Assembly (NCBI GenBank): GCA_017514235.1
Contig: JAFWKK010000018.1
Coordinates: 1-64,000, forward strand
Reading direction: 5' to 3'
DNA from: Kiritimatiellia bacterium
Lineage (GTDB): Bacteria; Verrucomicrobiota; Kiritimatiellia; RFP12; UBA1067
DNA length: 64,000 bases
Every line of letters starts with the position of its first letter. Positions within the stretch are counted from its first letter, which is position 1. A program made the translations under genes and the position numbers. Positions 1 through 64,000 of the stretch are shown piece by piece. Under the pieces are notes generated by a model. The model was not told the DNA's origin. It was given only the letters and a program-made list of their open reading frames with translations, and did no database searches.

Positions 1-79
1 CCCCCGGATCCCGTCCGACTTGCATGCCTAATCCACGCTACCAGCGTTCGTTCTGAGCCAGAATCAAACTCTCAGAAAA
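1..79 (-). rRNA. rrs: 16S ribosomal RNA gene, 5' end only
   Basis: The minus strand at 53-72 reads AGAGTTTGATTCTGGCTCAG, the universal 5' 16S site. It is followed by GAACGAACGCTGG and GCATGCAAGTCG, the standard early 16S helix sequence. Only about 79 nt lie in the window; the rest continues off the left edge. The exact 5' end is estimated by analogy with other 16S genes (about 7 nt before the universal site). The form of these bases resembles PVC-superphylum 16S genes, but 79 nt cannot settle the taxon. Confidence 0.95.
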
Positions 80-157
80 AAACTTCGAGCTGGTTCGAAA
101 GCCCCTCGCGGAGCTTCCTCACCCCTCACAAGCATCTACTGCTTTCTCAAGCACCGA

Positions 158-170
158 TTGTCAAAGATCA
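158..170 (-). promoter_or_regulatory. rRNA leader boxA-like antitermination element
   Basis: The minus strand reads TGATCTTTGACAA, which matches the E. coli rrn boxA (TGCTCTTTAACAA) at 11 of 13 positions. It lies in the transcribed leader between the predicted start (about 194) and the 16S 5' end (about 79), where boxA normally sits. By family knowledge it would load the NusB/NusE antitermination complex. Confidence 0.7.
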
Positions 171-200
171 ATGCCCGCCTTTTCGCGGCGAACGGGAGAT

Positions 201-262
201 AGTATATCATAAAAATCGCACCCCGCGCAAGGGGGTTTTTTAAAAAAATTTTAATTTATTTT
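201..262 (-). promoter_or_regulatory. rRNA operon promoter with UP-like A/T tract
   Basis: On the minus strand TTGCGC (225-230) is followed after 18 nt by TATACT (201-206). Directly upstream, 236-262 is almost pure A/T, as in an rRNA UP element. The predicted start is near 194, giving a leader of about 115 nt that carries the boxA-like element. The stretch 263-368, between this promoter and the next gene, shows no gene or clear signal. Confidence 0.75.
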
Positions 263-368
263 TATCCGTATATAATCACCAATATAACGGCAATATTGCA
301 ACATATAGTTTCCGTCTTGCCGTATCTCAGCGCAATGGAAGTGGTAGAGTTTAAGTCCGCATGGCCCG

Positions 369-2756
369 CTACTCGGCGAATGCTGCAGATACATCTGCAA
401 CCAAACCTGCCGCATCGACTGTCACCGCGAACAGAATCGACCGCTCGTACTTGACTGCAGAGGCAATGACGCGGACCTTGATTTCGTAAGTCGCGCTGCC
501 ATCGCCGTTCTCTTGCTTCCCTGCGAAGTTAAGTGCGCAGGAGAGAGCGGAAATGTCCTTCCCGCCGACAATTCCCGACACGGTCGCATCGTCATCGTCG
601 CCGAACCTGACAACAAGCCTGTCATTGCCCTTCGTCAATCCGGAATTGTCGTCCTCTTTCGTGAAGGTTCGCTCCCAGCCTGCGAGAGCTGCGAGCTCCT
701 TGCCCTTCTTCACAAGCCCCGGCTTCTTCTGCGCCGTGAAAGCCCGGTCGGCGGCAGACGCCTCAACCAGGGACAATTCTCCGGCCTTCACCATCCCGAT
801 CGTCACCTTGCCCGGCTTGAACGTCTTAGAGCCGATCTTCACCGTCGGCGAAAACACCGCCTTCGAAGCCGTGCAGGACGACATCGCAGAGGAGAAGGAA
901 TACCCCTTCTCTTTGTGCGTGACCTTGCCAGTCACCTTGCCGGTCGAACCGACGTTGAACTTCAGGTATGCCGTGGTGTAAGACGAGCCTCCGGGAACCG
1001 ATGCATAGCCATTGAACTCCCCTTTCCCCCACGACGGAACCGACACCTTTATCTTCACACTCTGCGTGATCGTGTTTCCCGCCGCATCCGTAACGACGAC
1101 GGTTGCAGCGTACGAGCCGGGCTTCGTCGCATTGCCGGTTATCACGCCCGTAACCTTGTCTATCTTGAGACCCTTCGGAAGCCCTTTGGCCGTAACCGTC
1201 GGCAGCGTGTCAGACTTGATTCCCAAAGCAAGCGAAAACGCCGAACCTGCCGTCGCATTTGCGGCGGACTCAGCAAGCTTCTTGGTCGCAGACGTAAACT
1301 TCAGCGATTTCTTTGCGGCGGCTTTCGTCACGAACTTCGCGTAGACGGCAACGTTCTTCGCCGGCATCTCATACTTTACCGTCGGCTTGCGGCTGTCGTA
1401 GCCCTTCGGGTCAAGCGGCTTCGCACATGCCTTGTCCGCGAACCATCCGGCGAACACATAGCCGCTCTTCGCCTTTGCCTTCAGCGTCACATTGGTCCCT
1501 GGCTCATAATAGCCACTGCCTTTCGCCGTACCATGCGCCGAGACATTCGGCCTAAGCGCAAGATGCTTGTCGCCCCAATAGACAATCTGCAATTTGGGAG
1601 AGCACCAATGAAAGACCGAGGGCCGTACGGCTATGCGCGGCATCTTGACGCGCGCAAGTTCATAGCAAGAATCAAATGCGTGCTTGCCGATCTTGACAAC
1701 ACTCTTGGGTAACACGACACCGGTCAAGCTGCAGCAAGAAACAAACGCCTCTTCTCCAATTCGTTTTACACCATCTTTCATGGTGACGCTCTCAAGCATG
1801 CTGCAGCCGGCAAACGCTTGATTCCCTATGCTCGTCACGCTGCCAGGAATCGTTACGCTCACAAGCGATTCGCAATTGCCGAATGCATGGCCCCCAATGC
1901 TCTTAACGCCTTCTGATATCGTCACGCTCGCAAGTCCGCTGTGTCTGCGGCTTAACACGCTTAAGTAACGGAACGCACCATATCCGATGCTCTCAACGCT
2001 GCCGGGAATCGTAACGCCCTTCAGCGGCGTATTAGAAAAAGCTTCCTCTCCAATGTTCGTCACACTGTTCGGTATGGACACACCAGTCAAGCCGATGCCC
2101 GTGAATGCAAACTCTCCAATGCATTCCACTCCGTCAGGTATGGCAACATCTCCGCAGACGCCGCAAACAAGCATCTTGCCGTCTTTCGAAAGCAACAGGC
2201 CCGACTCCGCCTTGTAATTCATGTTGTCAGATGAAACCGAAAACGACTTAAGCCTGTAGCAGGATGCGAAAGCCCGTCGTCCAATACTTGCGGTACCACT
2301 GCGAATTGCCACGCTTGTCAGACTATAGCAACCCCCGAAAGCTCCATAACCGATGTTCGTCACGCTTCCGGGAATCGTCACGCTCACAAGCTCTTCGCAA
2401 GCTTCGAATGCATCGGTCCCAATACTCCTCACACCCTCCGATATCGTCACTTTAGTCAAGCCGCTACAACGATAAAACGCACTGTCTCCGATGCTCTTAA
2501 CACTGCCGGGAATCGTGACGCGCGTCAAGCGGGCACACTCGCAAAAAGCATACTCGTCAATGCCAGTTACCGGCTTGCCGCCAAGTTTTGAAGGAATTGT
2601 TATCGCTCCCGACGTTGAAGTCGATATGGCCGGGTCTGCGATATGCGCACCATCTCCATATATCCGATAATTCCATTTCACGCCCTTGACTGTTTCCGTT
2701 CGGGCCATTGCGCTGGCAACCTCAAGCATCAGTGCCAACATCAGAAGTCTCTTCAT
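369..2756 (-). CDS. Secreted BspA-like LRR protein with InlB-type repeat
   Basis: The protein has 795 aa. The start is the ATG that gives MKRLLMLALMLEVASAMA, a clear Sec signal peptide, with a GAGG sequence about 10 nt upstream; an earlier start would add an unlike 9-residue tail. Residues about 60-385 are BspA-like leucine-rich repeats of about 23 aa with cores such as VTIPGSVTSIG and AFxxCxxL. Residues about 395-485 are a Listeria/Bacteroides InlB-type repeat (GYVFAGWFAD, YAKF). An Ig-like putative domain follows (LPKGLKIDKVTGVITG, about 510-580), then two related beta-rich modules (GKVTGKVTHKEKGYSF). It lacks the C-terminal Gly...Arg tail of the window's other giant secreted proteins. It is probably an adhesin; its ligand is unknown. 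It has its own predicted promoter, so it is probably separate from the MFS gene upstream. Confidence 0.85.
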   Translation of the reverse strand: MKRLLMLALMLEVASAMARTETVKGVKWNYRIYGDGAHIADPAISTSTSGAITIPSKLGGKPVTGIDEYAFCECARLTRVTIPGSVKSIGDSAFYRCSGLTKVTISEGVRSIGTDAFEACEELVSVTIPGSVTNIGYGAFGGCYSLTSVAIRSGTASIGRRAFASCYRLKSFSVSSDNMNYKAESGLLLSKDGKMLVCGVCGDVAIPDGVECIGEFAFTGIGLTGVSIPNSVTNIGEEAFSNTPLKGVTIPGSVESIGYGAFRYLSVLSRRHSGLASVTISEGVKSIGGHAFGNCESLVSVTIPGSVTSIGNQAFAGCSMLESVTMKDGVKRIGEEAFVSCCSLTGVVLPKSVVKIGKHAFDSCYELARVKMPRIAVRPSVFHWCSPKLQIVYWGDKHLALRPNVSAHGTAKGSGYYEPGTNVTLKAKAKSGYVFAGWFADKACAKPLDPKGYDSRKPTVKYEMPAKNVAVYAKFVTKAAAKKSLKFTSATKKLAESAANATAGSAFSLALGIKSDTLPTVTAKGLPKGLKIDKVTGVITGNATKPGSYAATVVVTDAAGNTITQSVKIKVSVPSWGKGEFNGYASVPGGSSYTTAYLKFNVGSTGKVTGKVTHKEKGYSFSSAMSSCTASKAVFSPTVKIGSKTFKPGKVTIGMVKAGELSLVEASAADRAFTAQKKPGLVKKGKELAALAGWERTFTKEDDNSGLTKGNDRLVVRFGDDDDATVSGIVGGKDISALSCALNFAGKQENGDGSATYEIKVRVIASAVKYERSILFAVTVDAAGLVADVSAAFAE
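1600..2570 (-). repeat. BspA-type LRR repeat array inside the CDS
   Basis: Tandem units of about 23 codons recur, each with a core V[TA]I[PS]xxV and SIGxxAFxxC. They read on the minus strand as repeated aatcgttacgctc and ccaatgctc blocks. Several units are near-identical, so copy number could vary by slippage or recombination. Boundaries are approximate. Confidence 0.75.
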
Positions 2757-2866
2757 AGCTTTTACGCCTCTACTTTCCCACACGCCGATTCCGCACGCCA
2801 GCTCTCGCGCGGGAAGAAGAGCGGCCTGCTTTTCTCACACCAGCGCCTTCAAACGCCAGTGAAGGC

Positions 2867-2875
2867 ATTATACCA
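2867..2875 (-). promoter_or_regulatory. Extended -10 promoter of the BspA-like gene
   Basis: The minus strand reads TGG followed by TATAAT (TATAAT at 2867-2872), an extended -10 element. No good -35 lies 17-18 nt upstream. It would give a leader of about 100 nt to the ATG at 2756. The intergenic stretch 2757-2947 holds nothing else I can support. Confidence 0.5.
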
Positions 2876-2947
2876 AATCCCCCGGCATTTTTCTCCGGGC
2901 CCTGCAATATGTTCGCTCTCCGCCACCTTGCTTCCATAGGCCGACCG

Positions 2948-4225
2948 CTAGCCGACAACCCCTATCATCTTCCCCTTCGTCTCCGGCATCAGGAAGATCG
3001 CCCATGCCATCTCCAGGAGCATCATCGCGGCAAAGAACGCAAAGGCACAGGTGCCAGTGTGCGCGACGGCAACCGGGAAGAGCCACGACACGAGCATACA
3101 CATCACCCAGTGCACGGTGCCGCCGAAGCTCTGGCCCTTCGCCCGGACGTCCGGCGGGAATATCTCGGAAATGAACACCCAGATGACCGCGCTCGCCGAG
3201 AACGCCACCGCCGCGATGAACCCATACACCCCCGCAAGCGCAAGCCACGGCGTACAGGACGCGCCAAGCGAAATCTGCCACGCGACAAGTCCGTGCATCG
3301 CCGCCATCGCCGCGCACCCTGCGATCAGCATCGGGCGCCGCCCCACGCGGTCAATAAAAAAGAACGCCGCCACCGTGAATACGAGATTGACGACGCCCAC
3401 GCCGATGGTTCCCGCCAGCGAAACAAGTTCACTCCCCTCCCCAAAGATCATCCGGAAGATGCGCGGCGCGTAGTAGTTCACGGCGTTCACGCCCGAGAGC
3501 TGACTGAAGAACGCGACCGTGAAGCACAGCAGGATCGGACGCAGGTTGCGCCGCACGAACAGCGGAGCAGACGCCTCGGTAGGGCGCGATGACCTCATCG
3601 CGCCGCCTTGCGCGTCCCCACGCCGCCGCATCGCCAACCACAACGGACTTTCTGGCACCTTCCACAGCGCCGCCAGATACATCAGCACGGGAATGCACTC
3701 CGCGCCAAGCATCGCCCGCCACACCACGGCCGGCGACGCCGGGAGCCACCGCGCTACGCAGTAGTTGGACACGTAAGACACGACAATGCCCAATACGATG
3801 CAGAACTGGTTGACGAGCACCAGCCGCCCACGTTTCTCCGCAGGCGCAATCTCCGCGATGTACATCGGCACCGCAACCGACACGCCGCCAATCGCCAGCC
3901 CACCAATGAAACGCATCCACCCAAGAACGTGCGGCCCAGTCTCACCACCCGGCGTGATGGCGCAGCCCGCCGCCGAGACGAGGAACAGAACGCCCATCCA
4001 CACGAGCGTCGGCTTGCGTCCGAGCCAGTCACACATGCGCCCTGCCGCCAGCGCACCGAACACTGTGCCGATGAGTGCGCCGGCTACCACCAGCCCATGC
4101 CAGAACGGCGCAAGGGCGAACTCGTTCTGTATCGCTTCCTCGCACCCGGATATGACGCCGGAGTCGAAGCCGAACAAAAGCCCGCCAAGCGAGACGGCGC
4201 ACGTGATCCAATAGAGCGACGGCAT
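2948..4225 (-). CDS. MFS sugar porter family transporter
   Basis: This is a 425-aa inner-membrane protein with about 12 hydrophobic segments. Sugar-porter signatures are visible: LFGFDSGVISG near residue 17, DWLGRKPTL near 67, a second DRVGRRPML loop, ISEIFPPDVRAKG near 352 and PETKGK near 414. This places it with XylE/GalP-like proton-sugar symporters, although it is shorter than their usual 460-490 aa. A strong Shine-Dalgarno sequence (AGGAGG, 7 nt before ATG) supports the start. It is the last gene of a run with the two glycosidase genes upstream (28-nt gap), so it probably imports their products. The substrate is not readable from sequence. Confidence 0.88.
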   Translation of the reverse strand: MPSLYWITCAVSLGGLLFGFDSGVISGCEEAIQNEFALAPFWHGLVVAGALIGTVFGALAAGRMCDWLGRKPTLVWMGVLFLVSAAGCAITPGGETGPHVLGWMRFIGGLAIGGVSVAVPMYIAEIAPAEKRGRLVLVNQFCIVLGIVVSYVSNYCVARWLPASPAVVWRAMLGAECIPVLMYLAALWKVPESPLWLAMRRRGDAQGGAMRSSRPTEASAPLFVRRNLRPILLCFTVAFFSQLSGVNAVNYYAPRIFRMIFGEGSELVSLAGTIGVGVVNLVFTVAAFFFIDRVGRRPMLIAGCAAMAAMHGLVAWQISLGASCTPWLALAGVYGFIAAVAFSASAVIWVFISEIFPPDVRAKGQSFGGTVHWVMCMLVSWLFPVAVAHTGTCAFAFFAAMMLLEMAWAIFLMPETKGKMIGVVG

Positions 4226-4253
4226 CTATCGACCTCCTATCCTCAGGATATTA

Positions 4254-7200
4254 TTACCTTTCCGGTCTTGCGCGCATGCGAGCGCGCCTGGCGATCTTGT
4301 CCCAGGAATCATTGCTGTTCCAGAACAGTTCCGCCTGACACATCGTAGCATAGGCGAACGGCGGATTGTATTCCGCCACTGCGTTGAACTCCCTCGGCTT
4401 GTTCTTCCCCTTCCGGATGTGCCGGATGAGCCGATACGCTTCCTCTCCGTTCAGCATCCAGTCCTCGTCATACGAAGACAAGACCTCGGAAATGATCTGT
4501 CGATCACGGTCGAGCAACCGCCGTCCGGCGCACCCAAGGAGAAACGGTCCCGCCGGCGGCACGTAATTCGACCAGTCCATCCGAAGCTGCGCCTTCCACG
4601 CAAGTCCGGCCTTCGGCGTAATCGAGAGTATCTTGTCATTGAACGCAACATCGGGCGAACTAACATCTCCATACGCCTCCCAATAGGGAAAGCCTCCGCA
4701 GTTCTCCCAAAGCACCTCAAGCGATGGGTCGATCTTCGCAAGCGCCGCCTCGGCGCCTTCGTAGCGCATGGAGTTGGAATGGAGACCGAAGACGATGTCC
4801 AGCTCCGGAGCCTCGGCGCGGATGCGCGCGGCCACCTCGTTCACGAATGTGACAACCGCCTCGGGTATCGACTTCCCGCCGATGGTCTTCTTGCTCGTTT
4901 CGGTAAAACTCTGGAAGTAGATGCCGTCGCCTCCCATTGGCTTCCAGCGAACGCGCCAGTCGGCAACGACTTCGTCGGCCAGCTTCCTGAAATCCACCGG
5001 GCCATCCTTGCCGCTCAGCGTCCAGCCCCACGAGAACCCCCAATAGACGCCTACGCCCCAGCTGTGCGCGTTCTCCACGACATCCTTCGCATTGACGACG
5101 AACTGGTCGTTCCACAGGATCGCGCGGTTGAACCTGGCTCGCGCCATCGCCCGGAAGGACTCGTTGTAGTCGTCTATGACATGCCCCCACGAAAACACGC
5201 TTCTGCACGGCGTCTCCGGCATCGTCGAAAAGGAATAGTCGATCGGCAGGCGACGCGGATTTCTCAGGATGTATCCTGCGTAGCGCGCACCCATGTCGTG
5301 CGTCATCTGCTCCTCGATCTCGCGAACCGCAACATCAAGGAAATCGAAGACCGCCCAAAGGACTTCGCGGGGACCGTCCCCGGCGATAACGATTACCGCG
5401 CGTCCTTCGTCTTGCAACGTCTTGATCATGTAGCCGCCTTTCGGAACCTCGTCTGCGGAAACGTATTTTCGAAGGGTGCCGTTTTCGGACGGCACCCCCA
5501 CGACGATCATGTTCTTCTTGGTCGTTACCGGCTCGCCGCCATCCCTTTCCATGGGGAGAATCAGCGCGGTGGACGTATGCCGCTCGCGCAGAATCCAAGG
5601 TCCGATGCGCTCCGTCAGCGTCTGCAAGGCCCGTCCCTGCGGCCCTTCCGCCGAAGAGTAGACGACCTTCCAGTCTCCTCCAGCCGTGCGTTTGTACGCC
5701 TCACGGTCGAAGACCGCAGCCGCTTCGCTCACCTGCGCGTCGTCAACGCTTTTCTTCGCAGGAGTCTTCTTCAGTTCCTGAAGCAACTTTTTCGCATCCG
5801 CTCCGTAATAGAAAAGATACGTCGCATGCATCGGCGCATCGAACTCAAAGACATCTACATTCTCCGCGACCAACCGGTGGTTGAACACGTCAACGACCAT
5901 CGCCTTGCGCGGCAGGCGAATCCGCTTCCTGCCCGCGTCCCGCGTATGTATTGTGACGAACGAATCGCACGCCTCCGTGGGATCGCCCGTTTCACTGTAG
6001 ACGTGCACACCACACTTGCGGTAGATCATCGAGATGAATTTCTGGTCAAGCTGCCAAGCGCCGGAGAAGAAGTTCACCGACTTCCCGACCTTGCATGCGG
6101 CAAGTCCCGGTTTCCCGTCCTCGTAGGTGCCAAGCACCACATCCGGCTTCACAGGGTAGAAGCGTTTCGGCATAGGCGTGTCCGGCGTGCCCATCATTCG
6201 GCCGTCAGACTTGACCGTCACGCGCGGATCGCCCGCCGCCGCACACTCGGCAAACTCAATGCCAGTCAGGTCTTTCATGGCCTCCGCGGTGTTGCCGTTC
6301 AGATAGCCAGGGGCGTAGAGCCACAGAATCGTCGCGCCGCGTTCGCGCAGCTTCGCGATCGCCGCCTTCGTCTCGTCATCGCACGTGAAGAGGTTATAGA
6401 AGACGTAGAGCCGATAGTCGCCTGGACGATGCTTCAAGTCCTCGGCGAGAATGTAGTCAACCGGCGCGCCTGCCCGCGCGAAACGATTGTGGGCGAGCAT
6501 AAAAATCTCGCCGTTCAAGACACTGGCCATCACATCCTTCTCTTCCGGCACTCCGGCGGCGTTGTAGTTCTGGTACTTCTCGCCGTTCTTGAGATAGCGC
6601 CAGTGGTAGGGCAGCGCCATAATCGACTTCTCGCTCACGACCAGCGCCACCTCGGCAGCGCGTTTGAACGGACGGGCAAGCGTGAACTCCATCGCCTTCC
6701 TTACATCGCGTCCGACCGACTCCGACTCAGGGTTCGAGAACTCAACGCCTGACGTGAGCGCGTAGGTGTAGAACGGAAGTCCGCGGCAAAGGGCGATTGC
6801 GCTGTTTCGCTGCAGGATTGCGCGGGTCTGCGCCCGTGTGTGCGCCCCGTTGCAGCTGGGAGCATAGTTCGGATAGTAGCGGGCATGCGTACGCGTGTCA
6901 TCCTCAATGATTGGAATGATGCCTGAAGCGTACATCGTGCCGAACGCCTTCATGTCGGCACACGTCTCTCCGAAGTTCCGCCCGTGAAAGTAGGACTGCG
7001 GTGAACAGAGGAAATCCACCCGTCCCTTGTTGTTCTCGATCAGTTCCTCAAGGGCGAAATGCCCCTGGTAGTGCGTGTTTCCCCGGAAGTTCTGGTAGTG
7101 CGTATATCCGTAATAGGTGCCGAAGATCTTCTTTCGTCCAAGCCCCGCCAGCGTATCCTTCACGACTCCCGCGAGTTCCAGAATGTCCTGCACGATTATC

Positions 7201-8894
7201 CAGCAGTGGAAGTTGTTGTACGCGATAGCGTTCGTGTGCTTTTTCTGATCCCAGAGGATGTCGTCGGGAATGTCGAGTTCGCGTCGCTCGCTCACGGGCG
7301 GAACGTGCGGATCCCTTATTTCCGGGTGGAACCGCGCGGCATACTCGCGGTACGCCGCCTGGCTCGGCTTCGAACAGTCCTTGGCGCAATCGTTGCTTGC
7401 CGGACTCCACCCGATCCACTCCGTGTACAGTCCGGAATTGACGCGGTAGCCTATGATGCGATTCGCGTAAGGCCGCCCCTCAAGATACCTGACGGTATTC
7501 TCGACCATTTTGCGCATCTCGTCCATCGCAACCCGCGAGGCGAAGCTCCACGCGAAACGCCCGTACGAACGGCGGTTGCCGAATTCATCGCACGACATCT
7601 CCTCCGGGTACTTCTCCTCGAACTCCGCCGGCGGATAGAACGTTAGGTCGAAGATGAAATACACATCAGGGTGCTCCCTGCGGCAGCTTTCCGCCACGCG
7701 GTCAAACAGGGAGAAGTCATAAACGTCGAATTTCGGATGCCAATTTGCATAGGTCACCGGCATCAGCACCGCAACGGTGTACGGCATGTCGCCGAGATGC
7801 ACCTTGCGGTCGGCTCGCGCCGGATGCTCTGTCGCCCCCATCAGAAGCGGAACCGGCTTGTCGTCAAGCGTCAACTGAAGGCGACCGTTCAGACGCTTCA
7901 CTTCGGCCTTGATCGGCTTCGGATACTTCGGATCGATCTCGACGGGCTTCAGCGTAAGCTTCGATTCCATCTTGTCGTCTCGGCACCAGATGGAATTGGA
8001 CTCAAGTACAACGCGGTAATCGCCGCCTTGCAGGTACAGCGGTGCCTCGAACGGAACCCGGACGCGCCACTTGCCATCACCAAGGATGACTATGTTGCGC
8101 TTTTCGATGTCGATTTCCTCGCTCCACGCCTCCTTAGTTCCATTGAAGAGCTTCAGCCGGACGGAAATCTCGCCATTCGGCCATGCCCCGGCAAAGGTAT
8201 AGGTAAGCGTTTTCTTCGCGCCCGCCTTTAGCGTGAGATCCTCCTGGCGTTTGAGTATTTTCTGCGGATGCTCGTAGTCGGTGTAGTTGAGCCGCGAGAG
8301 ACGGTCTGCGGTCGGAGCAGGCGGCTCCTCCTTGACGCCCTTCCACGTCTTGCCGTCATCGGAGGAACTCTCAAACTTCGAGTCCGTCACGATCTTGTCG
8401 CTCGAGCCGTCCGCATAGACGACGAACAGCTCCGCAAGCACCGCGCCACTACGCCCAGACTCCACCGAATAGTCTGCTTCAAGCAGATTCTCCCCCTCTC
8501 GAAGGTGCGGCAACGGATTCGCCGAGAATACACTGTCTCTGGAAAACCTGTCGTTGGTCGCGCGCGAACGGAGAATCTGCGTTCCGTTGATCTTGTACGT
8601 AAACCAGAACTCGCCCGTTCCCTGAAAGTACGCCTCTTTCGGCTTTGCCTTGAGCGTGAACTTCCGTCTCAGCAGGACTTTCGCCCCGCTTTTCACATTG
8701 TCCGTCGTCGAGATGTACTTGCCGGTGAAATACCGGCCTTTCACCCGACTCGCCGGATCGGCGGCGTAGTCGTAGTATTCAGGCGTGACCGTCGGCCACG
8801 TCGGCTCCTTGTCCAAGTCGTCAGTCGCAATCTGCGCCGCTTCGCATGAAGCCAGCAAAGACGCCACAACAATGACTGAAAAACGCTTTCTCAT
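4254..8894 (-). CDS. Giant two-module glycosidase: GH42-like plus GH67/GH20-like
   Basis: The 1546-aa protein has an N-terminal export signal (MRKRFSVIVVASLLASCEA). Residues about 40-340 are beta-sandwich-like. A TIM barrel resembling beta-galactosidase/GH42 enzymes follows, with GYRVNSGLYTEWIGW and IIPIIEDD holding candidate acidic residues, and then a Rossmann-like, trimerisation-type region. Near residue 1060 a second unit starts. It has an alpha-glucuronidase/hexosaminidase-type N-terminal fold (VIVIAGDGPREVLWAVFDFLD) followed by another barrel with SWGHVIDDYNES and WENCGGFPYWEAY. Such units are usually separate proteins. No stop or frame change separates them. It begins 3 nt after the GH2 gene, so the two are translationally close. 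Family numbers are tentative; that it is an exported glycan hydrolase is firmer. Confidence 0.72.
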   Translation of the reverse strand: MRKRFSVIVVASLLASCEAAQIATDDLDKEPTWPTVTPEYYDYAADPASRVKGRYFTGKYISTTDNVKSGAKVLLRRKFTLKAKPKEAYFQGTGEFWFTYKINGTQILRSRATNDRFSRDSVFSANPLPHLREGENLLEADYSVESGRSGAVLAELFVVYADGSSDKIVTDSKFESSSDDGKTWKGVKEEPPAPTADRLSRLNYTDYEHPQKILKRQEDLTLKAGAKKTLTYTFAGAWPNGEISVRLKLFNGTKEAWSEEIDIEKRNIVILGDGKWRVRVPFEAPLYLQGGDYRVVLESNSIWCRDDKMESKLTLKPVEIDPKYPKPIKAEVKRLNGRLQLTLDDKPVPLLMGATEHPARADRKVHLGDMPYTVAVLMPVTYANWHPKFDVYDFSLFDRVAESCRREHPDVYFIFDLTFYPPAEFEEKYPEEMSCDEFGNRRSYGRFAWSFASRVAMDEMRKMVENTVRYLEGRPYANRIIGYRVNSGLYTEWIGWSPASNDCAKDCSKPSQAAYREYAARFHPEIRDPHVPPVSERRELDIPDDILWDQKKHTNAIAYNNFHCWIIVQDILELAGVVKDTLAGLGRKKIFGTYYGYTHYQNFRGNTHYQGHFALEELIENNKGRVDFLCSPQSYFHGRNFGETCADMKAFGTMYASGIIPIIEDDTRTHARYYPNYAPSCNGAHTRAQTRAILQRNSAIALCRGLPFYTYALTSGVEFSNPESESVGRDVRKAMEFTLARPFKRAAEVALVVSEKSIMALPYHWRYLKNGEKYQNYNAAGVPEEKDVMASVLNGEIFMLAHNRFARAGAPVDYILAEDLKHRPGDYRLYVFYNLFTCDDETKAAIAKLRERGATILWLYAPGYLNGNTAEAMKDLTGIEFAECAAAGDPRVTVKSDGRMMGTPDTPMPKRFYPVKPDVVLGTYEDGKPGLAACKVGKSVNFFSGAWQLDQKFISMIYRKCGVHVYSETGDPTEACDSFVTIHTRDAGRKRIRLPRKAMVVDVFNHRLVAENVDVFEFDAPMHATYLFYYGADAKKLLQELKKTPAKKSVDDAQVSEAAAVFDREAYKRTAGGDWKVVYSSAEGPQGRALQTLTERIGPWILRERHTSTALILPMERDGGEPVTTKKNMIVVGVPSENGTLRKYVSADEVPKGGYMIKTLQDEGRAVIVIAGDGPREVLWAVFDFLDVAVREIEEQMTHDMGARYAGYILRNPRRLPIDYSFSTMPETPCRSVFSWGHVIDDYNESFRAMARARFNRAILWNDQFVVNAKDVVENAHSWGVGVYWGFSWGWTLSGKDGPVDFRKLADEVVADWRVRWKPMGGDGIYFQSFTETSKKTIGGKSIPEAVVTFVNEVAARIRAEAPELDIVFGLHSNSMRYEGAEAALAKIDPSLEVLWENCGGFPYWEAYGDVSSPDVAFNDKILSITPKAGLAWKAQLRMDWSNYVPPAGPFLLGCAGRRLLDRDRQIISEVLSSYDEDWMLNGEEAYRLIRHIRKGKNKPREFNAVAEYNPPFAYATMCQAELFWNSNDSWDKIARRARMRARPER

Positions 8895-8897
8895 AGC

Positions 8898-10802
8898 CTA
8901 ATCAACAAGCTGTGGACTCGCTGCTCTGTACAATTTCTCGTGAGCAGCTTTCAGCACCGCCGCATCGAACTTCAGAACCTTGCGGTCGTACGTCATGAAG
9001 CCGTTGATCTCCAGCTCCACATCCGTAGTCTGCGTATAGACGGCTCCGCCCAGCCCTCTCTCAATCAACGGCAGGAGCTTGTCCATCAACCCAAGATAGG
9101 CCGCCTCCAGACCTTCGCGCGTTGCGGTGTCGGACGTGCCGCCATACCCCCAGTTGGCAGTCGCCACGCGCCAGAGATGGTTGCTGACCGGATGACCGAG
9201 TCCGCCGAACTCTCCAAGGAAACTTATGCGGCGGTCGTTTGCAGCCAGCATGTCGGGGCCTCGGTAAATATGCATGTCCACGGTATCGCCAGCCTCGCAT
9301 TCGTCAGGGGGCTTGTGAGAAGTCGTGACGCGATTGGCCCAGCCCTGCGGAAGAATGTGTCCGCCTTCGTAGTCCCACGCGCCGGAGGGTCCGCCCACGA
9401 GCCTGGTGGGATCGTAGCGCCTGATCCAGTCAAGCGTTACATGCGTGAAGAACTCCCCGGGCTGGCTCCAGCCCTCGTTGTACGGGATCCACATCACGAT
9501 GGACGGAAAAACGCGCAGAGTGTCGACGATTTCCTTGAACTCCCTGCGGTAAAACCCATACTGTGGATTGAGGTCGCCGAGCCGCTGTCCGTTCGGCATG
9601 TCCTGCAACACGAGAAGGCCGAGCATATCGCACAGATGATAGTAACGCGCCGGTTCCACCTTGATGTGCTTGCGCATCATGTTGCAACCAAGCGCCTTGA
9701 CCGTGCGGATGTCGTGTTCCATCGCCTCTTCGGACGGCGGGGTGAGGAAACCGTCCGGCCACCAGCCCTGGTCGAGCGGACCATAGACGAAATACGGCTT
9801 CCCGTTCAGGAAGAAACGCGGCACGCCCTTTCCGTCCTTGCGCCGCTCGAAGGAGCGCATCGCGAAATAGCCCTCGATGGAATCCTTGCCATACGCCGCC
9901 TTGAACGTATAGAGGGCAGGCGAATCGGGCGACCACAGCTTGACGGGAACCGGCAAACGGAGCTCCGCCGCCGTGCCGGGAACGGCTTCAAAGTCCGCGA
10001 CCCGTGCATCGCCATCAAACACCGTGACCTTCACCTTGTAGCCCGATGCAGGGCCGCTCACATCGAACAGGAAGCGCGCCACGCCCTTCGCCACGTCGGA
10101 CTCCACGCGGTAATCGGCGATCCATCGCTCCGGCACGGATTCCAGCCACACCGTCTGCCAGATGCCGCTCATGCGCGTATAGTAGCACGAGTGCGGCTTG
10201 AACACCTGCTTGCCGGTGGAGCCGATGAAATCCGTCGTCGGATCCCACACGCAAACCGTCAGCTCGTTCGCCCCCGGACTTACGAAATCCGTAATGTCCA
10301 CCGTGAACGGCGCGGTGCCGCCCTCGTGCGGAACATCCAGCACCTCGCTATGTCCGATGAACACCTGGCAGCGGAAATCCACGCCGCCAAAATGCAACAG
10401 CAGTCGTTCGCCCGGCTTCGGCCGCACGTTTATCGTGCGACGATACCACAGCAGATCGGCCGGTTCGAGAAGCTGCCCCACGCCTGAAAGCGGCGTCTCC
10501 ACGGCAAAAGGAACCAGTATCTCGCCCTTGAACTTGACCGGCTGCCGATTCGCCTTGCCCCACGGCATCGAAACCGTCTGCTGCGCCCCTGTCGTTATGG
10601 CGCACTCCCACAGTCCGTTGAGACACACCCAGTTCTTGCGTACAAGCTGCGGACGCGGATAGGAACGCCAGACAGTCTCTGGCGCAACCTTCTCGCCCCA
10701 TTCGGTCATCATCTTCGAACCTGATTGCGGATTTGCAACCGGAGCCCACGCCATCGCCCCATGCGCCAGCAGGCAGGGCAATGCAAAAACTAACAGTTTC
10801 AT
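8898..10802 (-). CDS. Exported GH2-family glycosidase
   Basis: The protein has 634 aa with a Sec signal peptide (MKLLVFALPCLLAHGAMA). The GH2 order is visible: a sugar-binding jelly roll (about 60-210, LLHFGGVDFRCQVFIG), an Ig-like domain, then a TIM barrel. The acid/base motif is PYNEGWSQ and the nucleophile is probably the Glu of GEFGGLGH. MRKHIKVEPARYYHLCDMLGLLVLQDMP is typical of the barrel. It is short compared with LacZ-type enzymes because C-terminal domains are missing, as in many Bacteroidota and PVC GH2 enzymes. Beta-galactosidase, beta-glucuronidase and beta-mannosidase all remain possible. A GAGG ribosome site precedes the ATG, and the gene follows the giant repeat protein by 10 nt, in one operon. 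Confidence 0.87.
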   Translation of the reverse strand: MKLLVFALPCLLAHGAMAWAPVANPQSGSKMMTEWGEKVAPETVWRSYPRPQLVRKNWVCLNGLWECAITTGAQQTVSMPWGKANRQPVKFKGEILVPFAVETPLSGVGQLLEPADLLWYRRTINVRPKPGERLLLHFGGVDFRCQVFIGHSEVLDVPHEGGTAPFTVDITDFVSPGANELTVCVWDPTTDFIGSTGKQVFKPHSCYYTRMSGIWQTVWLESVPERWIADYRVESDVAKGVARFLFDVSGPASGYKVKVTVFDGDARVADFEAVPGTAAELRLPVPVKLWSPDSPALYTFKAAYGKDSIEGYFAMRSFERRKDGKGVPRFFLNGKPYFVYGPLDQGWWPDGFLTPPSEEAMEHDIRTVKALGCNMMRKHIKVEPARYYHLCDMLGLLVLQDMPNGQRLGDLNPQYGFYRREFKEIVDTLRVFPSIVMWIPYNEGWSQPGEFFTHVTLDWIRRYDPTRLVGGPSGAWDYEGGHILPQGWANRVTTSHKPPDECEAGDTVDMHIYRGPDMLAANDRRISFLGEFGGLGHPVSNHLWRVATANWGYGGTSDTATREGLEAAYLGLMDKLLPLIERGLGGAVYTQTTDVELEINGFMTYDRKVLKFDAAVLKAAHEKLYRAASPQLVD

Positions 10803-10812
10803 TGGTCTTACC

Positions 10813-13800
10813 TCAACGGATAATGATATTGATCCCTTGCCGACGTTTCAACTGGAGCGCAACGCCGCCAGTCACGTTCGCCGTGCGCATCTCAAAGCCG
10901 GCAGGCAACGTGCAATCGGACACATTCACGCCATCGGCTGCGACAAGAACCGTCTGCCAGCCGCGCAGGCCGCTCATTTCGGAAGGCAGAACAACCGTAG
11001 CGCCAGAGAGATCGGCCGAACCCGACAGATTCACTGTCTTGCCACTTGCGAAGGACACTGCCGAACCGGCCTCCATCTCGAGCGACCCGAAATTCAGGTC
11101 GTCCGACATCGCCAGCGTGCCGTTTGCGGCGACCTTCAGCGTCACGTCGTTCGCAGTCGTGGAATTGACCGTCAGGGTACCGTTCGTTATGACGAGCGTG
11201 CCTTCGCCGGCCACATCCTCGTCTATCGTGGCGATGCCACCATCTGGATCGACCGTCAGCACCGAACCAGCCTCAATGCGGAGAGCCCGCTCATCAGCCG
11301 TGGTCGTGGTTGACACACCGCTCGCCGGGCCATACGTCCAGCCATCCGACACCTTGATCGTGGGCCTGCCGCGCACACCGATGGCAACAGCAGCGGCGGT
11401 ATTGTCGGCAGTGACCGTGCTCCAGGACGCCGGGCGCACCGTCAGGGTGCCACCGAACTCGACGCGCGACGACGCCGTCCCCGAACGCGTTGAGGCGATA
11501 TTCAGCGTGCCCTTGCCGCGGTAGCCCTGATTGACTCCGCCATAGAACGGAACGTTGATGTTCATCGTACCATTGATGAAGGAGGCCGGCGCGCATGCCG
11601 TAAGGCGATAGAAAGCCGCCGCGTCGCTGGTGAAAGTCAACGTCGCATTTTCCGCCACCCGGAACATGCCGCGCTTGGAAAGACCAATGTTCGCATTCTG
11701 CTTCATGAAGGTGAAATCGCCGCCGGGGATGACCGTAAACGAACTCAATATGGCCGGATATTGGCTCTCGAAGAAAGCAGAAAGCTTGGGTTGTGCAAAA
11801 GTAATACCGAAACGCACATCGCCTTTTATGTACAGTCCACCATTTGCATCGGCGCGGTTGAAACTGGCATTGTTTCCGCCAAGCCCGTTATCGGAAGAAA
11901 TGACGATCGGACCAAACCCCTGCGCATAGAGTTCAGGGGTCCACCAGCGGAGTGAAATTCCTATGACCTGCGGAAGCGCCGAAAAGTTCTGTATGGACTT
12001 GTTCATATTGTGCTGCACCCCGCCATAAAGGAAGTACGAGCCGGTGGCGTTGTCAAGGAACGTCCATCCGTTAATCGCCGCGCCACCGAAATCGGGCACG
12101 CTCGAACGCCGCATCTTGCCGAGCGCGTAGATGCGGCGGCTGGTCGCAGCGCCAAAGTAATGCGGGCCGGCCGTCTGCTCCATGTATTCTGGAGGGCTTG
12201 ACTTCACCCAGTTGTTGATGTTCGTGAAGAGGTTGCCGTCGCCGCCCTTCCATTCCCACTCCTTGCCGGCATACGTTCCCGCCGGATAGTCGCGGCAGAG
12301 CGAGATCTGTCCAAACTCATTGCGCAGCTGCCAGAGGCCCTGCTCGTTGCCAGTGACCTCAATCTGCGCAAGGAGAGTGTCCGGGAGCGCCTTCGACTCT
12401 AAGTCGTGCAGAATCGGGAAGGCTCCGTACGTAAAGCTCGTCGGGGCGGCAACGACGATCCGCGCGCTGCCGTCGATGCTCCAGTTCGCGGCGGAGACGG
12501 ACTGCGCCTGGGCGTTGAACTTGAGCACGGCACCGGCACCGAGCGAGAAGGTGTCGGCCACAAGCCGGGTCCATTCGTAATTCTGCCCCTGTGTGCCAAG
12601 GTAGCAGTCGCCGAGTTCGAGCGTCGTCCCCGCCGTGACCACCAACGTGTCTATGACATTGTAGGTAAATGCCGGATCAATCTGCGCCGTACCGCCTCCG
12701 GTGACGGTGAGTTCGAGGGAACTATTGCCCGAGGCGACACCACGCAGATAAACCTTGGCAACGGACGTGTCGATGGTCATCGGCCCGTAGCAGTAGAGAT
12801 ACGCATTGCAAACGCTGTGGGTCATGTCCGAAAGCGCGCTGATCCTCGTCGGCCCGTAGATGTTGTTCTGCCTGTTGCCAAACCAATAGAACGGGTAAGT
12901 CGAACCGCCCTGAAACACGATCTCGTCGAGGTCTATGTTTTGCTGGTTTGACCCAGTGTCCAGATTGCGGAATTGAAGCGTCGTGAGTGGTGCATCCGAC
13001 TTGATCGGCTCCGGTCCCGTCTTGCACACGATTCTGTAGTTGAGCGATCTCACCTTAGGATTCGCAAGCAGTCTCGTGATGAACGTATCGCCGTCGCAGT
13101 TAACATCGAAGTTGAACTTAATGTCGCCGCCGTCGATCACCACCTTGTCGTCGGACCCGACAGTCGGAACGTGGTTGAGCACGAACCGAGTGTCCTCTCC
13201 GACATGCAGTGCGGCCCCAACCGCAAGGACCATGTCCCCAAGCGTCAGCTCGCCGCTTGCAAAATCAAGCATTTCCGTGCCTCGGGAGAAATTGAGCTTG
13301 CCCATCGAAACGGAACCACCGTCTATCTTCATGTTGAACCGGCGCGTAGCATATCGGGAGTCGCCTTCGCCGAGCTGACCGCCGATGTGAAGAACCGCAT
13401 TGGTGCCGACCATGACGCTGCAATTGTCATCGTTCGGAGTGTAGCCATATCCAAGATTCCCGACGATCTCGACCGTGCCACGGTTCTCAATGCTCAATCT
13501 CGACTCGTCGTTCCACAGATGGTGAGTAGGTGCCTTGAACAGACCACCGTTTTTTACAACAAGCGGACAGTTGGCAAGAACACCGACTTCTCTACATTCA
13601 ACTGTCGGACCATCAATCGTGAGCCCTCTGAGGTAGCGGCAGAACACGTTCCTTGCAAGAGGATCATTGCTATCATAGGATGCACCTGTAAACGTCAGAC
13701 TTCCGGATCCGGTGAAAGTCACGCCCTCAAGCGAATACGTTCCGTTAATTCCAAGCCACAAGAGATCTGCAACATAGTCTGCATCAATCGAAACGGAATA

Positions 13801-14025
13801 CTCGATCCACCGGTTTGGCTTGCCCTCAAGCGTCCAGGCGTCGAAATAGGCATATTCGCCAGTAGTCGGAATATGCCCGAGCGACCAATGGCGAGCATCA
13901 CCCCAGCTTCCGTTGTAGTCTCCTTCCACGGCTTGCCATCTGTTAGTCGTCAGCGTGCCACCGAACACCGACAGACACACGGTGCCAAGCGTGACAACCG
14001 ACATTACAATCCATTTGCTTGTCAT
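10813..14025 (-). CDS. Giant secreted beta-repeat protein with C-terminal GINIIIR tail
   Basis: The 1070-aa protein has a Sec signal (MTSKWIVMSVVTLGTVCLSVFGG). The rest is low-complexity beta-helix-like sequence rich in G, T, N and S. It has autotransporter-passenger-like strands (VAGEGTLVITNGTLTVNS, AGSAVSFASGKTVNLSGSADLSGATVVLPS) and WKGGDGNLFTNINNW-type openings. There is no outer-membrane beta-barrel at the end. It stops in LKRRQGINIIIR, one of four related C-termini in this window. It is the first gene of the locus (GH2, GH42-like fusion, MFS follow) and divergent from the XylR-type regulator. I infer a cell-surface, glycan-facing role; the function is unknown. Confidence 0.8.
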   Translation of the reverse strand: MTSKWIVMSVVTLGTVCLSVFGGTLTTNRWQAVEGDYNGSWGDARHWSLGHIPTTGEYAYFDAWTLEGKPNRWIEYSVSIDADYVADLLWLGINGTYSLEGVTFTGSGSLTFTGASYDSNDPLARNVFCRYLRGLTIDGPTVECREVGVLANCPLVVKNGGLFKAPTHHLWNDESRLSIENRGTVEIVGNLGYGYTPNDDNCSVMVGTNAVLHIGGQLGEGDSRYATRRFNMKIDGGSVSMGKLNFSRGTEMLDFASGELTLGDMVLAVGAALHVGEDTRFVLNHVPTVGSDDKVVIDGGDIKFNFDVNCDGDTFITRLLANPKVRSLNYRIVCKTGPEPIKSDAPLTTLQFRNLDTGSNQQNIDLDEIVFQGGSTYPFYWFGNRQNNIYGPTRISALSDMTHSVCNAYLYCYGPMTIDTSVAKVYLRGVASGNSSLELTVTGGGTAQIDPAFTYNVIDTLVVTAGTTLELGDCYLGTQGQNYEWTRLVADTFSLGAGAVLKFNAQAQSVSAANWSIDGSARIVVAAPTSFTYGAFPILHDLESKALPDTLLAQIEVTGNEQGLWQLRNEFGQISLCRDYPAGTYAGKEWEWKGGDGNLFTNINNWVKSSPPEYMEQTAGPHYFGAATSRRIYALGKMRRSSVPDFGGAAINGWTFLDNATGSYFLYGGVQHNMNKSIQNFSALPQVIGISLRWWTPELYAQGFGPIVISSDNGLGGNNASFNRADANGGLYIKGDVRFGITFAQPKLSAFFESQYPAILSSFTVIPGGDFTFMKQNANIGLSKRGMFRVAENATLTFTSDAAAFYRLTACAPASFINGTMNINVPFYGGVNQGYRGKGTLNIASTRSGTASSRVEFGGTLTVRPASWSTVTADNTAAAVAIGVRGRPTIKVSDGWTYGPASGVSTTTTADERALRIEAGSVLTVDPDGGIATIDEDVAGEGTLVITNGTLTVNSTTANDVTLKVAANGTLAMSDDLNFGSLEMEAGSAVSFASGKTVNLSGSADLSGATVVLPSEMSGLRGWQTVLVAADGVNVSDCTLPAGFEMRTANVTGGVALQLKRRQGINIIIR

Positions 14026-14075
14026 GGTTTTGCCTTTCGCAGTAAGATTAAGACACTATTTGCCTTTTATTGCGA

Positions 14076-14105
14076 ATAATAGCAAAACAAGGGTTCTGAA
14101 ATCAA
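14076..14105 (-). promoter_or_regulatory. Promoter of the giant-protein/GH2 operon
   Basis: The minus strand shows TTGATT (14100-14105), an 18-nt spacer ending in TGC, and TATTAT (14076-14081). That is a -35 plus extended -10 with the same 18-nt spacing as several other promoters here. The predicted start near 14069 gives a leader of about 45 nt, with GAAAGG before the ATG at 14025. Confidence 0.65.
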
Positions 14106-14148
14106 TGCACAAATGGGGCATAATCTAACAACAAAAACATCACGATTC

Positions 14149-14157
14149 TGGTATAAT
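14149..14157 (+). promoter_or_regulatory. Extended -10 promoter giving a leaderless regulator mRNA
   Basis: TGG-TATAAT (TATAAT at 14152-14157) is followed by exactly 7 nt and then the ATG of the regulator at 14165. Bacterial RNA polymerase usually starts about 7 nt after the -10 box, so the ATG would be at or within a base of the mRNA 5' end. The -35 region is poor. The G-rich spacer (aaggggg) would lie upstream of the transcript start and so not act as a ribosome site. Confidence 0.6.
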
Positions 14158-14164
14158 AAGGGGG

Positions 14165-15370
14165 ATGAAAAGAACAGTCCTGCAACAGTCGATACGCAAA
14201 GTGGCGGTGGCGGTGAAGCTCTCCGACGCCTCGTGGCGCGACTTCCTCACCGGCTTCTTCGACTACGCGAAGCGGAAGACCCACTGGGACATCCGCGTGC
14301 TGCAATCGTCAATGGAACTCGAACAGGCGACTGCGAGCTGTGACGGTGTCGTCACCGGGATGGAACCGTCCCGCAACACACAGGCTGTCGTCGCGCACAA
14401 GTCAATCCCGCTCGTCGCAATCGGCGCAGAGTGGAAGCTGAAGCACGGCAACGCACCGGTCGCGTTCATACGGAACGACAACGAGGACATCGGGCGCTTC
14501 TGCGCGAAGCACTTTCGCTCGTTCGGCCAGTTCGCATCAGCCGGCTTCGTACCGTCCGATGCCGAAGACGACTGGTCGTCTGCACGGGAGAAAGGCTTCT
14601 TCGATGGCTTCGGCGACATCGCAAGATCGGTCTTCGGCGTAACGCCTGAGCCAGGTTCGGACGCCGACATCGCCGCGCTCGCCGACTGGCTGACGTCGCT
14701 CCCGAAGCCGGCCGCCGTCATGGCCGCGTGGGACATGCGCGCCGTCCATGTGCTCAGCGCCTGCCGCCTGGCGCGACTCAAGGTGCCAGGGCAGGTCGCC
14801 GTAATCGGCGTGGACAACGACCCGCTCCTCTGCGACTTCACCGTGCCGCCTCTCACCAGCGTCGCCCCTGACCATGCCCTCGAGGGCCAGATCGCCGCAG
14901 AGACCATAGACCACATGATGCGCAGACGCGACGGACCGAAGACGCTGCACGTCCTGAACACGGCGAAGAAGATGGCGGAGCGAGAGTCGGCGAAGCCTAT
15001 ATCGCCTGTCACCGCGCTAATCGCCCGCGCTCTCGCTTTCATCGCCGCACATGCCGATGAGAACATCAAGGCCGCCAACGTCTCCGACGCGCTCGGCGTC
15101 TCGCGCTCGCTTCTCGACCTTCGCTTCCGCGAGTTCCGGGGCGAGACTGTCGCCAAAGCCATCGCCCGGCACAGGCTGGAAGCCGTCAAGCGGCTCCTGT
15201 CGGACACCGGCCTTTCCATCCGCGCCATATCGGCAAAGTGCGGCTTCGCAAACGCCAACCACCTGAAGAACGCCTTCAAGCGTTCGTGCGGAATGTCGAT
15301 GCGAGAGTTCAGGAGCGGATGCAACGGCAGCGGCAGGCGGCAATGTGCCGCGGAGCGCGCGTCCCATTGA
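14165..15370 (+). CDS. XylR-type regulator (LacI-like sensor plus AraC HTH)
   Basis: The protein has 401 aa. Residues about 10-280 form a periplasmic-binding-protein-like sensor of the XylR/LacI type (VAVIGVDNDPLLCDFTVPPLTSV near the end). Residues about 290-395 are an AraC-type double helix-turn-helix (VSDALGVSRSLLDLRFREF, then AISAKCGFANANHLKNAFKR). Related regulators bind a free sugar and activate catabolic promoters. It is divergent from the giant-protein/GH2 operon, its likely target. The start is the ATG 7 nt after a TATAAT box. The inducer cannot be read from sequence. Confidence 0.9.
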   Translation: MKRTVLQQSIRKVAVAVKLSDASWRDFLTGFFDYAKRKTHWDIRVLQSSMELEQATASCDGVVTGMEPSRNTQAVVAHKSIPLVAIGAEWKLKHGNAPVAFIRNDNEDIGRFCAKHFRSFGQFASAGFVPSDAEDDWSSAREKGFFDGFGDIARSVFGVTPEPGSDADIAALADWLTSLPKPAAVMAAWDMRAVHVLSACRLARLKVPGQVAVIGVDNDPLLCDFTVPPLTSVAPDHALEGQIAAETIDHMMRRRDGPKTLHVLNTAKKMAERESAKPISPVTALIARALAFIAAHADENIKAANVSDALGVSRSLLDLRFREFRGETVAKAIARHRLEAVKRLLSDTGLSIRAISAKCGFANANHLKNAFKRSCGMSMREFRSGCNGSGRRQCAAERASH

Positions 15371-15395
15371 CTTCGACTGCGATTTTTAAGATAAT
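15367..15395 (+). promoter_or_regulatory. Promoter of the metallo-hydrolase gene
   Basis: TTGACT (15367-15372), a 17-nt spacer and GATAAT (15390-15395) form a good sigma-70-type pair. The -35 overlaps the stop codon of the regulator. The downstream leader carries GGAAGG before the ATG at 15426, so the gene can be expressed apart from the regulator. Confidence 0.6.
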
Positions 15396-15425
15396 TCCAG
15401 GAAGACGAACGGAAGGCTCGGCATC

Positions 15426-16643
15426 ATGCATGCAAAACTAGACAGGCGCAACTTCATTATCGACACGCTTGGAGCGGCGGCAGGCTTAGCGGCCGGCGGG
15501 TGCGTGACGTGCGGCGACGAGGTCGGACGCACGTATCCGGGCTGGAGGCCCGGCGAGCTTGACATACACTTCATCCACACCGGCACCTCCGAAAACACGT
15601 TCATGATCCTTCCGGACGGCACAACGATGCTGCTCGACTGCGGACACGTCAAGCGCCGCGCACCGGGCTATGCCGAAGCCATCCCTCCGGAGCCAAGCGG
15701 CAAAAGGCGCGCAGGAGAGTGGGTGCGAAGGTACATTGAACGGCTCGTGCCACAGCGCGAGATCGACTACCTCATGGTCTCGCACTGGCACTCCGACCAC
15801 ATCGCCGGAATCCCGGACGTCGCCGAGTCGTTCCGGTTCCTGAACTACTACGACCACCAGTACCCGAACGTGGGCCAGTACCGCAGGGACGTCGACGCCA
15901 AAGACTTCGACACGTTCCAGAAATGGCTCGCCTCCGCGCTGAAGGACGGCATGAAACGGGAGCCGTTCAAAGTAGGGGCGAAGAACCAGATACGACTGCT
16001 GCACGACCCGGCGGATTACTACAAAGGCGTGTTCTCAATACGCAACCTCGCCGCGAACGGCGTGATGTGGGACGGCAAGGACGGCCTGATCGACGTTGCA
16101 GGCGAACACGTCAAGGCGACAGGCGAGAAGACCATCCGCGAAAACGCCCTCTCCTCCGCAGTCCGCATCCGCTACGGCGGCTTCACCTACTACACGGGAG
16201 GCGATCTGGAAGGCGACTTCGTCGGTGCGGACGGAAAGAAATTCAGCTACGAGGCGCGCGTTGGCGAGGTGACAGGGCCGGTCGTTGTGTGCAAGACAAA
16301 CCACCACTCCTTCCCGGCAGCGATGCAGGACGGATTCATAAAGGCCGTGAAGCCGCAGCTGTTCCTCTCAAGCTCATGGAGCCCGAACCAGCAGAACATC
16401 CTGTCGCTCAGGCGAATGACGTCACGCGAGAACTACGATGGCGACCGCGTCGTCGCATACGGCGCAATCCCCGAGTTCAAGATGCGGCAGTTCGCCCAGA
16501 ACGGGCTTGCGAACTTCCTCGCCCCCGCCGGGCACGCCGTGGTGAAGGTCAACCCCGGCGGCTTTGCGTTCAGGCTCTACACGCTCACGTCGCATGACGA
16601 GTCGATGCGGATCGTCGGCATCCGCGACTTCCTCTGCTGCTGA
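15426..16643 (+). CDS. Tat-exported lipoprotein with metallo-beta-lactamase fold
   Basis: The protein has 405 aa. The N-terminus (DRRNFIIDTLGAAAGLAAGGC) combines a twin-arginine motif with a lipobox Cys, indicating a folded, lipid-anchored exported protein. The core holds the metal-binding motif SHWHSDHIAG near residue 120, a later Asp in TGGDLEGD and a His pair in KTNHHSF. The fold resembles the ComEC-associated metallo-beta-lactamase domain (LDIHFIHTGTSENTFMI), here without membrane segments. The substrate is unknown; hydrolysis of an ester, phosphodiester or lactone in the envelope is possible. It converges on the KDG kinase gene with a 6-nt gap. Confidence 0.8.
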   Translation: MHAKLDRRNFIIDTLGAAAGLAAGGCVTCGDEVGRTYPGWRPGELDIHFIHTGTSENTFMILPDGTTMLLDCGHVKRRAPGYAEAIPPEPSGKRRAGEWVRRYIERLVPQREIDYLMVSHWHSDHIAGIPDVAESFRFLNYYDHQYPNVGQYRRDVDAKDFDTFQKWLASALKDGMKREPFKVGAKNQIRLLHDPADYYKGVFSIRNLAANGVMWDGKDGLIDVAGEHVKATGEKTIRENALSSAVRIRYGGFTYYTGGDLEGDFVGADGKKFSYEARVGEVTGPVVVCKTNHHSFPAAMQDGFIKAVKPQLFLSSSWSPNQQNILSLRRMTSRENYDGDRVVAYGAIPEFKMRQFAQNGLANFLAPAGHAVVKVNPGGFAFRLYTLTSHDESMRIVGIRDFLCC

Positions 16644-16649
16644 GGGCGG

Positions 16650-17675
16650 CTAGCGCTGGACCCTGCCCGTGCCGTTGCCGGCGGCGAGCGTCTCCACCTC
16701 GGCGACGCTCACATGGTTGAAGTCAAGCTCGATTGAGTGTTTGAGGGCCGACGCCGCCACTGCGAACTCTATCGCCTCGGCGTCACCGCGCCCGGAGATG
16801 AGCGCATAGACGAGTCCGCCACCGAAGCTGTCGCCTCCGCCCACGCGGTCCACTATGTGCAGCTTGTACTCCCTCGAGAAGAACGCCTTCTTCGCCTTGG
16901 CGTCGTAGATCATTCCCGCCCAGAGGTTGTCGAACGCCGACAGCGACGTCCTGAGCGTGATCGCGACCTTTTTGCACCCGAAGCGCTTCACGAGCTGCTC
17001 CGCAACCGAGACGTAGCCCTGCTTGTCGAGCTTGCCGCTCTCCACGTCCGAACCCTTGCCGACAATGCCGAAGACGTCCGCCGCGTCAGCCTCGTTCGCA
17101 ATGAGGACATCTACGTACGGGACCAGCTTCGCCATGCACTTGCCGGCCTCAGCCCTGGTCCACAGCTTGCCGCGGTAGTTGAGGTCGCAGCTCACGGTGA
17201 TGCGATGCGCCTTGCAGTACTTGAGCGCGTCAAGGCAGATTGCCGGGCACTCCCCGCCGAGAGCCGGCGTGATGCCGGTGAAGTGGAACCACTTCGCTCC
17301 CTTAAGTATCTTCGCCCAGTCAAAATCGCCGCGCTTCGCAAGCGCTATCGACGAGCCCGCCCGGTCGTATATGACCTTCGACGCGCGCTGCGAAGCCCCC
17401 TTCTCGGCGAAGTAGACGCCGAGGCGCGGCCCGCCCCAGACGATGGCCGAGGTGTCCACTCCGAAGCGACGCATCTCGTTGCGCGCGGCGGCTCCGAGCG
17501 GATTGTCGGGAAGCTTCGTGACGAAGGCCGCGTCCACGCCGTAGTTGGCGAGCGACACGGCTACGTTGGCCTCGCCGCCGGCGTAGGAGACCTCGAACTT
17601 GTCCGCCTGAACGAACCGGCGGTAGCCCTCCGGATTCAGTCGCATCATTATTTCGCCGAACGTTACAACTCTCAT
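16650..17675 (-). CDS. kdgK: 2-keto-3-deoxygluconate kinase (PfkB family)
   Basis: This 341-aa cytoplasmic PfkB kinase would phosphorylate 2-keto-3-deoxygluconate to KDPG, feeding pectin and uronate carbon into the Entner-Doudoroff route. Visible are the N-terminal GEIMMRLNPEGYRRF, the YAGGEANVAVSLA substrate loop and the C-terminal GGGDSFGGGLVYAL catalytic/anion-hole motif in its KDG-kinase form. The start is the ATG preceded by AGGAAAGG; a longer reading would lie inside the upstream gene. The ATG overlaps the upstream phosphoesterase stop (ATGA), so translation is coupled. KDG kinase is the best call, but fructokinase-type activity is not excluded. Confidence 0.85.
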   Translation of the reverse strand: MRVVTFGEIMMRLNPEGYRRFVQADKFEVSYAGGEANVAVSLANYGVDAAFVTKLPDNPLGAAARNEMRRFGVDTSAIVWGGPRLGVYFAEKGASQRASKVIYDRAGSSIALAKRGDFDWAKILKGAKWFHFTGITPALGGECPAICLDALKYCKAHRITVSCDLNYRGKLWTRAEAGKCMAKLVPYVDVLIANEADAADVFGIVGKGSDVESGKLDKQGYVSVAEQLVKRFGCKKVAITLRTSLSAFDNLWAGMIYDAKAKKAFFSREYKLHIVDRVGGGDSFGGGLVYALISGRGDAEAIEFAVAASALKHSIELDFNHVSVAEVETLAAGNGTGRVQR

Positions 17676-18784
17676 CTTGCGTTTTCCTTTCCTGACATCC
17701 CCTTGCGCAGCACTATGACCGCGATCTCGGGCGGGTTGAAGAAGCGCAGCGGAAAACCGGCCCACTGGCCGACGCCGCGCGAAACATAGAGATTTCCGCC
17801 GGGCAGCGCATACGTGCCATGCACGAACCCGTTGTTGAACCTGGCCACAACCCTGTCGAAACCGGGCGAGATGCCGCCATGCGTGTGTCCGGAAAGCTGA
17901 AGCCTGACGCCGTGCCTGGCGACATTGTCCCGCGCAGCCCCCGGCCTGTGCTCGAGCAGCACCCTGAACTCGCCGTTGGTCGCGGCTGCAAACGCCTTGC
18001 CTACGTTCGGCACCACGTCAAGGTAGCGCACGGCGGCGATGTCGTTAACGCCGCCAAGCGCAAGAGACTTCCTCGGGAACGCGCATGCGTTAGCCAGGAA
18101 ATTGAATCCGCTCTCGTCGAACCACCTGCGCCAGACGGGGGCGTCGAGAAAATACTCGTGGTTGCCGCGAATGCACCAGACGCCGTCCGGCGCACGAAGA
18201 TCCTTGAGAGGCTCGACATCGCGGACGCGCTGCGCCACGGTGCCGTCAACGTAGTCGCCGGTCAGGCATATGAGATCGGGCTTGGCAGCGTTGACGCGCT
18301 CCACGATGCCGCGGGTGCGCCAGCCGCGCAACGACGCGCTGCAGTGAAGGTCGGAAAGTTGCGCTATGCGGTAGCCGTCAAGCTCTTCGGGCAGGTCGGA
18401 ATAGTGCAGCTCCACTTCACGGACGGACGGAAGCATTATTCCGTTTGCCAGTCCGACAGCGGCCAAGCCCCACGCCAGGACAGGCAGCACGACCGTGCGG
18501 CCACGCCTCACCCACCAGACCAGGCTCAGGGCAAACAGTATGAAGAACCCCGAACAGGCCCAGTCCCAGACCCACAGCAAAGCCTCCGGAAAATCCGGCG
18601 CCTGCGCGGAGCCGCCGAGCGCAGCGTAAATCACGCCTCGGGACGCGCAGGCCAGGAGCACGGCGATCCAAATCAGCCTCGGACGCGTGCGCAGACGCGC
18701 AGGCGCGACAAAGGTCAGCATCGTCAGGAACGCGACGGCCAGGGGGAAGAGCGTGATTATGACAATAGTGTTGGTTATCCTCAC
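17672..18784 (-). CDS. Membrane-anchored metallophosphoesterase (YkuE-like)
   Basis: The protein has 370 aa. About four hydrophobic segments span residues 5-125, followed by a calcineurin-like phosphoesterase domain: QLSDLHC, LTGDYVDG, RGNHEYF and SGHTHGG are the metal-ligand motifs in the usual order. The YkuE group includes UDP-diacylglucosamine- and phospholipid-directed enzymes; the substrate here is not known. The start codon is GTG, overlapping the stop of rsgA as GTGA, and the gene's own stop overlaps the kdgK start as ATGA. That ties three functionally unlike genes into one transcript. Confidence 0.85.
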   Translation of the reverse strand: MRITNTIVIITLFPLAVAFLTMLTFVAPARLRTRPRLIWIAVLLACASRGVIYAALGGSAQAPDFPEALLWVWDWACSGFFILFALSLVWWVRRGRTVVLPVLAWGLAAVGLANGIMLPSVREVELHYSDLPEELDGYRIAQLSDLHCSASLRGWRTRGIVERVNAAKPDLICLTGDYVDGTVAQRVRDVEPLKDLRAPDGVWCIRGNHEYFLDAPVWRRWFDESGFNFLANACAFPRKSLALGGVNDIAAVRYLDVVPNVGKAFAAATNGEFRVLLEHRPGAARDNVARHGVRLQLSGHTHGGISPGFDRVVARFNNGFVHGTYALPGGNLYVSRGVGQWAGFPLRFFNPPEIAVIVLRKGMSGKENAR

Positions 18785-19644
18785 TTGCGTCTCCTATGCG
18801 TCGACTCGCCCTTCGCCTGCATCAGCTCGAACTCTCCGACGCGGCCGATCTCGCGAATGCCGGGCGTGTCGATGACCATCGCTCCGGACGGAAGCATGAC
18901 CAGCTCACGAACGGTCGTCGTGTGGCGTCCGCGCCCGCTCCACTCCTGTATCTCGCACGTCGCCTGAAGCTCCTTGCCGGCAAGGCGGTTGACCAGCGTA
19001 GACTTGCCGACGCCCGAGGAGCCGACGAACGCCAGCGTGCGCCCCGGCAGGGCATAGCCGGCGACCTCTTCCAGCCCGGTGCCGTCGAACGACGAGACGG
19101 GCAGGACGCGCGCCGCGCCGCCGACCGCCCGCCGCAGCTCGTCCAGCCGCCCTCCGTCCCCGTCGCGCAACAGGTCCATCTTCGTCACCGCAACGACCGC
19201 CTCCGCCTCGCCCATGTCCGCCGCCAGGTCCAGGAAGCGCAGGACGCGCGCCGTGGAAAAGTCCTCGTTCGGCGACATCATCACGAACAGCGTGTCGAAA
19301 TTCACGGCAAGCGTCTGCGACTGGCGCCGCGCCGTGGGGTCGCGGCGGCCGAAGTGCGAGAAGCGGGGCAATACTTCCGTTATCTGCGACTCGCCGTGCG
19401 CGTTGTGGCGGAAGCGGACGAAGTCGCCCGTGACCGGGGAAAGGCTTTCGCAGTTGCGGGTATCGGGGCTGCAGTTCCGGTCAGCCAGCTTGCTGTACCG
19501 GAACGCCGACTTCTTCTTCCTTGCCAAGATCGCACCCTCAGCCTCGTTGCATACCATGCGGTAGTAGTCGCCGTGTGCGCTCACGATGCGCCCGATGCAA
19601 GGCTCCACCGCCTGCCGCCAACCGAATCTTTCTATGCAAGTCAT
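18781..19644 (-). CDS. rsgA: RsgA-type circularly permuted GTPase lacking the zinc domain
   Basis: The protein has about 287 aa. The permuted GTPase order is clear: TKMDL (G4) near residue 150, SSF (G5), GSSGVGKST (G1), GRHTTT (switch) and DTPGIRE (G3). RsgA helps mature the 30S ribosomal subunit. An OB-like N-terminal region precedes the GTPase. The chain stops about 25 residues after DTPGIRE with a basic tail (STHRRRK), so the usual C-terminal zinc domain with its Cys/His ligands is absent. The start is uncertain: a TTG at 19659 lies too close to an AGGA, so I prefer the ATG at 19644. The stop overlaps the next gene. A housekeeping factor in a pectin-type operon is unusual. Confidence 0.78.
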   Translation of the reverse strand: MTCIERFGWRQAVEPCIGRIVSAHGDYYRMVCNEAEGAILARKKKSAFRYSKLADRNCSPDTRNCESLSPVTGDFVRFRHNAHGESQITEVLPRFSHFGRRDPTARRQSQTLAVNFDTLFVMMSPNEDFSTARVLRFLDLAADMGEAEAVVAVTKMDLLRDGDGGRLDELRRAVGGAARVLPVSSFDGTGLEEVAGYALPGRTLAFVGSSGVGKSTLVNRLAGKELQATCEIQEWSGRGRHTTTVRELVMLPSGAMVIDTPGIREIGRVGEFELMQAKGESTHRRRK

Positions 19645-19677
19645 CGGAACGAGGGTCAAGTCCTGGCGTCGACCGGA

Positions 19678-21282
19678 CTACTTGCCTACCGCCTTGCTGG
19701 TCCGCAGGACGCACGGATCGAGCGGCGCCACGCCGCGCTTCAGCTGTCTCACGCTCCACTTGCCGTCTGCGTCCCGTACGGCCAGCCCCGGATACGGAGG
19801 CACCGGCACGGAGAGCTTCTTGCACTCCCACCACATTTCGTAGGCCTCTGGCGCCTTGCCCTTCTCGCACCAGTCCAGAAGGAGCCTGCGTCCCTTCACC
19901 CCGCAGGGGCACGCCGTGACGCCGCGTCCCTTGCCGCCGCCGTGGGCGCAGCCGGGAAGGCAGAACAGGCGGAAGTACCTGTCGGTGTTAACGATGCCGC
20001 CGTCCCTTCTGCATACGCGCTCGAAGTAATCCACGATGGGGGCAGGCGGGATCGTCTGGTCCTCCCAAGCCGTAGTCATGATGAGCTTGCCGCCGCGGGC
20101 CTTGAACGCAGAGAGGTCGTCGGAGGCAGCATTGAACTCAGGCGAATACTCCTTGAGGTAGAGGTCTATCTCGTCCCAGCCGACCTCGTTCCAGCGCGAC
20201 TGCACGAACCCCTTGGCGGCAAGGCAGTGCGGCAACGAAAGGAGGCTCTTCCACCCCATGTTCACGCCGTGGTAGGTGCCTGGGGCAAACCCGTTGAAGT
20301 AGCACTTTCCGTCGTGCTCAAGCGGCATGTACAGTGACTTAAGCCTGGCGAGCTTGTCACCGGCGGCGAGAGACGGGCACTTCCTGGCGGCAAGCGCGAG
20401 GAATCCGTCTATGTCGACCTCGGGGAATCGCCCGTCGGCTACGACGAAGCCGGCATATGGGGCCGGGTCCGCCGATGCGCAGTACTCGACTGCGGCATCG
20501 GCCACGACGCGCATCTCGTTGGTCGTGAAGAGCGCGTTTCCGCTGGCGTCGTGAGTGGCCTTTCCAAGGTGCCAGATGGCGATTTCGCTCGCGGCGGCGT
20601 TGTTGTCGGGCAGGAGCGCGATTATGCCGTCATAGTCGTCGGGAAACCGGATGGCCTCGCTCATGGCCTGGCGTCCGCCGGTAGACCCGCCGCAGAAGTA
20701 GGCATGGTCGCAGGGATGGCCGTAGAACGCCTCTACGATGCGCTTGCCGTAGACCGTCATCAGGTGAGTGGCGCGCCAGTGGAAATCCCGGAGAACGCCA
20801 GCTGGCCACACGACCGACTTGTCGAACTTCCTGTCGACGCATATCTTCTTCGTGCCGAGGTCGGTGGTAACTGCGGCCGAGCCGACGGAGACGTAGCTCT
20901 TGAGCGAGGGGAGGAATCCGGCGCGTCCGCTGTTGCCCTGCCCCCAGAGGCGTCCGTCCCAGTCTTCGGGGAGCGGCAGGTCGGCGCGGCAGCGAATGTA
21001 GCTGCCGGCCTCGGGCACGAGCGTGAAATCGACGCGCACGAACGCGCCTGTGGACACAACCGTCTCGGGGGCGTCCGCCCGCCACATCGCCAGCGGATCC
21101 TTGCCGTCGGGATCTGCCTTCGAGCGGAACGTCACGGCGAACTCGGTTACGGTGCCGTCCCTGACGGCGCTTACGCGCTCAAGGCGGGACGCAAGATCGG
21201 TTTCGGCAGCCCGGACGGAAAACGCCGACGCGGCGGCGGCAAACATGAACGCGAGGCAACTGCAGGCATTGCGTCTGGTCAT
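19678..21282 (-). CDS. Tannase/feruloyl esterase family hydrolase
   Basis: The 534-aa protein has a signal peptide (TRRNACSCLAFMFAAAASAFSVRA). It belongs to the tannase/feruloyl esterase alpha/beta-hydrolase family. The nucleophile is Ser200 in CGGSTGGRQ, the likely acid Asp408 in AWEDQTIPP and the base His447 in GCAHGGG. Characterised members cut feruloyl or galloyl esters from plant cell-wall polysaccharides or tannins. They usually have Cys directly before Ser and directly after His; here the Cys residues sit at S-3 (Cys197) and H-2 (Cys445). The start is chosen by AGGAG 7 nt upstream; longer forms lack a signal. It shares an operon with kdgK, which suits a pectin role. Confidence 0.82.
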   Translation of the reverse strand: MTRRNACSCLAFMFAAAASAFSVRAAETDLASRLERVSAVRDGTVTEFAVTFRSKADPDGKDPLAMWRADAPETVVSTGAFVRVDFTLVPEAGSYIRCRADLPLPEDWDGRLWGQGNSGRAGFLPSLKSYVSVGSAAVTTDLGTKKICVDRKFDKSVVWPAGVLRDFHWRATHLMTVYGKRIVEAFYGHPCDHAYFCGGSTGGRQAMSEAIRFPDDYDGIIALLPDNNAAASEIAIWHLGKATHDASGNALFTTNEMRVVADAAVEYCASADPAPYAGFVVADGRFPEVDIDGFLALAARKCPSLAAGDKLARLKSLYMPLEHDGKCYFNGFAPGTYHGVNMGWKSLLSLPHCLAAKGFVQSRWNEVGWDEIDLYLKEYSPEFNAASDDLSAFKARGGKLIMTTAWEDQTIPPAPIVDYFERVCRRDGGIVNTDRYFRLFCLPGCAHGGGKGRGVTACPCGVKGRRLLLDWCEKGKAPEAYEMWWECKKLSVPVPPYPGLAVRDADGKWSVRQLKRGVAPLDPCVLRTSKAVGK

Positions 21283-21334
21283 CGTTAACTCCTTTGCTTC
21301 GACGTGAATCATACCGCAAAACGCGATTGCTCGA

Positions 21335-22600
21335 TCAGCCCTTAAGCATGAAAGGCTGGGAGAAGAGCACTTCACCTGAACCGTCGGCGGCATACGCCTT
21401 AACGCGGGCGAAGACGTGGTGCCCCGGGCCCTGCCAGTACGCATCCCTCTCGACAGTCCACGAAACCTCAGTGCCCTTCTGCTCCTTCACCACTCCGCGC
21501 GCGGTTATGACCTCGAAGCGGGCGGGCTTGTCCGTTGCCGCCGTCACAGTCTTGCCGTCGAACGCGATGCGGGTGAACGCCAGCTCGTCCAGCCCGTTCA
21601 GCGCACCGTAGAAGTTTCCCTCGCGGTACGCCTTCAGGCAGGAGCGGACCGTCTTCTCCTGAACGCAAAGCACGTTCACGCCGAAAGCCTTGTTCTCCAC
21701 GTGCCAGTCCGGCACGAAGAAGCCGAAGCACTGACGTCCGGTGGAAAGCGCCCAGTCCCAGTAGTTCTCGCTGTTGTGGCCGCCGTCCTCTATGACCTCG
21801 ATGCCCAGGACGCGCGGGTCGTGGTCGAGTATCTTGAGCATCAGCTCGCGGTCGAGCTTGGTCCACGAGGGGTGGTTGATGGTCACGCCGCCGCCGTCAG
21901 GGTGGACGAGGCCCGCGATCATGCGGTCGATGGCCGTGCCCCAGAACTCGCCGGAACCGTAGTTGTAGCCGTGCGACACGGTCTTGCAGAGATTGTGCGC
22001 GTCGAACGTTCCGGACGCGAATGCAGAGCCGGGAGAACAGATGTGCAGGTTCGCGGCAGGCTTGCCGTTCTCCAGCAGGAAGCTGTGGTGTTCGGCGTTC
22101 GGCGCTTCGAGAACGCCCGGCGGAAGCGGCTTGAATATCTTTTCCCCCTCGACGAACGGGTACTTCGACGCCCACGCCGGGTACTTCGCGACGGCCTTGG
22201 CGTCGATCTCGCCATTCCACGGCTTGATTATCCGGTTCCAGTCGAACGGACCGTCGACTCGCTTGCCGTTCACCATGACCGGGTGATCGTGGTGGAGCCG
22301 CCAGTAGTTCCTGGTCATTTTCGCCGCCGGACACCACGGCGCGCTTGGGTAGTAGTTGGACATCGTGATCAGCCCGAAGCCGCGCTTCAGGTACTGGTCG
22401 AGCCACCACTGGCTCATGCAATGCCCGTGCGACGTGGTCTTGACCCTGACGACCTTCGCCCAGTCCAGCCCCGCATATGGCCGCCTGTTGCGCGGCGGCG
22501 CGTCACGGCTGATTATTCCGCCTTTCCCGGATGGCGCGGCCTTCACCCCCTGCGCCGCAACGGCGGCGGCGCCCATCGCCATGAACTCACGCCGGTTCAT
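21335..22600 (-). CDS. Tat-exported PHP-like metal-dependent hydrolase
   Basis: The protein has 421 aa. The N-terminus (NRREFMAMGAAAVAAQG) is a Tat signal without a lipobox. The body resembles PHP-domain phosphoesterases: TTSHGHC near residue 55, then NHPSW, EVIEDGGHN and PDWHVE, which supply spaced His/Asp/Glu ligands. A beta-sandwich-like C-terminus (about 330-420) follows. The substrate is unknown. The start overlaps the stop of the GH20-like gene (ATGA), so the two are coupled; the tannase gene follows after 52 nt. Confidence 0.68.
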   Translation of the reverse strand: MNRREFMAMGAAAVAAQGVKAAPSGKGGIISRDAPPRNRRPYAGLDWAKVVRVKTTSHGHCMSQWWLDQYLKRGFGLITMSNYYPSAPWCPAAKMTRNYWRLHHDHPVMVNGKRVDGPFDWNRIIKPWNGEIDAKAVAKYPAWASKYPFVEGEKIFKPLPPGVLEAPNAEHHSFLLENGKPAANLHICSPGSAFASGTFDAHNLCKTVSHGYNYGSGEFWGTAIDRMIAGLVHPDGGGVTINHPSWTKLDRELMLKILDHDPRVLGIEVIEDGGHNSENYWDWALSTGRQCFGFFVPDWHVENKAFGVNVLCVQEKTVRSCLKAYREGNFYGALNGLDELAFTRIAFDGKTVTAATDKPARFEVITARGVVKEQKGTEVSWTVERDAYWQGPGHHVFARVKAYAADGSGEVLFSQPFMLKG

Positions 22601-23637
22601 GAGAGAGCCTCCGCAAGCTGATCGATGCCGGCGAAGTTCGCGCTGATGAAGTTCTTGTTGTCAAAATCGCCTGCCCACGGAGCCATAAGGAAGCCCTTCA
22701 GGTGCTCCGGCGAGAGCTTCGCACGGCAGAACTTCACCAGGTTGCCCATGCACTCGTCGTTCTTCACGCCTGCATCACGGCGGTGGGACGAGCACCAGTT
22801 GGACGCGCACGGCACCTGGTCGAAGCCGGCCTTGTCCAGCTTCAGGTAAAGCTCCAGCAGCGGACGGCTCTTCGCGTCCGGCTTCATCGACGCGAGGTCG
22901 AAGCCCTCCAGCCACTCGTCGTAGTACCAGTTGTTGTGCACGACGCTCTTCGGGCACTTCGCCACGAAGTCGTCGTGCTTCCAGCCGTAGTCGCTCCACA
23001 TCCACGGACGCATTCCCGCGTCCTCGACCGTCTTCACGAACCAGAGGAAGTCGTGCCACCACACCTCGTTCTCGCGGACGCACTGAAAGCCCTTCTGGTG
23101 CGAGATGCGCTCCTCGTCATAGCCGATATGGAAGAAGCGCGGGCTGTCGAACATCTCCGCCGCGTCGCGAATGACGTCGCGGCAGACCTTGTAGTAGGGC
23201 TCGGTCGTAACCATGCGACCGTAGTCCTTGAGCCATGCGTCGTGCGCCGTGGAGAAGTTGAGCTTGGGAATCGGCTCGAGGCCGAGCTTCTTAAGCCGCC
23301 GCACCTCACCGCGGATCCAGTCCGGCGAGCGCGACCCCTTCACCGCCAGCTCCGGGTGGCTGGGATACGCCGGGAACTCGCCGAGGTCGATGAGGACGAG
23401 GTTCATCCTGCGGGCGACCAGGCGGTCGACGAGCTGCTGCCAGAGGGCGTCGTCGAACTTCACGCGGTCTTTGCAGAGGGTTCCGTTCGTTATGGACGTC
23501 ACGCCCTTTGGCAGGGCCTCGCCCCACATGTTGTGGCCCCAGTGCAGCAGGACGCCGCGAATGTCCTCGACGCCCTTTGCGAACGCTGGCGCCGCCGCCA
23601 GCGCCGCAGTGCCTTTCAGAAACTCAAGTCTTGTCAT
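22597..23637 (-). CDS. Tat-exported GH20-like TIM-barrel glycosidase
   Basis: The protein has 346 aa with a Tat-like signal (TRLEFLKGTAALAAAPAFA, one Arg replaced by Leu as in some Tat-related signals). The rest is a single TIM barrel. HIGYDEE near residue 170 resembles the Asp-Glu pair of GH20 enzymes, and later WMWSDYGWKHDDF and NNWYYDEW match the barrel aromatic residues. The usual GH20 N-terminal domain is missing. It could be a hexosaminidase-like enzyme of another substrate class. It opens the six-gene operon that ends in kdgK. The ribosome site is GGAGG. Confidence 0.68.
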   Translation of the reverse strand: MTRLEFLKGTAALAAAPAFAKGVEDIRGVLLHWGHNMWGEALPKGVTSITNGTLCKDRVKFDDALWQQLVDRLVARRMNLVLIDLGEFPAYPSHPELAVKGSRSPDWIRGEVRRLKKLGLEPIPKLNFSTAHDAWLKDYGRMVTTEPYYKVCRDVIRDAAEMFDSPRFFHIGYDEERISHQKGFQCVRENEVWWHDFLWFVKTVEDAGMRPWMWSDYGWKHDDFVAKCPKSVVHNNWYYDEWLEGFDLASMKPDAKSRPLLELYLKLDKAGFDQVPCASNWCSSHRRDAGVKNDECMGNLVKFCRAKLSPEHLKGFLMAPWAGDFDNKNFISANFAGIDQLAEALS

Positions 23638-23663
23638 ATGACCGCATTGCCTCCATGCGGCTA

Positions 23664-23672
23664 ATTATACCA
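23664..23672 (-). promoter_or_regulatory. Extended -10 promoter of the GH20-like/kdgK operon
   Basis: The minus strand reads TGG-TATAAT (TATAAT at 23664-23669), giving a short leader with GGAGG before the ATG at 23637. The -35 is weak. It is back to back with the Mpv17-like gene's TATAAT at 23714, forming a compact divergent control region of about 90 bp. Confidence 0.6.
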
Positions 23673-23710
23673 TAATTTCAGCCAAATGCAGTTCGCCGAC
23701 ATGTGTTTTG

Positions 23711-23719
23711 TGTTATAAT
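23711..23719 (+). promoter_or_regulatory. Extended -10 promoter of the Mpv17-like gene
   Basis: TGT-TATAAT (TATAAT at 23714-23719) lies 10 nt before the GTG at 23730. The ATG codons at 23718 and 23721 overlap or touch the box, so they would not be transcribed from it. Any leader would be only a few nt long. Confidence 0.5.
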
Positions 23720-23729
23720 GATGCACATC

Positions 23730-24431
23730 GTGGGCACAAAACCTGTCAATCCCCTGCGGATAGGATTTGAATCGGCAAAGGCGAATGTCGTGCCGATGGT
23801 CGTTCTATGGGTCGCAGCAGTGGCGACTGTCACAGGTTACTATGCCGTGCCTGGGTTCGCCGAAGTTCTCGAACCGCTCGCGAAGTGGCAACAGGCCAAC
23901 GGCTCGGTCACGTCGTTTCTCAGCCTTGCAGTGTTCTGCGGCGTGATACCAGGGGTATTCCTCTGCTCGATCAGGTCGCTGAGACCGCGCCATCCGCTTG
24001 TGACTGTCGCCGTCATGGCGTTCTGGTGCGGACTGTGGGGCATGGTCAACAACTGGATGTATGCATTCCTCTCCTGGTGGCTTGGCGACGGAAGGGATTT
24101 CGGAACGCTTGTCATGAAGACGGCGGTCGACCAGTTCGTCTGGACCGTGCTCGTCATTGCGCCAATCAATGCCACGTTCTGCTTCTGGATGGGACGTGAC
24201 TTCTCGCTCCGGCAAACGAGGACGGAATGGCCGGGCAACTTCGTACGAGACGTTCTCCTGCCGAACCTTTTCGCGAACTGGGTGGTCTGGGTGCCCGTCC
24301 TGTGCGTCGTATTCGCATTTCCGCTGCCGCTGCAGATACATCTGGCGGGGCTGGCCAGCTCGTTCTGGGCGCTTATGTGCCTTCAGGTAGGAAGACGCAG
24401 CGCGGCTGCGGAAAAGACAAGAGGACCATGA
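23730..24431 (+). CDS. Bacterial Mpv17/PMP22-like membrane protein
   Basis: The protein has about 233 aa with four or five hydrophobic segments. Its C-terminal half matches the Mpv17/PMP22 signature known mainly from mitochondria and peroxisomes: K-x3-DQ (KTAVDQF), a Pro in the same helix (VIAPIN), NW-x2-WVP (NWVVWVPVL), and a closing helix ending in W-x-LMCLQV. These eukaryotic relatives form or regulate small-molecule channels. The GTG at 23730 is preferred because upstream ATGs overlap the promoter box; a GTG at 23703 is the longest option. It lies 4 nt before the GntR/LacI-type regulator, so they form an operon. Confidence 0.68.
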   Translation: MGTKPVNPLRIGFESAKANVVPMVVLWVAAVATVTGYYAVPGFAEVLEPLAKWQQANGSVTSFLSLAVFCGVIPGVFLCSIRSLRPRHPLVTVAVMAFWCGLWGMVNNWMYAFLSWWLGDGRDFGTLVMKTAVDQFVWTVLVIAPINATFCFWMGRDFSLRQTRTEWPGNFVRDVLLPNLFANWVVWVPVLCVVFAFPLPLQIHLAGLASSFWALMCLQVGRRSAAAEKTRGP

Positions 24432-24435
24432 TGCA

Positions 24436-25524
24436 ATGAAGCCGATTCCCTTCAAGATAGACCGTAACAACCGCGTCAACCTGCCCGAGCAGCTGGCGAA
24501 CGGTTTCCGCATCGCGATAAGAAGCGGATACTACAAGCAGGGGGAACGTCTGCCGTCCTTTGCCGAGATTGTCAGGGAGCTGGACGTCTCGATCCGCGCA
24601 CCGCGCGACGCGATGAAGATTCTTATGGGCGAAAACCTCGTCCGCTCGCGCCAGCGCATCGGCTGCGAGGTGATGACGCACGGGGAGAAGGTCTGGAAAG
24701 GCCGTGTCCTTGGCGTCATGTGCGCCGCTTACGAAGGTTCATACTACATTTCTGTTCTCGTTGGAGCCATCCGCAAGGCCATCATTGCCGCCGGATACTC
24801 CTTCATCTCCGTGACCATAGACCGCAAGAGGAACGGAAAGCCAGACTTCTCTCAGCTCGACGCTATGATGAAGGAGTCGGTAGACTTCGTGATCGCCGTC
24901 TATCCGGACGGACCGACGACAAGGCGGCTTGCGCGTTACGCGGTCCCCTCGCTCGCGTATGTCGACGTCCAGGATACAGCGGGACTGGACACCATCCGCT
25001 TCTTCAGCGTCCGCGACATGATTGCGATCGCAAGGAAAATCGGTCCGGCAGAGATCAAGAAGGTCCTTTTGGCGGAATACGCGGAGATGCCCTTCGTGGC
25101 TGACGTCCTCGAACGACACGGTGTTTCGGTCGAGCGGCTTAGGGTAAAGCCCAAGGAAGGCTTTGGATACCTGGAGGACATCAAGCGCAAGTCACTGAAC
25201 GCGCTCCGCAAAAGGCTGACGGACAGGAAAGACATTCCAGACCTGATACTCTTCACCGACGACTATGTCGCGTTCGGCGGACTCATGGCGCTGACGGAAC
25301 TCCAGATCCGGGTGCCCGAAGACGTGAAGGTGCTGACGATGTCCAACAAGGGTTTTGCGCCGGTCTTTCCGGTGTCGCTCGCCCGCATCGAAATCGATCC
25401 CCTGGCCAACGGCGCGGCAATCGCCGATACGGCTCTTGCAAAGCTGGAGGGCAGGCGTCGACAATCGGCTCTCCCCAAGCCGGTGTTCGTCCCAGGCAAC
25501 TCCCTGCCTACGGGCGGACACTGA
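24436..25524 (+). CDS. GntR-type HTH plus LacI-like sensor regulator
   Basis: The protein has 362 aa. Residues about 10-75 are a GntR-family winged helix-turn-helix (RSGYYKQGERLPSFAEIVREL, MGENLVRSRQRIGCEV). Residues about 85-350 form a LacI-type periplasmic-binding sensor, the layout of AraR. In known relatives a sugar releases repression. It sits just upstream of the GH127-GH78 locus, making regulation of that locus plausible, and is probably cotranscribed with the Mpv17-like gene (4-nt gap). The ribosome site (AGAGGA) lies in the upstream gene's end. Confidence 0.83.
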   Translation: MKPIPFKIDRNNRVNLPEQLANGFRIAIRSGYYKQGERLPSFAEIVRELDVSIRAPRDAMKILMGENLVRSRQRIGCEVMTHGEKVWKGRVLGVMCAAYEGSYYISVLVGAIRKAIIAAGYSFISVTIDRKRNGKPDFSQLDAMMKESVDFVIAVYPDGPTTRRLARYAVPSLAYVDVQDTAGLDTIRFFSVRDMIAIARKIGPAEIKKVLLAEYAEMPFVADVLERHGVSVERLRVKPKEGFGYLEDIKRKSLNALRKRLTDRKDIPDLILFTDDYVAFGGLMALTELQIRVPEDVKVLTMSNKGFAPVFPVSLARIEIDPLANGAAIADTALAKLEGRRRQSALPKPVFVPGNSLPTGGH

Positions 25525-25547
25525 TAACAATTATAACATTTTTGCCG

Positions 25548-25577
25548 TTGACTTTCGCAGCAGCGGTGTGCTATACT
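25548..25577 (+). promoter_or_regulatory. Promoter of the GH127/GH78 operon, apparently leaderless
   Basis: TTGACT (25548-25553), an 18-nt spacer ending in TGC, and TATACT (25572-25577) form a strong extended promoter. Exactly 7 nt later comes the GTG start at 25585. This is the clearest leaderless layout in the window because both boxes are good. Confidence 0.72.
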
Positions 25578-25584
25578 GCCTTTC

Positions 25585-28017
25585 GTGGTCGGGGAAAGGA
25601 CATTTAGACGTCGTGGACTCAAGATCACATGCCTCCTTGCGGCGGCATGTGCGCCGTTGCTTTGCATTGCTGCGTCCGGACGGCAGGCGCTGGAGAATCT
25701 TGGCGCCGGCGCGATATCGCCGCGCGGCAGCATTGCCGAGTTCCTTCGCCGCCAGGTTTCGGGAACGACCGGACGTCACGCCGAGATCGGCTATCCGTTC
25801 GACGGCTGCATGTGGAGTGGCATAATCTCGAACATCTACTTCGAGGAGGACCTGCCGTACAGCCGCAGAATCGCCGCGCCGCGCGACGAGATATGGTGGC
25901 CGTACGAGCAGTCCGCCTACATGCTCGACGGCATGGTGCGGCTTACGCAACTTGTCGATGCGCCGCAGCTGAAGGACGAGTTCCGCCGCAACCTCGACTT
26001 CTGCCTGGCCAACCAGGCTGAGGACGGAGACCTCTTCAGGGCGTATTCGAAGTCGTCCTGCCAATGGCCGATGGTCGTGTTCTTCCGCGCCGCGCTCGCT
26101 TATTACGAAGAAACCGGCGACGAACGGGTGCGGAAGGCGTTCATACGCCACTACGCGTCAAAGCGGACCTCTCAGCAAGGCACTGACGACCGCGACGTGC
26201 TGAATGCAGAGGGAATGCTCAAGGTCGCGGAATGGACGGGCGACAGGTCTTACGTCGATGCGGCCGAGAACTGGTTCCGCCATCACATCTACTTCGAGAA
26301 ATTCGCGCACACAAGCCGCGTCCATTCGCACGGCGTCACCTTCGCCGAAATGATGAAGCTACCGGTTCTCCTGTACGAGGCGACAGGCAAAACGGAGTGG
26401 AAAGACCTGGCCCTCAAGGCCATGCGCGACGTGTTCGCCGCGAACGAGACGCCAAACGGACAGGTTAGCTGCTGCGAATACCTGTCAGGGCGCGATCCCT
26501 GGGAAGGCAGCGAGACATGCGTCGCGGCGGACATGATGTGCTCGCTCGGACATTTCGTCAAGATCCTCGCAGACTGCGAGGCAGCAGACCGCATGGAGCG
26601 AATCGCCTACAACGCACTGCCCGGCGCGACGACAAAGAACTTCACACGCCACCAGTACATCTCGCTGCCGAACCAGGCCGTGGCCACGCCGTTTTCACAC
26701 GGCGGACACTTCTTCTACGGCGAACCGGACTGGAACCGTTTCCGTGCCTGCCACTTCGCGCAGTGCTGCAGCGGCAACATAAACCGCGCGATGCCGCTTT
26801 TTGCGGAACACATGTGGCTACGGCGCGAGACGGACGGCGCGCCGGTCGCGATGCTGCACGGCCCAAGCTCCGCGTCTTTCGAGAAGGGCGGAAGAAAGTT
26901 CTCGATTTCGTGCGAGACTGACTATCCCTTTGGCGACAGGCTCGTTTACAGATTCCATTGCGACGGCAGGCTCGACACGCCGCTCATCGTAAGAGTTCCG
27001 GGCTGGAGCGGACCTCCGCGGTTTGCAAAATGCGGCAGCAAGGTTTCGCCAGACGCCAGGTCCGGGTGCCTTGCCGAAATCGCCGGACCGTGGAAAGACG
27101 GCGACACGCTTGAAGCAACGTTCCCTCAGGAGGTGACGCTGGAATCCGACCGCCACTGGCACTGGCTCCGCCGCGGTGCGCTCACCCTTGCATACCCGGT
27201 AAAGACCCGAATGATCGAAGAAAAGCCGGACGAACGATTCTCCGACCTCAGCTTCGAGGATCCAGCGCCGTTCAACTTCGCCTTCGACCTCGATGAGATT
27301 GCCAAGGCCGAACTGAAGGCCGAATTCGTGCCGTCCGAGTATCCGTTCGAGCATCCCAACCTCGTCGTCAAGGTGCCGATGCGAGAGATCCGCGAATGGC
27401 AGGGGCTTTCCGAAGGACGCTTCACGCCGGCGGTTCCTCTCTTCACGCATGCGACAGGCCGAAAGGTCACGCTCGATTTCGTGCCCTATGCGACAACGCT
27501 TACGCGCATCACCGCATTCCCCGACACTGCGAAACGCAAGCCACTGCCGGTCGTTCGAACTTATGCGAGCCCCGAGTGCTACGACTACGATCCGAAGAAA
27601 CCGCTTTCCGAACAAGTCGCCGATCCCGAATCGTGGACGAACGACGAGTTCTGCGACAAGGGCGTGGCCATCCAGCGCTCGCCGGATCTCTGGAGCGACC
27701 TCGAAGCGCAGTATCTCGCGAACAAGGGAAAGTTCGCGTACGTACTGATACGCTTCTGGAGCGACCGCGCGGGCAAGGTGACGTGCGCGCTCGGCGCAAG
27801 CCGCTGCGTACAGGCGTTCTTCGAGGGCAAGGAGGTCTATTCGAACGGGCCGATCGTTGAGGGGCGCATGGTCGCGCCGTTTTGGTTCGACCTTGACGCA
27901 AAGAAAGGATACAACTGTCTCAAGGCCAAAGTCGCCACTAATGGTAAGGAAAAGGTGTTCGGGCAGGATCAATTCCGCCGCGAGTGGGGCGTGAAGCTGG
28001 AGGTGTTCAGGGAATGA
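25585..28017 (+). CDS. Exported GH127-type beta-L-arabinofuranosidase family protein
   Basis: The 810-aa protein starts at a leaderless GTG. The N-terminus (FRRRGLKITCLLAAACAPLLC) is Sec- or Tat-like. The (alpha/alpha)6 barrel of the DUF1680/GH127-GH146 group spans about 40-520. The known catalytic/zinc residues of the bifidobacterial enzyme have counterparts here: ETC at 310-312 and a Cys-Cys pair at 394-395 (CCSGN, where relatives often have CCPPN). Beta-rich domains follow. The likely substrate is terminal beta-L-arabinofuranose in pectin side chains or arabinogalactan proteins. The stop overlaps the GH78 start as ATGA. Confidence 0.85.
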   Translation: MVGERTFRRRGLKITCLLAAACAPLLCIAASGRQALENLGAGAISPRGSIAEFLRRQVSGTTGRHAEIGYPFDGCMWSGIISNIYFEEDLPYSRRIAAPRDEIWWPYEQSAYMLDGMVRLTQLVDAPQLKDEFRRNLDFCLANQAEDGDLFRAYSKSSCQWPMVVFFRAALAYYEETGDERVRKAFIRHYASKRTSQQGTDDRDVLNAEGMLKVAEWTGDRSYVDAAENWFRHHIYFEKFAHTSRVHSHGVTFAEMMKLPVLLYEATGKTEWKDLALKAMRDVFAANETPNGQVSCCEYLSGRDPWEGSETCVAADMMCSLGHFVKILADCEAADRMERIAYNALPGATTKNFTRHQYISLPNQAVATPFSHGGHFFYGEPDWNRFRACHFAQCCSGNINRAMPLFAEHMWLRRETDGAPVAMLHGPSSASFEKGGRKFSISCETDYPFGDRLVYRFHCDGRLDTPLIVRVPGWSGPPRFAKCGSKVSPDARSGCLAEIAGPWKDGDTLEATFPQEVTLESDRHWHWLRRGALTLAYPVKTRMIEEKPDERFSDLSFEDPAPFNFAFDLDEIAKAELKAEFVPSEYPFEHPNLVVKVPMREIREWQGLSEGRFTPAVPLFTHATGRKVTLDFVPYATTLTRITAFPDTAKRKPLPVVRTYASPECYDYDPKKPLSEQVADPESWTNDEFCDKGVAIQRSPDLWSDLEAQYLANKGKFAYVLIRFWSDRAGKVTCALGASRCVQAFFEGKEVYSNGPIVEGRMVAPFWFDLDAKKGYNCLKAKVATNGKEKVFGQDQFRREWGVKLEVFRE

Positions 28018-30296
28018 GCGTGATTGCAGCGCTTTTTTTCGCAGCAGAATGGATCTCGGGGTCATACGTGCCGCCGGCGGAATCCGACGCGGCCGCGTTC
28101 TTCGCTCCGGCGCGGAACGACATCGTCGAGCGAACGTTCCGGACGCGCGACGTCACCGTCACAAGCGCCGTATGGCGCGTGGCCGCGCCGGGAATGCGCG
28201 ACCTTTTCGTGAACGGCGAACGCATCTCGCCGACCGCGCTGCCTCCGCTTACGCCATACCGCAAGCGGATTCTCGAGGAGTCCTTCGACGTCACTGCAAA
28301 ACTGCACCGGAACGCTGACAACACGCTTCGCGTGGAGCTTGGCAACGGCTGGTACAATCCACTGCCGCTCAAGATGTGGTATGTCTACAATTTGCGCAAC
28401 TATCTTGCCGTCGGCACGCCGTGCGTGAAAGCGACACTGGAGGTCGCTTATGCTGACGGAGTGACGGGGAAGATCGCGACCGACGGATCGTGGCGCGCGG
28501 CGCAGGGCCGCATCGTGAACAACAGCATCTATCTCGGAGTCGTGGAAGACAGGAGGCTGTCCGTCGATTTCAACGAGAATGCGCGAACCGTAGAAGGACC
28601 GTCCGGCAAGGTCGTTGCGGCCGGCGCGTTCCCGAAGGTAATCGTCTATAACAGATGGGCGGCAAAAAGCGTAACGCAGATATCGAACGGCGTTTGGCTT
28701 GTCGACATGGGCGTAAATGCGACGGGCACCTTGCGGGCAAGGCTTCGCGACGTCCCGAAAGGCACCAAGGTACGCCTGCGACAGGGAGAGCGCGTCTGGC
28801 CGGACGGCACCGTAAACGTATCGACAGCTGTCGCCGGACAGATCAAGGACCCCCGCAAGGGGCCGCTTTACGCAATCGCCGAGCAGCGCGACAGCGTAAT
28901 CGGGGACGGATCGCCCGACTTCACGTTCGAGCCCCGCATGACGTTCCACGTTTTCCGCTACGTGCAGGTCGAAGGACCTTGCGCCGCGCCGAGGCCGGAG
29001 GACTTCGAGGTCTGCGCGTGGTCGGCGGACATGAAGGAGCGCTCGCATTTCACCTGCTCGAACGCCAGGCTGAACCAGCTGCACGAAGCCTGCCGCCGCA
29101 CGTTCCGCGCGAACCTGCAAAGCGTGCAGTCGGACTGCCCGGGACGCGAGAAGTTCGGCTATGGCGGCGACATCGCCTGCACGCTTGACGCCTTCTGGGC
29201 AAACTATGACATGGCGGAATTCTACAGAAAGACATTGAGGGACTTTCTCGACGAGGCGGAAGACGACGGACTTTTCACAGAGACCGCGCCGTTCGTCGGC
29301 ATCGCATCGAAATCCGCATATCCCGCCGACGGGCAGGGGAACGGACAGATGGTCGCCGGAAACGGAACCCGCGCGGCGCCAATCGGCTGGGCCGTCGGCG
29401 TGCCGGTCATCGTCGATTCGCTTGTGCGCTACGACGGCGACATCGCTTCGGTGCGGCTTGCATATCCAGCGCTTGTCCGTTTCATCGACCTTATCGCGAA
29501 ACGCTACCCTTCCAACGACTTGCCAGAATGCCTTGGAGACTGGATCGCCATCGAGCCGGAGAAAGCCAACTGCGGGCTTTCTGGCCTGGCGCACTGGCAT
29601 CAGTTCGTTTCCCTGACAGCGAAGTTCGCTCGGCTCCTCGGGAAGATTGACGATGCCGAGCGGCTGACGGGACTCGCCGAGCGAATCGCCGCGAAGTTCC
29701 GCACCGACTATGTCCATGAAGGAGGCAAGGTCGGGTCAGGATTCCAGGGCGAGCAGCTTTTCGCGCTTTACCACGGGCTGTTGGAGCCAAAGGACGTTCC
29801 GGCAGCGTACGAGCTGCTCAAAAATGACATTCACGCGCACGGTGATGCCCTCACTACCGGCATCTTCGGCACGAAGTACCTGTTCGAATATCTACCCCTG
29901 CACGGGGACGAAGCACTCGCGGCGCAGGTGGCGATGCACGAGGGCTTCCCCGGGTGGTTTCACATGCTCGACCGTGGTGCGACGACGCTTTGGGAGAACT
30001 GGTTGGAAGAGAAGAGCGTGAATGCCCACAGCAACTGCCACCCGATGTTTGGCTCCGTTGACGAGTGGCTGATCCGGCACGTGCTGGGCATTTCGGTCTG
30101 CGAAGACGCCGTCGGCTGCGACAAGGTGCGCGTCGATCCCCAACCGATTCCAGGCGTGACGTCGGCCTCCGGCTGGTTCGACACCCCGAAAGGCCGCATA
30201 GCCGTTTCGTGGAAGGCCATGAACGGCAAGCTTGAAGTCGATTCTCGTGTGCCCGAAGGAATAACGCTTGTCGGGACTCTAAATGATTCTAACTAA
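28014..30296 (+). CDS. GH78 alpha-L-rhamnosidase family protein
   Basis: The protein has 760 aa. A short hydrophobic N-terminus (MSVIAALFFAAEWISG) may be a weak signal. N-terminal beta domains (residues about 40-310, VKATLEVAYADG, LRQGERVWPDG) precede an (alpha/alpha)6 barrel. The barrel carries SVQSDCPGREKFGYGGD, the GH78 stretch with the candidate acidic residues, and DRGATTLWENW near the end. It should remove alpha-L-rhamnose from rhamnogalacturonan or glycosides. Start coupling to GH127 (ATGA) points to joint action on the same substrate. Confidence 0.9.
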   Translation: MSVIAALFFAAEWISGSYVPPAESDAAAFFAPARNDIVERTFRTRDVTVTSAVWRVAAPGMRDLFVNGERISPTALPPLTPYRKRILEESFDVTAKLHRNADNTLRVELGNGWYNPLPLKMWYVYNLRNYLAVGTPCVKATLEVAYADGVTGKIATDGSWRAAQGRIVNNSIYLGVVEDRRLSVDFNENARTVEGPSGKVVAAGAFPKVIVYNRWAAKSVTQISNGVWLVDMGVNATGTLRARLRDVPKGTKVRLRQGERVWPDGTVNVSTAVAGQIKDPRKGPLYAIAEQRDSVIGDGSPDFTFEPRMTFHVFRYVQVEGPCAAPRPEDFEVCAWSADMKERSHFTCSNARLNQLHEACRRTFRANLQSVQSDCPGREKFGYGGDIACTLDAFWANYDMAEFYRKTLRDFLDEAEDDGLFTETAPFVGIASKSAYPADGQGNGQMVAGNGTRAAPIGWAVGVPVIVDSLVRYDGDIASVRLAYPALVRFIDLIAKRYPSNDLPECLGDWIAIEPEKANCGLSGLAHWHQFVSLTAKFARLLGKIDDAERLTGLAERIAAKFRTDYVHEGGKVGSGFQGEQLFALYHGLLEPKDVPAAYELLKNDIHAHGDALTTGIFGTKYLFEYLPLHGDEALAAQVAMHEGFPGWFHMLDRGATTLWENWLEEKSVNAHSNCHPMFGSVDEWLIRHVLGISVCEDAVGCDKVRVDPQPIPGVTSASGWFDTPKGRIAVSWKAMNGKLEVDSRVPEGITLVGTLNDSN

Positions 30297-30319
30297 AAAA
30301 CCAAAACAAGGAGGTAGTC

Positions 30320-33300
30320 ATGGGGAAAAAGACATGTTGTGTCGTGCTGGCGATGCTATTGTGTGCGGCGTTGTCCGTATATGGCCGCAATGGCGTCGAG
30401 TTCAAAAGCAAGGACAAGGCAACGCATTATTTTGACAATTCGGAGGAATGGCAATGCAGCGGCGTTTCAGGCGCAGTGACTCCAATGGCTGGCGACACGG
30501 TGCGAATGGCTGGACTCGGCAATGACTGTACCGTGTATCTGCGGAGCAACACGACTCTGGCCGCCCAGACGATCGAGTTCAAGGGTGGATATACATCGGC
30601 TCAGTCACGCAAATACGGCTTCCTTCGTTTTGCGGGCGACGGCTACACGTTCCTCATGCCGTCCCTCGCCGCCGATGCCGTGAACGCGGACGGCAACGCC
30701 TACACCTATGCCTCCACCCCGTTCAAGTTCGGCTGCTGCGTTTCCTCAACCGACCGTTGGTTCATGTACAACGATGAATTCTCGTCCACAAGTATCGCGC
30801 CGCTGAAGATGACGAATCCTGATTTTACATGCGGCATCACGGAGGACGGTATCAACTACATTACATTCACCAAAGGCGTATTCAACTTCTGCGACCCTGA
30901 GGGCGCATCCAATGGGAGTACGCTCCGCATTGGCGCATTGCAGAGCATACCATCCACAATTACAGTTGCCCCAGACGTGACGTTCAAGATGGCAAAGGGG
31001 CAGCTGTCGGTTGACAGTTCCGCCGCAAGTGTGACGACTCTGAAACATTCCGGAACATTCGAGACGGCGACGACATTCGTTCAAAAGGGCGGCACGTGGC
31101 AGATCGACGGCGGTACCCTGACGACACCGGAGTACATAATCAGCAACGGTGTTGTCTTTGCGACAAACGCTACGCTGACTGTCGGAGGCTATAGACAGCG
31201 CAACGGAACGGTGACGTTGGGACGTGGTACGACGCTGACAACCTCAAACATATCTGACAGCTACTTGCATTCTGCTGGCACACTGAACGTTGCGGAGGGT
31301 GCTTCAGTAAGCGTAAAGGGAGCCGTTTCCTTGTCGGGCTCGGCAACGCCGACGCTCTCAATCATGGGCGGTACGTTTACGGCGTCAGGCGGCATATTCG
31401 TCGGCAACGCTAGCACGAGCAACGGGCGGCTTCTTGTTTCTGGCGGACGATTTGACCTTGCAGGCGGCGACGGAGTAAACCTAAGATATGGAAACGCCGC
31501 CAGCCTCTTTGAGGTTTCCGGGGGCACGGCTGTGGTCTCGCGTGTGCGTTTGGCGCGTAACAACGGATCGGGCGACAAGACCATGCGCCAGACTGGCGGA
31601 TACCTTGACATCTCCAGCGCATCCTATGGTTATGTTTCATTCTTTGATGATGCCACGTCCCGCACAGGCACACACACGATTGAGCTGAATGGTGGAATTA
31701 CTGCATTGCGCTACATTGTGAACTCGAAGCCTTCGCTGACATCCCCGACTACTCAGCTCTTGGCAAACGGCGGCACGCTGAAGGCCTGTACAGCTCGCAA
31801 CTCGTCCTCTTCGCCGTTTATCAAGGATCTCAAGTACATGAAGTTGGGCAACAGCGGCCTTACGTTTGACACGGCAGGCAACAACATCTACGTTGAGCAG
31901 AACATGTCGAACCAGGGCGGCGCGTCCGGACTTCTGAAGAAGGTCGGCAACGGCACGTTGACCTACGTCGGAACTAGTGACGTAGCGAATACTGTTGTTG
32001 CAGGCGGCACCTTGCTTGTCTCCGGCGCGAGTTCGACGCTCTCCACGGCGCTCACAGTGACGAACGAGGCGACGTTCTCACTTGTCGGTTCCGCAACGGG
32101 CGCAACGCTTTCCGCGCTGACCGTGACGAATGCCTCGCTTGCGCTCGACGCGGGCGACGTCCTTGCGGTGAACGGACCGGTCTCCGTGAACAGGCTCACA
32201 ATCAACTGGTCGTCTGCGGCTCCGTCTGCAGCCACGCCGTTCCTCCGTGTTTCTGGCGAACTGGGCAACGAGACGAAAGCGGCCATCCGCAGCGCACTCT
32301 TCGCCAATGCGCTTTCGGACGGCACCCACGCCGCCTACACGTTCGACTACGATGCGGGCACGGGGCTGACGACGGTCTCGGCCCGTGTGGCCAATGACGA
32401 GCCGCTCTCCGATTCCGTGACATGGACGGGAACAGGCGCGTGGGCGACGCCTGCCAACTGGTCTGGCAATGCGGTGCCGACGGAGACGCAGATTGCATCC
32501 TTCACGTCCGCTTCCTCCGGAAAGACCGTCTCTGTCGCGGCGGGCGACGTGACCGGTGCATTGGCGTTTGGCGCGGACGGCTATACGCTTACAGGCATGG
32601 GGCCGCTTTCCATCGCCGGAGAGATCGGCGCGGCGCAGATTGCCGCGAACGCCGGCTCGAACACGATCGACGTGCCGGTGAATCTGTCCGTCCGGACCCC
32701 TGTGCAGGTAAATGCCGGTGCGACGCTTTCGATCACAAAAACGATTTCAGGCGGCAGTCTCGCAAAGACGGGTACGGGCAAACTGACGCTCGGCGCGGCG
32801 AACGCACTTGACGGCGGCATATTGTCCTCTGACGGCATCCTTGAAGCGGCCGCCGCCGGAGCGCTCGGCTCATCATCAGCAGATGCCGTTGCATTGAGTG
32901 GCGGCACGGTGCAGTTCGCCGGTGCCGGCGGTGCGGAGATGAATGTGCCCGCGAACGTCTCGGTGTCGGCGGCGAATGCATCCGACATCGTGGTGTTCAA
33001 GGCCGATACGGACACGTCGCTCGACAGGCTTAACGTCATGCAAGGCGCGTTCTGCAAACGCGGTACGGGAAAGCTGACGGTCTACGTTCCGGCGGCGACG
33101 TCGTACACGCTCGCAGTGGCCGGCGCCGGAACGGCGACAGGCGACAATACCGCCTGGTTCCCAAGCGGATCGGAAGGTATCGTATTCCCGGACGACGGCA
33201 CGGCACCTGACAGCGCATGTGGAAAATATCCAGGCTTTTCCGTCGCCGAGGGCGAGCTGGCGCTTGTCGGCGCGGGGGCGGATGCCGGTGTGTCAATGAT

Positions 33301-34507
33301 CGGCGCACGCGTTCTCATAGGACTCTATTCAAAGACATGTGCCGCGCAGCCGATGCTGACGGTGGACAATGTCTATCTCGACTGCCTCTCCAGCCATTGG
33401 TTCCTTGGCCATTCCGTTGGCGCGAACAACATCGCCGTGACGAATCCCGTCCTGCGAATTATCAACGGCGGCAAGGTGCGTATCACGTCGTCGCAGATCG
33501 GGTACAACAGCACGAGCTCACGGTCGTACGTAACGTTGGCGGCCACAAACGGCACATTCCTTGTGAGTGGATTCGATCATTATCTTACGCGCATGAACGG
33601 TTCTGTTGGCGGCGCGAGGGCGTACTACAAGTTCAAGGACTCCAACCTCTACCTTGACGGTACAGTCAACAAAATCGGCGGCGGCATCGACCTTGACTTC
33701 GACAACTCCGTGTTCAGCACATCTGCGGGCGGAACCGTCGCGCTGACGGGGGAATCGGATCGCCCGTGGGGCACGATGCTATTCCGCAACGGTTCGGTCT
33801 TCGCGTATGGCGGCTTCACGGAGAATTCCATCAACAAGAACTTGACCTTCGCGTTCGACGATTCGGAACTGAAACTCGATGCTTCTCGCGCATCTGCCAC
33901 GCTGGTGGCGTCCGGCAGCGGGAAGGTCCATTACGAGATGCGCGGCGCAGGCGCGGTCCTGAAGCCCGCAAGCGGCGCGACATACACCATCAACGCACCG
34001 CTGGAAGGCGAAGGCGGATTGGTTCTCGCCGGTGAGGGTACGTTGGCGCTAGCAAGCGGAAAATATGCTTTCTCCGGCACATGCGACGTGAGGTCTGGCA
34101 CGCTCGACCTTTCTGCCGCAGGTTCCATCTCCAATCCGCGTTTTGCAGCCACGACGGGAGGCGGAACCGTCTCTAGCGCGGTACTTAATCAGGCAACCGT
34201 CGCCATCGCTCTCTCCGACGCTTGGGAGAACACGAACGGCATCCCGACGTTCGCCAACTGCACGTTCTCAGGCAAGGTGAAGGTCGATGCCGGGCGCACT
34301 GCGTCAAACCCGCTGGCAATGCCGGCTGCATCCGCCAGCCAGCCTGTTGCAATAGCGCGGTTTTCGGGCACGACGGCGGCAGACCTTTCGGCATGGCGAC
34401 TTGTCAACACGGGCGACCGTATGGTTCGCGGCGAGTTCACCCTTGTGGACGGCACCGTCTATCTGACGCCTGCGCCGCCGTTCGGCGCGGTCATCATACT
34501 GCGCTGA
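30320..34507 (+). CDS. Giant autotransporter-repeat surface protein ending GAVIILR
   Basis: The 1395-aa protein has a signal peptide (KKTCCVVLAMLLCAALSVYG) and a strong AGGAGG ribosome site. The chain is a long predicted beta-helix. Passenger-associated repeats are visible (LLKKVGNGTLTYVGTSD near residue 545, SLAKTGTGKLTLGAANAL near 815) and there is a second domain start at SVTWTGTGAWATPANWSGN near 700. No outer-membrane beta-barrel follows; the end is PPFGAVIILR, matching the other giant proteins' tails. It sits between GH78 and a DUF4838 protein, so a surface glycan-binding or docking role is a fair inference. No enzymatic motif is seen. Confidence 0.82.
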   Translation: MGKKTCCVVLAMLLCAALSVYGRNGVEFKSKDKATHYFDNSEEWQCSGVSGAVTPMAGDTVRMAGLGNDCTVYLRSNTTLAAQTIEFKGGYTSAQSRKYGFLRFAGDGYTFLMPSLAADAVNADGNAYTYASTPFKFGCCVSSTDRWFMYNDEFSSTSIAPLKMTNPDFTCGITEDGINYITFTKGVFNFCDPEGASNGSTLRIGALQSIPSTITVAPDVTFKMAKGQLSVDSSAASVTTLKHSGTFETATTFVQKGGTWQIDGGTLTTPEYIISNGVVFATNATLTVGGYRQRNGTVTLGRGTTLTTSNISDSYLHSAGTLNVAEGASVSVKGAVSLSGSATPTLSIMGGTFTASGGIFVGNASTSNGRLLVSGGRFDLAGGDGVNLRYGNAASLFEVSGGTAVVSRVRLARNNGSGDKTMRQTGGYLDISSASYGYVSFFDDATSRTGTHTIELNGGITALRYIVNSKPSLTSPTTQLLANGGTLKACTARNSSSSPFIKDLKYMKLGNSGLTFDTAGNNIYVEQNMSNQGGASGLLKKVGNGTLTYVGTSDVANTVVAGGTLLVSGASSTLSTALTVTNEATFSLVGSATGATLSALTVTNASLALDAGDVLAVNGPVSVNRLTINWSSAAPSAATPFLRVSGELGNETKAAIRSALFANALSDGTHAAYTFDYDAGTGLTTVSARVANDEPLSDSVTWTGTGAWATPANWSGNAVPTETQIASFTSASSGKTVSVAAGDVTGALAFGADGYTLTGMGPLSIAGEIGAAQIAANAGSNTIDVPVNLSVRTPVQVNAGATLSITKTISGGSLAKTGTGKLTLGAANALDGGILSSDGILEAAAAGALGSSSADAVALSGGTVQFAGAGGAEMNVPANVSVSAANASDIVVFKADTDTSLDRLNVMQGAFCKRGTGKLTVYVPAATSYTLAVAGAGTATGDNTAWFPSGSEGIVFPDDGTAPDSACGKYPGFSVAEGELALVGAGADAGVSMIGARVLIGLYSKTCAAQPMLTVDNVYLDCLSSHWFLGHSVGANNIAVTNPVLRIINGGKVRITSSQIGYNSTSSRSYVTLAATNGTFLVSGFDHYLTRMNGSVGGARAYYKFKDSNLYLDGTVNKIGGGIDLDFDNSVFSTSAGGTVALTGESDRPWGTMLFRNGSVFAYGGFTENSINKNLTFAFDDSELKLDASRASATLVASGSGKVHYEMRGAGAVLKPASGATYTINAPLEGEGGLVLAGEGTLALASGKYAFSGTCDVRSGTLDLSAAGSISNPRFAATTGGGTVSSAVLNQATVAIALSDAWENTNGIPTFANCTFSGKVKVDAGRTASNPLAMPAASASQPVAIARFSGTTAADLSAWRLVNTGDRMVRGEFTLVDGTVYLTPAPPFGAVIILR

Positions 34508-34542
34508 CGGTCCAAGTGAAACGAGGCGTAGGGAAAGTGTCC

Positions 34543-36990
34543 ATGCGTTGGACATTGCTTTGGGCAAGCGCACTTCTTGCCGTTGTGCCCGTCGCGATTA
34601 ATTCGGGCGGCTGCCACGCCGCACCCGACCGCCTCACGCTTGCCGAGCGCGACCACGCTCCGAGATACACGATTGTCCTTCCAGAGGCTCCGTCGCCGTC
34701 TCAAGCGCTTGCCGCTACGGAGCTTCAGAAGTACGTGCGCGAGATGACAGGCGTCACGCTACCCGTCGCGACCAACGCGACCCCTACATGCGGGATTTTC
34801 CTCGGCAACGGGTCTGACGACCTCGGCAACGACGGATTCCGCCTCGTGTCCGAACCGCCGCATTTCCGTATCGAGGGCGGCAAGGTGCACGGCACGCTAT
34901 TCGGCGTATATGACTTCCTGGAACGCTACTGCGGTTGCGAATGGCTCTCGCCGAATCTTTCGGCCGTTCCGCCGCGAGACAAGGTGGAAGTCTCCGCAAA
35001 GCTTGACAACGTGCAGCGCCCGGCGTTTCTCCTGCGCGACCTGAACTGGACCGACCAACTCCGCAATCCCGGTTTCTCCGCCAAGCTGAAGGCAAACGGA
35101 TTCCGCATCGAGTATCCCGAAGAGATGGGTGGACGGGACCACGCGAAGGACACGACGACGGGAGGCGCGACCTTCGACAATCTGTGTCCGCCAGAGAAGC
35201 ACTTCAAAGACCACCCTGAATGGTTTGCGCTCGTTGACGGGAAGCGGTGCGACGTGCGTGCGCAGCGCTGCCTGACAAACCGCGGGTTTCTCGACTTCCT
35301 GACGCACCAGACGAAGGATCGCATACGCAGGAACTATCCGCGCTGCAAATACTATTCGATCTACCAGAACGACTTCAAGAGGTATTGCCAGTGCGCGGAC
35401 TGCAAAGCGCTCGAAGAAAGGGAAGGCTCCCCTTCCGCTTCGCTCGTGCAGATGGCCAACTATGTGGCGGAGCGGGTATCGAAGGACTGGCCCGACGTCA
35501 ACATCCTGACGTTCGCATACATGTACACGCTCAAGCCGCCGAAAACCATTAAGGCACATCCCAACGTCATCATCTGCTACTGCACCGACGGCTGCGATTT
35601 CTCCAAACCCATCCTAGAATCGCGGTGGAAAGGATGCAAGGCGTTCGTGGAGAACTTCAGGAAGTGGAAAGAGCTTGCCAACAAGATCTACATCTGGGAC
35701 TACTCGGCCAACTTCAAGTATCTCTTCCAGCCGTTCGAGTGCTGCCACGTTATGCCCGAGAACTTCCGCTACTTCCGCGAGATGGGGGCGTTCGGCGTGT
35801 TCGAAGAGGGCGACCACTACGGCGTCAAGTGCGTTGACGAGGCGTTGAAGACGTGGGTCATCGGACATCTTCTCTGGAATCCCGATCAGCCTCTTGAACC
35901 GTTGCTGGACCGTTTCTTCAATGGCTATTACGGGGCGGCGGCAAGTGTCGCCCGCGGATACTACGATGCTCTCGTAGAGCAGGAGAAAAAGCGCGACGAG
36001 ACGAAAGAGCCGCTTGTCATGTGGGGGACGCAGCTGAACGATCCATGCCAGCCTGTTGAGTTCTTCAGCGAATGGTCGGCGAAATGGACTGCGGCGCTGG
36101 AACTCGTGAAGGATGACCCGATCCGCTGCGAAAACGTCTACTGGGCGCGGCACAACGTTGATCTCGTGCGGCTTGTCAGGTCCAGGCTTGGGGCGAAGTA
36201 TTCGCTTTCGTCCGTCGCCGCGGCGGCGAACCTGAGGGCCGAACGCGCCGCGCTGAAGCCTGTCGCCGAACGCGTACTGGCCGATTTCGCCCGCGTAAAG
36301 GGACTCAACAAGTTCCGTGACGACAAGATGGTGCGCGAGAGGGTCGAGACAATAGCGCATCTTGGCTTGACGAAGTCGGAGAGATGCTCCGCCGACAGGG
36401 TGATCGTGCCTGTCGCAGACATGCGCGTCGACGATCAGACGGCAACGAAGCGCGTCGAAGATCCTCTCGCGGCAAACGGAAAAGCCGTCCGTATGGGAGC
36501 GTCCGCACCCGGCGAAATGCGCCACTGCCTCGCCTTCCGCGAAGAATCGCTCCTGAAGGATCCGGGCGCGAAGATCGGCATACGCGTACATGCGAGGGTA
36601 GAGAAGACTGGCGTCGCAAAAGGCTCGGCCTTTTCCGTCGGCACGTGCGATCTCGTTACCTACGCAAAGCGCGACATAAAGAACTTCCACGTTGACATAG
36701 GAAAGGTCACAGACTCCGGATACGCATGGTACGACGTGAAGGGCACGTGGAGCCCTGCGGGCAGCGAGACCCTGTGGATCGGCAACGGCACACGGGTCAA
36801 CGGCGAGAACCCATGCGTCAAGGCCGTGTATTTCGACCAGATCGAACTTTATCTTAAACCAAGCGTCGCAGATGCACACCCAAGCACGCCTCATGTCGAC
36901 TCTTATTTGCACACTTGCAGCGAAACAGGGCCCAACAGTCCGGCCGGCACGAACGGATCATTCGCCGAGGGATTGTACCCCTCCCGATGA
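34543..36990 (+). CDS. DUF4838-type glycosidase-like protein with run-on tail
   Basis: The protein has 815 aa with a signal peptide containing a possible lipobox (VAINSGGC). A GH20/GH67-type N-terminal domain (about 40-135, ALAATELQKYVREMTG) precedes a DUF4838 barrel (about 150-480, YSIYQNDFKRYCQCADCKAL, IYIWDYSANF). A C-terminal carbohydrate-binding-like beta-sandwich ends near FDQIELYLKP. About 42 extra residues follow, and most of them are read from antisense of the GH106 remnant. The native stop therefore seems lost at a junction near 36865-36900. The start is the ATG after AGGGAAA. Its enzymatic specificity is unknown. Confidence 0.75.
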   Translation: MRWTLLWASALLAVVPVAINSGGCHAAPDRLTLAERDHAPRYTIVLPEAPSPSQALAATELQKYVREMTGVTLPVATNATPTCGIFLGNGSDDLGNDGFRLVSEPPHFRIEGGKVHGTLFGVYDFLERYCGCEWLSPNLSAVPPRDKVEVSAKLDNVQRPAFLLRDLNWTDQLRNPGFSAKLKANGFRIEYPEEMGGRDHAKDTTTGGATFDNLCPPEKHFKDHPEWFALVDGKRCDVRAQRCLTNRGFLDFLTHQTKDRIRRNYPRCKYYSIYQNDFKRYCQCADCKALEEREGSPSASLVQMANYVAERVSKDWPDVNILTFAYMYTLKPPKTIKAHPNVIICYCTDGCDFSKPILESRWKGCKAFVENFRKWKELANKIYIWDYSANFKYLFQPFECCHVMPENFRYFREMGAFGVFEEGDHYGVKCVDEALKTWVIGHLLWNPDQPLEPLLDRFFNGYYGAAASVARGYYDALVEQEKKRDETKEPLVMWGTQLNDPCQPVEFFSEWSAKWTAALELVKDDPIRCENVYWARHNVDLVRLVRSRLGAKYSLSSVAAAANLRAERAALKPVAERVLADFARVKGLNKFRDDKMVRERVETIAHLGLTKSERCSADRVIVPVADMRVDDQTATKRVEDPLAANGKAVRMGASAPGEMRHCLAFREESLLKDPGAKIGIRVHARVEKTGVAKGSAFSVGTCDLVTYAKRDIKNFHVDIGKVTDSGYAWYDVKGTWSPAGSETLWIGNGTRVNGENPCVKAVYFDQIELYLKPSVADAHPSTPHVDSYLHTCSETGPNSPAGTNGSFAEGLYPSR

Positions 36991-37540
36991 AGGATCCATG
37001 TCTGGCGCTTCTCGACGGGCTGCCCCAGATCGAAAATGACGCGATTGCGCCATGTGTTGACAACCTCGATCCGAAGATCGTTCCGTCCTGTTTTCACAAA
37101 GTCCGTGATGTCACATGCATAAGGCTCGCACCAGAGAGTCCGAACCGACACGTCGTTAACGTACACCTTGGCGATGGACTCCACGCGCCCTAGGTCAAGT
37201 TCAACAGGCGCGGACGCATCTGAACAGTCAAACTCCACCTCGTACGTCACCGTGCCGGCGAACGCCTTGGCCTCGCGCGTGAAGCCGGGAATTTCCGTCC
37301 ATGACATTGGGCGTTCCAAAGCAACCTTCTCCGGCGCGCCCCATCCCGACGGGAACGACAGCGTCCAGTCCGTCAGCTCATGCGGAGTGCGAAGCGCCGG
37401 TAGGGTGCGCTCACCGAGTGCGCCGAACGTCCCGAACTCCACGAACACGCTGCGCGATGGCGGAATCTCAAGCACATCGCCATTGCGCCACGCCATGCGC
37501 TCCTGCGAAACAGGATCGAAGATGGATGCCGTTCCTTCCC
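36903..37540 (-). pseudogene. C-terminal remnant of a GH106-type alpha-L-rhamnosidase
   Basis: About 200 codons on the minus strand match the end of GH106 rhamnosidases: TASIFDPVSQERMAWRNGD, then a jelly-roll with LDLGRVESIAKVYVNDVSV, NDLRIEVVNTWRNR and PFVPAGLLGPVSLQ. Full-length members have about 1000 aa; everything upstream, including the catalytic barrel, is gone. The first ATG in frame (37496) lies inside the homology, and the frame is open only back to a TGA just beyond 37580. The 3' end overlaps the DUF4838 gene's run-on tail by 88 nt. This is most easily read as debris of a deletion or insertion. Confidence 0.78.
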
Positions 37541-38701
37541 GACCGCGAGCGGATGTCCGGTTTCTTGCGTTATAATGCCATGCTGCCCGTCAAGTGGGAT
37601 GTTCGTACGCTGGATGGCTCATCCTCTGCCCTGTATGACAGATGTCGAAGACTTTGCTTGGACTGGCATCCTGATGCGTTCGTGTTCTCCGAATACGACA
37701 TATTCCGAAACCTCCGACGCAGTTTTCCATGTCTGCGCCGGACAAAATACCGCATCGGGATAGATGTGCACCTTGGCAAACGCACATCGACGATTCATCA
37801 GATAGCTCTGGACAATCAGCAATTGGTCACATCGGCCCTTGACCTTTTTGCAAAGCGAGGATATCGCCATCTTGCCTTCGCCGGCACCGAAGTGCCTGAT
37901 GAACGAATGCATTCTTGTGATGTCGAGAACACGTTACGTGCCCTTGTTGAGGCTTCCGGTGGTCACCCGTTCGCTTTTCGGTTTGGGTTCAACCAAAGCC
38001 TGACGCTTGCACTTTCCGAAGCTTCTGAATGGCTACGCACTTTGCCTAAGCCATGTGCGGTATTTGCCTATTCGGACGAGGTTGCACAGCAGATAATCAT
38101 CGCCTGCAAACTTTCGAACATTCTCATCCCCCAGCAGATATCAGTCATCGGCGTGGACAATCATGTCGATATTTGCGAGACCTCCCAGCCAACGCTTACT
38201 TCAATACTTCCCGACTTTGAGCAATCAGGGTATCTTGCCGGGATGCTTCTATCCCGCCTTTCATCCTCAAAATCGTCAGAAAGCGTCTTGGAAAGGATAT
38301 CTTACGGCATAAAAGGCATATTTGAGCGAGACACGACACAAGACTTACGTAATTCGGGTCGGCTAACGAACGCGGTCCAAGACATAATTCGTACACAAGG
38401 AACCGAACATCTGACCGTTTCATCCATCGCCAAGCAAATAGGGGCATCCGTACGATTGCTCGAATTGCACTTCAAATCAGTTACAGGGCACACAATCAGG
38501 GATGAGTTGGTAAAGTTCCGCTGCTCGCGACTTCGTGAAAGGATCATGACAGAACACCGCCCTTTGATAGAGATAGCCTTGTCGTGCGGGTTCAGAACAG
38601 TCAATGCCGCCCAAGTTGCATTTCGAAAGTCGTTCGGCCATTCAATGCGCGAATGCAAACGTCAATTTGCCAATAAACTTGGATCCTTAAAACGGAGATA
38701 G
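37526..38701 (+). CDS. XylR-type regulator (LacI-like sensor plus AraC HTH)
   Basis: The protein has 391 aa. The sensor domain ends around VIGVDNHVDICETSQPTLTSILPDFE near residue 225, and an AraC-type helix-turn-helix follows (about 285-385, VSSIAKQIGASVRLLELHFKS, ALSCGFRTVNAAQVAFRKSFG). I place the start at the ATG 54 nt before a second in-frame ATG. The added residues (MSGFLRYNAM) align with the equivalent part of the regulator at 14165 (LTGFFDYAKR), and AGGA lies 10 nt upstream. Even so the first sensor beta-strand looks short, so the 5' end may be trimmed at the GH106 junction. Whether it still works is unclear. Confidence 0.75.
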   Translation: MPFLPDRERMSGFLRYNAMLPVKWDVRTLDGSSSALYDRCRRLCLDWHPDAFVFSEYDIFRNLRRSFPCLRRTKYRIGIDVHLGKRTSTIHQIALDNQQLVTSALDLFAKRGYRHLAFAGTEVPDERMHSCDVENTLRALVEASGGHPFAFRFGFNQSLTLALSEASEWLRTLPKPCAVFAYSDEVAQQIIIACKLSNILIPQQISVIGVDNHVDICETSQPTLTSILPDFEQSGYLAGMLLSRLSSSKSSESVLERISYGIKGIFERDTTQDLRNSGRLTNAVQDIIRTQGTEHLTVSSIAKQIGASVRLLELHFKSVTGHTIRDELVKFRCSRLRERIMTEHRPLIEIALSCGFRTVNAAQVAFRKSFGHSMRECKRQFANKLGSLKRR

Positions 38702-39195
38702 AATCCACAACCCCGAATCAGTTGTTGTCTTCGAGGTCGGGCTGAAGACTGGAAAGGGGCGGTGTCGCGGCACGACAGCTGCAAGCCATCCTGCTGAACC
38801 GCAAACGACTCGGGCGGAAGATCGACCTCGCCCACCGCATCGTCGAGCGAGACACCACCCAGCATACGTCTCCCTCCGCAAACCTCGTGCGCCGCGCCAA
38901 GGCCTTCATCTCCGATAACGCGACCAAGGGCATCGACGTGCAGGACGTCGTCACGGCACTCGGCGTCTCACGGCGTCTCGCCGACCTTCGGTTTCGTGAA
39001 GTCGAAAACAGCTCGATCCATGAAGCGATAGAACGACGTCGGCTGGACGTCGCCCTTCAGAAACTCCGGCAGACGGCCTGGCCGATCAGCCGGATTGCCC
39101 AGGCCTGCGGCTATGCGAGTCCGCAGGTCTTCCGTACCGCTTTCGCAAAACGATTCGGGCGCTCGCCTCGCGCCTATCGGCAGCAGGCAAACTGA
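38702..39195 (+). pseudogene. C-terminal remnant of a second XylR-type regulator
   Basis: Directly after the intact regulator's TAG, the plus strand encodes about 160 residues homologous to the last third of the same family. LERGGVAARQLQ corresponds to the end of the sensor, then an AraC HTH follows (VVTALGVSRRLADLRFREV, IAQACGYASPQVFRTAFAKRFGRSP). The frame has a TGA at 38743-38745 and no start codon before it. A GTG at 38887 could make a 102-aa HTH-only protein, which I cannot exclude. The homology starts right where the neighbour stops, suggesting recombination between paralogues. Confidence 0.75.
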
Positions 39196-39197
39196 AA

Positions 39198-41624
39198 CTA
39201 CCTGGAGACAACCAGTGAAAGCAACCTGTCGCGGGCGGAATCCATCGCCTCCATCGTGCCGGAATCCGCCGCCGCCTTCACGATTGCATCAACCTTGGCG
39301 AGCATGGCAGGATTGCCGTTGAAGCGTTTGCGGAGCCACATGACCAGGCGCACATCCTCGTAGCCCATGTCCGCCACAAGTTGACGGCGAGAGAGAAGCG
39401 CCGCGTCATTGGCGAAGTCCACATAGAGCGAAGCGTAGTCGTCGTAGCGTCCGGGCGTGGCGAAGTCGTTCGAGTCGAACGGACTCCCCGCCGCCGCAGT
39501 CATGTGCCAGAACGTCGCGATTTCCCTGTAGCCATCGCGCATGTTCTGCCAATAGTCGCGGCGATACGTTACAGGATGCGTCTCCTTGGTGATGATGGAG
39601 TACGTCCAGACCTCCTTGATGTTCTGCGTCGCCACAAGACGCTTCTTCCCCGCCGTCACCTTCGGGCGGTACAGTTCGATCACGTCATATACCTCGGCAA
39701 GTCTCGGCAACGCCGCATCAATCGCCTTCGACTCCAGGAAAACCGGCAAGGGATCGGTCATCGTGAGATTGGCCGCATCCTCTTCCTTGATTACCTTCGC
39801 CGCGTAATAGGCGCGGCTGATGGTGGAATTGAATGTCGGATCGTCAATCTCGCCAGACGGTTCGTCTATCGGATACCAGTAGATGCGGTCTTTGCCGATT
39901 CCATAGCGCGCCTTGACGTGCGCGGCCAATTCGCGCACCAGCGCCTAGACTCCCTTCTCCCATTTTCCGTCGCCTGGCGCGCAACGCTGTCCACGCACAT
40001 TGAGCGGCGCGTTCCAAGGATGCTGCGCCTCCATCGCCATATAGACCCAAAGCTTCATACGATCACGCGGCAGACCTCCCGCGAGAACCGCATCAAGATG
40101 CCGATCGACATATCCAAAGTCCTTGACCGCAAAGCTTCCGTCCTTGCGCTCGCATGGGAATATCCAGCTTGCAGTCATGAACACCACATTGTATCCGCGG
40201 TCAACCAGCAGCTTCACCACGTTCTTCGCTCCGTCCCCACGCGCGAACGTGTTCCCCACGTAGTCATACCCAGCGCGATCAACCACAATCTCGTCAAGGT
40301 TCGCATCCGCGACCTGAATCTCCAACGCAATGGTTTCATCAGTAAAGCCTGGCGTGGCTTTCTTGAGCGAAAGTGTCGCACGGCATGCGCCAGCTACAAG
40401 ACCATGAGTATCGAGTTCAAGGTAAATCGGCGCCGTCTCCTTCGGCGCAAGACGCAGCAAGCCGTTCATCGGCAACGGCTGGATGGGATCATAGAGCGTT
40501 CTCCCCGCCCTGTTTGCGATGGCGAAGCCCTGAAAAAGCGAAATGCGACGCGTTATTGCATCATCGGCCTCAACCTTGAACTGTCCGACGAAGGCAGAAT
40601 CCGTCAGGTTGGCTGCGGCAAATGTGACGACAGCCCGAGAGTTCCGCGCCGTACGGATGCGCAGCGATCCCAACGGACGAGACTTCTCGTTCGGGGCAAG
40701 CAGGTTTCCCCAGGGCGCTTCAGGACGGAACAGCAAGAGGGGCTTGCCGGCTAACGCATCAGAGACAATCGCCTTCTCCACATCGGCAAACATCTTCTCA
40801 ATGGCGGCAAACTGCGCCAGATCATCTCCACGTTCCTCGACAGCAACCGTCAGCTCGCGGATTTTCTCAACAGTTTTCCTGTCCTGCAACCGGCAGGGCG
40901 CGGACTCCGGCCGCACCGCCGTCGGCAACATCCGATCTCCCTTTTTCCGCATGGCTTCAAGCTTCCGTTCGAAGTATGCCTTTGCGCCCCCGTAGATCGC
41001 CTTGCCGAACGCTTCGACATTGCTGAACCTGTCACCCACCGCCGCCCAAGTCGAAAGTCCGTTGCACGTTTTTCCGCAGCGCGTGAAGTTGATCCCGAAC
41101 ACGTCGCCCGGCTTCAGCGGCGTCCTGAACACCTCTGAAAGCGGCACCGAGAACATCACGCGGAAACCATTCGCCGTATCTTCCGCCTCTGCCGCCGCCG
41201 CCGATTTCCATTCGCCATCCATCACATCCGACGCCGTGTTGCACCGAGCAGCGAAAACACCTGCAGCATTCGCCGAATACTGGTAATAGGCAGAGGAATC
41301 AAGCGACGGCCTGATGAAAAGCTCAACGCCGTCGCCCGCCCATGCGTTCGACGTGAGCTTCTCCGCAGCCATTCCCATCGGCACGGGGCAATCAATCGTC
41401 ACTCGGATCCATGACGGATCCACCGCCATTCGCGCCGTGGACGCCGCCGCGATAAACTTGTCCTCGGCGCTCACCATCAGGCCAAGCGCCTCGCCTTCAT
41501 GGTCGAGGACACGGAATCTCCCTGTCGTTCCCCGACCTTCTTCATCCAAGATGAGAACGTCGTCCGCGACAGCGACAGAGACAAGGAGAGCCGTCAGCGC
41601 GGCAAAAATGGCTTTACCCGTCAC
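39198..41624 (-). pseudogene. DUF4091-type glycosidase interrupted by an in-frame TAG
   Basis: The 809-codon frame starts at a GTG giving a signal peptide (TGKAIFAALTALLVSVAVA). A beta-sandwich/CBM-like N-terminus is followed by a glycosidase barrel of the DUF4091/GH123-like kind. Codon 560 is TAG (39945-39947); the same frame continues without shift for about 250 codons. The continuation includes YPIDEPSGE with the likely catalytic Asp587-Glu588. Truncation at the TAG would remove the active site. Restart at the GTG two codons later would give the C-terminal half alone. Several genes here end in TAG, so readthrough is unlikely to be general. A nonsense mutation is the simplest explanation; an assembly error is possible. 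The GTG follows the upstream stop by 1 nt. Confidence 0.78.
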
Positions 41625-41625
41625 G

Positions 41626-42729
41626 TCATACCAGGTCTTCCATGAAGATGAAGCGGTAGCCGCGCTCCTTCAGCGTGCGGGCCATCAGCATCTCGCGCTC
41701 CATGTAGTCGGGCTGGTAGAGCAAGTAGCCCTTGAAGAAGTACTGCTCGTGGTTGCCATAGCCGACGAAGTCGCAGCCACGCGTCGCTTCGAGGTCACGC
41801 GGAATTCCCTTGAGCGGATGCAGATTGAGCGCGCTGAACGGCGCCGTGCAGGAGTTCTTGAAGCGCATCCCGGTTTCGGGGTCGTAAAGGTACTTGTTCT
41901 CCTTGGCGATTGCGGAGATTTGCGCGTTGGTGACGTGGTTGTAACCGCAAAGCGAGGCGGATATCGCCACGTTGTTCGAGACACGAGTGTATAGCGCGGT
42001 CTCCGGCTTTCTGTTGTTCATCAGGCGGAAGTCGTGCCCGTACGGGAGAATCGAGCTGTCGCCGTTCCATTCAAAGCGGTTGCCGCGCGAGACGACCATG
42101 ATCTTTATTCCGCCGTCGGCAAGCGCCCGGACTCCATCCTTCGACATCGGCACCCAGTGCGGAATCGTGAAGCGCGCGAACATGTTGTCGCCGGCGAAGC
42201 GGTCGACCTCGCCTCGCATCATCGAAAGGCATTTCGCGACATCCTTGTAGTCGGCGCTTATCCACGGATAGTCTGGGAACTCCTGCAGCGAGTGGAGCCC
42301 GAACTTGATCCAGTCGGCGTTGTCCTGGAACTCGGCCTTGTAGTCCACCGGCATGTCGGCAAGCGAAAACTCGTCCATGCCGTAGAAGAAGTCGGTACGG
42401 TAGAAGAGGTTGAACTGCACCTTCAGCCCCGTCGCGTCATGTATCTTCTTGAAGCCGCCGAGATACGGCGTATCGAAGATGGACTTCGGCTTCATGCGGG
42501 CGATGTCCCTGAGGAACCAGATGCAGTCGTCCACGAACTTGCAGGCGTTCTTGCCAGCGAGCGCGCTGTCCTTCACGACGGCGTTCGGCATTGCCGGCGG
42601 CAGCTCCTTAAGCGCCGCGAACTTGTCCTTGGTGAGCTTCTCGCTCACCGATTCCGTGCGAGTCGCGCACCCGGCCGCCGCCAGCGCAACGCTCCCCGCC
42701 CCCATCCTCAGGAATTCCCTTCTGTCCAT
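41626..42729 (-). CDS. Tat lipoprotein, polysaccharide deacetylase-like (paralogue 3)
   Basis: The protein has 367 aa. DRREFLRMGAGSVALAAAGC is a Tat signal with lipobox. The body resembles a NodB/polysaccharide-deacetylase barrel: FVDDCIWFLRDIA near residue 65, FGLHSLQEFPDYPW near 140, PHWVPMSKDG near 190 and GNHEQYFFKGY near 325. Metal-ligand assignment is uncertain, so catalysis is not assured. It is the more divergent relative of the two proteins encoded at 47578 and 51715. The ribosome site GGAGG lies 8 nt before ATG. The DUF4091 gene follows by 1 nt. Confidence 0.62.
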   Translation of the reverse strand: MDRREFLRMGAGSVALAAAGCATRTESVSEKLTKDKFAALKELPPAMPNAVVKDSALAGKNACKFVDDCIWFLRDIARMKPKSIFDTPYLGGFKKIHDATGLKVQFNLFYRTDFFYGMDEFSLADMPVDYKAEFQDNADWIKFGLHSLQEFPDYPWISADYKDVAKCLSMMRGEVDRFAGDNMFARFTIPHWVPMSKDGVRALADGGIKIMVVSRGNRFEWNGDSSILPYGHDFRLMNNRKPETALYTRVSNNVAISASLCGYNHVTNAQISAIAKENKYLYDPETGMRFKNSCTAPFSALNLHPLKGIPRDLEATRGCDFVGYGNHEQYFFKGYLLYQPDYMEREMLMARTLKERGYRFIFMEDLV

Positions 42730-42781
42730 CTTGCCATCCTCCAGTTTCTAACGACTAACTACCAACTGACAGCCAACCGGC

Positions 42782-44938
42782 TCAATCGCACTTCTGGCAG
42801 TCTACGGGCCGCATTTTCACGAGCTTAGTCGCATGCGGCGGCACTGTCGCCACGTAGAAGCCGGAATGCTTGCCTTCGCATTTCTGCCGCCAGAGGTCTT
42901 TTACCCAGCATTCGCCTTCCAGCCCGAGCTCGGCGAACGGAACCTTGATCTCGCGCGCAAAAGGATAGCGGTTGACGAGCGCCACTGCCGTGAAGTTCTT
43001 GGTCAGCGGACGCGTCCAGACGCTCTCCGCGTCAGTGTGCCTGATGCGGCGCGCCGTCCGTCCGAGACGATCCTGGCTTACGGCGATCACTTCGTCGTTC
43101 ACGAGAAGACTCTTCGTGAAATCGTCCATCCCCATGAGGTCGCAGCCTATCAGCAGTGGAGAGCCGACCATCGCCCAAAGGGAGATGTGCGTGTACTGCT
43201 CGTTCGGCGTTAGGTACGTGGGATGGTCGCTGCCGAACGAATACTGCTGGCCTACGATCAGCATGTCGGGGTCGGCCCACCAGCCGGGGCGGTTGTACTT
43301 CCAGTGTTCGGCGTGGATGCGCCCCTCGATTTCCTCTTCCATCCAGGCCCATGCGTCCTTCAGGTCGCCGTAGCTTCGCCAGCACTGTCCGCCGACCTTG
43401 TCGCCCCACTGTTCCGTGTGCGCCATGCCATACTGGCAGAAGGAGTAGACGATGTCCCGGTTCTGCTTCCTCAGGCACTCACCCATGAGCCGGTACGGCT
43501 TGATGTATGCCTCACGGAGGGACATGTCCTCCATCGCATTCTTGTCCGCATGCTTGCGCCCCGTCTCCTTCACGAAAATCCCGCTGTAGCTGCACCAGTC
43601 GTACTTTATGTAGTCGAAGCCCCACTCGGCCCAGCTCGCCGCGTCCTGGAGCTCGTGAGCGTAGCTGCCTTCGCACTTGCCGCATGTGAGCGGACCGGGC
43701 GACGAGTAGATGCCGGCCTTCAGGCCGAGCGAGTGGATGTAGTCAGTCAGTCCCTTCATGTCCGGGAACGAACGGTTCGGGAGTATCCGCCCTTCGGCAT
43801 CGCGTGCCGGGCCGGTCACGTCGTCGCGGCCGCCGAAGTCGTTCTTGCGCAGCTCGACGCGCGGGGCTCCGGAATTGTTCATCTCCCACCAGTCGTCGAG
43901 ATTGACGTACGACCAGCCGTGGTCGGCCAGGCCGGACTCGTCAAGCGCCTTTGCCGCTGACATGGCCTTTTCCTGCGTCAGCCGGTAGCAAAGCGTGTTC
44001 CAGCTGTTCCAGCCCATAGGCGGCGTAAGGGCGATCGTTTCGCCTACGGAGAGGCGGATGGTGCGCGTAGCCCGCCCGTGCGCGTTCTCGGCCGACACCT
44101 CGATGTCGTAGTCGCCCGGCTTTTCCGGCGCAACGCCGCGCAGCACGCCCTTTTCGTCCAACGTCACGCCAGGCGGCAGGCCCTTCGCGGAGAACCTCAT
44201 CGGACGTTCGCCGGAAGTCGCCACGCGAAAGATGACCGGACGGCCCGGGCGCACGCCCCAGATGTCGGCGCCGTTGATGGACGGCTTGGCGCATTCGGGC
44301 GGCGTGAGGATGCCGAGCTGTTCAGTAAGCGACGAATCGCGAACCGTGTCGAGAACTGCCCCGTCGTCGCATGCAAAACGTGCGTCGAGCCAGTCGGAGT
44401 GCGAGGCCTCGTATGCAGTCCACGCCGAGCCGCCGGTGGTCTCTAGCACGATCTCCTTCGCCCCCGACAGGTCCGCGTGAGCGGCAACAGGCTTCTGGCC
44501 GAGCTTCACGTTGCCGGAATCCCAGACCACGCGTCCGTCCGCCCACACCTTGAACCTGGCCGTCGGCTTGCCGTAGCTCTTGTCGGAAGCCACGTCCTTC
44601 GCCTCGTCGTCTATCGCAACATGCGCGTCAAACGCCGCCACCCTTCCGTTCGCACGGAACATGACCGCGCTTTCGGGGCGCGTGCCGAAACCGCGCCCGT
44701 ACGTCCGCCCGCCGACAGTGAGGGCATTCCCGCCTACGGATTTCTTCGCCTGCATCCGCATGCCCAGGCCGCACGTCGCCCCTGAGAGGTCGAATTCGTC
44801 AACGTACACCGTTCCGAAAACCCTCTTTCCCGGTCCGGTCGTCGAACATCCGCCGGCCAGCAAAACCGCAACCGCGGTTGTGGCCACCACGCAAAGGATC
44901 GACCTGGCGTTCCTCAAGCCTGATTTCTTTTCTGCCAT
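42782..44938 (-). CDS. GH27 alpha-galactosidase with NPCBM-like domain
   Basis: The 718-aa protein is exported (a long hydrophobic segment ending at the lipobox-like LLAGGCS). Residues about 45-190 are NPCBM-like (RTYGRGFGTRPES). An Ig-like putative domain follows (about 230-300, GLPPGVTLDEKGVLRGVAPEKPGDY), then a GH27 barrel from TPPMGWNSWN. The nucleophile is the Asp of YIKYDWC and the acid/base the Asp of WADPDMLIVG. It should release terminal alpha-galactose (or alpha-N-acetylgalactosamine). The ATG at 44938 is chosen over a GTG at 44962 because AGGGAACGG precedes it. It sits directly after the GH109 gene, hinting at shared substrates. Confidence 0.9.
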   Translation of the reverse strand: MAEKKSGLRNARSILCVVATTAVAVLLAGGCSTTGPGKRVFGTVYVDEFDLSGATCGLGMRMQAKKSVGGNALTVGGRTYGRGFGTRPESAVMFRANGRVAAFDAHVAIDDEAKDVASDKSYGKPTARFKVWADGRVVWDSGNVKLGQKPVAAHADLSGAKEIVLETTGGSAWTAYEASHSDWLDARFACDDGAVLDTVRDSSLTEQLGILTPPECAKPSINGADIWGVRPGRPVIFRVATSGERPMRFSAKGLPPGVTLDEKGVLRGVAPEKPGDYDIEVSAENAHGRATRTIRLSVGETIALTPPMGWNSWNTLCYRLTQEKAMSAAKALDESGLADHGWSYVNLDDWWEMNNSGAPRVELRKNDFGGRDDVTGPARDAEGRILPNRSFPDMKGLTDYIHSLGLKAGIYSSPGPLTCGKCEGSYAHELQDAASWAEWGFDYIKYDWCSYSGIFVKETGRKHADKNAMEDMSLREAYIKPYRLMGECLRKQNRDIVYSFCQYGMAHTEQWGDKVGGQCWRSYGDLKDAWAWMEEEIEGRIHAEHWKYNRPGWWADPDMLIVGQQYSFGSDHPTYLTPNEQYTHISLWAMVGSPLLIGCDLMGMDDFTKSLLVNDEVIAVSQDRLGRTARRIRHTDAESVWTRPLTKNFTAVALVNRYPFAREIKVPFAELGLEGECWVKDLWRQKCEGKHSGFYVATVPPHATKLVKMRPVDCQKCD

Positions 44939-44951
44939 CTGCCGTTCCCTG

Positions 44952-46382
44952 TCACGCCACATTCGAACCGACGTCCTGCTGCGGGCCGGCGTCCACGCCC
45001 TTCACGCCCATCTTCTTGATGTCGACCGTGTGGATGCCGAGCGGCTTCAGCGTCTTCCACGCACCGCGCGTGAAGTCCGGGATGTCCGTCGGCGCGCTGC
45101 GTTTCAGCACGGACCTCTCCGTTATCTCGCAGAGGCAGCTCCACGAGGCGAGGTCGTAGACGTTCATGTCGAGCGGCAGCCCGTTCTGGAGGCAATAGAT
45201 CCACCTCAAGTCCATGATGAAGTCCATTCCGCCGTGTCCGCCGACCTTCGTCGCGATCGCCCCGACGTCGCGCCACATCGGGTGCTTGTACTTCTGGCGG
45301 TACTCCTCAGTCTTCGCGTCGTCGAACACCTTGTGCGGCATAGTGCCGTCGCTGAACTGCTTCTCGAAGGCGATGCGGAGCGGATAGTCCATGAAGATGC
45401 CCTTCGTGCCCTGCACCATGTTGATGCGGCTGTAGGGATGTGGCACGAAGCACGACTTGGCGAGGTAGATCGCGTGTCCCTTCACCGTGCGGATGATGGA
45501 GGCGCTGTAGTCGCCCGCCTTCAGCTTCACGTTGCGCTGCCAGGAATCCGGCGGGAAGTACGCCTCGGCCATCGCAGGCGGCCCGAACGACCCCGTATCG
45601 ACCGAGACGAGATAGTCGAAGCGGTCGCCGCGGTTGATGTCCATGTACTGCGCAACAGGCCCAAGCCCGTGCGTGGGATAGAAGTTGCCGTGGTGCTTGA
45701 TGTACCATTCGTTGCGCCAACTCGGGCCGTTCTTGATTCCGCGGTTCGTGGAATAGTGGAGATAGCCAGCCCCTCCGTAGACCAGCTCGCCGAGAAGCCC
45801 GAGGCGGCACATGTTGAGAGCCAGCATCTCCGTCTCACCGTAGCAGCAGTTCTCGAGCATCATGCAGTGGCGGTGCGTCTTCTCGCTCGTCTCGACGAGT
45901 TCCCAACAGCCGTCCACGTCCATCGTCGCGGGAACCTCGACAAGCGAATGCTTGCCGCACTTCATCGCCTCGACCGCGACGGGCAGGTGGAGCATCCACG
46001 GCGTGCAGGCATAGACGACGTCGCATTCGCATTCGCGGCAGAGCGCCTTGTACGCCTCCGGCCCGAGATATTCCTTCGCAGGCGGCAGCTTCTTCGCCTT
46101 CAAGTGGTCCTGACAGCCCTTGATCGCCTCCGCCTTGATGTCGCAGAGCGCCGTTATCTCCACGCCCGGCATCTGGCAGATGCGCTTTACGGCATAGGTG
46201 CCGCGAGCGCCTACGCCGACGAAGCCGATGCGGACGCGCTTAAGCGGCGGCGCGGCGAACTCCGCCATCGGCGCACCTCCGCCACAGCAGATTCTATCCA
46301 TCTGGCAACCCGCCGCAGCAGCGGCGAGGCTCATCCATGCAGTCCCTTGAAGGAACCCGCGTCTGTCTATCGTTGATTTCAT
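44952..46382 (-). CDS. GH109-type NAD-dependent glycosidase (Gfo/Idh/MocA family)
   Basis: The protein has 476 aa. The Tat signal (TIDRRGFLQGTAWMSLAAAAAGC) has a lipobox Cys. The Rossmann motif GFVGVGARGT is near residue 45, EVPA near 140, and THGLGPVAQYMDINRGDRFD, typical of GH109, near 235. Characterised GH109 enzymes cut alpha-N-acetylgalactosamine by an NAD-assisted redox mechanism; Tat export suits an enzyme that must fold with its cofactor inside the cell. The start is the ATG preceded by GGAGT 8 nt upstream; a reading from further upstream would be antisense-like and lacks a signal. Beta-galactosidase-like activities are known in relatives. Confidence 0.85.
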   Translation of the reverse strand: MKSTIDRRGFLQGTAWMSLAAAAAGCQMDRICCGGGAPMAEFAAPPLKRVRIGFVGVGARGTYAVKRICQMPGVEITALCDIKAEAIKGCQDHLKAKKLPPAKEYLGPEAYKALCRECECDVVYACTPWMLHLPVAVEAMKCGKHSLVEVPATMDVDGCWELVETSEKTHRHCMMLENCCYGETEMLALNMCRLGLLGELVYGGAGYLHYSTNRGIKNGPSWRNEWYIKHHGNFYPTHGLGPVAQYMDINRGDRFDYLVSVDTGSFGPPAMAEAYFPPDSWQRNVKLKAGDYSASIIRTVKGHAIYLAKSCFVPHPYSRINMVQGTKGIFMDYPLRIAFEKQFSDGTMPHKVFDDAKTEEYRQKYKHPMWRDVGAIATKVGGHGGMDFIMDLRWIYCLQNGLPLDMNVYDLASWSCLCEITERSVLKRSAPTDIPDFTRGAWKTLKPLGIHTVDIKKMGVKGVDAGPQQDVGSNVA

Positions 46383-46425
46383 GTTCTTTACTCCTGTCGT
46401 AAAAGGCATTTCTCGTTTCCTTGCT

Positions 46426-47571
46426 TCAAGGCGCTGACGCGTACTTGTCGGGATCTGAGAGGAAGCGCGACAGCAACTCGCCGAAAAGGTCGAATGTCGA
46501 AGGATCCGCCCACTCGTCGTCTCCGTGCACATTGCCGCCAAGCGTGCCGACAATCGCGATCGGAACGTTGCAGCCCACAAAGCAGCGGGCGTCGGTTGCG
46601 CCGGGCATGCGGTCCATCTCGCCCTTTCCGCACACTTCACGCATCGCCTTGAGAACGCCGCGCACAAGCGGATGGTCGGGATCGGAGTTGACCGGCGGCG
46701 AATAGCGGACAACCTCGGCCTCGCAGTCCGTCAGCTCTCGGATCATCCCGAGCAGCTCGTCCTTCGCTCCCGGATTGACGTTGCGGAGGTTGATGACAAT
46801 CGAAGCCTCGCGGGGGATGCGGTTCACTACATCTCCCTCGCTGCGCATGACCGTCGGCACTATGGAGTCAAACCACTTGTCGTCCGTAGCCGGGTGCCTG
46901 GCGTCCCAGGCTTCGCGCACCTTCAGGTAGCCGCGGACGAGGCGAGTTATCGAGTCGTCGCATTCCCAAGGTCGCGCCGCATGGCCGCCACGCCCTTTCG
47001 CCTTCATGCGGACAACGCAATGGCCTTTGTGCGCATAGAATACCTTGCCGTATTTGGCGTCGGCGACGATAACCATCTTCCCCGGCCTGTAGCCGCGCTC
47101 TTCCACCATCCATCTGGTCATCGCGCCGCCAAGCTCCTCGTCTGCACCGAAGATGCAGCCGACCGACGCCTTGCCGTTCAACCTCGCCAGCGTTTCGGCC
47201 ACGACCACGCATCGCCCCTTGCAGTCCGAAACGCCGCGCCCGACGATTTTCCCGTCCCTGTACTTCATGTCGTACTGCCCCTCCACGGACGCGGGGACGA
47301 CGTCAAGATGGGCGGCTATGATGAAGTCCTGCACCTTGCCCGGCCTTGTCGCCGCAAAAAGGATCTCGTTCCCCTTCGGATGCCGCTCCATCACGCACCA
47401 GACACCCCTCTTTTCGAGATAGGCCTTCATCGTGCGCATCGCGCGGTTGACCTGCGGGATGTCGGCCGATGCGCTCGGAATCGCTACCAGCTCCTTCACA
47501 AATTCCATGTCCGTCGCAAATGCGCACACGGACACGCCCATTGCCGCGATCAGTGTTGCTGTTCTTTTCAT
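46426..47571 (-). CDS. Exported M20-family metallopeptidase
   Basis: The protein has 381 aa with a signal peptide (KRTATLIAAMGVSVCAFA). M20 motifs are in order: AAHLDVVPA (metal His and catalytic Asp) near residue 90, GRGVSDCKG (bridging Asp), GADEELGG (catalytic Glu) near 145, and a dimerisation domain with GRGGHAARPWE. The last metal His is probably in GNVHGDDEW. It could be a dipeptidase, carboxypeptidase or amidase; the substrate is unknown. It begins 6 nt after a deacetylase-like gene and precedes GH109, so glycopeptides are one possible target. Confidence 0.83.
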   Translation of the reverse strand: MKRTATLIAAMGVSVCAFATDMEFVKELVAIPSASADIPQVNRAMRTMKAYLEKRGVWCVMERHPKGNEILFAATRPGKVQDFIIAAHLDVVPASVEGQYDMKYRDGKIVGRGVSDCKGRCVVVAETLARLNGKASVGCIFGADEELGGAMTRWMVEERGYRPGKMVIVADAKYGKVFYAHKGHCVVRMKAKGRGGHAARPWECDDSITRLVRGYLKVREAWDARHPATDDKWFDSIVPTVMRSEGDVVNRIPREASIVINLRNVNPGAKDELLGMIRELTDCEAEVVRYSPPVNSDPDHPLVRGVLKAMREVCGKGEMDRMPGATDARCFVGCNVPIAIVGTLGGNVHGDDEWADPSTFDLFGELLSRFLSDPDKYASAP

Positions 47572-47577
47572 CTTCGG

Positions 47578-48738
47578 TCAGGCCCAGTCAATCTTGTCTT
47601 CGATGAACATATACGAGTAGCCGGCGTCGTGGACGGCCTTGCAGGCGGCCAGCAGCTTCTCGCGCGAGTCGGGCTGGTAGGCGAAGTAGTCCTTGAACCA
47701 GTATTCCTCGTGTGTCGCGTGGACGAGGAATTCCTTGTCCAGAACCCGGGCCATGCGCGCGGGGATGTCCTCAAGCCGATAGAGGTTGAGGCACGGAGCG
47801 CCGCAGCCAAACGTGGTGAAATTGCATCCGGTCGCCTTGTCGTACAGCCAGTTGTACGTGCCGCGGGTGACATTCACCTGTTCCGGCAGAAGATGGTTGT
47901 AGCTGCGTGCGGCGATGCTGATGTCGTCGCCGCCTCCCGCGCGCCAGGACAAGGCAGCCTCCGGCTTGCGGCCGTTCTCGATCCTCATGCCGTGACCGTA
48001 GGGGAGGAGCGTCCGGTCTCCGTTGTATTCGTAACGCCTGCCCGCCGAACAGTAGATTGCCGTCGCACCGCAGTCCTTGAGTGCGATGCAGCCCTCTTTC
48101 GACATTGATCCCCAATGCGGCGTAACGGCCTTTGCAAACATCCCAGGGCCGGCGAAGCGCTCGACCTCGCGCGTGATTGCGTCCCACGTGAACTTCACGT
48201 CATCGTAGCTGGCGTTGATCCACGGATAGTCGGGGAACTCCGAATAGGAGTGGAACCCGAACCGGAGCCAGCCTTTCGCCGCCTGAAACTCGTCGCGCCA
48301 CGTGGCGGGCATGTCCCTTAGCGTGAACTCCGCGCCACGCGCGCCGTAGTAGGCGTCGTTGCGGTAGAAGACGTTGAACTGCGCCTTGAGACCGTATTTC
48401 TCGTGCGCCTCCTTGAAGGCCGCGAGCAGAGGGTGACTCCAACAGGACTTCGGACGCTGTTGCGCCAGATCGCGGAAGATGAAGAAGACGTCGTCAAGGT
48501 AGAACGCGGCGCGTTTGCCCGGAATGTTCTTCGTGCGCCGGACTTCAACGTCGGTGATCGTAGGCCCGAGCTCCTTCAATGACTCCAAGACAGCAAGCTT
48601 GCGCGCCTGCTGTTCGGGTGATTCGGCACGGATGTTCCCGTCGCCGCCGGGAACGCGTCGTTCCGTTGCGCATCCGACCATGGACAGGGCGGCAAGCCCC
48701 ATTCCTCCAGTGCCCTTCAGGAACTCACGCCTGTCCAT
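47578..48738 (-). CDS. Tat lipoprotein, polysaccharide deacetylase-like (paralogue 1)
   Basis: The protein has 386 aa. DRREFLKGTGGMGLAALSMVGC is a Tat signal with lipobox. The core FYLDDVFFIFRDL near residue 75, FGFHSYSEFPDYPW near 155 and THEEYWFKDYFAYQPDS near 330 resemble a deacetylase-like barrel with Asp-Asp and His clusters. It is close to identical over long stretches with the protein at 51715, clearly a recent duplicate. The ATG at 48738 has GGGAG upstream; longer forms add a non-signal tail. The M20 gene follows after 6 nt. Catalysis is unproven. Confidence 0.62.
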   Translation of the reverse strand: MDRREFLKGTGGMGLAALSMVGCATERRVPGGDGNIRAESPEQQARKLAVLESLKELGPTITDVEVRRTKNIPGKRAAFYLDDVFFIFRDLAQQRPKSCWSHPLLAAFKEAHEKYGLKAQFNVFYRNDAYYGARGAEFTLRDMPATWRDEFQAAKGWLRFGFHSYSEFPDYPWINASYDDVKFTWDAITREVERFAGPGMFAKAVTPHWGSMSKEGCIALKDCGATAIYCSAGRRYEYNGDRTLLPYGHGMRIENGRKPEAALSWRAGGGDDISIAARSYNHLLPEQVNVTRGTYNWLYDKATGCNFTTFGCGAPCLNLYRLEDIPARMARVLDKEFLVHATHEEYWFKDYFAYQPDSREKLLAACKAVHDAGYSYMFIEDKIDWA

Positions 48739-48843
48739 TCGTTGCTTTCTCCCTCTTGTCAACAACAATCCTGTTCGCTGCGGAGCCGTGCGAAGTCGCT
48801 CGTCGTTGTCGCTATCGGTCTCATTGCGCAACCGCCGAACCAC

Positions 48844-51597
48844 TCAGCGTATCATGATGAACATGCCGTTCGGCTCATGGCGTATGCTGATGTTGTCCAC
48901 CAAGAGCGCCCCCGGCGCATCCGCGCGCCACGGCATGTAAGACGGCGCCCTGCCGCCGATGATGTGGATGTGCGAGATCGGCTCGTTGAAGTTGAAGTGC
49001 AGATTGTTATAGCTGTCAAGAAGCGTTCCGTCCGCCGTTGCAAGCGTCGGTTGCGTTACCCCCATGTCATACGCCGCCCAATTCCACCTCTTCGCGCTCA
49101 TGTCTGCCTCGACCTTCACGCGAATCCAGTGCCCGACATAAGCACCGTCGATGTGCTTCGCCTTCAATGAGCCGTCTCCGCCAGCACCGGTACCATCCTG
49201 ATAGATGATGGCCGTTCTATTATGTACGCCTGTTTTGACGTCTTCCATTCCTGCCGATCCGCTCTTGCCCATCTGCATACCAGTACGTATCGTGCGGTGC
49301 GAATGGCAACGGTAGGCGTTGACCTTCCACGTCGATGCAGACGCGAGTCCGCCATTGCCGAACTGGAACCAGAAATAATCCATCCGGGATGTCCAGAACA
49401 CAGGTATGCGCACATCGTATTGAGCATACAACTTGCCGGATCTTATGTTTCGCCCAATCGGCTGCACAATGGAGAATATATCGTCGCCTGAATAAAGCGA
49501 CGGGTTGGCGCCGGCAACACACGACGAACCAACGTATGTAGGCGCCGCGGCCCAGCCATCCTCACCATATTCTGGACGGTCAATATACTTCGACTTCATC
49601 ATCTTCAGACTCTTGCGCTTGAAATGGCGAGTCGTCGTGGAGAAGTCGTTCTGGAACACAAGTTCCCAACCATCGTTTCCATCGCCCTTCCAGCAACGGA
49701 TGTTGTCAACGAGAACCGCATAGCCCGCGTCGGAATCGGGATTGTTCCACATGACGAAACCATACGCGCCGATTCCTAGGCCGTGCTTTTTGAGTCCCGC
49801 TTCATACAATCCATTTGTCACGCTGGAAACTAGCGCCGTCGCTGGATCGCTCGAATCGAATCCGCCAGGAGAGCTAGGCGCCGACGACCCAACGTCATAG
49901 ACATGGAACCAATAATTGGTTTGGTCGAGATCAATGAAGAGCTGAATCCTGTACCAATGGTTAGACGTGAACTTGGACGCCCAGTTTGGATTGTATGTAC
50001 CGTAATGGGAGGTTGCGGTCGAGTTCCAGATGGAATATGTCTTAACAGGCGCATCCTTGTCCCCACCGCCAGATGCCGAGCAAATGCCAAGCGTCAGAGG
50101 ACGGTCGCCGTAGGCGAATGCATATCCCTCGTCATAGCCCTTGTTGTTGGTTAGGATGATGGACGAACGGGCCGTGCCAGCGTTCCACGCCTTCGGCATG
50201 CGCATATCCCACTCCATCTTCACAAGGCCGTTGGTGATGTCTTCGCACATCGGTTGAATAATCTGGCAGTATTTTGTCAGCATGCCTACGCGGTTCGCGC
50301 CGTTTGTCGTGAGCGCGATGGCACCAACGAAACCTCCTGTCTGACCGACGAAACGCCACCCGTCGATACCGGCCTTCTGCACCACGTCAACTACGCCATT
50401 CGACGCCGCCGGCAGATATGGCTTGCCTGTCGTCGAACCGACATTCGACTTGCGTATAAGCTCGGCTGGATAGGTGAAAACCGAAGTCTCTGACTGCTCC
50501 GAAAGCGTGTAGGTGTGGGATGTCGAACCGCTTCCGTCGATGGTGCGACGCATGGACTTCGCAAAGTCGTTGCGGTAACATTCCTCGAAATACTGTGCCG
50601 ACGGCGCCTTCCATGCCACCTTGATGTTGTCGTACTTGTAGGCGGCATCATCGTCGAATCCCGACTCGCCGTAGTACGCCTTTGTGTCGATGTATGCGAA
50701 GCGAATGCCGATTCCGCTTATGCCGCCCGTCGCGGCGTCCAGTTCCTTCACGAACAGGAGATTGCTGCCTGACCACTTGGGCGTGCCCGACGGCGTTTCG
50801 TCCATCGAGATGCGCGATGCGCCGAGATCGTAAACCTCGAAACTCGACCGAGAAGCGTCAATGTCGCACGTCACGTAATAACGGTACCAATTTCCTCCAA
50901 CCGGCCTTGTGGTCGCATAGCTGTAGAATGTGCGCGTTCCATCGGCATCGCCAGCCTTGCGCCAGCCGCCGGAGAATGTTGACGAAGACAACCCCAGCTC
51001 GATAGGTATCTGGTCATAGGAATAATTGTCGTTCTTCATGTCGTTCTCCGTGACAAGACGGAGCCACGAGAAAATCTTGCTGGTCGTCGAAACCGGCTGG
51101 CGAATGTCAAACTGCCATTTGATGACGCCATTCGTGAAGACGTTGTGCAGGGGATGATGCACAATGATCGCAATATTCGAGGCAGGGTGCCCCGCATCCA
51201 CCGCTTCCGCAGAGTGAACCAGCGCAGGATCGTCCTCGTCCGTCACGGAGGTGCGGCCTCTGTTAAGGAGGTGATTGCCCTGCTGTCTATTCTTCTTGAA
51301 CCATCCATCCTGCTGCGAATAGGGAACCGTACCGGATGCCGTTCCCTGCCACGGATAGATGCCGGTGAGCGTATTGAACGAGTCCGTGTGGTCATAGTCG
51401 TACGCGAGCGGCCCGCCCTTGTCGTACTTATACTCCGCCCATACGGAGCTAAGCTTTTCGGCGCTTGTGCGAATCGCAAAGTCGTTCTCATAGACGAGTT
51501 CCGCGGAATCGGCCGACGTCACAAGGCCAAAACTCACGGCGACAGGTGCAAGAATCATGCCACAACCCTTGGCAACTGACAGTTTCACCATACGCAT
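48844..51597 (-). CDS. Giant surface protein of three LamG-like modules ending GMFIMIR
   Basis: The 917-aa protein has a signal (VAKGCGMILAPVAVSFGLVTSADSA). Three homologous modules follow, each opening with a [YF]xNDF motif (ELVYENDFAIR, EECYRNDFAK, ELVFQNDFST) and holding a D-x-R-x-P strand (QFDIRQPVS, EWDMRMPKAW, QYDVRIPVFW). This fits concanavalin-like beta-sandwich glycan-binding domains. The C-terminus is EPNGMFIMIR, one of four related tails. A ribosome site (AAGGAG) and promoter lie upstream. It is flanked on both sides by near-identical deacetylase-like genes. No catalytic motif is seen. Confidence 0.8.
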   Translation of the reverse strand: MRMVKLSVAKGCGMILAPVAVSFGLVTSADSAELVYENDFAIRTSAEKLSSVWAEYKYDKGGPLAYDYDHTDSFNTLTGIYPWQGTASGTVPYSQQDGWFKKNRQQGNHLLNRGRTSVTDEDDPALVHSAEAVDAGHPASNIAIIVHHPLHNVFTNGVIKWQFDIRQPVSTTSKIFSWLRLVTENDMKNDNYSYDQIPIELGLSSSTFSGGWRKAGDADGTRTFYSYATTRPVGGNWYRYYVTCDIDASRSSFEVYDLGASRISMDETPSGTPKWSGSNLLFVKELDAATGGISGIGIRFAYIDTKAYYGESGFDDDAAYKYDNIKVAWKAPSAQYFEECYRNDFAKSMRRTIDGSGSTSHTYTLSEQSETSVFTYPAELIRKSNVGSTTGKPYLPAASNGVVDVVQKAGIDGWRFVGQTGGFVGAIALTTNGANRVGMLTKYCQIIQPMCEDITNGLVKMEWDMRMPKAWNAGTARSSIILTNNKGYDEGYAFAYGDRPLTLGICSASGGGDKDAPVKTYSIWNSTATSHYGTYNPNWASKFTSNHWYRIQLFIDLDQTNYWFHVYDVGSSAPSSPGGFDSSDPATALVSSVTNGLYEAGLKKHGLGIGAYGFVMWNNPDSDAGYAVLVDNIRCWKGDGNDGWELVFQNDFSTTTRHFKRKSLKMMKSKYIDRPEYGEDGWAAAPTYVGSSCVAGANPSLYSGDDIFSIVQPIGRNIRSGKLYAQYDVRIPVFWTSRMDYFWFQFGNGGLASASTWKVNAYRCHSHRTIRTGMQMGKSGSAGMEDVKTGVHNRTAIIYQDGTGAGGDGSLKAKHIDGAYVGHWIRVKVEADMSAKRWNWAAYDMGVTQPTLATADGTLLDSYNNLHFNFNEPISHIHIIGGRAPSYMPWRADAPGALLVDNISIRHEPNGMFIMIR

Positions 51598-51628
51598 AGG
51601 TTCGCTCCTTATTTTAGTTTACACTCAT

Positions 51629-51658
51629 ATATTACCATAATGCACACTCAACGCGCAA
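51629..51658 (-). promoter_or_regulatory. Promoter of the three-module surface protein gene
   Basis: The minus strand shows TTGCGC (51653-51658), an 18-nt spacer ending in TGG, and TAATAT (51629-51634). The -35 and spacing equal those of the rRNA promoter. The leader is about 25 nt and carries AAGGAG. Confidence 0.55.
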
Positions 51659-51714
51659 GCATCACCGGGCCCTGCCGTTAAGCTTGGTCAGCGCTGCAGC
51701 TCTTTTCTTTTCGG

Positions 51715-52869
51715 TCAGTTCCAGTCGATCTTGTCTTCGATGAACATGTACGAATAGCCGGCATCATGCACTGCCTTGCAGGCGGCCATCAGCTTTTCGC
51801 GCGAGTCGGGCTGGTAGGCGAAATAGTCCTTGAACCAGTATTCCTCGTGCGTTGCGTGGATGAGGAACTCCTTGTCCGCGACTTGGGTCATCCGCACGGG
51901 TATGTCCTCCAACCGGTAAAGGTTGAGGCACGGCGCACCGCAGCCGAACGTCATGAAGTTGCAGCCTGTCGCATTGTCGTGAAACCAGTTGTACGTGCCG
52001 CGCGTCAGCTTCACCTGCTCCGGAAGCAGATGGTTGTATCCGCAAGCCGAGACGCTGATGTCGTCGCCGCTGCTCGCGCGCCAGAACATCGCCGTCTCCG
52101 GTTTGCGGTTGTTCTCGATCCTCATGCCGTGGCCGTAGGGAAGAAGCGTCCTGTCGCCTGCGTATTCGTATCGCTTGCCGGACGAGCACCAGATCGCCTT
52201 CACGCCGCAGTCCCTGAGCGCGATGCATCCCTCTTTCGACATCGGCCCCCAATGCGGCGTGACGGCCTTCGCGAACATGCCGGGACCGGCGAAGCGCTCG
52301 ACCTCGCGCGTGATCGCATCCCACGTGAACTTCACATCGTCATAGCTGGCGTTGAGCCACGGATAGTCGGGAAACTCAGAGTAGGCGTGGAAGCCGAAGC
52401 GGAACCAGTCCTTTGCCGCCTGGAACTCGTCATGCCACGTGTCGGGCATGTCCCTGAGCGTAAACTCCGCGGCGCGTGCGCCGTAGTAGGCGTCGTTGCG
52501 GTAGAACACGTTGAACTGCGCCTTGAGCCCGTACTTCTCGTGCGCCTCCCTGAAGGCCGCGAGCAGGGGGTGGTTCCAGCATGACTTTGGACGCTGTCGG
52601 GCCAGGTCGCGGAAGATGAAGATGACGTCGTCAAGATAGAACGCGGCGCGTTTTCCCTGAATGTTCTTCGTGCGGCGAATCTCGAGATCAGTGAGTGTCG
52701 GCCCAAGCTCCTTCAGCGACTCCAGGGCGGCAAGCTTGCTCGCCTGGCGTTCTGGCGATTCCGTGCGGATGGTCCCTGCACTGCCGAGCCGGCTTTTCCC
52801 TGCTGCGCATCCAGCAAGGGCCATGGCCGCGCCTCCGGCGCCAATACGCAAGAATTCTCTCCTGTTCAT
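51715..52869 (-). CDS. Tat lipoprotein, polysaccharide deacetylase-like (paralogue 2)
   Basis: The protein has 384 aa with the Tat lipoprotein signal NRREFLRIGAGGAAMALAGC. The same barrel motifs as paralogue 1 appear (FYLDDVIFIFRDLARQRPKS, FGFHAYSEFPDYPW, THEEYWFKDYFAYQPDS). By eye the mature parts are roughly 85 percent identical. It lies 18 nt after the GH36-like gene. The two copies differ mostly in the linker after the lipobox, as expected after recent duplication. Confidence 0.62.
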   Translation of the reverse strand: MNRREFLRIGAGGAAMALAGCAAGKSRLGSAGTIRTESPERQASKLAALESLKELGPTLTDLEIRRTKNIQGKRAAFYLDDVIFIFRDLARQRPKSCWNHPLLAAFREAHEKYGLKAQFNVFYRNDAYYGARAAEFTLRDMPDTWHDEFQAAKDWFRFGFHAYSEFPDYPWLNASYDDVKFTWDAITREVERFAGPGMFAKAVTPHWGPMSKEGCIALRDCGVKAIWCSSGKRYEYAGDRTLLPYGHGMRIENNRKPETAMFWRASSGDDISVSACGYNHLLPEQVKLTRGTYNWFHDNATGCNFMTFGCGAPCLNLYRLEDIPVRMTQVADKEFLIHATHEEYWFKDYFAYQPDSREKLMAACKAVHDAGYSYMFIEDKIDWN

Positions 52870-52888
52870 TGTCCCGTCTTACTCCGTC

Positions 52889-55105
52889 TTATTTATCAGA
52901 TTCAAATGCGACATGCCAACGGATGGTGCCCGTTTCCTTTTTCAAACTGTAAAGACCAGCCTTCTGCGGACAGAAGCCAAGCCGCACATATGGACCCTCT
53001 TGCTCTTCCTTGAGCGAATATTCGGGATGCGGCGACCAGCCGCACACCTTCCAGCCCGACGGCACGTAGAGCCGCAATTCGTACCTGTCGCCCGCGATCA
53101 CCCTAGATTCGCCGCACAACACCGAACGTCCCCAGAAAAGACTCCGCCACCACGATTCGTTGTCCTCCCATTCCACGTTCTCCACCTCGAACGCCGGGCT
53201 CGCCACGTGCCGCGATGTCGAAACGAGCACCGGATGGTCGGACACTGGTACGCAGGAGATCACCCGGCACGAGGATGGCGAAACCTCCGCCTGAAGTCGC
53301 CCCTTGAACGGCGGCACGAACGCATTGCCCCAGAAATCGAATCCCACGTACGTCTTTTCCGGATCAAGCCCCGCATAGGCCGCCGGATAGTCTATGCGCA
53401 GGGTTTCGTTCGTCGCCCAGTTGTATAGGCCGAAGATCCTCGTCTCCCCCTTCTCAAGGACCCAGGCGTTCGCCAGCGTCCGCTCGAAGAAGTCGATTGG
53501 CCGCACCGTCCTCACGCCATGCGGCGCCATCGTGCGCTTCAGCACGTCAATCCGCTCCTTCGAGAGGCCGGGCAGCCAGTCGCTGAAGTTGTAGAGCATG
53601 CCACCGATGGAAGTCCATGTGGCGAAAAGCCGCGCCCTGTCGAGCGATACGGCATCGCGCACATAGACGGGGTCTGGGTCGCTGTACCACACGCGCCCGT
53701 TGAGGAAGTAGCGCGGCGTGCCGTTCTGCACGCCAATCATGTAGCGGTCGGGGAACATGTCAATTGGCCCGTTGTCGCCGCCAATGCGGCAGGCGTCCGC
53801 CAAGCCATACGTCGCACCCATCGCACGGATGTTCTGCCTGAGGTTGCAGGCAAGCATAAAGGTGTCATTCCCGGCAGCCTCGCGGAGCGCCTTCACGCCG
53901 CGACGGTATGCGCCAACGCCTGTCTCCTTCGAATCGGCCAAAACCTGAGCGTTGTAGTCGTCAGGCGCATACGCATCGCTGCCGACAAGCTTGCAGGCCA
54001 TCCCCGTCCACATGCCGTCGTACTTGACGTAGCCATAGCCCCATTCGCGGCAGATGCGGCGAGTCACATCCTGCATGTAGCGGACGGCGTCCGGATTTGT
54101 CATGTCGAGGCATGTGCCGCCCCATTGAGTCTCGTAGGGCTTGCCGGTCTTGGGATCTTTCACGAACAGCCCTGCCTTGTCGCCCCACCAGCCTTTGTCC
54201 TGCTGCGTGCCGGCAAACGGCATGTACCACAGGCCTGGCAAGATTCCCTTGGCGCGAAGATAGTCGGCGGTCGGCTTCATGCCGTCCGGATAGGGCCCTT
54301 TCGGAGCTGTGCGCGTGAAGTTCTTGGCAGGGCCGTTGATGTCGGCGGGGCCATCCTGCCAGAAATCGTCTATCTGGAAGAAGCCGAACCCGAATGCCTT
54401 CAGGTTGAGCCGTTCGACCGCATCCGCAAACTCACGTGTTGAAGCCGGCGTGCCGGCACCGAAGCCCTTGGAGTAGCCGTAGCGGTCGTCGTACCAGGTG
54501 GTGTAGCCTGAAATCTGCGGCTTGAGGCGGATGCCATAGTGAGTCGCCACGGCATCACCGTATGCCTCCAGCCCGAGGCGGCAGTCGTCGAACGCGCCAA
54601 GCACGAAGACTTCGCTTCCCGATGCGCCCATCGTCCCGAACTGGAGTTCCGGGCGCAGCACCGCCGCACCGTCAGCGACGGCGCTCATCACGAACGGGCT
54701 GCCCTTCTCCGACGTCACCCAGGCGGCGACAACGCCATTTCGGCTTTTAGGCTCGGCGACGGCAAGGTACATCGCGGAGCCCGTGTTCGCCTCAAGCGTA
54801 GTGAACCCCTGCGAGCCGACGGCCTTCAGGCCTTCCGCAGCACAGTCGAGGCGGATTTCCGGGAAATGGAAGGTGCCAGTCGCACCGGGCGTCGGAGTGA
54901 AGACGAAGCGGACGAAGTCGCCGCGCGAGGCATCGTACGAAAGCGTCCACCTGTCGCTCTCGGCCGGCGACAGCGTCGCGAAACGCTGACCGCCTGCGAA
55001 CGCCTCCAGCACATCGTCCCTGCGCTCAAGACGGTATTCGGCGGCCGACAAGGCAAAAGACGCCGCCATGACACCCATCATGGCGGCAATCGTTGCGTGT
55101 TTCAT
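52889..55105 (-). CDS. Exported GH36-like alpha-galactosidase family protein
   Basis: The protein has 738 aa with a signal peptide (MKHATIAAMMGVMAASFALSA). An N-terminal beta-supersandwich (about 20-200) precedes a clan-D barrel: TTWYDDRYGYSKGF, FGFFQIDDFWQDGP and GYVKYDGMW, whose Asp is the likely nucleophile. CRIGGDNGPIDMF is a candidate acid/base region. A C-terminal beta domain follows. It acts probably on alpha-galactosides, although GH36-like enzymes include other specificities. It starts 27 nt after the LamG surface protein and is likely cotranscribed with it. Confidence 0.78.
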   Translation of the reverse strand: MKHATIAAMMGVMAASFALSAAEYRLERRDDVLEAFAGGQRFATLSPAESDRWTLSYDASRGDFVRFVFTPTPGATGTFHFPEIRLDCAAEGLKAVGSQGFTTLEANTGSAMYLAVAEPKSRNGVVAAWVTSEKGSPFVMSAVADGAAVLRPELQFGTMGASGSEVFVLGAFDDCRLGLEAYGDAVATHYGIRLKPQISGYTTWYDDRYGYSKGFGAGTPASTREFADAVERLNLKAFGFGFFQIDDFWQDGPADINGPAKNFTRTAPKGPYPDGMKPTADYLRAKGILPGLWYMPFAGTQQDKGWWGDKAGLFVKDPKTGKPYETQWGGTCLDMTNPDAVRYMQDVTRRICREWGYGYVKYDGMWTGMACKLVGSDAYAPDDYNAQVLADSKETGVGAYRRGVKALREAAGNDTFMLACNLRQNIRAMGATYGLADACRIGGDNGPIDMFPDRYMIGVQNGTPRYFLNGRVWYSDPDPVYVRDAVSLDRARLFATWTSIGGMLYNFSDWLPGLSKERIDVLKRTMAPHGVRTVRPIDFFERTLANAWVLEKGETRIFGLYNWATNETLRIDYPAAYAGLDPEKTYVGFDFWGNAFVPPFKGRLQAEVSPSSCRVISCVPVSDHPVLVSTSRHVASPAFEVENVEWEDNESWWRSLFWGRSVLCGESRVIAGDRYELRLYVPSGWKVCGWSPHPEYSLKEEQEGPYVRLGFCPQKAGLYSLKKETGTIRWHVAFESDK

Positions 55106-55132
55106 TGGAACTTTACCGAGCCCCTCTCGAAC

Positions 55133-58100
55133 TCATCTAATCAACATCATCGTGCCGATCGGCGGCGGAAGCATCTTCAACTTGTGGTAGTCAAACGTCA
55201 GCCAATTGTTCGCCACCGCCGTGTCATAGACCCACTTCAGTTCGTTCAATCCAGGCTTGACGCTTTCCGCCGGAATCTCGACGCGCACCTTGCCAACTGC
55301 CGCATTCTCACTCGACCACACCGTCTCGCCGTTGAACTCAAGATGGATGGGATGCGTGTTGCCCGACTTGACGCTGTCCATGTAAGTGTCGTACCTGTAG
55401 GCACACTGCCCTGCGCTCGTCTTCGGCACGTCGAATAGAATCGTCAGCGTATTGTAGGTCGTGGTGACGGCGCGCTGCGCATTTTTATAGATAGGATCGC
55501 CCGCGATGACGACGGAGGATACCCCCTGCCCCTGCGCAGTCATGTCGCCAGACGTATTGTCGATCTTGCCGATCTGCCAGGAGCCGGCGAGCGACAGCGC
55601 GTCGAACGAAAGCGTCCCCGTGCAGCCTTCGGGGCGCGTGATGGCAATCGTGATCTTACCGTTCGCATCGCGCGTCACATGGCTGGCGCGAAGCGGGATC
55701 GCGCGCTTGCTCTCATCCATGAGGTCGAACTCTCCGACCGCCGCGCCGTTCACCGTCACCGTGACTGGGCAAGCCGCTCCTACGCCATCGAAGAGCGGTA
55801 CGATCTCAAGAACGCGCGGCAGCCCTTCGCTCTCCGCCGGAATCGGTGCGACAAGCGTCAACGTACGATCCGCCGCCGTCAGCGACTTCTTCATCGCCTG
55901 CCATTTGTCCGTGGACACGTCAAACGGATCGGCCGTCTCGTACCACGATCCGCCGAACTCGCTCGCGCTGCCGTTCTCCACGCCGACGTTGAACGTGCCA
56001 CCGTAGCGGTCGGCCATCACAGACCACATTTCGTTCTCGGTCAGGAGCCTGTCCCATGCCTTCAGCGCGGCGTAGTAGCCGCGGAACGCCTTGCGGACGT
56101 ATTCGGGATCGGTATTTGTGCCGGAAGTCTCCGCTCCAAGCCTGATTGCATGGGCCTTGTCAATCGACCTGAACCTCGGAAGCTTGCATTCGTCACCCAA
56201 GTGCTTGTGCTTCAGCACGGGATAGCCGAAGATCCCGTTGCTTCCGAGCGCGGGCGTCTGGCAGAACCAGATATCGACATTGGAGAACTCGACATTCGTC
56301 GGGCTCGGATAGACCGAGACGAAGCAATCGACCCAGCTGTTGGTCGTTATGTAGAGGTCGGTTCCGTAGTCCACGACCGGCACCTCCTTCGGAATGAATA
56401 CGTTCAGGAAGCCCTTGTTGTCATTGACGCCGCCGCCGGACGCCGTCCTGATGCGCAGCGTGAAACCTTGGCCGACACTTGCCCAGGTCGTGTATCCGTT
56501 GCAGAAGATGCAGCTGTCGTTCGCAATCCCGGGCACGAGCGGTCCCTCCCAGAGGAAGCGCACATAGAACGTGGCTACAGGTGCGTCCACATAGGTGTAG
56601 GCAAGTTCCCAGCGCGACAAACCGAACTTGCCTGTATCCTCATCGTCCTTCTTCTGCGTGAGGTAGATGCACGGCTGCGCGGCGTTCGTCGTGAACGGCG
56701 TCATCGGAGAAGCGACGTCCATGAACTTGTACATGGGCCGGTAGTCGTTGAAACCATTCGGCTGGGAATACCAGCACGTGTAGTAGGTGTTGCTCGACGG
56801 CGAACCGGCATGAAGGGCGTCTCCTACATGGTATCCGGAACTCGTGCCAGCCATGAGCGCACCGTCCTCCACGTCGCGGATGTCGAGGTCGAGGATCATG
56901 CCGTCCAGCGCGTTGCTGCCGGGTTTGCGGAACACCGCCGTCAGCGCGACGGGGCGCGTCGCGACAACGCCGATATCCGGCGTGAGGACCGACCCCTTGA
57001 CGATGGCGTCGATGTCGCCCGTCCACCTTTGGAATACGTAGCCTTCATCAGGCTGCGCCACAAAGCCCGTCATCTCGGAACCGTCATGATTGACCGTTGA
57101 CGAGACGGATGCCTCGAACGATCCGACGCGCTTCAGCGCGACCTTGCCGCCCGTCGTGGCGGTGGCGGTCATCGCGATCATCAGCGTATCGTCGGCGGCG
57201 AAGGAGTAGCCGCCGCTGAGCGTGTAGCTGGACGCGCTCGCACCGTTGAAGCGGATTGCATCGACCGCCGCATTGACCTTCACCTCGTCTTCCGTCAGCA
57301 CGCGGTTGTAGAGGCGGAACGCATTGTACGTGCCGCAAAACGCCATGGCGGGGCGCGTATTGTCGCCACCGATCACGCTGGCGCATATGTTGGTGATCGT
57401 GCCCGAGAGATTGGCCACTTGGGTTTGCGAGGCCGCGCCGTTTTTCCAGACCGTCTGCTGCTTCGTGTCGCTCAAGAACGACATGGACGCCCATTCGTCG
57501 GTCACCACCTTCATGTCTGCGAAATACTTGTCTCCGGCACTGCCGCTGATATAATAGTAGTAATAGCGCGTGAGCCCTGTCTTGTCGACACCGCTGGCGC
57601 TAGTGTTGTGTTCAAGCGAGAACCCTCTTCTGTCATACTGCCCGAAGAAGCACTGCCGCACGGTATGGCGCGAAGGCTTCACTGCATACTGCATCGTGAA
57701 CACCTTGGAAGCCGTCGTCACGGATACACTCGTCGCAGAGCCGTTCCCTGAGGGAACCGTCATCGGGTAGCAGTCCACAGCATTCGCCCAGCCGTTCTCC
57801 GTCCACGTAACGTCACTGGCCTTGGTTGCGTCGTTGCCGTTGCCGGTGAGGTCAACCCACGTCGTAGCGCTGCCATCATGCGCCGCGTCATGACCGACGT
57901 TGTTGATGCCGTCGTACTGCGCCACAAGCCCAGGCACGACGTACGAGCGCGATGAGAGCCCCCTTCTTTGTTTCTTGAACACAGCCGTCAGCAAAACACC
58001 CTTTTCAGAAGTGACGGTAATGGTCGACGAAAGATACGAACCGACTGCGATTGCAGAGTCATTGCCTTCCCAACGATAGAACACATAACCAGAATCCGGC

Positions 58101-59065
58101 ACCGCAGCGAAAGTCGCTGTCATCGCACCGCTCCCATAGCTCGCCGTGACACCGGTCACCGATTCCGCCGCCACGCCATCGCCGGCCCTGACCTTGCCGC
58201 CTTCGCCAGCGACAGCTATGAGATTCTGCTGCAATGTGCCGTCCGCCGCAAACGTATAGCAGGCCAACTCCGGATAGTCGCTCCAGTCCGCATTGTTGTA
58301 GCGGACGGCATCGACCGCCGCGTTGATCTTGATTTCCTCCTCTGGCAACACACGGTCGTAGAGACGAAACGCATTGTAGGTGCCGAAGAATGCCATAGCT
58401 TCGCGATCGTTCTCGCCGCCAATGACGCTTGCGCAGGCGGTGTTGAGATTTTCGGAGGCAGACGAGAAATGGCGTTCGCCCCAATCCTCAAGGTTCTTGT
58501 AGAAGTGGGCGTCCTTCAGTCCGTTATCCGCCGTCAGCGTGATGGATCCCCACTCGTCGGTCTTCAAGGCACTGGACTTGCTCGAAAGAGACGTGTCGAG
58601 CACCCTGGAATAAAGGCGGATGCAGTCGGTGATGGACGTTCCCCTATGCTCGATGCCTAAGGAACGAGACGCGCTGTATTGGCTGAAGAAACTTGCGCGC
58701 CCGCTTTGCACGCTCTTGCGTACGGGCTTGCAGGCGAACTGAGCCGTGAAGGTGCCCGTTCCGGTGACACGAGAAAGGCCAAAGCCTACAGAAATCGGCT
58801 TGCCTGCAACGCCGTTCGTCCAGCCGTTTTCGCACCAAACGACATTCGCGCCGACCGTGCCGTCGTTGCCGTTGCCGGTGAGATCGGCCCATGTCGTCGC
58901 GCTGTCGCTGTGCGCCGCATCGTGCCCGACGTTGTTGATGCCGTCGTATTGGGCGACGAGGCCTGTTGGAACATACGACCGCGAGGTGATTGCAGCCGAT
59001 GCCGCCCCGACGCACAAAGACACGCCGAAAAGCACCGTTGCTTCCTTCAGAATCGAACCTGCCAT
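55133..59065 (-). CDS. Giant LamG-type surface protein ending GTMMLIR
   Basis: The 1310-aa protein has a signal (FGVSLCVGAASAA). Two homologous LamG-like modules occur at about 27-260 and 370-620; each opens with SRSYV, then GLVAQYDGINNVGHDAAH, and each is followed by an InlB/Ig-like strand set (GYVFYRWEG, GYVFQRWTG). A third, different ConA-like module (about 720-1040) and a C-terminal beta-sandwich follow. The end is PPPIGTMMLIR. It heads the largest glycan locus here, with a near-consensus promoter and an AAGGAGG ribosome site, suggesting high expression. The likely role is binding glycans or matrix at the surface. Confidence 0.82.
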   Translation of the reverse strand: MAGSILKEATVLFGVSLCVGAASAAITSRSYVPTGLVAQYDGINNVGHDAAHSDSATTWADLTGNGNDGTVGANVVWCENGWTNGVAGKPISVGFGLSRVTGTGTFTAQFACKPVRKSVQSGRASFFSQYSASRSLGIEHRGTSITDCIRLYSRVLDTSLSSKSSALKTDEWGSITLTADNGLKDAHFYKNLEDWGERHFSSASENLNTACASVIGGENDREAMAFFGTYNAFRLYDRVLPEEEIKINAAVDAVRYNNADWSDYPELACYTFAADGTLQQNLIAVAGEGGKVRAGDGVAAESVTGVTASYGSGAMTATFAAVPDSGYVFYRWEGNDSAIAVGSYLSSTITVTSEKGVLLTAVFKKQRRGLSSRSYVVPGLVAQYDGINNVGHDAAHDGSATTWVDLTGNGNDATKASDVTWTENGWANAVDCYPMTVPSGNGSATSVSVTTASKVFTMQYAVKPSRHTVRQCFFGQYDRRGFSLEHNTSASGVDKTGLTRYYYYYISGSAGDKYFADMKVVTDEWASMSFLSDTKQQTVWKNGAASQTQVANLSGTITNICASVIGGDNTRPAMAFCGTYNAFRLYNRVLTEDEVKVNAAVDAIRFNGASASSYTLSGGYSFAADDTLMIAMTATATTGGKVALKRVGSFEASVSSTVNHDGSEMTGFVAQPDEGYVFQRWTGDIDAIVKGSVLTPDIGVVATRPVALTAVFRKPGSNALDGMILDLDIRDVEDGALMAGTSSGYHVGDALHAGSPSSNTYYTCWYSQPNGFNDYRPMYKFMDVASPMTPFTTNAAQPCIYLTQKKDDEDTGKFGLSRWELAYTYVDAPVATFYVRFLWEGPLVPGIANDSCIFCNGYTTWASVGQGFTLRIRTASGGGVNDNKGFLNVFIPKEVPVVDYGTDLYITTNSWVDCFVSVYPSPTNVEFSNVDIWFCQTPALGSNGIFGYPVLKHKHLGDECKLPRFRSIDKAHAIRLGAETSGTNTDPEYVRKAFRGYYAALKAWDRLLTENEMWSVMADRYGGTFNVGVENGSASEFGGSWYETADPFDVSTDKWQAMKKSLTAADRTLTLVAPIPAESEGLPRVLEIVPLFDGVGAACPVTVTVNGAAVGEFDLMDESKRAIPLRASHVTRDANGKITIAITRPEGCTGTLSFDALSLAGSWQIGKIDNTSGDMTAQGQGVSSVVIAGDPIYKNAQRAVTTTYNTLTILFDVPKTSAGQCAYRYDTYMDSVKSGNTHPIHLEFNGETVWSSENAAVGKVRVEIPAESVKPGLNELKWVYDTAVANNWLTFDYHKLKMLPPPIGTMMLIR

Positions 59066-59127
59066 GACAGACCTCCTTCAATTTGTCGCCGAAATTGCCA
59101 CGAAAGATTTCACTTTATTTCAATTTC

Positions 59128-59157
59128 ATTATACCAATTTGCACAGACGCTTGTCAA
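59128..59157 (-). promoter_or_regulatory. Near-consensus promoter of the LamG surface protein gene
   Basis: The minus strand reads TTGACA (59152-59157), an 18-nt spacer ending in TGG, and TATAAT (59128-59133). Both hexamers are perfect sigma-70 consensus and the -10 is extended. The leader is about 55 nt with AAGGAGG before the ATG at 59065. Confidence 0.82.
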
Positions 59158-59166
59158 TGGCACCGA

Positions 59167-59979
59167 TCAGAACCCGGCAGGCGGCTTGATGCGCTTCAAT
59201 CCGCTGGCCCACCGCTTCTGGTCGGCAGTGCGCCGCGTGACACCGATCCAAATGTCGTCGCCGTCGAACACGAGCCCGCAGGTGCCGTCCACCCGATAAC
59301 GGGCGACTTCCTTGAAATTCTTGTCGAGCTTGATGCACAGCCCTCCCTTGTCGTAGTGGTTGAGGTAGTAATATCCGCCGTGCCGCTTTATGGTCTCGAT
59401 GCCAAGCTTCACCGGCACGTTGTCGAGTACGTAGCTTTTGATGAGCTTGTAGTTCCTGTCGAGATGGTGGAAGCGCACCTGGGTCTTTGATATGTCCTGC
59501 GGGCGCAGGCAGCCGACGAGAAACGTGCCATCGTCAAGTATGGCAAGCGAGCCAGAGCGGTCGTTTATGTCCGTGACATGCTCCTCAAGAAGCTTCAGCG
59601 TTGCGGCATCGTAGACATTTACGGTAACGCGGGAGTCCGGAAGCGTCTTGCCGCCTGTCTTCGCCTGGAGGACGCATACGGCCACGTACACCTTTCCGTT
59701 CCTCACCTCAAGGCCGGCATGATGCTCGTTAACGTCCGCCTTGGCGATTATCTTCCCGTTCAGGTCGGTCTTTATCAGGGCCGAGGTATGCGCCCAGTAA
59801 AGGGCGTTACCGTCGCGCCACACGTCCTGAAGGTGCCCGGAATAGTCTCCGGCAAGCCGTATCTCGTCCACATCGGGCATTGTGCCGCCCGACAATGCAA
59901 GGCTGGCGAACAGCGCCGTCGTCAGCGCCCCAAGGACGGCAAAGCGTCCAGACGTCTTTCCAATTGTCGTTTTCATCAT
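59167..59979 (-). CDS. Secreted beta-propeller-like protein of unknown function
   Basis: The protein has 270 aa with a signal peptide (GALTTALFASLALSGG). The mature part shows repeated four-strand-like units with D-G turns (GHLQDVWRDGNALYWAHTS, GSLAILDDGTFLVGC, GLVFDGDDIWIGV), like a small beta-propeller. No catalytic or metal motif is apparent. The start is the ATG exactly 7 nt after a TATAAT box; a second ATG follows at once. It has no clear ribosome site, supporting leaderless translation. It lies between the acyltransferase and the LamG gene on the same strand, with its own promoter. Confidence 0.65.
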   Translation of the reverse strand: MMKTTIGKTSGRFAVLGALTTALFASLALSGGTMPDVDEIRLAGDYSGHLQDVWRDGNALYWAHTSALIKTDLNGKIIAKADVNEHHAGLEVRNGKVYVAVCVLQAKTGGKTLPDSRVTVNVYDAATLKLLEEHVTDINDRSGSLAILDDGTFLVGCLRPQDISKTQVRFHHLDRNYKLIKSYVLDNVPVKLGIETIKRHGGYYYLNHYDKGGLCIKLDKNFKEVARYRVDGTCGLVFDGDDIWIGVTRRTADQKRWASGLKRIKPPAGF

Positions 59980-59986
59980 ACGGGAA

Positions 59987-59995
59987 ATTATAGCA
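59987..59995 (-). promoter_or_regulatory. Extended -10 promoter giving a leaderless mRNA
   Basis: The minus strand reads TGC-TATAAT (TATAAT at 59987-59992) followed by 7 nt (ttcccgt) and the ATG at 59979. The -35 is poor. It has the same geometry as the regulator at 14165 and the GH127 gene. Confidence 0.6.
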
Positions 59996-60031
59996 AAATT
60001 CCCATTCACCGACCACGGGGCTATGGAACAG

Positions 60032-60937
60032 TTAGCCTGCTTCTGGCGGTTCCAGGATCCAGCGCTTGTTGTACCAATACCATTCGCCCGGATAGCGGCG
60101 GATGTTGGCGTCGAGCATTCCAAGGGCCTGGCGCGTCAGCCGCGCGGCCTCGGCCTTCCGGTCGGTCGCAGCGGGGTCGGGCCTCAGCGTACCCAGGTGG
60201 TCGAATACATGCTGGCCCCCTTCCCGGCGCATCATCGCCACCACGATCGGGCAGCCGCAGCGCACTGCGAACATCGCGCCGGCGCGCGACACGTTCGCCG
60301 TGCCGCCGAAGAACGGTGCGGAGACGTCGCGCTTTCGCACGCGCAGGTCCGGCAAGATGGCGAACGCGCGTCCAGCCGACAGTCTCTCGCGTATCCGGGC
60401 GAGCGTATCGCGGTCGTCTCGGTCCAGCACCTCGATGTCGCCGTAGTGGCGGGTCATCCATGCGTTGATCTTCTGGTTGCGCTGACGCGCCGCTATCGCA
60501 AAGAGCGGCAGGCCGTACTTCGCCATCGACCATGCCGCCATGTACCAGTTTCCGCAGTGCGGCACCATGATAACGACACCGCGTCCCTCGTCCACGTACG
60601 ACTGGAGCCGATCCTTGTACATGAGGCCGTCCCGCACGTACCGGTCCATCCACGCCCGGTCGAGCGACGGCGCCCGCATCATCTCAACGCCGGTCATCAT
60701 GACGTTCTGCAGCGACTGCACTGCGATCGCCTCGGCCTCGCGGCGGCTTTTCTCCGGGAAGACCGACATGATGCGTTCCAGAGTGCGGCGCCGCTTGAAG
60801 CGGAGCACGCGGAACGCGACGACGCCCAGTACGCGCGCCGCCGACATCGCCGCTCGGTACGGCACGATGTTGACTAGCGCGCATGCGCACCGCAGCGCAC
60901 CGTATTCCAAGTTTGTCGCCAGCCTGCCCTTCGCCAT
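60032..60937 (-). CDS. LpxL/HtrB-type lysophospholipid acyltransferase with HX4Y
   Basis: The 301-aa protein of the lipid A acyltransferase family would add a secondary acyl chain to lipid A or a related lipid at the inner membrane. Family landmarks are VPHCGNWYMAAW near residue 127, ILPDLRVRKRDVSAPFFGG near 205 and WYWYNKRW at the end. The catalytic motif is normally His-x4-Glu/Asp; here His127 is followed by Tyr132 in the acidic position. The ATG at 60937 is preferred because the longer frame runs into rnfG antisense-like sequence. It follows rnfG by 32 nt and is likely cotranscribed with the rnf genes. Confidence 0.82.
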   Translation of the reverse strand: MAKGRLATNLEYGALRCACALVNIVPYRAAMSAARVLGVVAFRVLRFKRRRTLERIMSVFPEKSRREAEAIAVQSLQNVMMTGVEMMRAPSLDRAWMDRYVRDGLMYKDRLQSYVDEGRGVVIMVPHCGNWYMAAWSMAKYGLPLFAIAARQRNQKINAWMTRHYGDIEVLDRDDRDTLARIRERLSAGRAFAILPDLRVRKRDVSAPFFGGTANVSRAGAMFAVRCGCPIVVAMMRREGGQHVFDHLGTLRPDPAATDRKAEAARLTRQALGMLDANIRRYPGEWYWYNKRWILEPPEAG

Positions 60938-60969
60938 CTCAAATCTCGCGCAGTCCGGACAGGGCAGCG

Positions 60970-61485
60970 CTACCTCAGCTTCTTCTGGGCGTCGGCGATG
61001 GCGCGGCAGACCGCGCGGGAGGTTATGGTCGCCGAGGTTATGGCCTCGATCTCGCCGCCGTCTTTCTTCACGCGCAGGGACGAGCCGTCCTTGCCGGAGA
61101 ACTGGGACGAAAACTCGGCGGTTTTCATGTTCATGCCCAGCCCCGGCGTCTCGGACGCTGACAGCGTCCTGTAGCATACGACTGTCTTCTTGTCCGCCTG
61201 GAAGCCGACCATCAGCACGATATCGCCGCCGTAGCCGCCGCCGTCGGCGCCCCTAGCCGCGTAGCCGACGACCTTGCCGGAGGCGTCGGTTCCGACGTAG
61301 AACCCGTCGGACGCCTCGACCTTCTCCGCGCCCTGCGGAAGCACTGCCTTGACGGCGGCCTGCTCCTGCTTGGCCCCCATCTCCGAGATCGGCCCCTTTG
61401 TGATGTCGTTCACATAGGCAAGGACCGCCGCGCACACTGCGCTGATGGCCGTCAGGCTTGCCACAAGCGAAAGCATCTTCTTCAT
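60970..61485 (-). CDS. rnfG: Rnf electron-transport complex subunit G
   Basis: The 171-aa protein has one N-terminal membrane segment (LVASLTAISAVCAAVLAYV). The FMN-binding domain ends with AITSATITSRAV, the site where FMN is attached covalently to a Thr in RnfG/NqrC proteins. TLSASETPGLGM is the other conserved stretch. The Rnf complex couples ferredoxin:NAD oxidation to ion transport across the membrane, typical of anaerobes. It follows rnfD by 15 nt. Confidence 0.93.
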   Translation of the reverse strand: MKKMLSLVASLTAISAVCAAVLAYVNDITKGPISEMGAKQEQAAVKAVLPQGAEKVEASDGFYVGTDASGKVVGYAARGADGGGYGGDIVLMVGFQADKKTVVCYRTLSASETPGLGMNMKTAEFSSQFSGKDGSSLRVKKDGGEIEAITSATITSRAVCRAIADAQKKLR

Positions 61486-61500
61486 CGCTTACCCTCCCTC

Positions 61501-62505
61501 TTACTTCTTGCTTCCGAAAGGCCTTGGCTGCGTCCAGCGGTTGATCAGCGGACACACAGAGTTCATGATGAGTATCGCGAAACTGCACCCCTCCGGATAG
61601 CCGCCGAACTGGCGGATCAGCATGCAGACAAGTCCGCAGCCGAAGCCGAAGATCAGCTTGCCCTTCGCAGTCGTCGGCGACGTCACATAGTCAGTGGCCA
61701 TGAAGCACGCGCCGATCATCACGCCGCCCGTCAGCACCTGCGCCATCGCAGGCGCCCCGCCGGCGATCAGGGAATAGACGAACACCGTCGCGATGAATGC
61801 GACCGGAATGTGCCAGGTTATCACCTTGCGGACGAGAAGGTACGCCGCGCCGATGGCGAGCGCGATCGCCGACACCTCGCCTATGCAGCCCGGCATGTTG
61901 CCGGTCAGCATGTCCCAGAGGCAGGGTATGCCCGTCGCGGCGCTGTCGCAAAGCCCGTGCGGAGAGGCGGAGGCCGTCGCCTCCGCGGCGAACCACGTCT
62001 TCATCGTCGCAAGCGGCGTAGCGGTGGTCGCCGCCTCGGGCGTCTTCCACCAGAACGGCTTGAGCCACGTCGTCATCGGTCCGGTGAAAGAGATGAGCAT
62101 GAACGCGCGCGCGGCAAGCGCCGGGTTGAAGGGATTCATTCCGAGGCCGCCGAAGACCTGCTTGGCGACGCCGATCGCGAAGACAGAGCCGACGACCGCC
62201 ATCCAGAGAGGTATGCCCGCCGGCAAGTTCAGCGCCAGGAGAAGCCCCGTCACTACGGCGGAGAGGTCACCGATAGTGTTGTCGCGCTTCATCGCCATGC
62301 GGCAGAGGGCTTCAGTCACGATGCACGTCGATACGCAGACGGCGACCGTCCATACGGCCGGCATCCCGAAGAAGAAGATTCCGGCCGCCGTCGTCGGCAG
62401 AAGCGCGATGATCACGTCAAGCATGATCCGCCGCACGGACGAATGCACGTGCGCGTGCGGCGACGAACTCAGTATGTAGTGTTCAGCAGTCTCTTTCGGT
62501 TTCAT
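61501..62505 (-). CDS. rnfD: Rnf electron-transport complex subunit D
   Basis: The 334-aa integral membrane subunit has about nine or ten hydrophobic segments. Conserved RnfD/NqrB stretches are visible: SSVRRIMLDVIIALLP near residue 22, GGLGMNPFNPALAARAF near 120 and the FMN-attachment-like TTATPLATMK near 165. The start overlaps the rnfC stop as ATGA, so translation is coupled, and the ribosome site is AAGGAGG inside rnfC. Confidence 0.94.
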   Translation of the reverse strand: MKPKETAEHYILSSSPHAHVHSSVRRIMLDVIIALLPTTAAGIFFFGMPAVWTVAVCVSTCIVTEALCRMAMKRDNTIGDLSAVVTGLLLALNLPAGIPLWMAVVGSVFAIGVAKQVFGGLGMNPFNPALAARAFMLISFTGPMTTWLKPFWWKTPEAATTATPLATMKTWFAAEATASASPHGLCDSAATGIPCLWDMLTGNMPGCIGEVSAIALAIGAAYLLVRKVITWHIPVAFIATVFVYSLIAGGAPAMAQVLTGGVMIGACFMATDYVTSPTTAKGKLIFGFGCGLVCMLIRQFGGYPEGCSFAILIMNSVCPLINRWTQPRPFGSKK

Positions 62506-63911
62506 TTTGCCTCCTTGGCGGCTGCGGCGGCCTTGGCCTTTTCGGCGGCGATGCGCGCGCGGATGGAGTTCTTGGCGCGGCGGCACATCTGGGTTATCGT
62601 GCGGTAGGAGGGGCAGCCGAAGCTGCACGCGCCGCACTCGATGCAGTCCATCACGTGGTATTCCTTCTCGGCGGCCTGGATGTCGTCCGCCTCAACCGCC
62701 TTCGAGATTTCCGCCGGGTTCAGGTTCATCGGACACGCCCTGAGGCAGCGCCCGCAGTTTATGCACGGTCCCGAGCCGTACTGGAAGACGCGGCGGCGCG
62801 ACAGGAGCAGCAGGCCCGACGTAGTCTTGGTCGTGGCGATCTCCATCGTCGGCACAGCAAAGCCCATCATGGTTCCGCCGGAGATGACCTTCGCGGGCGG
62901 CTCCTTCTCGCCGCCGCAGAACGCCACGAGGTCTGCGTACTTCGTGCCGCAGGGCGCCAGGACGTTCTTCGGCTCGGCAACGGCGTCGCCCGAGACCGTG
63001 GTGACGCGGGAGAGAAGCGGCTCGCCCTTCTCAACGGCGTCTGCTATGGCGGCGACGGTGCCGACGTTTTCGACGACACAACCTACGTCGATGGGCAGGG
63101 CGGGAGGCTCCGGCACCACGCGACCGACGGTCGCGAATATCTGGTGTTTCTCGCTGCCCTGCGGATAGAGAACCGGCAGCACGACGATCTCGACGTTGCC
63201 CTCGATGTCCGCAAGAGCCTTCTCAAGCGCGGCGATCGCCTCCGGCTTGTTCGCCTCGACGGCAACGCGCACCGCGCACTGGCCGAGGATCTTGCGCATT
63301 ATCTCGATGCCGACGCGGATGCGGTCGGCGCGCTCGAGCATGACGCGGAAGTCGGCCGTAAGGTACGGCTCGCATTCCGCTCCGTTCAGCACAAGGTATT
63401 CGCAACGCTTGCCTGGCGGCGGGTTAAGCTTGACGGCCGTCGGGAAGCCAGCGCCGCCCATGCCGCAGATGCCAGCCTCCTCGACGCGCTTCAGCAGCTC
63501 TTCGCGCGTCGCGGCCTTCCAGTCGAGAGGAGGGAGAACGGGGCCTTCCCCCGTCGAGGCAACCGGACTTTCCGGAGCTTCCGGCGGTTGGGCGGTCGTG
63601 TCGAGTATCACGGCGTCGGCCTTGCCGCCGGCGGGGCCGGGGCGCTTCTCAACGGCCTTTACCTTGCCTGAAGAGCTAGCGCGCACGCATACGGAGATGA
63701 AGCCGTTCTTCTCGCCGATCAGCTGCCCGCGCGTCACGAAGTCGCCGGGCTTCACGATGCACTTCGCCGGCGCGCCGAGATGCTGGCTCATCGAGATCAC
63801 GAGTTCCGCCGGAAGCGGCAGGAGCTCGATCGCCTTGTCGCGCGCGAGCTCCTTGTTGTAGTCGGGGTGGACCCCGCCCTTGAAGCGAAATGACGATTTT
63901 ACGGTCTTCAT
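62502..63911 (-). CDS. rnfC: Rnf electron-transport complex subunit C
   Basis: The protein has 469 aa. FKGGVHP at the N-terminus opens the RnfC barrel-sandwich domain, followed by the NADH/FMN-binding Rossmann part (EEAGICGMGGAGFPTAVKL near residue 150). Two 4Fe-4S clusters lie at about 383-435 (CINCGRCLRACP and CIECGACSFGCP). The Ala/Lys-rich tail is short. It begins 2 nt after the rnfB stop; a longer reading would overlap rnfB without a ribosome site. Confidence 0.94.
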   Translation of the reverse strand: MKTVKSSFRFKGGVHPDYNKELARDKAIELLPLPAELVISMSQHLGAPAKCIVKPGDFVTRGQLIGEKNGFISVCVRASSSGKVKAVEKRPGPAGGKADAVILDTTAQPPEAPESPVASTGEGPVLPPLDWKAATREELLKRVEEAGICGMGGAGFPTAVKLNPPPGKRCEYLVLNGAECEPYLTADFRVMLERADRIRVGIEIMRKILGQCAVRVAVEANKPEAIAALEKALADIEGNVEIVVLPVLYPQGSEKHQIFATVGRVVPEPPALPIDVGCVVENVGTVAAIADAVEKGEPLLSRVTTVSGDAVAEPKNVLAPCGTKYADLVAFCGGEKEPPAKVISGGTMMGFAVPTMEIATTKTTSGLLLLSRRRVFQYGSGPCINCGRCLRACPMNLNPAEISKAVEADDIQAAEKEYHVMDCIECGACSFGCPSYRTITQMCRRAKNSIRARIAAEKAKAAAAAKEAK

Positions 63912-63913
63912 GA

Positions 63914-64000
63914 TCAGTGTCCCGTTTCGAAGTGGGGGTCGACCGACATGCACTTCGCCGGACACTTCGCGGCGACCTGCTCGTCAGTCGGCGGGTTCTC
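63914..64000 (-). CDS. rnfB: Rnf electron-transport complex subunit B, C-terminal end
   Basis: The last 28 codons on the minus strand (ENPPTDEQVAAKCPAKCMSV, then DPHFETGH and TGA at 63914-63916) are open from the right edge. The KCPAKCM-type end, and the position 2 nt before rnfC, fit the tail of RnfB, the ferredoxin-like subunit that precedes rnfC. The rest lies beyond the window. Confidence 0.75.
   Translation of the reverse strand, partial: ENPPTDEQVAAKCPAKCMSVDPHFETGH

Follow-up and report, generated by a model that had tools for sequence, protein, structure and literature searches.

A short basic-ended C-terminal tail on large exported-type proteins of Kiritimatiellia as a candidate sorting signal

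Tail-bearing genes of the window

The window, by which we mean the whole analysed stretch of 64,000 nucleotides, contains four genes for large proteins that end in a similar tail of nine residues. These genes and their tails are listed below, together with two further genes for large proteins without the tail.

10813..10842, minus strand: tail RQGINIIIR and stop codon of the 1070-aa protein, read from the sequence
10813..14025, minus strand: tail-bearing 1070-aa protein whose N-terminus resembles a signal peptide; no Pfam match at E ≤ 0.1
34478..34507, plus strand: tail PFGAVIILR and stop codon of the 1395-aa protein, read from the sequence
30320..34507, plus strand: tail-bearing 1395-aa protein with weak PATR/autotransporter strand repeats (E 0.015 and 0.0083, under the curated cut-offs)
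48844..48873, minus strand: tail PNGMFIMIR and stop codon of the 917-aa protein; residues 909-917 are modelled by AlphaFold2 without secondary structure
48844..51597, minus strand: tail-bearing 917-aa protein with ConA/laminin-G-like domains
55133..55162, minus strand: tail PIGTMMLIR and stop codon of the 1310-aa protein, read from the sequence; the homolog P0125 was modelled
55133..59065, minus strand: tail-bearing protein of 1310 aa containing LamG_3 and InlB B-repeat domains
4254-8894: 1546-aa glycosidase-like protein without the tail
369-2783: 804-aa LRR/InlB-repeat protein without the tail

The gene sequences bear out the four C-termini given in the initial annotation, as well as its remark that the tail codons differ between the genes (the terminal Arg is encoded by CGT, CGC, CGC and AGA). 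Its P-x-G consensus applies in part, the leading proline being present in three of the four tails and absent from RQGINIIIR. In line with what had been stated, the proteins show no strong similarity to one another: the top blastp match covers 92 residues at 29% (E 0.002-0.024) and joins the two repeat-rich ones. The tail is absent from the 18 further window genes that a crude rule flags as exported, and ascribing it to the giant signal-peptide proteins as such went too far, given the glycosidase-like and LRR/InlB-repeat proteins. That no enzyme bears the tail is correct among the window's flagged genes and fails beyond the window, because two proteins with a C10 peptidase domain from family f3 carry it.

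Enrichment, conservation and spread of the tail

In the 3.96-Mb genome to which the window belongs, the strict DNA pattern G-x-x-[IM]-h-h-R-stop has 15 matches, compared to 2 when the pattern is reversed. Of these matches, 13 terminate reading frames that are 80 codons or longer. At the protein level, we sampled 462 kb and flagged exported genes by a crude signal-peptide rule, which left 7 of the 20 tail genes unflagged in loci fetched from genome G160. The relaxed motif G-x-x-h-x-h-[RK] ends 18 of the 165 flagged genes and none of the 151 others (Fisher p = 6e-6); with the window left out, the counts are 14 of 143 and 0 of 138. Under this rule, the tail was found only on large flagged genes of the sample and not equally often at the C-termini of unflagged ones. 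When the C-termini were shuffled 2000 times, a comparison that the initial annotation had proposed, motif matches averaged 0.15 and never exceeded 2, against the 18 observed. All 18 lie at the exact C-terminus, compared to a mean of 0.19 across 93 other offsets. The four tails of the window are real and more than chance, and the pattern is spread genome-wide.

For two of the window proteins, homologs were compared by position from the stop codon (86 and 119 sequences). Column entropies are lowest at -7, -4, -2 and -1, where the homologs keep Gly, hydrophobic residues at both -4 and -2, and Arg or Lys, respectively, and the linker drifts. The core is present in 68 of 86 and 75 of 119 homologs, many of them deviating from it. 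These stop-anchored entropies point to selection on the peptide, as had been proposed. A search for homologs of locus L139 that carry a different anchor found three records, including the query's own, and each of them has a tail-like end.

The tail extends across several of the order's families and to a further family within the class, with 40 pattern matches against 1 control match in genome G055 and 30 against 2 in G160. Among the loci fetched, the match closes a frame of 80 codons or more in 28 of 30 from G055 and in 27 of 30 from G160. Among the 119 matches listed in a scan of the genome collection, 44 of 55 PVC-labelled or unlabelled loci terminate frames of at least 240 codons, versus 0 of 64 from other phyla. 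The DNA pattern needs Ile or Met at -4 and is blind to other dialects, so that absence by pattern does not mean absence of the tail, above all in GC-rich genomes. In two of these, G053 and G077 (GC 0.69 and 0.66), gene calls look partly antisense; gene-based counts are therefore not usable there, and frames of at least 200 codons were scanned instead. An all-ORF scan of 800 kb of G053, a member of family f3, yielded four tails in a dialect that the DNA pattern does not see, and no tails were found among frames of at least 200 codons in 162 kb of G077 or 200 kb of G171.

Fold context, dialects and the search for a reader

Unrelated folds bear the tail, comprising ConA-like domains, LamG/InlB modules and PATR or PMP-repeat proteins; it also follows choice-of-anchor Q domains, C10 peptidases and, in one protein, PF00754 (F5/F8 type C). 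In the AlphaFold2 models of the 917-aa protein and of P0125, the tail is predicted to be an unstructured appendage of 9-11 residues past the last strand, and is therefore not the final strand of that domain. The variety of preceding folds and the two models both argue against the simpler view, raised in the initial annotation, that the tail is the last strand of one shared domain. The choice_anch_Q domain ends 11 residues before the stop codon in L126 and L142; 29 of 30 loci with this domain were read, 14 of which run beyond the fetched sequence, and of the 15 with a readable frame end, five have an end of 11-13 residues after the domain, two of these with the strict core. As described at the outset, the tail lacks a membrane-length segment and is far shorter than CTERM or T9SS domains: it contains neither a membrane helix nor a folded domain.

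The less conserved tail positions vary between genomes. Thr occupies -6 in 22 of 28 G055 tails and 22 of 27 G160 tails compared to 2 of 24 in G000, with a p-value of ~1e-7 that is inflated because paralogous tail genes within one genome are not independent events. In G053, the dialect P-G-[FYW]-R-L appears in 4 of 5 core-matching frames, on three kinds of protein. Since genomes differ in dialect, these sequences suggest that the tail may have a co-evolving reader. Our search for a reader gene returned none, and no gene family co-occurring with the tail was identified, a check the initial annotation had called for. Inspection by eye of the genes around sparse tails and around the exosortase of G000 revealed no recurrent candidate. 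An extra Omp85 paralog was considered as reader and rejected, its copy number having no clear correlation with tails. Among open-licence PMC papers, no title or abstract found describes the tail, and curated sorting-signal models gave 0 matches to the tail ends scanned.

A possible address tag and its alternatives

The confinement to flagged genes of the sample and the diversity of folds both support the initial reading of the tail as a sorting or anchoring signal, a role that we infer from sequence. It is fairly probable that G(-7)-x-x-h(-4)-x-h(-2)-[R/K](-1)-COOH serves large proteins of Kiritimatiellae as a minimal address tag at the C-terminus, read by a receptor after Sec export. Once the protein has passed Sec export, a dedicated putative envelope receptor would bind the tail as a short beta-strand and either target the protein to the cell surface or tether it at that site. 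Such a reader would act in trans; the alternating hydrophobic residues after a Pro/Gly hinge suggest binding by strand addition, and the basic last residue may be recognised as well. A surface destination would fit the binding/adhesin-like domains and the choice-of-anchor Q domain directly before some tails.

Alternatively, the exosortase of the genome might recognise the tail as a short form of a PEP-CTERM-like signal, with a P-x-G motif, a short hydrophobic stretch and a basic end, which we consider quite unlikely. This order does resemble the tripartite layout of PEP-CTERM signals (motif, hydrophobic segment, basic end) described in PMC3237569. Of the 59 relatives, 56 have an exosortase match, as do 53 of the 56 class genomes, with tail-rich G055, G160, G004, G030 and G136 among them, and such matches are nearly universal with or without detected tails. 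PEP-CTERM matches are few in families f1, f2, f4, f5 and f6 of the order (0-8, versus 16-32 in f3), and their median is lower in tail-rich genomes (2 versus 8, p = 0.007). However, the inverse trend between tail and PEP-CTERM counts (Spearman -0.55 within the order, -0.32 over 77 genomes) is non-significant by family (rho -0.22, p = 0.26) and confounded by pattern bias, and the tail has no membrane-length segment. None of the four window proteins is among those with a C-terminal hydrophobic segment, and TIGR02595 has no match to them at E ≤ 1. Moreover, G053 combines 14 typical PEP-CTERM ends in 800 kb and one exosortase match with four tails on different proteins, and G192 has an interrupted gene ending in the tail and no exosortase match. 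The idea that the tail replaces PEP-CTERM was dropped because the scan of G053, a PEP-CTERM-rich f3 genome, had found tails in the pattern-invisible dialect.

Direct engagement of the Omp85 protein BamA by the tail, as a stand-alone BAM-type beta-signal (polar-x-Gly-x-x-hydrophobic-x-hydrophobic), is unlikely, even though the conserved Gly at -7 and hydrophobic residues at -4 and -2 agree with the OMP consensus polar-x-Gly-x-x-[aromatic/hydrophobic]-x-[aromatic/hydrophobic] in PMC10945584, and Omp85 was found in 28 of 28 genomes examined. Position -9, polar in that consensus, is often Pro in the tail. In the AlphaFold2 models, the tail follows soluble folds and not barrels, and four readable BamA-like C-termini have no basic end (FSIGFE in G049, WVGYGF in G160, FLIGYGF in G198 and SFGYPF in G065). 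Omp85 matches number one in 18 of the 28 genomes and two in 10, tail-rich G055 having two strong ones; five of six f3 genomes have two, and a second match is therefore not a marker of pattern-common genomes. Very unlikely, in our estimate, is a tail that forms the end of a T9SS-like signal for a divergent type IX machine. Export of T9SS CTDs relies on the extreme C-terminal residues ('motif C-t.' in PMC11285876), and C10 peptidases bear the tail in f3, but no 70-100-residue CTD is present: CTD models, including Por_Secre_tail, had no match, and in the models the tail trails other domains as an unstructured end. SprA gave 0 matches in 32 genomes, in a search in which no control genome matched either. 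Finally, the tail could be no address at all but an oligomerisation or stability strand, or an element recognised by a chaperone or protease of the periplasm, since a C-terminus that is short, exposed and prone to form a beta-strand is a plausible ligand for PDZ-type proteases. We regard this as improbable: a highly conserved Gly and basic end recur on unrelated folds and, within the sample, only on large exported-flagged genes, in dialects that differ between genomes and in some cases directly after a choice-of-anchor domain.

If the tail is indeed an address tag, nine residues would assign many large binding/adhesin-like Kiritimatiellae proteins from gut and sediment to one sorting route, whose secretion or anchoring machine would be discoverable by co-occurrence. 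Co-evolution of reader and signal can be tested directly through the dialects, which are Gly-Thr in both G055 and G160 and Gly-aromatic-Arg-Leu in G053.

Like PEP-CTERM/exosortase signals (TIGR02595, TIGR02602), the tail is C-terminal, sits on unrelated exported proteins, occurs many times per genome and is uneven across lineages. Unlike them, it has no transmembrane helix, Pro-Glu-Pro or Arg-rich end and spans 7-9 residues instead of ~24, and both coexist in G053. It shares with GlyGly-CTERM/rhombosortase the nature of a lineage-limited C-terminal tag recognised by comparative genomics (PMC3237569), whereas GlyGly-CTERM has a membrane helix; the scanned tail proteins gave 0 matches to its model TIGR03501 at E ≤ 1. 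The OMP beta-signal has the same Gly-x-x-hydrophobic-x-hydrophobic spacing, but the tail is not a last barrel strand, ends in Arg or Lys and sits on soluble folds. As in type IX (PorSS) CTDs, the end of the C-terminus would be what counts, here without a folded CTD. In contrast to type V autotransporters, a C-terminal beta-barrel translocator domain is absent: Pfam found no barrel in the four window proteins and ten further tail proteins, and only PATR or PMP repeats in three of these proteins. More tentatively, and with somewhat more doubt than confidence, we propose that the tail may represent a third bacterial C-terminal sorting-signal architecture, neither membrane-helix CTERM nor folded CTD: a bare seven-residue Arg-ended strand in lineage dialects, which an undescribed outer-membrane machine of Kiritimatiellia would read for export or anchoring.

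Tails in the window and across the genome

The sequences bear out the initial annotation, which placed a short shared tail at the ends of four large proteins:

10813–14025, minus strand: 1070-aa protein
30320–34507, plus strand: 1395-aa protein
48844–51597, minus strand: 917-aa protein
55133–59065, minus strand: 1310-aa protein

The codons of the four tails differ as it stated, only weak pairwise similarity was found among the proteins it called dissimilar, and Pro stands at −9 (counted from the C-terminus) in three of the four tails. Its assignment of the tail to giants holds for these proteins but not for two other large ones: a glycosidase-like protein (4254–8894), flagged as exported by our crude signal-peptide rule, and an 804-aa LRR_5/InlB-repeat protein (369–2783) with a signal-like N-terminus that the rule does not flag. 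Both lack the tail, and the latter shows that it is not used by every large surface-type protein. This rule flags 22 window genes, of which 4 have the tail and 18 lack it. Three genes near the tail-bearing giants (41626–42729, 47578–48843 and 51715–52869) encode products of 367–421 aa with similar C-termini, two ending in VHDAGYSYMFIEDKIDW[AN]; those of 41626–42729 and 51715–52869 share a twin-arginine-like N-terminus, M[DN]RREFLRxGAG. They may form a family paired with the giants.

In the 3.96-Mb genome, the DNA pattern G-x-x-[IM]-h-h-R-stop (h, hydrophobic) gave 15 matches versus 2 for the reversed control; 13 close open frames that are 80 codons or longer, and the remaining two are one 17-codon frame and one TGG. 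AGA/AGG tails, such as that of the 1310-aa protein, escape this pattern, as do those whose −4 residue is Leu or Val. We also used a core motif, G(−7)-x-x-h(−4)-x-h(−2)-[RK](−1), on a gene sample of 398 kb plus the window (316 gene calls), in which tail density is biased upward because contigs were picked for holding matches. Under the crude export rule, the core ends 18 of 165 flagged genes versus 0 of 151 others, in line with its being commoner at secreted C-termini, and it is present on 12 of the 28 flagged proteins that reach 800 aa. The 18 occurrences at the exact C-terminus compare with a mean of 0.19 over 93 upstream offsets and 0.15 for the shuffled C-termini that had been proposed as a control.

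Conserved positions and predicted structure

Homologs of the 917-aa protein (86 records, its own included) and the 1310-aa protein (119 records from the 120 listed of 156 found) show the lowest column entropy from the stop at −7, −4, −2 and −1, with −8 to −10 and −3 more variable. Gly occupies −7 in 77/86 records of the 917-aa family and, among the matches listed, 80/119 of the 1310-aa family (Pro next, with 23); Arg or Lys occupies −1 in 74/86 and 111/119, and the strict core is present in 68/86 and 75/119, respectively. Positions −4 and −2 are mostly Ile, Leu or Val, and −3 can be polar (Thr, Ser), as would be expected if the tail were a strand with one conserved face. In subfamilies of the 1310-aa homologs (P0142–P0148, P0157–P0166), Gly at −7 is replaced, often by Pro (PGKPFTMVIR, PPTVIVVK); these are possibly further tail dialects.

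For the 917-aa protein, AlphaFold2 (73 sequences, mean pLDDT 92; best PDB neighbours including laminin-G, calreticulin and lectin-like folds) puts the last strand at 899–908 and predicts no structure for 909–917 (last block pLDDT 59). For P0125 (915 aa), which is homologous to the 1310-aa protein, the model (46 sequences, mean pLDDT 87) places the last strand at 893–904, with pLDDT below 50 at 910–915. Both models thus predict an unstructured tail beyond the last strand, arguing against its being simply the last strand of a domain.

Carriers, dialects and lineage range

Seven of ten tail proteins sampled from the window's genome (G000) have no Pfam match; the others carry PATR, PMP-repeat/DUF5123 and LamG domains. 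Further carriers include LamG plus InlB repeats, PF00754 and, in family f3 of the window's order, one InlB-repeat protein and two C10 peptidases. In G160, from another family of the class, five of ten scanned tail proteins contain a choice-of-anchor Q domain and one PMP repeats; in two G160 proteins (L126, L142), choice_anch_Q stops 11 residues before the stop codon. Among 30 fetched loci with this domain, 29 were readable and 15 reached a stop, five of these with 11–13 residues beyond the domain; f10 genomes have at least 126.

Ends following choice_anch_Q
Genome, end
G160, PPPAGTLILIR
G000, GPVAGLIMLFR
G055, FVPSGTVLLIN (outside the strict core)
G058, WFSVLRPTSILLR (outside the strict core)
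G187, SLPTSLLFIVQ (outside the strict core)

Going by its NCBI name, choice_anch_Q precedes different anchors, and its placement supports, without proving, an anchoring role for the tail.

Two further loci were seen. L052:4854–5162 (−) encodes a protein of ~85 aa (102-aa frame) with a signal-like N-terminus and the tail TPVTGVCIIVR, possibly a minimal substrate, just upstream of two mutually similar exported-protein genes. L314:7258–9138 (+), in a genome without an exosortase match (G192), is a gene ending GTKGTVIFFR that is broken by in-frame stops.

Tail wording differs between genomes: Thr is at −6 in 22/28 G055 and 22/27 G160 tails versus 2/24 in G000. In 800 kb of G053 (family f3), five frames with 150 codons or more have the core: one resembles a membrane segment, and the other four, spread over three kinds of protein, share the wording P-G-[FYW]-R-L-x-x-R. 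The same 800 kb holds 14 PEP-CTERM-like ends. At L146:12971–17407 (+), also in G053, a gene for a canonical PEP-CTERM protein precedes one for a tail-bearing protein, whose frame of 1232 codons opens 13 bases past the first gene and likely starts ~0.2 kb further in. Genome-specific wording on unrelated proteins would be the expected trace of a co-evolving receptor, a reading weakened insofar as some tails within a genome may be duplication copies.

At least one DNA-pattern match, chance matches included, occurs in 47 of 59 genomes (the window's own and relatives), with 40 versus 1 control in G055. Across a phylum draw of 212 genomes, the strongest excess lies within the class (G160, 30 versus 2), and many other counts are, by eye, close to control. 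A stricter pattern retrieved at least 119 loci from a genome collection; among the matches listed, the tail closes a frame of at least 240 codons in 0 of 64 from other phyla (longest 185) and in 44 of 55 PVC-labelled or unlabelled ones. One contig (CAMBQN010000007.1; L210, L320), labelled Akkermansia muciniphila, has a putative counterpart in G048, of the window's order, and is probably mislabelled. Source-named homologs of the window proteins are few, all called Kiritimatiellae (two in one search, three in another).

Candidate machinery and known signals

Exosortase matches occur in 56/59 and 53/56 genomes. Omp85 is matched in all 28 genomes searched (once in 18, twice in 10), with no clear link between match number and tails. 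SprA matched in 0 of 32 genomes, in a search without a positive control, and gene neighbourhoods inspected by eye offered no candidate receptor. We infer that the tail would bind an envelope receptor by strand addition, its basic last residue acting as a fixed contact; this draws on the pattern of its sequence, on its being disordered by itself, and on a parallel with the ends of T9SS CTDs and with BAM beta-signals.

The suggestion that the tail is a sorting signal is supported, although not proven; it would act like a C-terminal sorting signal. Our searches of the open-licence literature gave no account of such a tail in titles or abstracts. It fails the tested defining features of PEP-CTERM, GlyGly-CTERM, the T9SS CTD, autotransporters and OMP barrels, and is therefore placed in none of these classes.
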